This document shows, in pieces, positions 1 to 37,133 of a DNA stretch of 37,133 nucleotides. The notes beneath the pieces were generated by a model. It was not told the DNA's origin. It did not search any database and was given only the letters and a program-made list of their open reading frames with translations. The stretch lies in NCBI GenBank assembly GCA_018821245.1, contig JAHJMO010000016.1, positions 67,201-104,333 of the forward strand. The letters are read 5' to 3'. Position 1 is the stretch's first letter. Every line of letters starts with the position of its first letter. Origin of the DNA: Patescibacteria group bacterium. GTDB taxonomy: Bacteria > Patescibacteriota > Microgenomatia > UBA10105 > UBA927. The translations under genes and the position numbers were made by a program.

Positions 1-393
1 ATTCTTCGTCTGATGCGGGGGAACGCGCTCATTGAGTGGTTTGGAAAGCTTCATGAGACGGCAAGAATCAAGGGGAAAATAGGGAGGCTGAACAATTCGT
101 TGATTCATGATACGCATCGAACGCTTGCGGAGATGGTTGCCAAAACCAATGAATGGTCAGCAGTCGAGGCGAAGCTTCGATTTGATGCCGGTCACCCGCC
201 GATTGTCTGGTGGAGATTGTTGCGGGTGATGTGGACAGGTTTTAGTAATTCATTTTTTCGGCAGGGAGGTTGGCGGGCCGGAACTGTGGGATGGATAGAA
301 AGCATCTATCAGGCATTCAGCATGTTTATTACTTACGCGAAATTATGGGAAAGGCAACAGAAAAGTTCTAAAAATGAAAAAAGTATTTATTAA
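1..393 (+). CDS. GT2-family glycosyltransferase, WaaE/KdtX-like, C-terminal part
   Basis: The reading frame is open from base 1, so the gene begins upstream of the window; the first ATG at 13 is internal. Only the last 130 residues are visible, so the catalytic DxD region is missing. What remains is a His-rich turn (IHDTHRTLAEM), a helical stretch, then W-R-L-L-R and two hydrophobic segments ending in YAKLWERQQ. This layout matches the C-terminal membrane-associated tail of WaaE-like GT2 proteins and resembles the end of the complete gene at 18169-18936. The predicted role is cytoplasmic sugar transfer to a lipid-linked glycan. The last 20 bases overlap the start of the following YfhO-like gene, which suggests translational coupling. 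The family call rests on the tail only. Confidence 0.6.
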   Translation: MLRLMRGNALIEWFGKLHETARIKGKIGRLNNSLIHDTHRTLAEMVAKTNEWSAVEAKLRFDAGHPPIVWWRLLRVMWTGFSNSFFRQGGWRAGTVGWIESIYQAFSMFITYAKLWERQQKSSKNEKSIY

Positions 394-2654
394 GATTTGG
401 CCGTTGTTATGTATATTAGGAGTTTGGTTCATTTTTTCTTCGCCTTATTTTTTGGAAGGATTGGTGCCGTTTTCGTCTAAATATCTTGTAACTTTTTTTC
501 CTCCATGGAACACAAGTTACGGCATGCCGGTAAAAAATAATGCGATGCCGGATGTCATAACCCAGCTGTATCCATGGAGGCAGTTAGTGATTGAGTCATG
601 GAAACAGGGGCAAGTCCCGGGGTGGAATCCGTATCAATTTGCAGGTTCTCCTCTTTTGGCAAACGTACAATCATCTGTGTTTTCTCCGTTTAATCTGCTT
701 TTTTTCTTTTTGCCGTTTATCGACGCCTGGAGCATGCTGATCCTTTTACAACCGCTTCTGGCAGGCGTGTTTATGTATTTGTACGCAAAGGAAATTCGGA
801 TAGGCACAGCGGGAGCATTGGTATCGGCGATTGCATTTATGTTCTGCGGATTTATGACTGTGTGGATGGCCTACGGGACTTTGGGGTATGCCATATTGTA
901 CCTTCCTCTTCTTTTATTTGGCATGGAGCGGTATATACGCAGGCGGCACGTCGGATATGGTGTGTTGATCGCCGCTTCGGTGACTTTATCAATTATATCC
1001 GGACACTTTCAGGCCAGCGTATATCTTCTGGTTGGGGGCGCGGCGTATGCACTGTTTTTGGCCTTTGAGACAGCGGATCGCCGAAGAGCTCTGGGGATAT
1101 TTTTTTTTCATGATTTTGGGATGCATAGCATCACTGCCGCAATTGGCGCCGTCAATTCAATTGTATCTGCAGTCGGTTCGAAGCGGTTTACATCAGGCTA
1201 TTGAAACAATCCCATGGAGTTATCTTCCCACTCTTGTAGCACCGGATATATTAGGGAACCCTGTTACCCGGAATGACTGGTTTGGCCATTACGCTGAATG
1301 GGCATCATACATAGGGGTTTTCCCTCTGATGTTTGCCTTTGCACCCGTGGCATTGGACTTGCGGAACAAGTACGTGCGGTTTTATGGCGTCCTTGGATTG
1401 TTAGCCATCCTGACAGCATATCAAACGCCGATAGGAGCTCTTCTGGTTGCCGCGAAAATTCCCGTACTCTCCACGAGCGCGCTGTCGCGCACAATTATTC
1501 TTTTCAGTTTTGCCGCATCAGTCCTTGCGGGGATTGGATTTGAAGGAGTGCAACTTGCATGGGATAAAAAACAGAAACGTCGTATAGTTGCATTGGTTTT
1601 GGTATTCGGAGCGTTTTTTGCCTTATTGTGGCTTTCAATTTCGTCAGGGAACATATTGTTTCTCCGTGCTCCTTCTGCTGAAAAGCTTTTGGTAGCCAGG
1701 CGTAATCTGCTTTTGCCGAGCGGACTTTTTATACTTTCCAGCCTGTATATGCTATCGGGCTTTGTTGTGGGGAGGAGATGGAGAAATTTGCTGACCATTG
1801 CAGCAGTTGGGGTAGTCGTGCTGGATATGCTTCGTTTTTCAGGCAAATGGATGCCTTTTGACCCGCCAAATTACGTCTATCCGGAAATTCCGGTTATGTC
1901 CTATCTATCCAAACAATCCGGAAACTGGCGGGTTTTCGGGAATTTGGGCAACGAAGCCTTGGGGACATTTGGGGTGTACGGCGTTGAGGGGTATGATCCT
2001 CTGTTTATCACAAGATACGGTAAGTTCGTGACCGCATCCTCAAATGGCGTCATCGGTACGCCGGCTCGATCTACTGTACTTTTTGACAAACAAGGAGCGT
2101 ATACCAAGCGCCTTATGGATATAATGGGGGTTCGATACTTTTTCCATTCCAAAGGCGACGGGAGGAATATCTGGGCGTTTCCGTTTTGGAAATATCCGGA
2201 TAGTTCCGGTAGTCCTGTCTATAGCGATGATCATTATGAGATATATGAGAACATTCATGCGCTGCCGCGGGCATATATTGCCGAATCATACATTGTCGCT
2301 GTGTCAGACGATGATCTGATCGGTCGTCTTTTGGACCCTTCCATGGATTTGCGCAATACCGTAATTTTGGAAGAAGATCCTAATTTGACGAAGCATGCGG
2401 GCGCAAGCACACACGCATCTGCCGAGGAAAATCAAGCTTCAATCGAACGCTATTCCCCCAATGAAGTGACTATAATAACTAACGCAAAGCAAGAAGCTAT
2501 TTTATTTCTTTCGGACGCCTATTATCCCGGTTGGAATGCGTATGTAAACGGACAAAGGACTAAAATTTATAGAGCGGATTACGCATTTCGGGCAGTCGTT
2601 GTGCCCGAAGGGCGTTCTACGGTACGATTTGTATATGAAAATTGGTTTCTATAA
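374..2654 (+). CDS. YfhO-family membrane glycosyltransferase, split by a frameshift in a T9 run
   Basis: Two overlapping frames (374-1204 and 1032-2654) together encode one YfhO-type polytopic membrane protein. The N-terminal part carries Asp60 before PWR and the family signature WNPYQFAGSPLLANVQ from residue 84, then many hydrophobic segments. The match to YfhO paralogues moves to the other frame at the nine-T run 1100-1108. Removing one T gives a continuous protein of 759 residues, close to the 756 and 797 residues of the other two copies. YfhO proteins are GT-C-type enzymes; in Firmicutes they glycosylate teichoic acids using undecaprenyl-phosphate sugars. The C-terminus (VRFVYENWFL) stops just after the soluble domain and lacks the final membrane segment present in the copy at 7737-10130. 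It overlaps the next gene by 20 bases. Sequencing error, true mutation and slippage-corrected expression cannot be told apart here. Confidence 0.8.
1100..1108 (+). other. T9 homopolymer at the frameshift point
   Basis: Nine consecutive T residues lie where homology of the YfhO-like product changes frame. With T8 the codons read ATA TTT TTT TTC ATG ATT and continue the family sequence (MILGCIASLPQLAPS). With T9 the frame enters unrelated residues and stops at 1204. Such a tract is prone to replication or transcription slippage and also to sequencing indels. Confidence 0.8.
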
Positions 2655-3678
2655 TCCATATTTAGATAACCCAAGCGGTGGAGAACGCTACACTCTTGCG
2701 CTGGCGTCACATTGGTCAGAGGATCATGACGTGTGTTTATTTTGGGATGATACGTCTATCATAAAGAAAGCACGCGAGAGATTAAATATTGATTTATCGA
2801 AGACGAAAATTGTTCAGAATGTATTTCGGGGAAAAAATGTTTTCAAAAAGATCTCTACGAGCCTTCAATATGACCTTATCTTTTTTTTGAGCGACGGAAG
2901 TATTCCGACTACTCTTGCAAAACATAACCTCCTGCATTTTCAGGTTCCATTTTCCGAAGTTGCCTATAGCCCGTTTAAGCTTAGCCGTTATCAGTACGTT
3001 GTTTGCAATTCACGATTTACTCAAAACCATCTAGATCGGCGCGTACGAAATAAAACCATTGTGATCTACCCTCCGGTTAGACCGGTTCCGCAAGAGCCAA
3101 AAATAAAGAAAGATAAAATAATTCTTTCAGTCGGCAGGTTTACCGGTTATCACAACGTCAAAAAGCAGGAAGTAATGATTGACGCATTCAAAAAAATCGA
3201 AAACCACCTGTCTGATTGGAAGCTGGTTTTAGCCGGCGGGTTGATAGAAAGTGATCGTGACTATTTTCGGCAACTAAAAGACCAAAGTAAAAATCACAGG
3301 ATTGAATTATTATCTAATTTTAATTTTCAGGAATTAGTTAAGCTATATCAGCAGGCGCCGATTTACTGGCATGCAGCCGGATTTGACGAGACCGACCCGA
3401 CGCTCATGGAGCATTTCGGTATCTCGACAGTCGAGGCGATGAGCGCGGGAGCTATGCCGATTGTTTTTGCCGGGGGCGGGCAGACGGAAGTTGTGGAAGA
3501 CGGCAAAAACGGGTTTCTATGGAAAACAGTTGAGGAGTTAATTAATAATACATTAGAAGTAGCCGGTAATATGGATAACTACGAAGAAGTTCGACAATCT
3601 GCAATGAAAAGATCCCGTGATTTTTCAGAAGAAAAATTTGCACAAAAATTTGATGAATTATTGAAACAATTACAATGA
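2635..3678 (+). CDS. GT4-family (GT-B) glycosyltransferase
   Basis: The product has 347 residues when started at ATG 2635 (MKIGFYNPYLD); the TTG-type start at 2599 would add 12 residues that have no family match. The N-terminal donor/acceptor domain has NPSGGERY near residues 12-19, the usual glycine-rich loop of GT4 enzymes. The C-terminal domain starts near residue 160 with ILSVGRFTGYHNVKKQ and contains the E-x7-E motif (Glu259 and Glu267, EHFGISTVE) that binds the nucleotide sugar. The enzyme is predicted to be a retaining, cytoplasmic transferase using NDP-sugar. The start lies inside the last codons of the YfhO-like gene (20-base overlap) and the stop overlaps the next start as ATGA, so it sits in a coupled operon. 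The donor and acceptor cannot be read from the sequence. Confidence 0.9.
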   Translation: MKIGFYNPYLDNPSGGERYTLALASHWSEDHDVCLFWDDTSIIKKARERLNIDLSKTKIVQNVFRGKNVFKKISTSLQYDLIFFLSDGSIPTTLAKHNLLHFQVPFSEVAYSPFKLSRYQYVVCNSRFTQNHLDRRVRNKTIVIYPPVRPVPQEPKIKKDKIILSVGRFTGYHNVKKQEVMIDAFKKIENHLSDWKLVLAGGLIESDRDYFRQLKDQSKNHRIELLSNFNFQELVKLYQQAPIYWHAAGFDETDPTLMEHFGISTVEAMSAGAMPIVFAGGGQTEVVEDGKNGFLWKTVEELINNTLEVAGNMDNYEEVRQSAMKRSRDFSEEKFAQKFDELLKQLQ

Positions 3679-5945
3679 AACCATTGAAAGGGAAGAAGCA
3701 AAATATTTTCGTTTTGTCCCTGTTTGTATTATTAGTTGGTATCTTTTTTTATCCAACGATTCTCAAGGGCAAGCTTCCCGTGCCCGCCGATACCTTGGTC
3801 GGGATGTACCATCCGTGGCGGGATTTATACTCCGGTGCGTACCCGAGAGGGATTCCTTTCAAAAACTTTCTCATTACTGATCCGGTCCGGCAACAAATTC
3901 CCTGGCGAAAAGTAGTCATTGATTATTGGAAAACCGGTAAACTACCCGGTTGGAATCCGTATAGTTTTAGCGGTACGCCGCTGTCGGCCAATATCCAGGC
4001 TGCGCCGTTTTATCCGTTTAACATCCTCTTTCTAATCTTTAATTTTCCTCTTGCCTGGACAATATTAATTATTCTTCAGCCGCTTCTTTCTGGAATTTTT
4101 CTTTATTTCTATCTAAGACGTTTAAAACTTCTGCCGCAGGCTGCACTGCTCGGCGCTGTTATATGGTCTTTCAGCGGATTCAGCGTTGCTTGGCTAACAT
4201 GGGGGACGATGGTTCAAACCGTGATGTGGCTGCCGCTTATTTTGCTTGCCATTGAAGAATTTTATTCACATGGAAGGAGGCGGCAATTTTGGTCAGCTAT
4301 CTTGATTATTGGTCTTATTATGCAGTTTCTGGCTGGTCATATCCAGATATCGTTGTATTTGACGTTATTGGTCATAGCATATTTCCTGTGGAAACAAAAA
4401 CAGGTTAAATTTTCGACTAAAAAAACAAATATCTATTTTTTGGTATCTTTAATAATTGTCATTATTATCACCAGTATTCAGTGGATTCCTTTGCTGGAAC
4501 TTTTGCCGCAAAGCAGTCGATTATCAGAGATTAGCAATTGGAAGCAGGCGGGTTGGTTTTTGCCCTGGCAAAATTTAGTGCAATTTGTTGTTCCGGATTT
4601 TTTCGGCAATCCCGCAACCGGAAATTATTGGGGAATTTGGAATTACGGAGAATTTATCGGGTACATCGGAATCGGGTCATTAATTTTTGTTTTAACGTGT
4701 CTATTGCACGTAAAAGAAAAAACAGTTCGTTTTTGGTGGGCAATGCTCGCTGTCTGTCTGATTTTTGTTTTGCCCAATCCTTTAAGCAGGCTTATATATC
4801 AACTGCATATTCCGATTTTAGGCGTTCTTCAGCCGACACGCCTGATGTCTATTATTGATTTTGCATTAGCTATTCTTGCAGCCTGCGGTTTCAATTATTG
4901 GTTGTCTCATAAATTGAGAATATCAACCAAGCCTCTTCTTCTTATTGTGTTAATTCTGGCCGGCTTGTGGATTTTTGTTTTAATGAGACATTATTTGCCG
5001 ATAGGTAGCGAATTACAGATCAATTTAGCTATTTCCCAAAGAAATCTAATATTACCCACAATCATTTTTTTGATGACTAGTGTTTTAGCATTAACACCCG
5101 GAACATTAATACCAGGAAGGTGGCCGAAAGTAAGAATAACAACCTGTCTAATTATTCTCGTTATTATTTTTGACCTTTTCCGATTTGGATGGAAATTTAC
5201 GCCGTTTACGCCGCAGGAATATTTTTTCCCTATCACCAGGACAATCAAGTTTCTCCAGGCCCAAACCAAACCATTCCGCGTTATGTCATTGGACCCGCGG
5301 ATTATGCCTGCCAACGCCGGAGCGTATTACGGGATCGAGATGGTAGAAGGATATGACCCGCTTGTTCTGTCCGGCTATGAAAAGTTTTTTGCGGCTTTAG
5401 CGAGAGGCAAACCCGATATCGCGCCGCCTTATGGATTTAATCGGATTATATCGTCAGAGTTCATAGATTCTCCGTTAATACCATTGTTAAACGTGCGCTA
5501 CATTCTGGCCCTGTACGAAATAAAAAAGCCGTTTCTGAAAGAGGTAATGCGCGAAGGAGATACGAGAGTCTATGAAGACATGCGTTTCCAGCCGAGATTT
5601 TATTTTGTAGAATTGGTGAATAACGCAGAGAGCGAGCGGGATGAAATCAATCAATTATTTACTGTTGATATCGGGCACGCGGCAGTTACTTCAACTCCAC
5701 TGGAGTTAATCAACGTTCCAATCGGAGAGCCGGACACAATAGATTTGCAGAAATACAGCAACTCCGAAATCATTTTGACTTACAGATCAACTTCGGACAG
5801 ATTATTGGTGATCAGTAATATCTATGAGCAAGGATGGAGGGCGGAAATTGACGGCAAGCGAGTCGGAATTCACCGCATAAACTATATTCTTCAGGGAGTG
5901 GTGGCGCTGAGGGGCAAGCATAGTTTAAAATTGTTTTATGAATAA
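3675..5945 (+). CDS. YfhO-family membrane glycosyltransferase
   Basis: This 756-residue polytopic membrane protein has an N-terminal hydrophobic helix (about residues 10-30), an extracytoplasmic loop with Asp69 and IPWR, and the signature GWNPYSFSGTPLSANIQ from residue 92. More membrane segments follow, then a C-terminal soluble domain after about residue 530 ending in QGWRAEIDGKRVGIHRINY. YfhO proteins act as lipid-phosphate-sugar-dependent GT-C transferases outside the membrane. The ATG overlaps the previous stop (ATGA). The protein ends at LKLFYE without the final membrane helix found in the 797-residue copy, and its stop overlaps the next ATG by 8 bases. Unlike the copy at 374-2654 it is intact. 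The sugar specificity is unknown. Confidence 0.9.
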   Translation: MKPLKGKKQNIFVLSLFVLLVGIFFYPTILKGKLPVPADTLVGMYHPWRDLYSGAYPRGIPFKNFLITDPVRQQIPWRKVVIDYWKTGKLPGWNPYSFSGTPLSANIQAAPFYPFNILFLIFNFPLAWTILIILQPLLSGIFLYFYLRRLKLLPQAALLGAVIWSFSGFSVAWLTWGTMVQTVMWLPLILLAIEEFYSHGRRRQFWSAILIIGLIMQFLAGHIQISLYLTLLVIAYFLWKQKQVKFSTKKTNIYFLVSLIIVIIITSIQWIPLLELLPQSSRLSEISNWKQAGWFLPWQNLVQFVVPDFFGNPATGNYWGIWNYGEFIGYIGIGSLIFVLTCLLHVKEKTVRFWWAMLAVCLIFVLPNPLSRLIYQLHIPILGVLQPTRLMSIIDFALAILAACGFNYWLSHKLRISTKPLLLIVLILAGLWIFVLMRHYLPIGSELQINLAISQRNLILPTIIFLMTSVLALTPGTLIPGRWPKVRITTCLIILVIIFDLFRFGWKFTPFTPQEYFFPITRTIKFLQAQTKPFRVMSLDPRIMPANAGAYYGIEMVEGYDPLVLSGYEKFFAALARGKPDIAPPYGFNRIISSEFIDSPLIPLLNVRYILALYEIKKPFLKEVMREGDTRVYEDMRFQPRFYFVELVNNAESERDEINQLFTVDIGHAAVTSTPLELINVPIGEPDTIDLQKYSNSEIILTYRSTSDRLLVISNIYEQGWRAEIDGKRVGIHRINYILQGVVALRGKHSLKLFYE

Positions 5946-6855
5946 AAACGCGTTATCAGTCAGCATTGTGTTGCCCAATTGGAATGGCGCTCATCTTTTG
6001 GAAAAAAATTTGCCGGCCATAATTTCTGCCGCAGGAAGCGTGGAAATTATTGTGGCTGACGATGCATCAAGCGACGGATCTGTTCGACTGCTCAAAGAAA
6101 AATTTCCCGAAGTAGTCGTTGTTGAAAATAACGTTCGACAGGGATTCGCCGGTAATGTCAACAGTGGTGTAATGCGAGCGCAGGGAGATATCGTGGTTTT
6201 GTTAAATACGGATGTTCGGCCGGAAAAAGGATTCCTGGGGTCACTCCTGAAGCATTTTGAGGACGATCGGGTATTTGCAGTAGGTTGTCTGGATAAAAGC
6301 CACGAAAACGGCAAAATTGTACTGCGCGGGCGGGGGATAGCCCGTTGGGAAAAGGGATATTTTATCCACGAGAGGGGAGAGGTTGATAAAACTGATACTG
6401 CTTGGGTGTCCGGTGGAAGCGGCGCGTTTCGCAAAATAATGTGGGATGAGCTCGGCGGCATGGATACGCTCTACAACCCTTTCTATTGGGAAGATATAGA
6501 TATATCGTATCGGGCGCTTAAGGCCGGATACCGATTGGTATTTGAACCCAAAAGCATTGTCCATCACTTTCATGAACAAGGCAAGATCAAAAGCGACTTT
6601 TCCCCAAAAGACGTGAAGCGGATTGCCTATCGGAATCAATTTATTTTTATATGGAAAAATCTCTCCGATTATTCAATTGCGTGTGAACATTGTATTTGGA
6701 CTCCCATCCGGTTATTGCAGGCTGTTTTCGGACGTGATCAATTGATGATTCAGGGGTATATTGCCGCGCTTCGTATGCTGCCCAACGTTGTTGGTACCAG
6801 AAGCAGATCCTCCCGGTATTGGCGCATACCGGATCGCAAAGTATCCCTTTCATAG
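5938..6855 (+). CDS. GT2-family glycosyltransferase, rhamnosyltransferase-like
   Basis: The 305-residue product starts with VSIVLPNWNG and has the GT-A nucleotide-binding motif ADDASSDGS (residues 40-48), the metal-binding NTD at 90-92, the acceptor-side WVSGGSGAFRK and the late motif FYWEDIDISYRALKAGYR. This order is typical of WcaA/RfbF-like inverting GT2 enzymes, many of which transfer rhamnose or related deoxysugars from dTDP- or GDP-sugars. It is soluble and probably peripheral to the membrane. The start ATG lies within the last codons of the YfhO-like gene (8-base overlap). A methyltransferase follows after 8 bases. The sugar specificity cannot be assigned. Confidence 0.9.
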   Translation: MNKNALSVSIVLPNWNGAHLLEKNLPAIISAAGSVEIIVADDASSDGSVRLLKEKFPEVVVVENNVRQGFAGNVNSGVMRAQGDIVVLLNTDVRPEKGFLGSLLKHFEDDRVFAVGCLDKSHENGKIVLRGRGIARWEKGYFIHERGEVDKTDTAWVSGGSGAFRKIMWDELGGMDTLYNPFYWEDIDISYRALKAGYRLVFEPKSIVHHFHEQGKIKSDFSPKDVKRIAYRNQFIFIWKNLSDYSIACEHCIWTPIRLLQAVFGRDQLMIQGYIAALRMLPNVVGTRSRSSRYWRIPDRKVSLS

Positions 6856-6863
6856 TAACTTTT

Positions 6864-7733
6864 ATGAAATGCTATCTTTGTAAGCAACCGACGGTTCCAT
6901 TATTTACAAAAAACGGGTACAACATCTATCGCTGTCCTTCCTGCGGGCTGGGCAGGACTGACCTTAAAGAAAATTATGATACGTTTTTACGATGGCAGTA
7001 TGGTAAGGGTTATTTTACCGGCGACGCGCAGTGTGGTGCGTATTCGGATTATCTGCACGATAAGAAGTTTATCGTGCGAAACATGCAAAAGATTTTCAAA
7101 TATATTCAGCGGATTAAACCGACAGGGAGAGTATTGGACGTAGGATGTGCCATGGGATATTTTGTCGAACTGGCGCTTACCCATGGATATGATGCCTACG
7201 GACTTGATGCCTCGCGTTATGCCGTATCCAGAGCCAATAAATCATGCGAAGGAAGGATTCAGCTTGCGTCAGTTGAAGCCGCAAAATATAAGCCTAAGTC
7301 TTTCGACGTTATTACGTTGCTTGACGTGTTTGAGCATTTGCAGGATCCCGGGAAAGATTTACAGGCGCTGCACAAATTATTGCGCGATGACGGATACATG
7401 ATTATAGCGTCGGGAGATGCCAAAAGTGTTTTGGCGAGAATGCTGGGGCGGCGATGGACATTTTATATACCGCCTCAACATCTTTTCTTTTTTGATCGTC
7501 AAACGCTTAGCAAAGTGCTTGAGCTTTCGGATTTTGAGCCTATCGGATGGTTTAGGATCGGTAAATGGTTGAGTCTCTCGTATATCCTGCATCTTGCCCG
7601 CACTACCGGAGAAAGCAGGATCGGCCAATGGCTGTTTGATGTATTGCCGGAGTCACTACAACGGATCGGATTATATATTCCGGCTCATGACAATATGGTG
7701 GTCATCGCGCGGAAAAAAAGAAAGAATTCGTGA
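6864..7733 (+). CDS. Zn-ribbon class I SAM-dependent methyltransferase
   Basis: The start at ATG 6864 gives 289 residues beginning MKCYLCKQP; an upstream in-frame start at 6819 would overlap the previous gene and adds nothing conserved. Cys3/Cys6 and Cys24/Cys27 (CPSC) form a rubredoxin-like zinc knuckle. The SAM-binding motif I is VLDVGCAMGYF (residues 90-100), followed by an acidic strand end YGLDAS and post-motif FDVITLLDVFEHLQDP. This domain order is common in sugar or glycan methyltransferases of surface-polysaccharide loci. A SAM-dependent methylation of a glycan or sugar nucleotide is likely, but the substrate is unknown. The gene ends 3 bases from the end of a convergent gene. Confidence 0.88.
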   Translation: MKCYLCKQPTVPLFTKNGYNIYRCPSCGLGRTDLKENYDTFLRWQYGKGYFTGDAQCGAYSDYLHDKKFIVRNMQKIFKYIQRIKPTGRVLDVGCAMGYFVELALTHGYDAYGLDASRYAVSRANKSCEGRIQLASVEAAKYKPKSFDVITLLDVFEHLQDPGKDLQALHKLLRDDGYMIIASGDAKSVLARMLGRRWTFYIPPQHLFFFDRQTLSKVLELSDFEPIGWFRIGKWLSLSYILHLARTTGESRIGQWLFDVLPESLQRIGLYIPAHDNMVVIARKKRKNS

Positions 7734-7736
7734 GTA

Positions 7737-10130
7737 TTATCGTTGTAATCTTTTTAACAAGACATAACCGGCGGCAGAGAGAAGTATAACAAGTGTTACA
7801 CCACTTACGCCTACGCCCCGGATAAATGATGCGGGCAAGTAACGTAATTCTACCGTGTGTATTCCTGCCGGTACGATGACGGCTCGGAATACCCAATTGG
7901 CACGTAATATCGGTGAGTTCATCCCATCAATAGATGCCCTCCAATTACCATCGTCGGCGTCAGAGAGATAGAGAAGTTGCGGCGTTTGCGTTTTCGTCTC
8001 AAAGGTGACACGCGTCGGAGTATAGGAAAGGAGGCGTACTTCTCTGGTGGAATCTTGCAATAGTTTAAGAGGCTGATCATTTATTGCAATAAGTATTGAC
8101 TCGGTTGGATTAAAATCCGGTGAAAAAAATATGTTTTCGAATTCTTCTGCGGATCGGTAGGGGATCACGTCGTGAGTGAGAAAGTACCTCGGGGCCGCCT
8201 TCGTATTTTCAAAGACAGTCCAGCCGTTATCTTTCCACACAGGAGTAAACCTATCCGGAGGAAATGTGATCGCCGTTGATAAATTTTCTACCCGATCGAT
8301 GACATACCGGACACCCAACGCATCCAACATACGCAGACGATAAGGATTTGACGGAAGATCGTCCTGCCCATATCCCGGGGCAATTTCTGCCACACTTCTA
8401 TTGATATGAGTAAAATTGTGCTCAAATTTTCCGTTCTGTGAAGCGCGGAGAAGCTCGTTGTACCGGCGGATATTGAGGGCATCGAAGCCGTCGGGAGAAA
8501 ACAACCGGTAGTAGGTTGCAATGTTGGCATCAATTTTTGCTGTTCCATAACCCCAGAATCGATCTATACCGGAACGTTCCCGGAGGAAACTAACAATGTC
8601 TGTTTGTGGATAGAGATGCTGTGGCGGAGAAAACGGATTGAATTTATGAAATGCATAGAAAAGTTCACCAACGGTGATGAGTATTATGACAACCATGACG
8701 ATCGGTTTTTTTGATTTCCATGTCACCCCTGTCATCATGCTTGTGACAGTGCTGGCTGCTATAACGGTCGCAATCACCAGTTGCCGTATCGCTGTCGTGC
8801 GGTACGTGTCCGGGATGAAGAAAAGACAGGAGAGCCACGCTATCAGCAGTACCGGAATAACGATGACAACTGCTTTGAGCTGTGAGAATCGCTTTATGGA
8901 GTGAATATATCGGTCTACACCATACGCCGCAAGGACAGAGAGGGAAAATGACAAAATTCCCAGTAGTCTTGTGGGAGAGCTAGTGGAAAAGAGAGGAATT
9001 GGTACCATATAGATAAGTTCTGTCAGAGGATGGCGGACAACAAAGAAGATAATGATAAGAGACGTCAGAGCAAAGAATTTTGACTGGAAATAGTTTTTTA
9101 TGGTAGAGAAGGATAAGAGAGCAAAGAGTAACGGCGGGAGGCCGATAGATAACGTGAGTGCTACATAGGATGTTGATAGCCAGTAGGTACGCGTCGCCGG
9201 ATTGCCGAAAAAATCCGGCACTACTGCAACGATAAGCTGCCACGGTGCTATGAGCATGTTGGTGATAAAGAAGTCGTACGGAATGACTGAACGGGTTGAT
9301 TTTGCTAAAAGCTCAAGGCCGGGCAGGAGCTGTATTGCCCCAACCAAGAGTGTGATAAATGTAAGGGTGAAGAAACGCATGCGAAGTGCACGAATGTCGT
9401 GTTTATTTTTGCAGTGCAGGAAAGGTGAGAAGATAATGTAGAAAAGAACAACAAGAAAACTATAAAAGAAATCAAGCGGCAATCCGGCAAATAGTGAGGA
9501 CGTTAGAGCAATAACAAAGAGTATAAAAAAACGAGATGTGCTGACAGAAGTTGCTGACTCTATGGCGTAGATGGCCATGGGGAGCCAGAGCATGGCGTGG
9601 CCAACATTGTTGAATTCAAGCCATCTGGTCATATATGAAGAGTAGGCAAAGGCAATGCTTCCCAGGATCCCTCCCCATACACCTATACGTATTTTTCTAA
9701 GATAGAGATAGGTAAAAAATGACGCAAGAAGCGGTTGGATGAATATGAGAACAGACCAAGCCGCGGATTGTTCTATGATAAGGTAGAGCAAGTTGAACGG
9801 GTAAAAAATGGCGCTTTGATAGTTAGCAAGCAGAGGCGTTCCGGAAAAATTATATGGGTTCCATAAAGGGATATGTCCGCTTCGCAGTGCGCTTATTACG
9901 AGAGACCGCCAAGGAAAAAATTCAACGATTGCATCGAAGTATTGGGCTTTATTTGGTACAGCGCCTGCCGCATACCCACTGAATGAATACTGTCGCCATG
10001 GATTATATTCGGAGAGAAGAAGGTCTCCCGGGAACGGGACAAGGCCAAAGAATACTGTTTTATAAAAAAACACACAGACAATAACGGCAAGAACAAGAAA
10101 GGGCCAATAGATTTTGAGTAAGCGGCTCAT
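7737..10130 (-). CDS. YfhO-family membrane glycosyltransferase, full length
   Basis: This 797-residue protein is the complete YfhO-type copy of the window. It has an N-terminal helix, Asp66 ahead of FFPWR, the signature WNPYNFSGTPLLANYQ from residue 90, and multiple hydrophobic helices up to about residue 500. A soluble extracytoplasmic domain follows, ending NWRASIDGMNSPILRANWVFRAV, and then a final membrane helix (GVGVSGVTLVILLSAAGYVLL) and a basic tail. The presumed role is extracytoplasmic transfer of a sugar from polyprenyl phosphate. Its ATG overlaps the TGA of the upstream minus-strand gene (ATGA), so the two form an operon. It is convergent with the methyltransferase gene on the other strand. 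Confidence 0.9.
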   Translation of the reverse strand: MSRLLKIYWPFLVLAVIVCVFFYKTVFFGLVPFPGDLLLSEYNPWRQYSFSGYAAGAVPNKAQYFDAIVEFFPWRSLVISALRSGHIPLWNPYNFSGTPLLANYQSAIFYPFNLLYLIIEQSAAWSVLIFIQPLLASFFTYLYLRKIRIGVWGGILGSIAFAYSSYMTRWLEFNNVGHAMLWLPMAIYAIESATSVSTSRFFILFVIALTSSLFAGLPLDFFYSFLVVLFYIIFSPFLHCKNKHDIRALRMRFFTLTFITLLVGAIQLLPGLELLAKSTRSVIPYDFFITNMLIAPWQLIVAVVPDFFGNPATRTYWLSTSYVALTLSIGLPPLLFALLSFSTIKNYFQSKFFALTSLIIIFFVVRHPLTELIYMVPIPLFSTSSPTRLLGILSFSLSVLAAYGVDRYIHSIKRFSQLKAVVIVIPVLLIAWLSCLFFIPDTYRTTAIRQLVIATVIAASTVTSMMTGVTWKSKKPIVMVVIILITVGELFYAFHKFNPFSPPQHLYPQTDIVSFLRERSGIDRFWGYGTAKIDANIATYYRLFSPDGFDALNIRRYNELLRASQNGKFEHNFTHINRSVAEIAPGYGQDDLPSNPYRLRMLDALGVRYVIDRVENLSTAITFPPDRFTPVWKDNGWTVFENTKAAPRYFLTHDVIPYRSAEEFENIFFSPDFNPTESILIAINDQPLKLLQDSTREVRLLSYTPTRVTFETKTQTPQLLYLSDADDGNWRASIDGMNSPILRANWVFRAVIVPAGIHTVELRYLPASFIRGVGVSGVTLVILLSAAGYVLLKRLQR

Positions 10131-11851
10131 TGGGTTATGGTATACACAAAGTCCTGATCAAATTGTACAGCAAGTCGCAACTTACGTGATTGAGACAATT
10201 GTTCCCTTAGCGATGTCCATTTCTTGTCGTCATACTGCCGCGAATGAACGATGATGTAGTCGATGCGTTTTTGCTTGAGAAACGAAATGGAATATTCGGA
10301 AGGAAAAGAATCAAGCGCTATTACCGCGTCATGATATGACTGCGGAATATATCCGCTGTACCCGTTTATGGTTGTTTTGAGATGATAGCCGGCGAAATAC
10401 ACTCGATATGTTTCCGTTGCCAGCGGATCATTTTGTGTTAGAGCGTCATAGTGTTTTTCGACCTGTTGCTCTATGGGTGTTGACCCCGTTTCGATAGCCG
10501 CAATCGGCAGTTCTATGATCGGACCATCACCCCCCTGATTTTTTAACCATTGATATACAGGGGGAGCCTGCCGGTACGAGGAGACAATTACGGTCCGGAC
10601 AGGAGCTTGCCAAACCTCAAGCAGGAACAGCATTCCCGTCACAAGGCTAACCCATGGGTATTTTTTAAAGAATTTCGCGTACGTAAGGGTCATTGCGGCA
10701 AGAAGCGACAACGAAAGTGCAGTAAGGACGGAGAACCGTGAGGGAACGCGGATAATCTGAAGCGGCGGGAAAAGTTTGTATGCATAATAATAGGGCATGC
10801 GGATATATCCTGTATCAAACGGACCCACAGTAAACGGCCGTTCCGGACCAAATGAGAGGAGAAAAGAAATAATAGCAAGGCCCCCAAAAGCGATGGCTAT
10901 AGTGCGGAGTTTTTTGGGTATGACAAACCACGACAGTAATGCCAGTACAATCACTGTACTCGTCAGGTAGAGTGCACGCTCTCCTTCTTTGGTGGGGAGA
11001 ATTTTGCCGGTAAATAGGGTATTTTTTGTAACCGCAGTGTAATCCTCCTGATAGGCTCCCCGTGCGGATGCTTCCGCCAGGCTCCGTTGGATTTCCGGAT
11101 GTTCAGCCTTGAGGCGAATATAGGGGAAATGCAGGACAATAAGAATTGTAATAACAGGGATAACGAAAAGGAGTACGCTTTTTACGTACACGTTCAAGTT
11201 GACCGATTTTTTTTGTTGTCGAGGCAGGGCGAGGGCAATTCCTCCGACAATGAGTACACCTACGCTTGCAAAAATACCCAAGTATACCGATGATGCGGCG
11301 TTTGCAATAAAAAAAATTGAGAACAAAAAAGCATTTGCACGTTTTCCGTCATCGAGAAATCGGAGCAGGAAATAAAACAGATATGGCAGCCATTGACTGC
11401 TTATCATTGGAAGATGCGCTATTTGACCCAAGCGGGGCAGAGAAAAGGCATAGAACAGGCCGGCAAGCAGAGACGGTAGATTCTGTTTAGTGATGCGTCT
11501 GGCCAACAGAAACATACCGAGTCCCGCAAGAGGAAAGGTCAGGAGAATATAGATATTCTCCGCCAGAACCGGGTTGTTGCTTATCCAAAGAATAGGAGCA
11601 GTGAGAGCGGTTTGTAAGAATAGCGTGTCTGACAAGGCCAATGTATTGGTAGTGGGGAAATATATGTTGGTGTCCAAAAGATGGCGAAAGCCATGGGTGA
11701 ACGATTGCCAGTTATGAACAAGGTTCCATGCATAAAACAAGGGATCCCCTGCATCTACCACACTGTTTCCCGCATGAAGCGCCAGCGGCCAAAAGAAAAG
11801 AAGGCTTATGATGGTATAAAGGGAAAAAATATAGATAAGCACCCTTCTCAT
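10127..11851 (-). CDS. GT-C-like polytopic membrane protein
   Basis: The 574-residue product begins with a membrane helix followed by an extracytoplasmic loop containing VVDAGDPLFYAWNL (Asp33, Asp36), then about ten more hydrophobic segments (for example NIYILLTFPLAGLGMFLLARRI) and a C-terminal soluble part rich in YDALTQNDPLATETYRVY-type sequence. An early acidic motif in the first loop plus a polytopic core is the usual plan of GT-C glycosyltransferases that use lipid-phosphate sugars, but no named family motif identifies the donor. It is the first gene of a two-gene minus-strand operon and shares a start/stop overlap with the YfhO gene. A probable promoter lies at 11860-11889. Confidence 0.7.
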   Translation of the reverse strand: MRRVLIYIFSLYTIISLLFFWPLALHAGNSVVDAGDPLFYAWNLVHNWQSFTHGFRHLLDTNIYFPTTNTLALSDTLFLQTALTAPILWISNNPVLAENIYILLTFPLAGLGMFLLARRITKQNLPSLLAGLFYAFSLPRLGQIAHLPMISSQWLPYLFYFLLRFLDDGKRANAFLFSIFFIANAASSVYLGIFASVGVLIVGGIALALPRQQKKSVNLNVYVKSVLLFVIPVITILIVLHFPYIRLKAEHPEIQRSLAEASARGAYQEDYTAVTKNTLFTGKILPTKEGERALYLTSTVIVLALLSWFVIPKKLRTIAIAFGGLAIISFLLSFGPERPFTVGPFDTGYIRMPYYYAYKLFPPLQIIRVPSRFSVLTALSLSLLAAMTLTYAKFFKKYPWVSLVTGMLFLLEVWQAPVRTVIVSSYRQAPPVYQWLKNQGGDGPIIELPIAAIETGSTPIEQQVEKHYDALTQNDPLATETYRVYFAGYHLKTTINGYSGYIPQSYHDAVIALDSFPSEYSISFLKQKRIDYIIVHSRQYDDKKWTSLREQLSQSRKLRLAVQFDQDFVYTITQ

Positions 11852-11859
11852 TACAGCGT

Positions 11860-11889
11860 ATCATACTAGATCTTACGCTTAGTTGCCAA
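11860..11889 (-). promoter_or_regulatory. sigma70-like promoter for the minus-strand operon
   Basis: On the minus strand TTGGCA (11884-11889) is followed after 18 bp by TATGAT (11860-11865), each 5/6 to consensus. The predicted start of transcription is only a few bases before the ATG at 11851, so the leader would be very short. The -35 box overlaps the -35 box of the opposite promoter. Confidence 0.5.
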
Positions 11890-11912
11890 ACATATGCGCC
11901 TTTCTGTAGAAT
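11883..11912 (+). promoter_or_regulatory. sigma70-like promoter for the plus-strand operon starting at 11926
   Basis: TTGCCA (11883-11888, 5/6) and TAGAAT (11907-11912, 5/6) are separated by 18 bp. The predicted start of transcription lies roughly seven bases before ATG 11926. The box sits in the 74-bp divergent gap and shares bases with the minus-strand -35 element, so the two promoters may compete or be regulated together. Confidence 0.5.
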
Positions 11913-11925
11913 CGAGCTATATAGT

Positions 11926-13176
11926 ATGTTGTCCACCCTTGATTCTTTACTTTTACTCCTTTTAGCTCTTCCGATCCCCTTGCGTTACCGTCTGTTGCCT
12001 GTAGAAGGTACGCCGTACTGGTTATTTGGCATACTGTTTCTTTTGATATTCGGCAATATCTTCTTGTCTCTGTATCCGCCGCGTAAGATCTCCAAATACA
12101 TAGAACAGATCAAAACTCTCATTGTTTGGCTTGTATTGATCATTGTTGTGGGTGGAGTAACCGTGACGGCAATCGTTGATCGAAGCAAAACTGCTCCCCA
12201 GTTAGGTGTGCATGACATCATACTGCAACAGGAAGGCGCGATGCGCTATCTTCTTGAGGGGAAAAATCCCTACAAAGAAACATATTTTGGAACATTGCTT
12301 GAGAGTTGGAACTATGACGAGCAAGGCAAGCCGGCGGTTAATCCTGCTTTGTATCATTTTGTTATGCCCCCATGGTATCTCCTGTTTCCATTCGCATTCT
12401 ATTTTTTAAGTGTTCCGTTTTTCGGTTTTTTTGACGGTCGTATGGCGCTTTTGTTTTGTTTATTGGGAATGCTTATTCTTCTTTGGAGATGGTTTGCCGA
12501 TAAAAGAATAGCACGCGTTGCCATGATTCTTGCGGTTCTTGCCCCCGGAATTGTTGATTATTTTATAGAAGGAAGGAGCGACACATTTGCGCTTTTTTGG
12601 CTTATTTGGTCGTTATATTTATTGGACCGCAGGAAACTATTATTGTCGGCTGTTATGTTTGGGCTTGCAGTCACCAGCAAACAAACAATCTGGTTTGCCG
12701 TGCCTTTCTATTTGGTTTACGTGTGGATTGGTATAAAAACAAAAGTGCGCGGACGCGTGAGCGCAATAATTCTGGTTTTTGCAGTTGTAGCAGCCTTGAC
12801 GCTTCCTTTTCTTTTGTGGGATCCGAAAGCGTTTGTCGACAGCACGGTTTTTTACTTAAGCGGCAACACGTCGTACGGATATCCGATATCCGGTTATGGT
12901 TTGGGAATGGTTTTGTATTCATTGGGAGTAATCCGTGATATACACGAGTATTATCCTTTTATTTTATGGCAGGCCGTTTTCGGTTTGCCTGTGATCATGG
13001 GATCGCTTTGGTTTCTTATACAAAAGCCGGGCATCGTTCGGCTTTTGGCCGGGTATGGCGCCAGTCTTGGGGTAATCTGGTATATGAGCAGATATTTCAA
13101 CAATAGCCACATAGGATATCTTGCCGTTGTATTTTTGCTGGCAATACTTAAACAATGGGATGAGCAAAAGGTATGA
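11926..13176 (+). CDS. GT-C glycosyltransferase, GT87/DUF2029-like
   Basis: The 416-residue protein has about ten hydrophobic segments. The first large loop carries HDIILQQEGAMRYLLEGKNPY with Asp97, Glu103 and the GKNPY motif at 112-116, and then PALYHFVMPPWYLLFPF. An acidic loop followed by GxNPY and Pro-rich loop is the pattern of GT87-type polyprenyl-phosphate-mannose-dependent transferases, and GLAVTSKQTIWFAVPF fits the later family helix. The predicted activity is sugar transfer from polyprenyl-phosphate sugar on the outer face of the membrane. It is the first gene of a long plus-strand operon with its own promoter, and its TGA overlaps the next ATG. Confidence 0.75.
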   Translation: MLSTLDSLLLLLLALPIPLRYRLLPVEGTPYWLFGILFLLIFGNIFLSLYPPRKISKYIEQIKTLIVWLVLIIVVGGVTVTAIVDRSKTAPQLGVHDIILQQEGAMRYLLEGKNPYKETYFGTLLESWNYDEQGKPAVNPALYHFVMPPWYLLFPFAFYFLSVPFFGFFDGRMALLFCLLGMLILLWRWFADKRIARVAMILAVLAPGIVDYFIEGRSDTFALFWLIWSLYLLDRRKLLLSAVMFGLAVTSKQTIWFAVPFYLVYVWIGIKTKVRGRVSAIILVFAVVAALTLPFLLWDPKAFVDSTVFYLSGNTSYGYPISGYGLGMVLYSLGVIRDIHEYYPFILWQAVFGLPVIMGSLWFLIQKPGIVRLLAGYGASLGVIWYMSRYFNNSHIGYLAVVFLLAILKQWDEQKV

Positions 13177-14837
13177 AAAATCATTGGAGTCTGAAACACT
13201 TTGTCATCATCGGAATAATACTGTTATCGGCTCTGTTTTTGCGGATATATAAGGTTGATCAGATTCCGCCGTCGCTTTCGTGGGATGAGGTGTCGATAGG
13301 GTATAACGCGTATAGCATCCTTAAGACCGGAAGAGACGAGCATGGAAGGTTTTTGCCGCTTGATGCTTTTGCCGCATACGGAGATTATAAACCGCCTCTG
13401 GCAATTTATTTTACAGTACCGTTTGTTGCGGTATTTGGATTAAATGAACTCTCTGTGCGACTGCCATCCGCACTTTTTGGGACTCTTACAGTGCTAATGA
13501 CGTACTTTCTCGTCAAAGAGCTATTTAGTAAGAAACTTTATAGACTTTATAGACTTTCGACATTTGACTTGCCAACAACAGCGATGCTGTTGTTGGCAAT
13601 CTCTCCCTGGCACATCAACATGTCCCGTGCGGGTTTTGAGGCAAATATCGCATTGTTTTTTATTATTCTGGGTGTTTACTTTATTTTGCTCGCCCGTGAG
13701 AAGCGTGCGTATTGGTACGTAGCCTGGATACCGTTTGTTGCGTCAGTATATACATTTAATAGCGCCCGGTATTTTGCTCCATTATTTGCGTTGGTACTTT
13801 TTCTGTTTTTCCTGAAAGATATAAAAAAACATTGGAAAGAATTTATTACCGGCGTCATAATTGCTCTGGTAATTTTACTTCCTATTGTTCCACATCTGCT
13901 GTCTAAAGAAGCACGGCTTCGATTCGCTGAAGTTAATATTTTTACTGACAGCTCTGTCGTAGCGACAGCAAATGAGCGCATGGCATATGACGGAAATTCC
14001 CTGTTAAGTAAAATAGTTCATAACAGAAGATTAGGGTATACACTGTCATATCTGCGGCATTTTGCAGATAATTTACAACCTTCATTTTTGTTTATTCAGG
14101 GTGATGGGAATCCGAAATTTTCAACCCGTGCCGTTGGGCAGTTATATATTATTGAAGCGCCGCTTATTGCAATGGGAATATTATCCATGTTTTCCGCATA
14201 TCCCAAAATTGCCTGGATACTTATTTTGTGGATTATATTGGCAATATTTCCTGCGGCAACAGCCCGCGAAACACCGCATGCACTGCGGATTTTGAATTCG
14301 CTTCCGACATGGCAGATTTTCATTGCGTTTGGAATTATGAGATTGGTAAATTTCGAAATAAAAGTAATCCGCAAATACAATAAAATAATCCGTTATTCGA
14401 TAATCGCTATTTTGCTGTGTGTATATGGTTTTAGTGTCGGATATTATGTACATAATTATTATTCACATTACGCAAAGAAATATTCCGGAGAATGGCAATA
14501 TGGATACAGGGAGGCAGTGCAATACGCCGAGAGCGTAAAAGACAGGTATGACACGATTGTACTGACCAAGCAAATCGGCAGACCGTATATGTATACGCTG
14601 TTTTACGGCCGTTACGACCCGCAATATTTTTGGGATACGAAGGATGCATATTTTGATATTGCCGGTTTTTACAATGTTGACGGCTTTGGAAAATATAGAT
14701 TTGTGAGCGGTGGCGCTTTGGATTACCCGGGGCGCGTCCTCTATATTCTGCCGCCAACACACGTACCTGATAATATAGATGTCTTAAATACTATACGACG
14801 AGTAGACGGCGAGTCGGCGCTGGTGATATTTCAATAA
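13173..14837 (+). CDS. PMT/ArnT-like (GT39-type) membrane glycosyltransferase, copy 1
   Basis: The 554-residue protein shows the GT39/ArnT plan: one helix, then SWDE (Asp38, Glu39), SIGYNAYSILKTGRDEHG, DYKPP (71-75), the RLPSA helix, VKELF, and the LLAISPWHI-x3-SRAGFEAN block. Such enzymes transfer a sugar from polyprenyl phosphate to an extracytoplasmic acceptor. Residues about 121-136 (KLYRLYRLSTFDLPTT) form an insert between VKELF and the SPWHI block and are encoded by short tandem repeats followed by a perfect hairpin. The gene is a tandem paralogue of the next one, with the same motif order and the same insert. The ATG overlaps the previous TGA. Confidence 0.88.
   Translation: MKNHWSLKHFVIIGIILLSALFLRIYKVDQIPPSLSWDEVSIGYNAYSILKTGRDEHGRFLPLDAFAAYGDYKPPLAIYFTVPFVAVFGLNELSVRLPSALFGTLTVLMTYFLVKELFSKKLYRLYRLSTFDLPTTAMLLLAISPWHINMSRAGFEANIALFFIILGVYFILLAREKRAYWYVAWIPFVASVYTFNSARYFAPLFALVLFLFFLKDIKKHWKEFITGVIIALVILLPIVPHLLSKEARLRFAEVNIFTDSSVVATANERMAYDGNSLLSKIVHNRRLGYTLSYLRHFADNLQPSFLFIQGDGNPKFSTRAVGQLYIIEAPLIAMGILSMFSAYPKIAWILILWIILAIFPAATARETPHALRILNSLPTWQIFIAFGIMRLVNFEIKVIRKYNKIIRYSIIAILLCVYGFSVGYYVHNYYSHYAKKYSGEWQYGYREAVQYAESVKDRYDTIVLTKQIGRPYMYTLFYGRYDPQYFWDTKDAYFDIAGFYNVDGFGKYRFVSGGALDYPGRVLYILPPTHVPDNIDVLNTIRRVDGESALVIFQ
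13536..13572 (+). repeat. mixed 9-bp and 7-bp tandem array inside the first PMT-like gene
   Basis: Two copies of CTTTATAGA (13536-13553) run into three degenerate 7-bp units, GACTTTC (13552-13558), GACATTT (13559-13565) and GACTTGC (13566-13572). The array is in frame and encodes a Leu/Tyr/Arg-rich insert. The same unit type occurs at 15191-15227 and 22790-22817. Confidence 0.75.
13569..13599 (+). repeat. perfect 14-bp inverted repeat with a 3-nt loop in coding sequence
   Basis: TTGCCAACAACAGC (13569-13582) pairs without mismatch with 13586-13599 across the loop GAT. It lies directly after the 7-bp array and encodes LPTTAMLLLAI. The right arm encodes the conserved helix of the family, the left arm the less conserved insert. 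Confidence 0.9.
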
Positions 14838-14839
14838 AT

Positions 14840-16501
14840 ATGAAGAAACAGGGTCGGATGATCATATTGGGGGTAATCATTCTTCTTGCCGTTATTGTAC
14901 GGTTTTGGCATTTAGGAGGGGTGCCACCGAGCCCTGATTGGGATGAGGCAGCTCTTGGGTACAATGCATATAGCATTTTGAAGACCGCAAGAGATGAGTA
15001 CGGAACATTTCTTCCTTTGGCTCTTCGCTCCTACGACGATTACAAGCCGCCGCTTTATATGTATTTGACTGTTCCTTCGGTTGCGGTATTCGGTCTTAAC
15101 ACATGGGCCGTCCGGCTGCCGTCTGCGATTTTTGGCATATTAGCAGTCATCGGGACGTATTTTTTAGTAAAAGAACTATTTGATCAGAAACTTTATAGAC
15201 TTTCGACTTTACAGACTTTTTACTTGCCGACAATAGCTTCGCTATTGTTGGCAATTTCCCCGTGGCACATCCAGTTTTCCCGTATTGCATTTGAAGCAAA
15301 CATAGGAATAACGCTTAATATTTGGGGCGCTTATCTATTGTTGAGGGGAAGAGCATCGTCTTTTGCTTTAAGCATAAGCGCATTTCTTTTCGGCTTGTCA
15401 ATGTATGCGTATCATAGCGAGCGGATCTTTGTACCATTGCTTGTATCGCTTCTGGCGGTTTTATATTGGAAAGACCTGTGGGTAAATAAACGAAGAGTTA
15501 TCACCGCTTTTATTGTCGGAATACTAACCATACTACCGTTGGTTGCGGTATTTACAAATCCCACAACGCTCATGCGGTTGCGCGGAACCAGCTCGTTGTC
15601 CGATCAAACAGCTCTTCTGTCTGACAGCGTACAGCTTTTAGAAGATGATATTAAAGCAGGAAATAAGATTGGTATGGTATTTGATAACAGACGGATTGTG
15701 TGGGCAAAAACCGTACTGGATGGCTATTTATCTCATTTTTCCTTTAAGTGGTTGTTTTTAGACGGTGACCAGCCCAGACATCACGCTCCCGACATGGGGC
15801 TTTTGTATCTTTGGGAATTACCGTTTTTGTTGTGGGGCATGTCGAGTGTTTGGAAAAAAGGCGGAAAGATAGCCATAGTATTATTTGGATGGATGATTAT
15901 TTCACCAATTCCGGCGTCAGTAACAACGGGGCTTCCGCACGCTGTTCGTACCCTCGTGTTTCTTCCGGTATTTCAGGTATTTACTGCGGTTGGAATATGC
16001 CAGTTTATAAAGAAAGCGTTGAGCGTTAAGCGTAAAGTATTTGCGTTACCCTTATCCAGTCTCTTTTTATCTTTTACCTTTTTACTTTTTACTTTTAACT
16101 TTCTTTACTATCTTCACATGTATTTTGTACACATGAACAGGGAATATTCCGAATATTGGCAATACGGGTATAAACAGGCAGTAGAATACGCCCAAGAGAA
16201 TAAAGAACAATATAAGAAAATTGTAGTTTCTACAAAACTGGAACAACCCCATATGTTTTTCCTTTTTTATACGAAATACGATCCCAAAAAGTATTTAGCT
16301 GAAGGCGGGACAGCATCCGGCGGTTTTGCTGAGTACAGGAATAAATTTGACGTTTATGAATTTCGACCGATTGACTGGAACAAGGAAGAGAAAGACGGAT
16401 CCATCCTTTATATCGGCACGCCAAACGAAATCCCTATGGCAAACCTGCAAACGCTAAATTACCTCAATGGCGAAAAAGCGATGCAGATTGCGGATCGCTA
16501 G
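14840..16501 (+). CDS. PMT/ArnT-like (GT39-type) membrane glycosyltransferase, copy 2
   Basis: The 553-residue product parallels its upstream neighbour: PDWDEAALGYNAYSILKT (Asp35, Glu36), DDYKPP (66-71), RLPSA, VKELF and LLLAISPWHIQFSRIAFEANIG, followed by about eight further hydrophobic helices and a C-terminal soluble part with QYGYKQAVEYA. It is a predicted polyprenyl-phosphate-sugar-dependent transferase acting outside the membrane. The two genes are an old tandem duplication with 2 bp between them, and they may differ in acceptor or donor. Three separate short tandem arrays lie in this one gene (15191-15227, 16016-16043, 16063-16105), the last two building the variable loop and helix before YYLHMYFVHMN. 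Confidence 0.88.
   Translation: MKKQGRMIILGVIILLAVIVRFWHLGGVPPSPDWDEAALGYNAYSILKTARDEYGTFLPLALRSYDDYKPPLYMYLTVPSVAVFGLNTWAVRLPSAIFGILAVIGTYFLVKELFDQKLYRLSTLQTFYLPTIASLLLAISPWHIQFSRIAFEANIGITLNIWGAYLLLRGRASSFALSISAFLFGLSMYAYHSERIFVPLLVSLLAVLYWKDLWVNKRRVITAFIVGILTILPLVAVFTNPTTLMRLRGTSSLSDQTALLSDSVQLLEDDIKAGNKIGMVFDNRRIVWAKTVLDGYLSHFSFKWLFLDGDQPRHHAPDMGLLYLWELPFLLWGMSSVWKKGGKIAIVLFGWMIISPIPASVTTGLPHAVRTLVFLPVFQVFTAVGICQFIKKALSVKRKVFALPLSSLFLSFTFLLFTFNFLYYLHMYFVHMNREYSEYWQYGYKQAVEYAQENKEQYKKIVVSTKLEQPHMFFLFYTKYDPKKYLAEGGTASGGFAEYRNKFDVYEFRPIDWNKEEKDGSILYIGTPNEIPMANLQTLNYLNGEKAMQIADR
15191..15227 (+). repeat. mixed 9-bp and 7-bp tandem array inside the second PMT-like gene
   Basis: Units starting with CTTT or CTT alternate with spacing 9, 7, 9 and 7: CTTTATAGA, CTTTCGA, CTTTACAGA, CTTTTTA. 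The total length (32 bp) equals that in the paralogue, although the order of 9- and 7-bp units differs. The encoded residues are LYRLSTLQTFYLP. Confidence 0.75.
15224..15254 (+). repeat. 14-bp inverted repeat with a 3-nt loop, paralogous to 13569-13599
   Basis: TTGCCGACAATAGC (15224-15237) pairs with 15241-15254 across TTC: 13 Watson-Crick pairs and one G-T wobble. Compared with the first copy, one pair has changed from C-G to T-A on both arms, so the stem was kept by a double change. Confidence 0.88.
16016..16043 (+). repeat. 7-bp tandem array, unit GCGTTRA
   Basis: Three units, GCGTTGA (16016-16022), GCGTTAA (16023-16029) and GCGTAAA (16030-16036), are followed by a degenerate fourth. They lie in frame in the second PMT-like gene and encode ALSVKRKV. 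Confidence 0.6.
16063..16105 (+). repeat. 7-bp tandem array, unit CTTTTTA
   Basis: Six units begin at 16063, 16071, 16078, 16085, 16092 and 16099: two exact adjacent CTTTTTA copies (16078-16091), plus CTTTTTA, CTTTTAC, CTTTTAA and CTTTCTT. The array encodes a Phe/Leu-rich hydrophobic stretch (LFLSFTFLLFTFNFL) that forms a predicted membrane helix. Confidence 0.7.
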
Positions 16502-16567
16502 ATATGAAACAATACTCTCAACAATTGCCCGCAGGATTTATTGTTCAGAAACGCATGGATGAATCGT

Positions 16568-18199
16568 ATGAAAAATAAGATTGCTGCTGTGCTGTTTTTA
16601 TGTATTGTTTCAGTTTTCCCGCTTCTTGATCTTCTCAACGCCGGACTGCCGTTTGGTCACGATACACCTGACCACGTAGCGCGAATTGCAAATTTTTATC
16701 AGTCGCTTTCGGAAGGAAACATAATTCCCCGTTGGGCAGAGAAATTGAATTGGGGGTACGGCCATCCTGTTCTCATGTTTTTGTACCCATTGCCATCATA
16801 TCTGACTTCATTTATTCACACGCTTGGCTTTTCTTTCGTTGACAGCACTAAGCTGACACTTGCTATTGCGTACGTTGCGAGCGTCATAGCCATGTATCTA
16901 TGGGCATCTGCTGCTTTTAATAAGCGTGTCGGAATTGTATCGGCAATTCTCTACGGATTTGCGCCGTACCGATTTATAGACTTGTATGTACGTGGAGCCA
17001 TAGGCGAGCATGTGGCGTTCGTTTTCCCTCCGCTCGTTCTCTATTTTCTTCGTAAACGTTCTTTTTTTGGTGCATCATTGTCTCTCGCCGCACTTATTCT
17101 TTCACATAATGCCATGGCCATCATGTTTCTTCCTATTATAGGTTTGTACGGTTTATACCTTCTTTTTTTCGAAGAAAAAAGGAAAATGTTATTCACTATT
17201 CACTATTCACTATTCACTATTCTGGGTTTCGCCCTGTCTGCCTTTTTTTGGGCCCCGGCTTTTTTTGAAGGCAAATATACACTCCGGGATATTGTGACGG
17301 CAGGAGAATTTTCGGATCGTTTTGTGCCATTGACCCGGTTTTTCTATTCGCCATGGACATATGGGGGATCAAATGAATTTTCCAAGTCTTTGGGAATTGC
17401 CCAATGGATGGGTATTGTTGCTGCTGTCGGAGCAATGTGGCGCGCGAAAGAGAAAGCGTTGAAGTGGTTCGTATGCGGAGGATTATTGCTATTGGCCGGA
17501 TCGATATTTTTTATGACATCGTGGTCTTTCGGCATTTGGAATACATTCTCAATATTGCAAAAGTTTCAATTCCCATGGCGACTCTTGTCTGCCGCTGTTT
17601 TCATCGCGGCAATTGTAGGGGCGATGGGTTTGGATTTTATACTTGGAAAAATCAAACGCAATAGAGTCTTCGTATATGTGGGCTTGGTGTTGTTTGTCAT
17701 TCTCACGACTATTCCAATGTGGAAGGCCAAAAGCTATAGTTTGAAACCCGAATCGTATTACACAGGGGTTTATGATAGTACGACAGATACGGGTGAAAGC
17801 AGTCCAATCTGGTCGGTGCGATTCATGGAACATCGTCCGACAGCTCCTTTGGAGATTATCGAGGGTCAAGCGGAGATTGCTGTCCTTGAACGCACAAGCA
17901 CTATACACGGGTACAACATATCGGTAAGCCAAAGGGCGCGATTTGTAGAAAACACTCTCTACTTTCCGGGGTGGAACATATGGGCAAATAATGTAGCGTC
18001 CGATATACAATTTCAGGACCCGTCATACCGAGGCCTTATGACGTTTTGGCTGGAACCCGGCAATTATACGGTTCGGGCAGAATTTGGCGAAACGAAATTG
18101 AGACATGTCGCTAATATTATAGGTGCGATCGGAGTGCTTGTGACTGGTATACTATTATTGTTTCCATTATGTCGGAGAAGAAAAAAACCATATCAATAG
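16568..18199 (+). CDS. 6-pyruvoyl-tetrahydropterin synthase-related membrane protein (probable GT-C)
   Basis: Starting at ATG 16568 gives 543 residues beginning MKNKIAAVLF, a clean first membrane helix; ATG 16541 would add nine residues. The first loop has GHDTPDHVARI (residues 30-40), IIPRWAEKLNWGYGHPVLMFLYPLPSY (from 53), then many helices and a C-terminal soluble domain with YFPGWNIWANN. This is the family labelled PTPS-related in databases (PF10131). The name is historical: the polytopic layout with an early D/H motif looks like a GT-C transferase rather than a pterin enzyme. The C-terminal YFPGW-x-hydrophobic element also resembles the YfhO C-terminal domain. A 7-bp array lies at 17191-17218. 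The gene overlaps the following GT2 by 31 bases. Confidence 0.8.
   Translation: MKNKIAAVLFLCIVSVFPLLDLLNAGLPFGHDTPDHVARIANFYQSLSEGNIIPRWAEKLNWGYGHPVLMFLYPLPSYLTSFIHTLGFSFVDSTKLTLAIAYVASVIAMYLWASAAFNKRVGIVSAILYGFAPYRFIDLYVRGAIGEHVAFVFPPLVLYFLRKRSFFGASLSLAALILSHNAMAIMFLPIIGLYGLYLLFFEEKRKMLFTIHYSLFTILGFALSAFFWAPAFFEGKYTLRDIVTAGEFSDRFVPLTRFFYSPWTYGGSNEFSKSLGIAQWMGIVAAVGAMWRAKEKALKWFVCGGLLLLAGSIFFMTSWSFGIWNTFSILQKFQFPWRLLSAAVFIAAIVGAMGLDFILGKIKRNRVFVYVGLVLFVILTTIPMWKAKSYSLKPESYYTGVYDSTTDTGESSPIWSVRFMEHRPTAPLEIIEGQAEIAVLERTSTIHGYNISVSQRARFVENTLYFPGWNIWANNVASDIQFQDPSYRGLMTFWLEPGNYTVRAEFGETKLRHVANIIGAIGVLVTGILLLFPLCRRRKKPYQ
17191..17218 (+). repeat. four perfect 7-bp tandem repeats, unit ATTCACT
   Basis: Four identical ATTCACT units are followed by a partial fifth (ATTC). 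They are in frame in the PTPS-related gene and encode FTIHYSLFTI at the junction between a charged cytoplasmic loop (EEKRK) and a membrane helix. This is the cleanest array in the window. Confidence 0.92.
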
Positions 18200-18936
18200 C
18201 ACTCGCGGTTTACAACGAAGAACAAAACATCCGCAGGTGTTTGTCTGCCGTATGCGGGTTGGCCTCTGAAATAGTCGTGGTGGACGGGGGATCGCGTGAC
18301 AACACAGTAAGCATCTCAAAAGAATTCGGGGCCAAAGTTATCAAGACCGATAATCCGCCGATTTTTCATATCAACAAACAGAAAGCACTAGACGCATGTC
18401 TCGGGGAGTGGATTTTGCAGCTCGATGCCGATGAAGTAGTCACTCCCGAACTCCGAGAAGAAATACTCAAAACAATTAGACTTTCGACTCCGAACGGTTA
18501 CTATATTCCGCGCAAAAACTTCTTTTGCGGTCATTGGTTAAAAAAGGGTGGACAATATCCCGATTATGTCATTCGACTGGTAAGAAATGGCTTTGCACGG
18601 TTTCCTTGTAAATCAGTTCACGAACAGATCGAGATTCAGGGAAATATCGGATATTTGAAAGAGCCATTGCAACACTTTTCATATAAAACAAAAGAGGATT
18701 ATTGGAGGAAGGCCGATTCCTATACAACACTAACCGCTCAAGAAATGAAAACAAAAGAAAGTTCAAATAATGTGCAAACCTGGATAATATATATGGTACT
18801 AAAACCCTTACAAACATTTTTATCATTATTTATTCGTCACAAAGGATTTATAGACGGGTGGTACGGATTGATTTTTGCTTATTGGTCAGCTCTTCATTTT
18901 CCCATTGCGTACAAAAAATATAGACAGATGAAATGA
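18169..18936 (+). CDS. GT2-family glycosyltransferase, WaaE/KdtX-like
   Basis: The 255-residue product has ISIALAVYNEEQNIRRCL, the nucleotide-binding VDGGSRDNT (38-46), the metal-binding DADE (86-89), NGYYIPRKNFFCGHWLKKGG and a His-containing VHEQIE block, followed by a C-terminal tail with two hydrophobic stretches. This is the full set of WaaE/KdtX-type GT2 motifs; in enterobacteria WaaE adds glucose to the LPS core. In this setting it probably adds a hexose to a cytoplasmic lipid-linked glycan. It overlaps the previous gene by 31 bases and the next by ATGA. Two 7-bp units, GACTTTC and GACTCCG, occur at 18479-18492 just before the conserved NGYYIPR. Confidence 0.9.
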   Translation: MSEKKKTISIALAVYNEEQNIRRCLSAVCGLASEIVVVDGGSRDNTVSISKEFGAKVIKTDNPPIFHINKQKALDACLGEWILQLDADEVVTPELREEILKTIRLSTPNGYYIPRKNFFCGHWLKKGGQYPDYVIRLVRNGFARFPCKSVHEQIEIQGNIGYLKEPLQHFSYKTKEDYWRKADSYTTLTAQEMKTKESSNNVQTWIIYMVLKPLQTFLSLFIRHKGFIDGWYGLIFAYWSALHFPIAYKKYRQMK

Positions 18937-19457
18937 AAAATAATATTTTCGTAGTAATTATTTTTATATATTTATCATTTATCATTGGACATTTATCATT
19001 GGTCCATGCTGATTATGTTCTCCCGTATCCTTCATATATGCCGGGTAATAAGTTGTATAAAGTTTCCCGGATTATTGATCAGGTGAAAAAGTTTTGGTAC
19101 TGGGGATCCATTGCGGGTGTAAAGTATCACTTGGGCTTGTCTGATAAATATCTGGTAGAAGCAAAGACGCTATTTGAATACAAACAATATTTACTGGCAA
19201 CGGATGCGCTCAGGCGCTCGGATACGGAATATATAGAGATACCTCAGTTCATTGTACGGGCAAAAGTAGAAGGGAAAGATATCACCTTGCTGGAAAAAAC
19301 AGTTAAGGAAGCTGCCCAAACACATATACAAATTTTAGATGGTTTTAAACAAACTGTGCCTGCCGAATTTACCTGGACGCCGGAAAAGACCACTCCTACC
19401 ATACTTCCGATCGGTAATCTCATAGAGACATCCATAAACATCAGAGGCCAGAAATGA
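18933..19457 (+). CDS. secreted DUF5667-like protein
   Basis: The 174-residue product has a signal peptide (positive start MKN, hydrophobic core to about residue 24, likely cleavage after VHA at 26). It is followed by LPYPSYMPGNKLYKVSRIIDQVKKFW and KYHLGLSDKYLVEAKTLFEYKQYLLATDALRRSD. The P-G-x-x-L-Y-K start, two amphipathic helices and L-x-x-A-x-x-L-x-E-A pattern match DUF5667-type proteins, which have no assigned biochemical role. It is probably an exported helical protein, unlike the rest of this operon. The signal peptide is encoded by a 7-bp repeat array (18972-19006). Start and stop both overlap neighbours as ATGA. Confidence 0.75.
   Translation: MKNNIFVVIIFIYLSFIIGHLSLVHADYVLPYPSYMPGNKLYKVSRIIDQVKKFWYWGSIAGVKYHLGLSDKYLVEAKTLFEYKQYLLATDALRRSDTEYIEIPQFIVRAKVEGKDITLLEKTVKEAAQTHIQILDGFKQTVPAEFTWTPEKTTPTILPIGNLIETSINIRGQK
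18972..19006 (+). repeat. 7-bp tandem array encoding a signal peptide core
   Basis: Five consecutive 7-bp units: TTATCAT (18972), TTATCAT (18979), TGGACAT (18986), TTATCAT (18993) and TGGTCCA (19000). They encode LSFIIGHLSLVH, the hydrophobic core and end of the signal peptide of the DUF5667-like protein. Confidence 0.8.
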
Positions 19458-20590
19458 AGACATTATTTTTTCTTTTCATTTTCATCTCCTTGGTAGTTGC
19501 CGTTTTCAGTTACGGATTTACCGATCCGAATCTGGTACTTTTAAAACATCCATTCTTCGTTAGTATTCAGGAAATGTTGCACCAGCTTGTTTATGCACAT
19601 ACAGGTACGGCAGCACTCATTACCGGAAGTATTCTGATAACATTTTTTGTTTTGTACATCGGTGTGCTACGTTTACAGGAGAAAGCCACGAAAGAGGAAA
19701 GAAAAAAATTTATTAAACTTTTCATTATCATTGGAATCATTCTCCTTCTGTCTTATCCGATGTTTTCCTATGATGTATTTAACTATATCCTTACGGCCAA
19801 GCTAACGTATTTTTGGAAAGAAAATCCATACGTAGTGATGCCGATTGAAATTTCCAATGATCCCAACCTTATGTTCACCCGGGCCGCCAATAAGCTGGCA
19901 CTATATGGACCCACTTGGATTAGTGCGACATTCCTTCCGTCATTGGTTGGATTTGGTAACGTGTGGCTCTCCATCATTGCATTTAAGGTTTTGGTTGGTG
20001 CATGGTATGGAATATTTCTGTGGATGATTTACCGTTTCACTAAGACTCTTTGGAATGTAGTTTTTTTTGCACTCAACCCGCTTATTCTTTCCGAAGTGTT
20101 CATCAATGGGCATAACGATATCCTTATGATGGTTTTATCTCTGGGAGGACTACTGTTGTGGCAAAATATGCAGCCAAAATACCGCTATCTGGGTTTTATG
20201 AGTTTTGTAGCATCAATATTTGTAAAAGGCGCATCTATTGTCCTTATACCGCTGTTTTTTCTCCGTTGGCCTATGGACAAAATACTCAGCGCAGGATTTT
20301 GGCTTATGTTCGGGGTTTTACTGCTTACGCCTATCCGCGAAGAAATGTATCCCTGGTATGCAGTATGGGTGCTAACATTTGCAGCATTAATACCGAAAAA
20401 CAAAGCTAAATTTATCCATTCTTTTTCTATAGTACTATCTTTCGGGTTACTTATGCGTCATCTTCCGTATATCGTGACTCGTGAATACGGTGGGGTAGGT
20501 CCTCTGTGGCGGTTGCTCTTGACCGCCGTTCCTGTTGTGGTCTACTTGTTCTTTCGTTTCCTAAAGTCCATATCACGTAAAGATATGTAA
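19454..20590 (+). CDS. GT-C mannosyltransferase-like membrane protein (MptB/GT87-like)
   Basis: The 378-residue protein has about ten hydrophobic segments. The first large loop contains FSYDVFNYILTAKLTYFWKENPYVV with Tyr106-Asp107 and NPY at 124-126, followed by YGPTWI, FALNPLILSEVFINGHNDILMM and ASIFVKGASIVLIPLFFL. SYDxxxY...NPY and NPLxLxExxxNGHND are typical of polyprenol-phosphomannose-dependent alpha-mannosyltransferases such as MptA/MptB, but donor specificity is not proven. The ATG overlaps the previous TGA. A long stem-loop starting at the stop codon probably ends the transcript. Confidence 0.75.
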   Translation: MKTLFFLFIFISLVVAVFSYGFTDPNLVLLKHPFFVSIQEMLHQLVYAHTGTAALITGSILITFFVLYIGVLRLQEKATKEERKKFIKLFIIIGIILLLSYPMFSYDVFNYILTAKLTYFWKENPYVVMPIEISNDPNLMFTRAANKLALYGPTWISATFLPSLVGFGNVWLSIIAFKVLVGAWYGIFLWMIYRFTKTLWNVVFFALNPLILSEVFINGHNDILMMVLSLGGLLLWQNMQPKYRYLGFMSFVASIFVKGASIVLIPLFFLRWPMDKILSAGFWLMFGVLLLTPIREEMYPWYAVWVLTFAALIPKNKAKFIHSFSIVLSFGLLMRHLPYIVTREYGGVGPLWRLLLTAVPVVVYLFFRFLKSISRKDM

Positions 20591-20629
20591 TTTTACTTAC
20601 GACCGCATTAAAAATTACATATCTTTTTT
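20579..20629 (+). terminator. stem-loop with T run, probable intrinsic terminator
   Basis: AAAGATATGTAATTTT (20579-20594) is perfectly complementary to 20611-20626 across a 16-nt loop, and T residues continue to 20629. The left arm contains the TAA stop of the upstream gene. The stem is AT-rich, with only two G-C pairs, so the hairpin may be leaky. It would separate the operon ending at 20590 from the gene starting at 20652. Confidence 0.6.
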
Positions 20630-20651
20630 GTATCTATTTTCTTATTTTGGT

Positions 20652-22235
20652 ATGAAACGAGTTTGGTTTTTTATTGCGATCATTCCTGCAATTATTGCAG
20701 CCAGAGCTCTATTTAGTCCGGGATTTATACACACTCATGACGGGGAATATCATATCATCCGTATTGTGGAATTTGCCAGAATGTTAAGCGCCGGATATTG
20801 GTTTCCCCGTTGGGCGCCGACACTCAATAGCGGGTACGGTATTCCGATATTTCAATATCATTATCCTTTGCCGAATTATATCGGGTCGTTTGTCAGACTC
20901 TTTACTCATGATGCGGTATATGCATTTCAGATATCCATGGGTTTGGGATATATCTTTGCGTCTTTTGGTTCATTTTTATGGCTTACAAGTCTTTATGGAT
21001 CTTTTGCGGCACTTCTTGGCGCAGTTGCAGGAGCTTTTGTACCGTATTGGTTTGTAGATATATACGTCAGAGGGTCTATCGGAGAAGTGTGGGCGATGGC
21101 ATTGCTTTTTTTCATTCTTTGGGCAATTGAAAAGAAGCGATATGTTTACACAGCTTTGTTATATGGATTATTACTTCTTAGCCATAATATTCTCGGAATG
21201 GTATTTACTCCGTTTCTTTTCATATATATGGTGATTCGAAATATAAAAGGAATCGGGAGCCTCATGTGGGGTATCGGATTATCAGCATATTTTTGGCTCC
21301 CTGCCCTATGGGAACAACAGTATGTAGTAGGACTTAATACAGTTAATTTTCGAGAACATTTTGTCGCCTTGTACGAATTATTGATCCCATCCTGGGGGAC
21401 GGAATTCTCCGGGGGCGGTTTTGGGGGGAATAAAATATCATTTCAATTAGGTGTTATTCCGATAATTATTATTGTTGCATCATTCGCAACGTTCATTCGC
21501 CGGAAAGAGAAACAATCAGATATATTAGCGAGATGGTTCTTGCTTTTAGTTGGGTTAATACTCGTTTTCATACTTCCATGGTCAAAAGGAATATGGGAAG
21601 TAGTTTTGCCACTGCAGTTCATACAATACCCCTGGAGATTATTATCTTTTATGATTCCGGCAACTGCCTTTTTGACCGCTTACCTGACCAGGAAATCAAA
21701 AACACCTTATGGCATCATTGTTTTAGCTATTATGGGTGTGATAGTCACGTTTTCCTATACAAGAAAAGTCCAATACGCTCCCCGAAACGAAGCCTATTAT
21801 ACGGCAAGAAGCAATTTTACCGACGGTACATCGTCCATGGGCAACAGCTTTTCCACCATTTGGACGGGTTGGAAAGACACGCGTCCAGAGTCAGCTGTCA
21901 AAATCAACGGCGGACAGTTAGTGCGTCAGATCCGGTGGAAATATTTAGACAAGTCGTTTGTGGCCTTTATGTCACGCGCGGGAGAGGTGACGATAAACAC
22001 GCTTTATTTTCCCGGGTGGATTGCTATGGTTGACGGCGTCCAAGTGCCCATATCCTATGAGCACGACGGAGTTATCCATGTGCGCGTGGCAGAAGGGGAA
22101 CACGTTATTGAGGTGCGTTTCGTCAATACGCTGCCCAGAACGATCGGCAATATTGTTTCTTTTGTCAGTTTGGCCATGATCGCCTCATGGGGTATACTTC
22201 GTTATATAAGTCGAAAGTATGAAAATTGCAATTGA
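20652..22235 (+). CDS. 6-pyruvoyl-tetrahydropterin synthase-related membrane protein, second copy
   Basis: ATG 20652 gives 527 residues; the TTG at 20628 lies in the terminator T run and is unlikely. The first loop has HTHDGEYHIIRIVEFARML (from residue 27), WFPRWAPTLNSGYGIPIFQYHYPLPNY, then a long run of helices with YVRGSIGEVWAMALLFF and SHNILGMVF, and a C-terminal beta-rich part with LYFPGWIAMVDGVQV. The order matches the gene at 16568-18199, so these are distant paralogues. PF10131-type proteins are probably extracytoplasmic sugar transferases; this is inferred from the fold pattern and the locus. The gene overlaps the next GT4 by 17 bases. Confidence 0.8.
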   Translation: MKRVWFFIAIIPAIIAARALFSPGFIHTHDGEYHIIRIVEFARMLSAGYWFPRWAPTLNSGYGIPIFQYHYPLPNYIGSFVRLFTHDAVYAFQISMGLGYIFASFGSFLWLTSLYGSFAALLGAVAGAFVPYWFVDIYVRGSIGEVWAMALLFFILWAIEKKRYVYTALLYGLLLLSHNILGMVFTPFLFIYMVIRNIKGIGSLMWGIGLSAYFWLPALWEQQYVVGLNTVNFREHFVALYELLIPSWGTEFSGGGFGGNKISFQLGVIPIIIIVASFATFIRRKEKQSDILARWFLLLVGLILVFILPWSKGIWEVVLPLQFIQYPWRLLSFMIPATAFLTAYLTRKSKTPYGIIVLAIMGVIVTFSYTRKVQYAPRNEAYYTARSNFTDGTSSMGNSFSTIWTGWKDTRPESAVKINGGQLVRQIRWKYLDKSFVAFMSRAGEVTINTLYFPGWIAMVDGVQVPISYEHDGVIHVRVAEGEHVIEVRFVNTLPRTIGNIVSFVSLAMIASWGILRYISRKYENCN

Positions 22236-23280
22236 CATATCTCCTCTGAAATCGGGACACGGACAGCGTGGAGTAGGGAAGTATACAAAGTCGTTAATTG
22301 AAGCTTTGGAAAAGTACGAGAAGCGCAATACGTATATTTTATTTACTCGAGGTCAAAATATACCCAAAAATGCGGATTTAGTGCATTATCCTTATTTTGA
22401 TCCATTTTTTCTGACACTACCGTTTCGTAAAACGAAGCCGACTTTAGTTACGGTGCACGACGTAATACCTTTGGTTTTTCCTGACAAATTTCCGGCGGGA
22501 TTACGAGGTAATTTAAAATGGCAAGCCCAAAAAGTATCCCTCAAAGGCGCAGCCAGAATTATTACTGATTCAAATTCATCCAAGCGCGATATTGTCAGAA
22601 TAACAGGAGTTAACGGAAAACGCATCGATGTGGTGTATTTAGCGCCTCCAGCTGCTTATAAACTCATTAAAGATAAAATAATTTTGAGAAAAGTGAGGCG
22701 AAAGTATAAAATCCCCGAAAGTTTTATCATCTATACGGGTGATGTAAATTGGAACAAAAATATCAGTGGCTTACTTCACGCATTTTCTCGACTTTCGACT
22801 TTTGACTTTCGGATTTCAACTAATCTAGTTTTAGTCGGTTCATCATTTCTGAACTTATCCCTTGCCGAAGCCAGAGAGATAAATACATTAATAGATAATT
22901 TACGGCTAAATAATCGCATTATCAGGCCCGGTTATGTGTCTGAAGATGATTTAGTTTGTCTTTATAGTCAGGCATTGTGCTTGGTACAACCGTCCCATTA
23001 TGAAGGGTTTGGTTTGCCGGTACTGGAGGCAATGGCTTGCGGATGTCCTTCTGTTGTGGCAAACAATTCCAGCTTGTCTGAGATAGCCGGACCGTCGATC
23101 CTGGTGGACGCAAACGATGTGCAGTCGATCGCAATGGGCATGGAGAAGGTAATCAGCATGTCGGACACAGAAAGGTTAAACATGGTGAGATTGGGGATAG
23201 AGTGGAGTTCGTTATTTACGTGGAAGAAGGTTGCAGAAAGCACGGCTACGTCGTATGAGAGCGTTTTGGAACAACTATAA
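22219..23280 (+). CDS. GT4-family (GT-B) glycosyltransferase
   Basis: The 353-residue product starts MKIAIDISPL with the GQRGVGKYTKSL loop of GT4 enzymes. The linker region has LVTVHDVIPLVFPD, ITDSNSSKRDI and IYTGDVNWNKNISGLLHAF, and the donor-binding E-x7-E is Glu262/Glu270 (EGFGLPVLE). WbaZ- and RfaB-like mannosyl- or galactosyltransferases look like this; the donor is not known. It should act in the cytoplasm on a lipid-linked acceptor. A four-unit 7-bp array (22790-22817) inserts RLSTFDFRIST in the surface loop after the LLHAF helix. The start overlaps the previous gene by 17 bases and the end overlaps the next by 26. Confidence 0.92.
   Translation: MKIAIDISPLKSGHGQRGVGKYTKSLIEALEKYEKRNTYILFTRGQNIPKNADLVHYPYFDPFFLTLPFRKTKPTLVTVHDVIPLVFPDKFPAGLRGNLKWQAQKVSLKGAARIITDSNSSKRDIVRITGVNGKRIDVVYLAPPAAYKLIKDKIILRKVRRKYKIPESFIIYTGDVNWNKNISGLLHAFSRLSTFDFRISTNLVLVGSSFLNLSLAEAREINTLIDNLRLNNRIIRPGYVSEDDLVCLYSQALCLVQPSHYEGFGLPVLEAMACGCPSVVANNSSLSEIAGPSILVDANDVQSIAMGMEKVISMSDTERLNMVRLGIEWSSLFTWKKVAESTATSYESVLEQL
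22790..22817 (+). repeat. 7-bp tandem array, unit GACTTTC
   Basis: Units GACTTTC (22790), GACTTTT (22797), GACTTTC (22804) and GGATTTC (22811) lie in frame in the GT4 gene. They encode LSTFDFRIS between a helix and the NLVLVG strand, a loop position where extra residues are tolerated in GT-B folds. Confidence 0.85.
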
Positions 23281-24355
23281 ATTTGTATGTATTGCTTATG
23301 CTCTATGGCGTATCACACTAGGCCTTGCGGCCCTGTTGTCCGTTAAATTTATACCGCTACGAGTAGGTTTCCTGGGTGCAATTCCCTGGTCCAACATGGA
23401 CGGCGTGCACTATATAGAGATTGCCAAACACGGATATTTTCAGTATGGAGAGGCATTTTTTCCGTTATACCCGTTCCTTATCCGCATGCTTGCGACATAT
23501 ACTTTTTTTTCTTATGAGGCAGCAGGGTTACTGATATCTCATATTGGGTTTTTGGCCGGGCTTTTGCTTTTATACCGAATGATTGTTCGACATTCGAAAG
23601 CCCTCGCTCGCTGGACGATTGTTTTTCTTCTTGCGTTTCCGACGGCGTTTTTTTATGCCGCGGTATACACGGAAGGGCTATTTTTTTTCCTGATCGTCGC
23701 ATCGGTTGCGTTGGCGAAGGAGAAGCGGTGGTTTGCCGCCGGAATTTGCGGCGCGCTTGCCGCCGCAACGCGTGTTGTCGGGATAACTACCTTAGTGTTG
23801 GTTGCATGGGAATACTGGCAGAACAAACCGAAACGGATAAGACTCTCCGATATTGCTAGTATAGCCATCATTCCTCTCGGGCTTCTTTGCTATATGTGGT
23901 ATTTGTATCGCATGACCGGAGACCCGTTTATGTTTTTTCATGTCCAGCCAATGTACGGAGCAAACAGAAGCGGGAACGCGATAATTTTCTTGCCGCAGGT
24001 ATTCTGGAGGTACGGAAAAATTATTTTCACCGCGTTCCTCAAGCCGACGGCAGAGTCCTATGTTGTTTCTGTTTTTGAGTGCCTTTTCACCATCGGAGCG
24101 TACGTGCTCTTGTACATAGGCTGGCGGTCAAAAGAAAAAATGTCCTATCTGATATATGCCATTTGTGTTCTGACAATTCCCACGTTTACCGGTACGCTGT
24201 CGTCCATGCCGCGATATATTGTAAGCGTGTTTCCTCTTTTTATTGTACTGGGACGGCTTGTCCCTACATCATTCAAAGTGACGCTTGTTGTACTATTTGG
24301 CATTCTCCAGATGGTTGCTGCGATGGTATACTTACGTGGATGGTTTGTCGCATGA
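23255..24355 (+). CDS. PIG-V-like membrane mannosyltransferase
   Basis: Starting at ATG 23255 gives 366 residues; the upstream TTG at 23231 is less likely. After the first helix comes PWSNMDGVHYIEIAKHGYF (Asp49), then GEAFFPLYPFLIRML, then FLLAFPTAFFYAAVYTEGLFFFL and AAATRVVGIT. W-x-x-x-D-x-x-H-Y-x-x-I-A...FFPLYP and FP-x-A-x-F-x-x-x-Y-T-E-x-L-F-F are the signature of the PIG-V/mannosyltransferase-2 family, GT-C enzymes that use dolichyl- or polyprenyl-phosphate mannose. It probably adds mannose on the outer face. It overlaps the GT4 upstream, and its TGA overlaps the ATG of a DPM-synthase-like gene, an apt pairing of donor synthase and user. Confidence 0.85.
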   Translation: MRAFWNNYKFVCIAYALWRITLGLAALLSVKFIPLRVGFLGAIPWSNMDGVHYIEIAKHGYFQYGEAFFPLYPFLIRMLATYTFFSYEAAGLLISHIGFLAGLLLLYRMIVRHSKALARWTIVFLLAFPTAFFYAAVYTEGLFFFLIVASVALAKEKRWFAAGICGALAAATRVVGITTLVLVAWEYWQNKPKRIRLSDIASIAIIPLGLLCYMWYLYRMTGDPFMFFHVQPMYGANRSGNAIIFLPQVFWRYGKIIFTAFLKPTAESYVVSVFECLFTIGAYVLLYIGWRSKEKMSYLIYAICVLTIPTFTGTLSSMPRYIVSVFPLFIVLGRLVPTSFKVTLVVLFGILQMVAAMVYLRGWFVA

Positions 24356-25041
24356 ATACATTATCCGTCATAATTCCAGTCTATAACGAAGAAAAGACCA
24401 TTGGCGAAATACTTCTTCGTGTCACCCGCTTACGGTTGTCCGGATGGACGAAAGAAATTATTGTTATTGATGACGGATCAACCGATAAGACACGTTTGCT
24501 TCTTGAGAAGTGGGAGAAAAAAGTTACCGTTATCTATAAGAAGAAAAATGAAGGAAAAGGAAGCGCAGTAAGTATCGGATTATCTAAAGCAACAGGTGAA
24601 ATTATTCTTATCCAGGACGCGGACTTGGAATATAGTCCGGAGGACTACCCTGCGCTTCTTACTCCATTTGAAAACTCCAAGATAAACATCGTCTACGGTT
24701 CAAGATTTTTGGGTCCTCATCTTTCTACCATGTTTCTTTACGCTTTAGGAAATAAGTTTGTAACCTTCGTAACAAACATCCTCTATAACACCAACATAAC
24801 CGATATGGAAACCGGGTATAAGGTTTTTCGAAGAGAGATATTAGAGAAAATTATACCCATAAAAGCCAAGAGTTTCGATTTTGAGCCGGAATTTACCGCT
24901 AAGGTTCTACGGTTTGGATATCAGATCTATGAGGTACCCATATCGTATTTCGGAAGGAAATTCAGTGAAGGCAAGAAATTAACATGGCGCGACGGAGTGC
25001 AGGCCCTATGGATATTGCTGAAGTATAGATTAATCCTTTAA
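24352..25041 (+). CDS. DPM-synthase-like GT2 (polyprenyl-phosphate sugar synthase)
   Basis: ATG 24352 overlaps the previous TGA and begins MNTLSVIIPVYNEE, the true family start; the frame open to 24079 is only read-through of the previous gene. The product has 229 residues with VIDDGSTDKT (38-47), KNEGKGSAVSIGL, QDADLEYSPEDY (88-99) with the metal-binding DAD, and METGYKVFRREIL, then FDFEPEFTAKV. These are the motifs of dolichyl-phosphate-mannose synthase-type GT2 enzymes, which transfer a hexose from GDP- or UDP-sugar to polyprenyl phosphate on the cytoplasmic side. No membrane helix is visible, so it is the short soluble type. It probably feeds the GT-C enzymes nearby. Confidence 0.92.
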   Translation: MNTLSVIIPVYNEEKTIGEILLRVTRLRLSGWTKEIIVIDDGSTDKTRLLLEKWEKKVTVIYKKKNEGKGSAVSIGLSKATGEIILIQDADLEYSPEDYPALLTPFENSKINIVYGSRFLGPHLSTMFLYALGNKFVTFVTNILYNTNITDMETGYKVFRREILEKIIPIKAKSFDFEPEFTAKVLRFGYQIYEVPISYFGRKFSEGKKLTWRDGVQALWILLKYRLIL

Positions 25042-25056
25042 TGATTGGGGGCAAGT

Positions 25057-26325
25057 ATGGGTATATTGAAAAAAATGACGGCTCGATTGTTTCAACATAC
25101 GGTAGCCCGTGACGGTGTCATAGTATTTGTGGGGGTGATGATAGCCAATGTTGCTTCATACCTGTTCCATTTGCTTATGGGGCGTATTTTGGGGCCCGGC
25201 GGATATGGAGAGTTGTCGTCTCTTCTTTCTATCGTATATATTTTCAGTGTTCCGTTGACCGTCGGTCAAATTGTTTTGGTCAAAGCCGTTTCAGAGCTCA
25301 AAGCACGAGAAGAGACCGGTCAGGTAAAAACTCTTTTTTGGAAGCTTACAAAGGCTTGCACAATAACATGTCTTATAGCACTGCCTTTTGTGATTATGGC
25401 TTCCCCCATAGTTGTGGCCTTTCTGCATATTCAATCGCCCTCCCTTTTCGTACTTGCATATATTCTTTTTGTTTTTTCTCTTCTTACCATGCTGATTGCA
25501 AGTTTGCTTCAGGGATATCAGAAATTTGTGTGGTTTAGTATGCTCGGGGCGGGAATTATCGTCCTTAAACTTATATTCAGTATTCCTGCCGCTTCGTCGG
25601 GAGTCTTTGGGGTAATGCTGGCTACTACAGTATCGGCAGCCATCATGTACGTGGTGTATTTTTATCCTATTCGTTTCGTGTTGAAAGCTACGTTTACGCC
25701 TATGACGATAACCAGGCGGGAAGCTTATGCGTATGCGGTGCCTACGCTTCTTGCGATCCTTGGATCTACATCCTTGTTCTCTACAGACATTATTCTTGTC
25801 CGCCATTTTTTTGAGCCTATTCAGGCGGGATTGTATGCTGCTCTTGCTGTTTTGGGAAAAGTCATATTTTATGCTTCCTCTGCAGTCGGACTTGTTTTTT
25901 TTCCGGTTTTGGCGGAGCGCTGCGCCAAAAGACAAAAAACAAGAAAATTATCCGCTTTCGGCGTGATCATTGTTTGTATGATTTCTTTTGGGATTATCGT
26001 CATATACTTTATGGTTCCGAAGATCGTTGTTTCATTGCTTTTCGGGAGAGCTTATATTGATGCCGCAGAATTGTTGGGTCCGTTCGGAATTTTCCTGTCG
26101 CTTTTTTCAGTCGGTAATTTACTCATGACTATTAACCTCGCGTTGGGTAATACCGGTGTCTGGGTGGCCACGCTCGGATGTGCGGTTTTACAAATACTGG
26201 GCATATCCCTGTTCCACGAAAGCATTGCTGCCGTATTGTGGGTTGATATTATAGTCGGATTGTTGTTCGTAACAGGTGCAGGGGGATATTATCTGTGGTG
26301 CTTCAAAAAAGAGGGACATACATGA
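25057..26325 (+). CDS. Wzx-like polysaccharide flippase (MOP superfamily)
   Basis: The 422-residue protein is almost wholly hydrophobic. It starts with a short basic segment, then IVFVGVMIANVASYLFHLLMGRILGPGGYGELSSLLS, the typical first two helices of MOP-superfamily flippases (RxLGPxxYGxLS), and has roughly twelve helices with YAVPTLLAILGSTSLFSTDIILVRHFFEP in the middle. Wzx proteins move undecaprenyl-diphosphate-linked oligosaccharides to the outer leaflet. ATG 25057 follows a G-rich stretch; the TTG at 25045 is an alternative. It is sandwiched between two DPM-like GT2 genes and overlaps the second as ATGA. Confidence 0.88.
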   Translation: MGILKKMTARLFQHTVARDGVIVFVGVMIANVASYLFHLLMGRILGPGGYGELSSLLSIVYIFSVPLTVGQIVLVKAVSELKAREETGQVKTLFWKLTKACTITCLIALPFVIMASPIVVAFLHIQSPSLFVLAYILFVFSLLTMLIASLLQGYQKFVWFSMLGAGIIVLKLIFSIPAASSGVFGVMLATTVSAAIMYVVYFYPIRFVLKATFTPMTITRREAYAYAVPTLLAILGSTSLFSTDIILVRHFFEPIQAGLYAALAVLGKVIFYASSAVGLVFFPVLAERCAKRQKTRKLSAFGVIIVCMISFGIIVIYFMVPKIVVSLLFGRAYIDAAELLGPFGIFLSLFSVGNLLMTINLALGNTGVWVATLGCAVLQILGISLFHESIAAVLWVDIIVGLLFVTGAGGYYLWCFKKEGHT

Positions 26326-27113
26326 AAAAGTTAAGTCTCATTATACCGGTATATAAACAGGAAAAAACTATCAAGCGGGATATACAGGATGTTCTTTCGG
26401 TGCTCAACGCCCTAAAAATTCCGTACGAGATTATACCTGTCATTGACGGCATGCTTGACCGGAGCTTTGAAGAAGCCCGGATGGTACGCTCTCCTGACGT
26501 TCAAGTGGTGGGGTACAAAACCAATCACGGTAAAGGCTACGCTGTGCGGTACGGATTTGCCCACGCCACCGGCGATGTCATAGGGTTTATGGATGCAGGC
26601 GGAGATTTAAAGCCAGAGGCGCTTCTTGTCATGCTTGCACAGTTTGAGTTTCAAGATGCCGATGTGGTACTTGGCAGTAAACGGCATCCTGATTCAAAGG
26701 TCGATTACCCACGGTATAGAAAAATACTTTCTTGGGGATATCAACAAATCGTTAAAATATTATTTGGGTTGAATGTTACTGATACACAGGTTGGAATGAA
26801 AATATATAAGCGAAAATTATTAGAAGACGTGCTCCCAAGATTACTCGTGAAACAATTTGCGTTTGATATAGAAATGCTTGCTGTAGCCTATCATTTGGGA
26901 TACAGAAAAATATATGAATCACCTGTTGAGATAAACTTTTTATTTTCAAAAACAAGTATTGTCTGGTCAAAATTGTCTCGAGTTATCTATAACATGATAA
27001 CTGATACGTTAGCTGTGTTTTATAGGTTGAAGATTAAACGGTATTACGATAATGCTTCAAAACGAAAATGGCGCTTCGATCCGGAATTAAACTTCAGAAT
27101 TAATATAGGGTAG
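26322..27113 (+). CDS. DPM-like GT2 glycosyltransferase with an atypical DAGGD motif
   Basis: ATG 26322 overlaps the flippase stop. The 263-residue product has LSLIIPVYKQEKTI, IPVIDGMLDRSF, TNHGKGYAVRYGFAHATGDVIGFMDAGGDL and DTQVGMKIYKRKLLEDVLPRL, then FAFDIEMLAVAYHLGYRKIYESPVEI, matching DPM-like GT2 enzymes. Instead of DADL the metal-binding site reads Asp91-Ala-Gly-Gly-Asp95, and the first motif has DGMLDRS instead of DDGSTDGT. The catalytic acids are present but spaced differently. It is a probable polyprenyl-phosphate glycosyltransferase, perhaps with another sugar. It is the last gene before the minus-strand toxin-antitoxin cassette. Confidence 0.82.
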   Translation: MKKLSLIIPVYKQEKTIKRDIQDVLSVLNALKIPYEIIPVIDGMLDRSFEEARMVRSPDVQVVGYKTNHGKGYAVRYGFAHATGDVIGFMDAGGDLKPEALLVMLAQFEFQDADVVLGSKRHPDSKVDYPRYRKILSWGYQQIVKILFGLNVTDTQVGMKIYKRKLLEDVLPRLLVKQFAFDIEMLAVAYHLGYRKIYESPVEINFLFSKTSIVWSKLSRVIYNMITDTLAVFYRLKIKRYYDNASKRKWRFDPELNFRINIG

Positions 27114-27139
27114 ATAAGTACCGCGAAAAACGTTGTAAT

Positions 27140-27808
27140 TTAGGACAAAATTTTATTTGCGACTGCTGGAACGGTTGTCAGGAAGTAGTGTTTTACCTGT
27201 TCCCAGGAAGCCTCAAAAAGTATTTGAGGATCTGGATCTTCCTCTGCGTCGTCAAAGTACGTGAGACTTTTCATAATATGATGATAATTATGCTGGATCT
27301 TGGGATATTGGAAATCAATTCGTTTGATCACATCTGCCAACGGTTCTTTATTTTTTGTATACCAATATAAATCAAAAAAATCCCGTTTTGTTCCGCGTTG
27401 ACTAACCGCAATGATTTTCATAACTGCAATATCTCGGGCATCTAAAATATTAATCATGTTATCGGTAATAAATGGTTGAAGGGGAATAAACTGCGGGTAC
27501 GCAATAAAACTTATTTTTGTTTCTTCAAGGATGCCGTAAAGTGTACCTTTTTCTCTCAAAGATATAGCCCAATTGTATTTGGAAAGAGAGGAAATAAGGG
27601 ATGGCACATCTATTTCCGGCTTGGGAATAAAAAAATCGAGATCAACAGATACACGGTGATCAGTTTGTAAGGCGAGTGCTGTTCCTCCGGCGAGATACCA
27701 TCCTTGGTCTTTTATCCACGTTTGTTGCGAGAGGATCTCAAACGCTTTTTTCGTTTCTTCCCTTAGATGAGTAAATGACAGTTTTACTGGTTTGTGAGAA
27801 TAGTCCAT
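27140..27808 (-). CDS. AbiEii-family nucleotidyltransferase toxin
   Basis: The 222-residue product has the nucleotidyltransferase motif GGTALAL (41-47) followed by DHRVSVDLDFF with the metal-binding Asp56-x-Asp58, and later LDARDIAVMKIIAVSQRGTKRDFFDLYW, the C-terminal signature of the AbiEii/AbiGii (DUF1814) family. These enzymes are toxins of toxin-antitoxin and abortive-infection systems; related MenT proteins modify tRNA. It overlaps the smaller upstream gene by 25 bases and lies on the strand opposite to the glycan operon, convergent with the GT2 before it. The catalytic residues look intact. Confidence 0.85.
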   Translation of the reverse strand: MDYSHKPVKLSFTHLREETKKAFEILSQQTWIKDQGWYLAGGTALALQTDHRVSVDLDFFIPKPEIDVPSLISSLSKYNWAISLREKGTLYGILEETKISFIAYPQFIPLQPFITDNMINILDARDIAVMKIIAVSQRGTKRDFFDLYWYTKNKEPLADVIKRIDFQYPKIQHNYHHIMKSLTYFDDAEEDPDPQILFEASWEQVKHYFLTTVPAVANKILS

Positions 27809-28017
27809 AGTGTTTTACTGCTTTTATGTAATTGCTTTGACGTTTCACACACATGTAAGAGAAGTTGTTTTGAATATTGCTTTCTCATCCAACGTACCTC
27901 ATTATCAGTCCCAAAATCCATAATTCGTTCAATAATATATTTTGCGTTTGTATCTACGTCAATCTTTTTCGGATCTGTATCCCAAAAAAGCGATTGTCTA
28001 AATTGAATGGTTTGCAT
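27784..28017 (-). CDS. DUF6922-like partner (putative antitoxin) of the AbiEii protein
   Basis: The 77-residue protein contains QSLFWDTDPKKIDVDTNAKYIIERIMDFGTDNEVRWMRKQYSKQLLLHV. The LFWD-x-D-P-x-K-I-D start and IIER-hydrophobic-x-x-G continuation match the DUF6922 type of small proteins that sit just upstream of AbiEii toxins. A regulatory or neutralising role is inferred from position and size. Its stop overlaps the toxin start, so translation is coupled. The ATG is about 8 bases from a TATAAT box on the same strand, so the mRNA may be nearly leaderless. Confidence 0.75.
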   Translation of the reverse strand: MQTIQFRQSLFWDTDPKKIDVDTNAKYIIERIMDFGTDNEVRWMRKQYSKQLLLHVCETSKQLHKSSKTLWTILTNQ

Positions 28018-28024
28018 ACTAACT

Positions 28025-28030
28025 ATTATA
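28025..28030 (-). promoter_or_regulatory. -10 box of the toxin-antitoxin operon
   Basis: A perfect TATAAT on the minus strand lies 8-13 bases before the antitoxin ATG at 28017. No good -35 is visible at normal distance. Two direct GTACTA repeats on the plus strand (28039-28044 and 28048-28053), 9 bp apart, lie just upstream and could be an operator for autoregulation. Confidence 0.4.
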
Positions 28031-28051
28031 GCAAAAATGTACTAACGGTAC

Positions 28052-28057
28052 TATAAT
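28052..28057 (+). promoter_or_regulatory. -10 box for the gene at 28071
   Basis: A perfect TATAAT on the plus strand is 13 bases before ATG 28071, giving a predicted leader of about seven bases. It lies back to back with the minus-strand box in a 53-bp gap, so the glycan operon probably restarts here after the cassette. No clear -35 is visible. Confidence 0.45.
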
Positions 28058-28070
28058 TACATAGCTTCTT

Positions 28071-29171
28071 ATGCGCATTCTTATTCTTAATTGGCGTGAT
28101 TTAACCCATCCACGAGCTGGTGGAGCGGAGCTCGTGACCATGGAACATGCAAAAGGATGGGTAAAGGCAGGTCACCGCGTTACTTGGCTTACCGGTTGGT
28201 ACGGAGGAAAAAAAGAAGAAATTGTTGATGGTGTTCATATTGTCCGAAGAGCTGGATCGCTTACCATCTATTTATATGCAATGATATACCTACTTATCAA
28301 CAGTAGATTAATTGATGTTATTGTTGACGAAGCGCATGGATTTCCATTTTTCTCTCCTCTTTTTACGAAAAAGCCAGTTGTTTTGTTTATTCATGAGATA
28401 GCTGGAGAAATTTGGGATTACATGTTTCCATTTCCAAAGAACATAATCGGAAAGTTTTTGGAATCGACATATTTTAGGTTGTATAAGAAGTGTTACGTTT
28501 GGACAGATGCGCCCTCAACAGTGGATGAACTTGTTGAACGGGGAATCCCGCGGAATCGCTGTTTTGCCATTCCCTGTCCTATTGTTAAACCAAGAACCAA
28601 GAACCAGCAACTACGAACCAAGAACCAGCAACCAACCTACATCTTCGTCTCCCGCGTTGTGCGAATGAAAGGATTAGATGAGGTGATTAAAGCATTCGCA
28701 TTCACCTATCGTGAGGAACCAAAATCAAAACTCTGGATTGTTGGAGGTGGGGAAGATGCGTATATTGAAGAATTAAAAACCATGATTGTGGAATATGGTA
28801 TTGAAAAGAATGTTGTATGGTTCGGAATAGTTTCTGAAAAGAAAAAATATGAACTCATGTCGCGGGCGCAAATACTTCTTCACGCATCTGTGAAAGAAGG
28901 ATGGGGGCTGGTGGTACTTGAGGCTGCTTCCGTCGGAACACCAGCAATTGTATATAATGTTTCAGGTCTTCGTGATGTAGTGAAACATAATAAGACCGGA
29001 ATAGTATTACAAACAAATTCACCGCAGGAGATGGCTAGAGAAGCGATGGTATTATTAAAAAATAAACGTATGTATGCTTTGTATCAGCAAAATGGAAAAA
29101 AGTGGGTTGATAGCTTACGATGGGACGATGTAATAAAAAAAAGTCTTGTTCTATTAAAAAAAGCAACTTAA
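28071..29171 (+). CDS. GT4-family (GT-B) glycosyltransferase
   Basis: The 366-residue product starts MRILILNWRDLTHPRAGGAELVTMEHAKGW; the RAGGAE loop is characteristic of one GT4 subgroup. Further motifs are VIVDEAHGFPFFSP, VLFIHEIAGEIWDYMFP, the domain-two start YIFVSRVVRMKGLDEVIKAF, GGGEDAYIEELK and the donor-binding E-x7-E at Glu276/Glu284 (EGWGLVVLE). It is a cytoplasmic NDP-sugar transferase with unknown donor. Residues about 173-189 (KPRTKNQQLRTKNQQP) form an insert encoded by seven tandem 7-bp units right at the hinge between the two Rossmann domains. The gene has its own -10 box and starts a plus-strand operon after the toxin-antitoxin cassette. Confidence 0.92.
   Translation: MRILILNWRDLTHPRAGGAELVTMEHAKGWVKAGHRVTWLTGWYGGKKEEIVDGVHIVRRAGSLTIYLYAMIYLLINSRLIDVIVDEAHGFPFFSPLFTKKPVVLFIHEIAGEIWDYMFPFPKNIIGKFLESTYFRLYKKCYVWTDAPSTVDELVERGIPRNRCFAIPCPIVKPRTKNQQLRTKNQQPTYIFVSRVVRMKGLDEVIKAFAFTYREEPKSKLWIVGGGEDAYIEELKTMIVEYGIEKNVVWFGIVSEKKKYELMSRAQILLHASVKEGWGLVVLEAASVGTPAIVYNVSGLRDVVKHNKTGIVLQTNSPQEMAREAMVLLKNKRMYALYQQNGKKWVDSLRWDDVIKKSLVLLKKAT
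28588..28636 (+). repeat. seven tandem 7-bp units, consensus AACCAAG
   Basis: Units in order: AACCAAG, AACCAAG, AACCAGC, AACTACG, AACCAAG, AACCAGC, AACCAAC. They are exactly contiguous over 49 bp and in frame in the GT4 gene. The encoded RTKNQQ repeats with a 7-residue period and sits in the interdomain linker. Confidence 0.93.
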
Positions 29172-29172
29172 T

Positions 29173-30006
29173 ATGACTTCTCCTCTTGTTTCTATTATCA
29201 TCACGACAAAAAACGAAGCTGCACATATTGTTTCCTGTTTGAAGAGCATCAGGAATCAGACGTGTTCCGACAGTGAGACAATCGTCGTTGACAATCAATC
29301 AAAAGATAGCACGAAAACAATAGCAAAAACATTTGATGCACATGTTTTTAACGCAGGACCAGAGAGATCTGCTCAACGAAACTATGGTGCCAAAAAAGCA
29401 AAAGGTGAATATCTGTTGTTTATTGATGCGGATATGATTCTCACTCCAAAAGTCGTAGAAGAATGTGTATCAAAAATCCGCGAACTGCGAACTGCGAACC
29501 GAGAACTACGTGCCCTTGTTATTCCTGAAAAATCAATCGGTATCGGATTCTGGGCTCAGTGTAAGGCGATGGAACGTTCATTTTATGAAGGCGTCGCGTG
29601 GATGGAGGCGGCTCGGTTTTATCGGAAAGACATTTTTATGAAGATAGGCACCTATGACGTTCATCTGACAGGTCCGGAAGATTTTGAACTGCCGCAAAGG
29701 GTAAAAGCCATGTATGGCAATAGCGCCGTTGGTCGGATTACGTCCTACATAGTACACGATGAGGGACGTATTTCACTTCCGAAACTTCTTCAAAAGAAAT
29801 ACTACTATGGAAGAAAAATGAGACGGTATCAGTTGGTTACGACAAGTAAAAAATATTTCAGAAAACAGGCTAATCCGCTCGTTCGATATGCGCTCTTTTT
29901 TCGAAAACCCACCCGTTTATTAAAAGATCCAATCCATGCACTCGGTATGTTTATCATGAAGACGTTGGAGATCTTGGCGCTCGCGTATGGCGGGATAAAA
30001 GGTTAG
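29173..30006 (+). CDS. GT2-family glycosyltransferase
   Basis: The 277-residue product begins MTSPLVSIIITTKNEAAHIVSCLKSI and has VVDNQSKDST (38-47), GPERSAQRNYGAKKAKGEYLLFIDADMIL with metal-binding Asp85-Ala-Asp87, and late FYRKDIFMKIGTYD and TGPEDFELPQR motifs. This combination is common in GT2 enzymes of surface-glycan loci. A C-terminal hydrophobic segment (HALGMFIMKTLEILALAYGG) may bind the membrane. Residues 103-114 (RELRTANRELRA) come from four 7-bp units at 29482-29509 and form an exposed charged helix before LVIPEK. It follows the GT4 gene after one base. Confidence 0.9.
   Translation: MTSPLVSIIITTKNEAAHIVSCLKSIRNQTCSDSETIVVDNQSKDSTKTIAKTFDAHVFNAGPERSAQRNYGAKKAKGEYLLFIDADMILTPKVVEECVSKIRELRTANRELRALVIPEKSIGIGFWAQCKAMERSFYEGVAWMEAARFYRKDIFMKIGTYDVHLTGPEDFELPQRVKAMYGNSAVGRITSYIVHDEGRISLPKLLQKKYYYGRKMRRYQLVTTSKKYFRKQANPLVRYALFFRKPTRLLKDPIHALGMFIMKTLEILALAYGGIKG
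29482..29509 (+). repeat. four tandem 7-bp units, consensus GAACTGC
   Basis: Units GAACTGC (29482), GAACTGC (29489), GAACCGA (29496) and GAACTAC (29503). Rotated by one base they read AACTGCG, AACTGCG, AACCGAG, AACTACG, the same family as the AACCAAG/AACTACG units 850 bp upstream in the neighbouring gene. Confidence 0.88.
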
Positions 30007-30023
30007 TCATTTGTTTTTTTATA

Positions 30024-30032
30024 TGCTACTAT
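30024..30032 (+). promoter_or_regulatory. possible extended -10 element before the ColD-like gene
   Basis: TGC followed by TACTAT (30027-30032) stands in the 36-bp gap before ATG 30043, after a T7 tract. The match is weak (TACTAT is 4/6) and no -35 lies at normal distance. Confidence 0.25.
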
Positions 30033-30042
30033 TACAACCGAT

Positions 30043-31218
30043 ATGATCAAACTCATCAAATCAACGTTTTATAAAGAAAAAGAAACAAAAAAGAAGCTTT
30101 GTGCTTTTATCAAAAAAACAGAAATTTTAAGTATCGGTTCGGAGTGCCGTAAATTCGAGCATTCTTTTGCGGCATACCAGGGGAGGAAACACTGCATATT
30201 TGTGAATAGCGGAAGCAGTGCCAATTTGGCTATCATTCAGGCGCTTCTAAACCTCGGAAAAATCAAAAAAGGAGACCCTGTTGGGTTTTCAGCGCTGACT
30301 TGGTCAACCAATGTCATGCCACTCATTCAATTAGGACTTACTCCAGTTCCGATTGATTGTGAATTAGATACGCTCAATGTATCATCAAAAACGCTCCAAG
30401 ATGCGTTAAAAAAACGAAAAATTAAAATGCTATTTCTTACAAATCTCCTTGGGTTTTGTGATGATATTGATGAAATTGCCCGAATATGCAGGAAAAATAA
30501 TATACTTCTAATTGAAGATAATTGTGAATCTTTGGGAACTGTGTATAAAGGAAAAAAACTGGGAAATTTTGGATTGGCAAGCACATTTTCTTTTTACGTC
30601 GGTCACCATATGTCGACGATTGAAGGTGGAGCAGTGTTGACAAATGATACAAAACTTGAAACCATGCTTCAGTTTGTGCGAGCACACGGATGGGATAGAA
30701 ATCTTACTGAGGATAAACAATTAAAAATTCGTATAAAACACAATGTCAACGAAACTTTTTATAACCGGTATACCTTTTATGATCTAGGGTTCAACCTTCG
30801 TACTACGGAAATTCAAGGATTCATTGGAAATACGCAGGTACCGTATTTGCCTGAAATAATCAGAAAAAGGGAGAAAAATTTTAAACGGCTTGCAAAATCT
30901 ATTTATGCCAATACGAACAAATATTACTCGATCCGATATGACCATATTGATGTCGTATCAAATTTTGCAGTTCCTATTATTTGTCGTAGCCAAACAATCC
31001 GTGATGAACTTGTAAAAAAATGTGACGGAATTGTTGAGATCCGACCAATTGTAGGGGGGGACATGACTAAACAGCCGTTTTATGCGAAATACGTAAACGG
31101 AATAAAAAAAGTAAAAAAAACGAACGCAACTATCGCACACGAACAGGGATTGTATTTTGGCAATAACCCGGAACTTACGGAAAAAGAATTAAAAACACTT
31201 CTGTCTATATTTTCATAA
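30043..31218 (+). CDS. ColD-like PLP-dependent sugar 3-dehydratase of the DegT/AHBA fold
   Basis: The 391-residue protein is a fold-type I PLP enzyme of the DegT/DnrJ/EryC1/StrS family: FVNSGSSANLA (53-63) for phosphate binding, LIEDNCESLG (156-165) with the Asp that contacts the PLP nitrogen, and TFSFYVGHHMSTIEGG (181-196). Where aminotransferases have the PLP-binding lysine (S-F-x-x-x-K) this protein has His188. Replacement by His, in the context GHH-x-x-T-x-EGG, defines the dehydratases ColD (GDP-4-keto-6-deoxymannose 3-dehydratase, also His188, similar length) and the E1/RfbH group. It is therefore predicted to remove the C3 hydroxyl of a 4-keto-6-deoxy sugar nucleotide in 3,6-dideoxyhexose synthesis. 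I see no clear cysteine set for the [2Fe-2S] cluster of E1, so ColD is the better match. Confidence 0.82.
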   Translation: MIKLIKSTFYKEKETKKKLCAFIKKTEILSIGSECRKFEHSFAAYQGRKHCIFVNSGSSANLAIIQALLNLGKIKKGDPVGFSALTWSTNVMPLIQLGLTPVPIDCELDTLNVSSKTLQDALKKRKIKMLFLTNLLGFCDDIDEIARICRKNNILLIEDNCESLGTVYKGKKLGNFGLASTFSFYVGHHMSTIEGGAVLTNDTKLETMLQFVRAHGWDRNLTEDKQLKIRIKHNVNETFYNRYTFYDLGFNLRTTEIQGFIGNTQVPYLPEIIRKREKNFKRLAKSIYANTNKYYSIRYDHIDVVSNFAVPIICRSQTIRDELVKKCDGIVEIRPIVGGDMTKQPFYAKYVNGIKKVKKTNATIAHEQGLYFGNNPELTEKELKTLLSIFS

Positions 31219-31234
31219 AAAGCAAAACATTGAC

Positions 31235-32167
31235 ATGAAAACTAATATTTACCGATATCTTACCTATCTGTGTTGTCCGCTGTGTAAAGGTCAGTTGACA
31301 TTTGATACGGCTGACCTTACATGCAAAGCCTGTAACAGAACCTACCCGATTGTAGACGGAATACCGCGATTTATTCATAATACATCCGAAGACCTACAGT
31401 TGTCTGTTCAAAAATGGGATATATCTTACCTTAAACAATTGAAAGCACAACACTATGAAAAGGAATTTGCCGGATATAAAGCAATGTATTTTGAGGATAC
31501 GTTTGAACAATTAAATGATGTGAAAAAAATAAAAGGCAGCGTTTATTTAGAAATCGGTAGCGGGCTGTTTTTTATGGGTCAACTGCTTGCGAAACAATGT
31601 ACGCTCGTTATCGGAATAGATATTTCGCCGGGTGCGCTCAAGGTAGCAAAAACGATGCTCTTGGAAAAAAATATACATAATTATTTACTCATCCAGGGAG
31701 ATATACTCAATATGCCTTTAGCATCAAATAGCGTAGATCTTATTTATGGCGGAGGGGTCATAGAACATTTCAAGAACACACAGCAGTGCGTGAATGAATT
31801 GTATAGAGTACTAAGAAAGGGAGGAGTAAGTTTTAATTCAGTTCCCATGCTTAATATAGGATCTCTTACGTACAGGCAAGCGTGGGGCAACATTCCAAAT
31901 ATACCAGTGCTGAGACAATTAGCAGAAGTTGTTCATATCCGCTTATTGGGTTCAAAACATATGATTTTCGGATATGAGTTTTCATTTTTACCCTCTACTC
32001 TCAGAAAAATTCACAGTGCAGCAGGGTTTAAGAAAATCAGTATTGATCGTTTTCGTGTCAAATTAGTATTTGAGTTTATTCCCAAGATTTTAAGAAGAGC
32101 GTTGGTAATATTGGCGAACAAAAGTCCATTGTTTTGGCCAATGTTAAAGGTGGTTGCGATTAAATAA
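31235..32167 (+). CDS. Zn-ribbon class I SAM-dependent methyltransferase
   Basis: The 310-residue protein starts with a Trm112-like zinc module: CCPLCKGQL (Cys14, Cys17), LTCKACNRTYPIVDGIPRFI (Cys30, Cys33). The Rossmann domain has YLEIGSG (104-110), VIGIDISPGALKVAK, NYLLIQGDILNMPLASNSVDLIYGGGVIEHF and ELYRVLRKGG, the full set of Methyltransf_11 motifs. It probably O- or N-methylates a sugar or glycan. The C-terminal region (about 190-310) is a family-variable substrate domain. It lies between the ColD-like gene and a GT2, which supports a role in making or capping an unusual sugar. Confidence 0.88.
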   Translation: MKTNIYRYLTYLCCPLCKGQLTFDTADLTCKACNRTYPIVDGIPRFIHNTSEDLQLSVQKWDISYLKQLKAQHYEKEFAGYKAMYFEDTFEQLNDVKKIKGSVYLEIGSGLFFMGQLLAKQCTLVIGIDISPGALKVAKTMLLEKNIHNYLLIQGDILNMPLASNSVDLIYGGGVIEHFKNTQQCVNELYRVLRKGGVSFNSVPMLNIGSLTYRQAWGNIPNIPVLRQLAEVVHIRLLGSKHMIFGYEFSFLPSTLRKIHSAAGFKKISIDRFRVKLVFEFIPKILRRALVILANKSPLFWPMLKVVAIK

Positions 32168-32171
32168 ACAT

Positions 32172-33200
32172 ATGTTTAAACAATATCAACTCGTTTCTAT
32201 AATTATCATTAATTGGAACGGTTTAAAATGGCTTTCTGACTGTTTTAGAACTATTCATAATCAAGATTATAAAAATTTTGAGATTATTTTCGTTGACAAT
32301 GCTTCCAGAGATGAATCAGTCATGTGGGTGAAAAATAATTATCCAAAAACAACTATTGTCATTAATAAAAAAAATTTAGGATTTGCGGATGCAAATAATG
32401 TTGGATATAGAAAGGCAAAAGGGGAGTATATATTGTTTTTAAATAACGATACAAAAGTGACAAAGACCTTTTTAGCTGAACTTGTCCGCGTTTTGGAAAA
32501 AGACTCATCTATAGGGGGAGCACAAAGCAAAATTCTTCTCATTGATCATCCTGACACGCATGATAGCGTCGGAGCATTTCTCACCCCGACAGGTTTTTTG
32601 TATCATTATGGGTTTGGCAAAAAGGATAGCCCAAAATACGATAAGGAAATAGAACTATTCACAGCAAAAGGCGCATGTATGATGTTCAAAAAAGAAGTAC
32701 TAGATACAGTAGCTATTGATGGAAATATTTTTGATCCTGACTACTTTGCCTATTTTGAAGAGTCAGATCTTTGCCACCGGGTATGGCTTGCAGGATACAG
32801 AATTGTTTATGCGTATAAATCAGTAATCTATCATAAAATGGGCGCAACAAGTGCGAGTATGAATAACGCATTTATCCAGTATCATTCATTTAAAAACAGG
32901 ATCCGGACGTATTTGAAAAACCTTCAAATCAGATCAATGATTCCGATGATATTTATACAATCCATCTTAACCGAAGGATTTTCTTTCTTTTCTCTAGTAA
33001 GAGGCAATATACAACTGGCTTGGGCAATTCAACGGGCACTCTATTGGAACATCACTCACCTTCATGAAACCCTGAAATTACGGGGTATTGTACAAACAAA
33101 GATACGGAGGGTCAGTGATAAGGATTTAGCAAAGAGAATTGTATATAAGCCTTCTCTATCGTATTATATAGATTTAGTACAAGGCCGCATATATGAATAA
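32172..33200 (+). CDS. GT2-family glycosyltransferase, rhamnosyltransferase-like
   Basis: ATG 32172 gives 342 residues (MFKQYQLVSIIIINWNG); the TTG at 32154 would overlap the previous gene. Motifs are VDNASRDES (41-49), NKKNLGFADANNVGYRKAKGEYILFLNNDT with NND at 91-93, AKGACMMFKKEVLD, and DPDYFAYFEESDLCHRVWLAGYRIVY. This is the WcaA/RfbF-like inverting GT2 pattern, often used for deoxysugars. The C-terminus has a weakly hydrophobic segment (IPMIFIQSILTEGFSFFSLV) that may attach to the membrane. The stop overlaps the next ATG by 8 bases. Confidence 0.9.
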   Translation: MFKQYQLVSIIIINWNGLKWLSDCFRTIHNQDYKNFEIIFVDNASRDESVMWVKNNYPKTTIVINKKNLGFADANNVGYRKAKGEYILFLNNDTKVTKTFLAELVRVLEKDSSIGGAQSKILLIDHPDTHDSVGAFLTPTGFLYHYGFGKKDSPKYDKEIELFTAKGACMMFKKEVLDTVAIDGNIFDPDYFAYFEESDLCHRVWLAGYRIVYAYKSVIYHKMGATSASMNNAFIQYHSFKNRIRTYLKNLQIRSMIPMIFIQSILTEGFSFFSLVRGNIQLAWAIQRALYWNITHLHETLKLRGIVQTKIRRVSDKDLAKRIVYKPSLSYYIDLVQGRIYE

Positions 33201-33987
33201 ATCAATACAAACTGACGAACTGTCGATCCTTTTCCTTTCCTGCGATAAATATCGGGATTTATGGAAACCGCTTTTTTATTGTGTAAATAAATATTTTAAT
33301 CAGAAAAAATACCCAATTTTTCTTGGAAGCAATACCGTATCATACAATGATAAAAAAGTAACAACCTTGCTTTCAGGACCGGATAAGGATTGGTCAACTA
33401 GTTTTCTGGCGATTTTAGATCAAATACAAACTCATTATATACTTTTATGGCTAGATGATATGTTCCCGATTAAGAAAGTTAATTCTTCCCTTATTACTAA
33501 CACGCTTACGTTTATGAAAAACAATAAAGCAATCCATGTGCATATAGAACCAGAACCAAAGCCTGATAAAGTTCTTTCGGGAGGCGAGTTTGGTGAGTAT
33601 GAAAAGGGAGCACCGTATCGAGCAATTGCAATGGGTTTTTGGGATGTGTCAGCCTTAAAAAAACTTCTTATTCCCGGAGAAAACCCGTGGAATTTTGAAA
33701 TTATGGGATCATACAGGACTTCATATATGGACGGATTCTATTGTGCTATGAAGCCTGTTTTTTTGAAGATGAATGTCGTTGAGAAAGGAAAAATATTTAA
33801 CGAAGCCTATCGATATTGCACAAAGTATAATATACCGCTTAATTCGTCAAAACGTGACGTTATTAGAAATACGCATTTTGTCAAAAGTGAATTACAAAAA
33901 TTGATGTTTAACACAGTAAAAAAAATTCCTTGGAAATTCAGGGTATCAGTCATGAGTGCGTTGCGGAAAATTATGATAAGCTATTAA
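33193..33987 (+). CDS. unassigned polysaccharide-locus protein, possible GT-A glycosyltransferase
   Basis: The 264-residue product is not clearly assignable. It has LSILFLSCDKYRDLWKPLFYCVNKYF at the N-terminus, HYILLWLDDMFPI (Leu87-Asp88-Asp89), then AIHVHIEPEPKPD, GAPYRAIAMGFWDVSALKKLL and SYMDGFYCAMKPV. A Rossmann-like start, a late LDDM motif after a hydrophobic strand, and the location suggest a GT-A-type transferase with DD acting as the metal site. No signal peptide or membrane helix is visible. The gene overlaps the previous by 8 bases and is 3 bases from the next. Confidence 0.55.
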   Translation: MNKSIQTDELSILFLSCDKYRDLWKPLFYCVNKYFNQKKYPIFLGSNTVSYNDKKVTTLLSGPDKDWSTSFLAILDQIQTHYILLWLDDMFPIKKVNSSLITNTLTFMKNNKAIHVHIEPEPKPDKVLSGGEFGEYEKGAPYRAIAMGFWDVSALKKLLIPGENPWNFEIMGSYRTSYMDGFYCAMKPVFLKMNVVEKGKIFNEAYRYCTKYNIPLNSSKRDVIRNTHFVKSELQKLMFNTVKKIPWKFRVSVMSALRKIMISY

Positions 33988-33990
33988 AAT

Positions 33991-34965
33991 ATGAAATCTT
34001 TTTGGAAGGATAAAAAAGTACTTGTCACCGGCGGATCCGGATTTATCGGAAGCCATGTTGTGGAAAAACTTGTAGGAAGGGGAGCCAACGTTCGGATATT
34101 AGATAGAATTTCCGACGGAAAATTGAAATATATAGAATATTTAAAAGATAACTTTGAAATAATCCGCGGTGAATGTACAGATCCGGATATTGCATTGAAT
34201 GCCTGTACCTCCATGGACGTTGTCATGAATCTGGCTGCTCATGTGGGTGGTATTGAATACAACAGGACACACCAGGCAACTATGCTTCACGATAATATGG
34301 TAATAGCAACATCGATGATAGAAGCAGCAAGAAAAGCGCAGGTTGAGCGGTTTTTGGTTGTTTCATCCGCATGTGTGTATCCGCACGATGCAATTGTGCC
34401 AACTCCTGAATCAGAAGGAACACGTGGTGAACCAGAGCCCACCAATAGCGGGTATGGTTGGGCAAAACGGTATGCGGAATTACTCGGGAAGTTATACTCC
34501 GAAGAATATGGCATGAAGGTTGGTATTGTAAGGCCGTACAATGCATATGGACCTCGTGACCATTTCTCACCGGAATCATCCCATGTTATACCGGCCCTTA
34601 TTGCTCGTGTGATGAATGAAGAGAATCCGGTGATTGTATGGGGAAGTGGAAAGCAAACACGGGCGTTTCTCTATGTTGAAGACTTTGCCGACGGTTTAAT
34701 ACAGGCCATAGAAAAATATCCCGTTCCTGATCCTATTAATATCGGAACTGATGAGGAAATATCCATTGGGGATCTGGTGAAAATGATTATAAAAATCAGC
34801 GGGAAAAATACTCAAGTTCAATTCGATACAACTAAGCCTGACGGAAGTCCAAAACGGAATAGCGATAATACTAAAGCAAAAGAAAAAATCGGATTCACGG
34901 CGAAAATATCACTTAAAGAAGGATTACAAAAAACTATTGAGTGGTATATTAAAAATCATATATGA
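33991..34965 (+). CDS. GDP-L-fucose synthase/ColC-like epimerase-reductase (extended SDR)
   Basis: The 324-residue protein has the NAD(P)-binding GGSGFIG (14-20), LAAHVGGIEYNR, the catalytic SSACVYP (Ser126, Cys128) and Tyr155-x3-Lys159. Further on, RPYNAYGPRDHFSPESSHVIPAL places His198. The spacing Ser-x-Cys, 27 residues to Tyr, 43 more to His is identical to E. coli GDP-fucose synthase (Ser107, Cys109, Tyr136, Lys140, His179), where Cys and His are the epimerisation acid/base pair. GSGKQTRAFLYVEDFADG and DGSPKRNSDNTKA also match that family. ColC, the partner of ColD in GDP-colitose synthesis, belongs to the same group. Either a fucose-type or a colitose-type activity is possible. A 14-bp tandem duplication spans its stop. 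Confidence 0.85.
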   Translation: MKSFWKDKKVLVTGGSGFIGSHVVEKLVGRGANVRILDRISDGKLKYIEYLKDNFEIIRGECTDPDIALNACTSMDVVMNLAAHVGGIEYNRTHQATMLHDNMVIATSMIEAARKAQVERFLVVSSACVYPHDAIVPTPESEGTRGEPEPTNSGYGWAKRYAELLGKLYSEEYGMKVGIVRPYNAYGPRDHFSPESSHVIPALIARVMNEENPVIVWGSGKQTRAFLYVEDFADGLIQAIEKYPVPDPINIGTDEEISIGDLVKMIIKISGKNTQVQFDTTKPDGSPKRNSDNTKAKEKIGFTAKISLKEGLQKTIEWYIKNHI

Positions 34966-34978
34966 AAAATCATATATG
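34951..34978 (+). repeat. 14-bp perfect tandem duplication at a gene junction
   Basis: AAAAATCATATATG occurs twice in direct succession (34951-34964, 34965-34978). The first copy ends in the ATG that overlaps the epimerase TGA stop; the second contains the ATG used by the next gene. The ATG of the first copy now leads only to a 5-codon frame. Confidence 0.92.
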
Positions 34979-35956
34979 AAAAATATCAAGCAGCCTTTAG
35001 TTAGTATTATTATCCCTTTATATGTTATTTGTGATAGATTTTTTTCTGATTTAAAACACTTTGATAAAATAAAATATTCTAACTATGAAATTTTAGTTAT
35101 CTGTGATAAAAAAATTAAACTTCCTAACATACAACATCTTCGGTTAATTATTACGGGACTTAAACAAACTGGTCCGGCCGAAAAAAGAGATATCGGATTA
35201 AAACAAGCAAAGGGAACCATATGTGCATTTATTGATGACGATGCGTATCCGAATCCGTTATGGATAAAAACTGCAATGCGTCATTTTGTTCGTAATAAAG
35301 ATGTCATTGCAGTTGGTGGACCGGGAGTAACGCCTCCTGATGATGGACGAATGGCTCAACTTGGGGGTTTGGTGTATACGTCGGCATATACAAGTGGTCA
35401 ATTGAAGATGCGGTTTGTTTCAATGGGAGAAAGAACTCGCGTAGTTGAGGATTGGCCAGCATATAATTTATTTATTCGTACGGACATGATGAAAAAAGTT
35501 GGTGGTTGGGGAAGTACGTTTTATGGAGGAGAGGATACCTACATTTGTTCTAAAATGCTTAAATACGGACGCATGATTTATGACCCAAGAGTGATAGTCT
35601 ATCATCACCGTCGTCCGTTATTTTTTCCTCATATGAAACAAATATTCAATGTAGGTATGCACAGGGGGTATTTTTTTAAGCGGTACCCCGAAACGTCCAG
35701 GTATGCGTTGTACCTGTTGCCGACAACTTTGACGGTTGGTTTTTGGACTTTATTTATCTTGTCATTATTCAATCCAATAACGTTAGGTTTGTTTCTTCTT
35801 ACTTTTGGTATATTTTTTGGGATAGCGCTTTCTACTGTGTTAAACAGGAAAGACCCTTTCGGCACTATCCTGGCTTCATTGGGTATAATAATGACGCATA
35901 TGGCTTACGGCGTTGGCTTTATAAAAGGGTTACTTACAGAGAAGCTTCTGAGGTAG
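34976..35956 (+). CDS. ExoA-like GT2 glycosyltransferase with C-terminal membrane helices
   Basis: ATG 34976 (MKNIKQPLVSIIIPLYV) gives 326 residues. Motifs are ILVICDKKI, GPAEKRDIGLKQAKGTICAFIDDDAYP with Asp87-Asp88-Asp89, AVGGPGVTPPDD, VEDWPAYNLFIRTDMMKKVGGW and GGEDTYICSKMLKYG, as in GT2 enzymes of the ExoA/succinoglycan type. The last 90 residues hold two or three hydrophobic helices (YALYLLPTTLTVGFWTLFIL, PITLGLFLLTFGIFFGIAL). The usual VDDGSxD motif is replaced by VICDKKIK. The start was probably moved 14 bases by the tandem duplication; before it the gene would have overlapped the epimerase by ATGA. Confidence 0.87.
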   Translation: MKNIKQPLVSIIIPLYVICDRFFSDLKHFDKIKYSNYEILVICDKKIKLPNIQHLRLIITGLKQTGPAEKRDIGLKQAKGTICAFIDDDAYPNPLWIKTAMRHFVRNKDVIAVGGPGVTPPDDGRMAQLGGLVYTSAYTSGQLKMRFVSMGERTRVVEDWPAYNLFIRTDMMKKVGGWGSTFYGGEDTYICSKMLKYGRMIYDPRVIVYHHRRPLFFPHMKQIFNVGMHRGYFFKRYPETSRYALYLLPTTLTVGFWTLFILSLFNPITLGLFLLTFGIFFGIALSTVLNRKDPFGTILASLGIIMTHMAYGVGFIKGLLTEKLLR

Positions 35957-35960
35957 AACG

Positions 35961-36950
35961 ATGGAAAAACCAGTTGTTTCCATCATTATTCCAACCTACA
36001 ACGAGGAAAAACATTTAGAGTTTTGTTTGCAAAGTATTAATCGACAGAATTTTTCTAGAAAGTGCATTGAAATTATTATTGTCGATGATGGGTCAACTGA
36101 TAAAACGCTTCAAATAGCAAAAAAGTACCGAGCGCGAATTTTACATAGCGGTTATAATCACATTGAACGATCAAAAAGCATTGGTATAGCTGTAGCCAAA
36201 GGGAAATATCTCCTTTTTATTGATGCAGATATACGATTGACAGATAAAAATATCATATCTTTATCGGTTAAATTGCTCGAATCTAAGCTAAATATTACAG
36301 GTGTTCAGTGTGTTTATTGGAAGTATAGTAAAAAACACACGTCAGTGAATCGTTATTGTGAATTATATGGTGTTAACGATCCATTTCCATTTTATTTAAA
36401 AAAAAGAGGTATTCAAAGTTTCTTAGATAACGGTTGGATTTATCCCAAAACACTAATAAAAGATTATCCTCAATATTATTTAGTTCGTTTCACATCAAAT
36501 ACTTTACCTACGCTTGGTTCTCAAGGCTATATGTGTTCATCTGCAATTATTAAAAAATATACGAATTGGAAACCATATTTTTTTCACTTAGATACAACTA
36601 AGGAATTAGTTGATTCAGGTTATAACACGTTTGCAATGCTTAAATTAGAAGTTGAACATGATTATGCAAAGACAATAAGAGAATTTTACAAAAAATTATA
36701 TCGTAATCTCCTTTTATATTATAAATATCATTCGTATAGAACCTATGATTACAATATTAAATCTACAAATTTTATCGGTGCACTATGTAAGATGTTAACT
36801 GTTGTTACGCCGATTATAGATGCAACAAGAGGATTTATTCGTATCCATGATCTAGCATGGTATCTTCATCCACTATTTAGTTTTACTGTTCCATTTTTAT
36901 ATTTGTATATAACAATGCTGAATTTTAGAATTTTAATGAAAAAGTATTAA
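35961..36950 (+). CDS. GT2-family glycosyltransferase
   Basis: The 329-residue product begins MEKPVVSIIIPTYNEEKHLEFCLQSI and has IIVDDGSTDKT (39-49), HIERSKSIGIAVAKGKYLLFIDADIRL with Asp88-Ala-Asp90. It ends with a hydrophobic stretch (LHPLFSFTVPFLYLYITML). The middle portion, GVNDPFPFYLKKRGIQSF, is less conserved. A GAGG-type ribosome-binding site (gaggtagaacg) precedes the ATG, one of the few clear ones in the window. The sequence is strikingly AT-rich compared with genes on the left. The sugar is unknown. Confidence 0.9.
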   Translation: MEKPVVSIIIPTYNEEKHLEFCLQSINRQNFSRKCIEIIIVDDGSTDKTLQIAKKYRARILHSGYNHIERSKSIGIAVAKGKYLLFIDADIRLTDKNIISLSVKLLESKLNITGVQCVYWKYSKKHTSVNRYCELYGVNDPFPFYLKKRGIQSFLDNGWIYPKTLIKDYPQYYLVRFTSNTLPTLGSQGYMCSSAIIKKYTNWKPYFFHLDTTKELVDSGYNTFAMLKLEVEHDYAKTIREFYKKLYRNLLLYYKYHSYRTYDYNIKSTNFIGALCKMLTVVTPIIDATRGFIRIHDLAWYLHPLFSFTVPFLYLYITMLNFRILMKKY

Positions 36951-36952
36951 TT

Positions 36953-37133
36953 ATGGATAATAATAAAAATAAATTAGTTAAAGTTTGTAATGTTTGTTTA
37001 AGAACACAATGGAAATTTCTATTTACATCCAGGGATAGATTATTTAACAATGATGAAGTGTTTACGGTGAAGTGTTGTTATTATTGTGGTCTGGTAAAGT
37101 TATTTCCCCAACCAACGCCAGAAAAATTAAATG
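36953..37133 (+). CDS. start of a Zn-ribbon methyltransferase-like protein, truncated by the window end
   Basis: The first 60 codons are present. VCNVCLRTQWKFLF (Cys12, Cys15) and KCCYYCGLVKLFPQPTP (Cys42, Cys45) form a four-cysteine zinc ribbon with the same spacing style as the N-terminus of the methyltransferase at 6864-7733 (CxxC, about 17-26 residues, CPxC-G-L). The rest probably encodes a SAM-dependent methyltransferase, but this cannot be seen. It follows the GT2 gene after 2 bases. Confidence 0.6.
   Translation, partial: MDNNKNKLVKVCNVCLRTQWKFLFTSRDRLFNNDEVFTVKCCYYCGLVKLFPQPTPEKLN

What the first reader, a model, noticed from the sequence alone, without database searches (positions are those of the whole stretch)
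13536..29510. A family of 7-bp tandem arrays lies in frame inside at least seven glycan genes
Arrays with a 7-bp period occur at 13552-13572, 15191-15227 (mixed 7/9), 16016-16043, 16063-16105, 17191-17218, 18972-19006, 22790-22817, 28588-28636 and 29482-29509. The units differ (ATTCACT, AACCAAG, GAACTGC, TTATCAT, CTTTTTA, GACTTTC, GCGTTRA), but the period is the same, all are on the coding strand, and none introduces a stop although a 7-bp period passes through all three codon phases. They fall in loops, linkers or membrane-helix ends. A shared period without shared sequence argues against simple copying of one repeat and for a mechanism that fixes the length, such as a polymerase or primer-slippage step or a dedicated system. 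Heptanucleotide repeats (STRRs) are known from filamentous cyanobacteria, mostly outside genes; I do not know of a description for this setting.
Basis: partly seen in the sequence, partly recalled or inferred. Interest (0 to 1): 0.88.

Follow-up and report, generated by a model that had tools for sequence, protein, structure and literature searches.

The report
Dispersed seven-base repeats inside bacterial genes
A tiny uncultured bacterium has about 66 short blocks of seven-base tandem repeats, most of them inside ordinary genes at spots that tolerate extra amino acids, and the same repeat words recur in unrelated bacterial phyla, which suggests the blocks are copied or written by one widespread but unidentified process.

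Summary
The arrays are real and genome-wide. The 1.08-Mb CPR-like genome holds 66 period-7 arrays against ~0 expected; periods 8 and 9 have ~15 each, and 4, 5, 6, 10 and 11 have almost none. About 90% lie in genes, as does 89% of the DNA. They are not glycan-specific: hosts include tsaD, uvrD, glmS, recR, leuS, ligase and HMG-CoA reductase. New points: a preferred total length of ~31 nt; different arrays at the same loop in different lineages; a substitution at every would-be in-frame stop (28/28, against 13/79 off-frame), implying arrays are already imperfect on arrival; and specific imperfect arrays shared between unlinked loci, with ~56 matches to one block in a distant class member. Best reading: ~31-bp heptamer modules are dispersed by copying, then turned over locally; in genes only in-frame, stop-free copies survive. 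Enzyme unknown; RT, DinB and MutS loss do not explain it. Heptamer repeats are a known kind; this is a new, mostly intragenic variant.

The parts
13535..13559 (+). mixed 9/7-bp array ACTTTATAG ACTTTATAG ACTTTCG in PMT-like gene 13173-14837
   Evidence: identical 25-mer at G000:C24:30631-30655
15190..15227 (+). mixed 7/9-bp array around GACTTT in PMT-like gene 14840-16501, at a loop of variable length
   Evidence: the same loop carries other arrays in G010 and G027
16015..16037 (+). weak 7-bp array AGCGTTR in gene 14840-16501
   Evidence: score 10
16065..16102 (+). 7-bp array ACTTTTT/ACTTTTA in gene 14840-16501; would-be in-frame TAA reads TTA
   Evidence: G044 has a CAATTTT array at the same loop
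17190..17222 (+). perfect 7-bp array ATTCACT in membrane protein gene 16541-18199 (LFTIHYSLFTIL)
   Evidence: further copies of the unit on C14, C17 and C23
18970..19002 (+). mixed heptamers ATTTATC/ATTGGAC in DUF5667 gene 18933-19457
   Evidence: near copies at C28:73431, C32:13593 and C14:51615
22788..22811 (+). 7-bp array GACTTTC in GT4 gene 22219-23280
28588..28635 (+). 7-bp array AACCAAG (imperfect) in GT4 gene 28071-29171
29480..29507 (+). 7-bp array GCGAACT in GT2 gene 29173-30006
13173..14837 (+). host gene, PMT/PMT_2 membrane glycosyltransferase
   Evidence: Pfam PF13231/PF02366
14840..16501 (+). host gene, PMT_2 membrane glycosyltransferase with two to three arrays
   Evidence: Pfam PF13231; homologues in 55 of 59 relatives
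16541..18199 (+). host gene, PTPS_related membrane protein
   Evidence: Pfam PF10131

Best explanation
These are members of dispersed families of heptamer (and octamer/nonamer) arrays. A block of about 31 nt (roughly 4.5 heptamers, imperfections included) is copied in one event to a new, structurally permissive site; a plausible route is template switching or templated insertion during repair, with an existing array as donor. Afterwards unit-wise slippage makes neighbouring units more alike and slowly changes the unit. In genes only copies that keep the frame and have no in-frame stop survive, so arrays sit in surface loops and helix ends of otherwise conserved proteins. Shown: register, length preference, shared units, shared imperfect blocks, stop suppression, reuse of the same loops. 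Inferred: single-event copying and the repair route. Unknown: the enzyme, and why 7.
For: Imperfect blocks recur at unlinked loci: a 29-mer with the same variant unit on C3 and C23, near copies on C10 and C24, a 25-mer shared by window 13535 and C24. Unit order is shared more often than after shuffling: 12 array pairs versus 4.3 +/- 2.5. In G062 one composite block gives 56 matches, several 35-37-nt pieces at 97-100% (alignments). Few units with heavy recurrence: 35 classes instead of 63.7, 111 identical pairs instead of 2.35; 4 of 10 units of G011 are shared, p = 0.0008. Length mode 30-33 nt, with a dip at 20-26 nt, for period 7, and a similar ~30-nt range for 8 and 9. A 7-nt step is a frameshift, so genic arrays can hardly have grown unit by unit; and 28 of 28 would-be in-frame stops are altered versus 13/79 off-frame, so the imperfection was probably present when the array arrived. 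Median net gain versus G011 is 8.5 aa, close to array length minus one unit. Neighbouring units are more alike than distant ones: identity 0.83 falling to 0.60 over five units.
Against: In G000 the block-sharing signal is modest (12 versus 4.3; the highest of 20 shuffles reached 9) and depends on a common vocabulary; the strong dispersal case is another genome of the class. No target-site duplication, end sequence or enzyme was found. Exact sharing of units across phyla needs either very wide transfer or a sequence-biased writer. About 10 arrays show almost no net length gain over G011, so some may overwrite rather than insert, or G011 may have its own insert there.
Confidence: 0.5

Rival explanations
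1. In-situ reiterative synthesis: a polymerase stutters in a 7-9-nt register during replication or end repair and writes about 24 nt of error-prone, self-templated sequence in one event, with a strong sequence preference that explains the shared vocabulary.
For: Strict register with 8 and 9 as minor classes; constant block length across genomes; walk-like change of the unit along long arrays; an almost empty intergenic site in congeneric G077 where G042 and G062 have different heptamer runs; strong trinucleotide bias of units.
Against: Specific imperfect blocks, variants in order, recur at unlinked loci, which independent synthesis would not give. Y-family polymerase (DinB) is absent from the most array-rich genomes and RT shows no association.
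Confidence: 0.27
2. Ordinary replication slippage of short repeats, filtered by selection.
For: Slippage-like unit copying occurs within arrays: neighbour similarity and 14-bp alternation. MutS is absent from 37 of 40 genomes tested.
Against: Without MutS, periods 1-4 should be favoured, yet periods 2-6 have no arrays at score 14. Lengths are peaked, not decaying. Stepwise 7-nt growth inside essential genes passes through frameshifts, and perfect stop-containing copies could not survive.
Confidence: 0.1
3. The arrays are functional DNA, RNA or protein elements kept by selection (binding arrays, phase-variation tracts, flexible linkers), so convergence explains the shared units.
For: Array hydropathy follows that of the host protein (r = 0.43, p = 0.0009); arrays sit in loops.
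Against: No correlation with immediate flanks (r = 0.12). A relative (G011) has 8 instead of 66 arrays and G023 none in 160 kb. Arrays are spread over genes and gaps in proportion to DNA and over unrelated gene functions. The hydropathy match is what a survival filter would give.
Confidence: 0.08
4. Assembly artefact or chance.
For: The genome is a draft of 33 contigs, presumably from a metagenome.
Against: The same arrays occur in closed genomes (G011) and in cultured strains such as Flavobacterium limnosediminis and Calothrix brevissima; null counts are about zero.
Confidence: 0.02

Closest known systems
Heptameric simple sequence repeats of bacteria, including cyanobacterial STRRs and the G-rich GGGAATC/GGGGATT repeats of Xanthomonas and Nostoc (PMC4692102, citing Mrazek 2007)
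   Same: Seven-base unit, short arrays dispersed over the genome, over-representation of period 7, and a reported clear preference for about four units.
   Different: Those are reported mainly outside coding regions and the four-unit preference was linked to G-quadruplexes. Here ~90% are in genes, the units are mostly AT-rich without G-tracts, yet the length preference is the same, which argues that quadruplex formation is not needed to explain it.
TAACTGA direct repeats of marine Beggiatoaceae, Cyanobacteria and Bacteroidetes (PMC4679880)
   Same: Heptamer arrays of 2-6 copies shared by distant phyla, origin by transfer suspected, some in ORFs.
   Different: One unit dominates there, mostly upstream of starts, with genic copies mostly at protein ends. 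Here there are 35 unit classes and copies lie centrally in conserved proteins, including stop-containing units with the stop altered. No TAACTGA-class array was found in G000.
Tandem repeats of Borg elements (PMC9879509)
   Same: Recently formed, independently arising in-frame repeats in ORFs and gaps.
   Different: Borg repeats in ORFs give perfect amino-acid repeats; here the 7-nt unit passes through all three codon phases and the block is short.
Rickettsia palindromic elements and other in-frame mobile repeats (from memory)
   Same: Dispersed short sequence inserted in frame in loops of ordinary genes.
   Different: Those are palindromes of about 100 bp or more; these are direct heptamer arrays of ~31 nt.

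Membership tests
Heptameric SSR / STRR | tandem units of 7 bp in clear excess over other periods | tested here: met
   66 versus 0-18 for other periods below 14, null about 0
Heptameric SSR / STRR | preference for about four units | tested here: met
   mode 30-33 nt in G000; similar in G011 and in other-phylum loci
Heptameric SSR / STRR | mainly intergenic location (as reported for Xanthomonas, Nostoc and Beggiatoaceae) | tested here: not met
   56 inside ORFs, 4 at ORF edges, 7 intergenic; coding fraction 0.886
TAACTGA repeats | unit TAACTGA | tested here: not met
   unit absent from the G000 list
Phase-variation (contingency) tract | repeat number differs between siblings and switches the frame or promoter | not testable with these tools
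G-quadruplex heptamer repeats | runs of at least three G per unit | tested here: not met
   commonest units AAAAGTC, AACCTAC, AACAATT, AATAGTG
Reverse-transcriptase-borne repeat (DGR, retron) | RT gene present wherever arrays abound | tested here: not met
   RVT_1 in 4/20 array-rich and 5/20 array-poor genomes

The most novel reading that the evidence does not exclude
A dedicated, widely shared process, not linked to RT or Y-family polymerase, writes or pastes ~31-nt heptamer modules from a small common vocabulary into bacterial chromosomes across phyla, reshaping loops of essential proteins; it would be a minimal mobile element with no coding capacity of its own.
Probability: 0.25. Interest if true: 0.85.

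Novelty: new variant of a known kind. Interest (0 to 1): 0.62.

Why it matters
Heptamer repeats have been noted for decades without a mechanism. Four constraints found here (fixed register, ~31-nt block, shared vocabulary across phyla, imperfection present on arrival in genes) make their origin testable, weaken G-quadruplexes as the general reason for the four-unit preference, and point to a so far unnamed source of in-frame insertions in essential proteins.

Tried and rejected
Glycan-gene specificity: rejected, hosts are general. MutS loss as cause: absent almost everywhere, rich or poor (0/20 versus 3/20). RT: no association. DinB: 9/20 array-rich versus 16/20 array-poor, so not required. 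Viral carriage: only 2 of 2.9 million viral contigs hold the commonest 32-mer. Core-plus-variable-linker architecture for 8-mers: only a weak trend. Defined block boundary for AAAAGTC (starts at ACTTTTG in 6 of 10 own arrays): suggestive, but the cross-phylum count is forced by the search pattern and inflated by a repeated element in Nostocales. Hydropathy match to immediate flanks: none.

Full report
Observation. The window lies on a 104-kb contig (C18) of a 1.08-Mb, 33-contig genome, CPR-like by size and relatives; its name was not established. TRF and an autocorrelation scan find the period-7 arrays at 16065, 17190, 22788, 28588 and 29480; the 13535, 15190 and 18970 arrays are mixed 9/7 or two-unit arrays and 16015 is weak. 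I read the whole genome in pieces and counted arrays by period. At a score of 12 there are 66 of period 7, 16 of period 8, 18 of period 9, and 0-5 for each of periods 2-6 and 10-13; at a score of 14 there are none of periods 2-6 or 10. A 5th-order Markov null gives about 0. Within coding sequence period 7 has 55 and codon shuffling gives 0.0. Part of the period-9 class is collagen-like codon repeat.

Where they are. With a simple ORF caller (967 ORFs, 88.6% coding), 56 of 67 period-7 arrays are inside ORFs, 4 at edges, 7 between. One intergenic pair (ends of C17 and C33) is a contig overlap. Hosts have clear relatives in the closed genome G011 and include TsaD (one period-7 and three period-8 arrays), UvrD, HMG-CoA reductase, GlmS, RecR, LeuRS, ATP-dependent DNA ligase, a 5'-3' exonuclease and Glu/Leu dehydrogenase (three arrays). 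Alignments place the arrays in loops of variable length; median net gain over G011 is 8.5 aa, and TsaD aligned to a solved relative shows small inserts at three of its arrays and almost none at the fourth.

Recurrence at the same loop. In the 14840 glycosyltransferase, one loop carries a mixed GACTTT array in G000, a 9-mer array in G010 and TTACGAG in G027; another loop carries CTTTTTA in G000 and CAATTTT in G044; other relatives have none. In G011, loops orthologous to G000 arrays show an excess of lag-7 self-similarity (3.38 versus 2.09, sd 0.14) and not of lag 6, 8 or 9; lags 5 and 10 show smaller rises. At least two of these loops hold G011 arrays with other units.

Lineage differences. 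G011 (same family, closed, 1.02 Mb) has 8 arrays at the same threshold, and G023 none in 160 kb. Over 280 genomes of the class, 195 match a panel of units (six from G000 and six controls of the same composition); first-look candidates range from 1 to 118 per genome, a rough measure only.

Vocabulary. The 66 arrays fall in 35 unit classes (63.7 expected for random genomic 7-mers), with 111 identical-unit pairs (2.35 expected). Four of ten G011 units are shared (p = 0.0008), as are 21 of 173 arrays of other-phylum loci with AAAAGTC excluded (p = 0.001). Those loci hold 173 other period-7 arrays, 23 of period 8, 16 of period 9, 13 of period 10, and 3 of each of periods 4 and 6.

Length. Total length has a mode at 30-33 nt with a dip between 20 and 26 nt for period 7, and a similar ~30-nt range for periods 8 and 9; other-phylum arrays peak in the same range. 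Xanthomonas and Nostoc heptamers are reported to prefer four units, there linked to G-quadruplexes (PMC4692102). AT-rich units without G-tracts show the same preference.

Stops. A heptamer array reads through all frames, so a unit containing a stop trinucleotide must give an in-frame stop every 21 nt. In G000, 26 genic arrays (periods 7 and 8) have such units; each has a substitution at every would-be in-frame stop, and in about nine it is the only irregularity. All 28 in-frame stops are altered, against 13/79 in the other two frames and 32/273 on the other strand. That genes are open is survivorship. The informative part is that such arrays exist at all: a perfect copy would have broken the gene, so they were most likely imperfect on arrival. 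From the mismatch rate of stop-free arrays (about 1.6 per array) the expected survival is roughly 10%, compatible with the observed share if the pool of strands is stop-rich (my estimate, not a tool result).

Copying or stutter. Imperfect blocks recur at unlinked places in G000 (12 pairs versus 4.3 +/- 2.5 after unit-order shuffling). In G062 a 141-nt intergenic block has 56 matches, several of 35-37 nt at 97-100% with the same irregularities, in changing combinations with other modules. At one intergenic site, G077 has about 12 nt where G042 and G062 have 140-230 nt of different heptamer runs that begin alike. Long arrays drift in unit along their length (some long stretches are two neighbouring arrays joined), so local unit copying also acts. 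Together I favour dispersal of pre-formed modules plus local turnover, with in-situ reiterative synthesis as the main rival.

Enzymes. MutS is missing in 37 of 40 genomes regardless of array density; RT is in 4/20 rich and 5/20 poor; DinB in 9/20 rich and 16/20 poor. None is required. The absence of periods 2-6 in a MutS-less genome argues against plain slippage.

Limits. Literature searched was open-access only; the 2007 survey behind the general heptamer excess was seen only through a citing paper.

Noticed in passing
window 34945-34984: 14-bp repeat TATATGAAAAATCA x2.9 across the junction of the epimerase-like gene (ends 34965) and the next ORF (from 34937); not a heptamer array.
   Followed up: no
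G011 loops orthologous to G000 arrays (tsaD and the C10:4130 gene): G011 carries short palindromic inserts (e.g. CACTTCCGATGTG...CACATCGGAAGTG) in frame at the very loops where G000 has heptamer arrays.
   Followed up: partly
G000:C32 and C17: Many 9-bp repeats of the type ATTAGTCCT/ATAAGTCCT clustered on contig C32.
   Followed up: no
G000:C10:28619-29232 and C23:77-145: Long collagen-like (GXT) 9-bp codon repeats in ORFs.
   Followed up: no
G000:C19:12534-13151: A reverse transcriptase gene (RVT_1, 340-aa frame) of unknown context.
   Followed up: no
L206, L212, L219, L256, L264, L294, L302, L308 and others (cyanobacterial loci): The ACTTTTG array sits in a repeated context (flank ccgccttgcggtactagt) in many cyanobacterial loci.
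   Followed up: partly
G062, intergenic regions: Intergenic DNA is a mosaic of ~33-nt heptamer modules in changing order, about 50 places for one module.
   Followed up: partly
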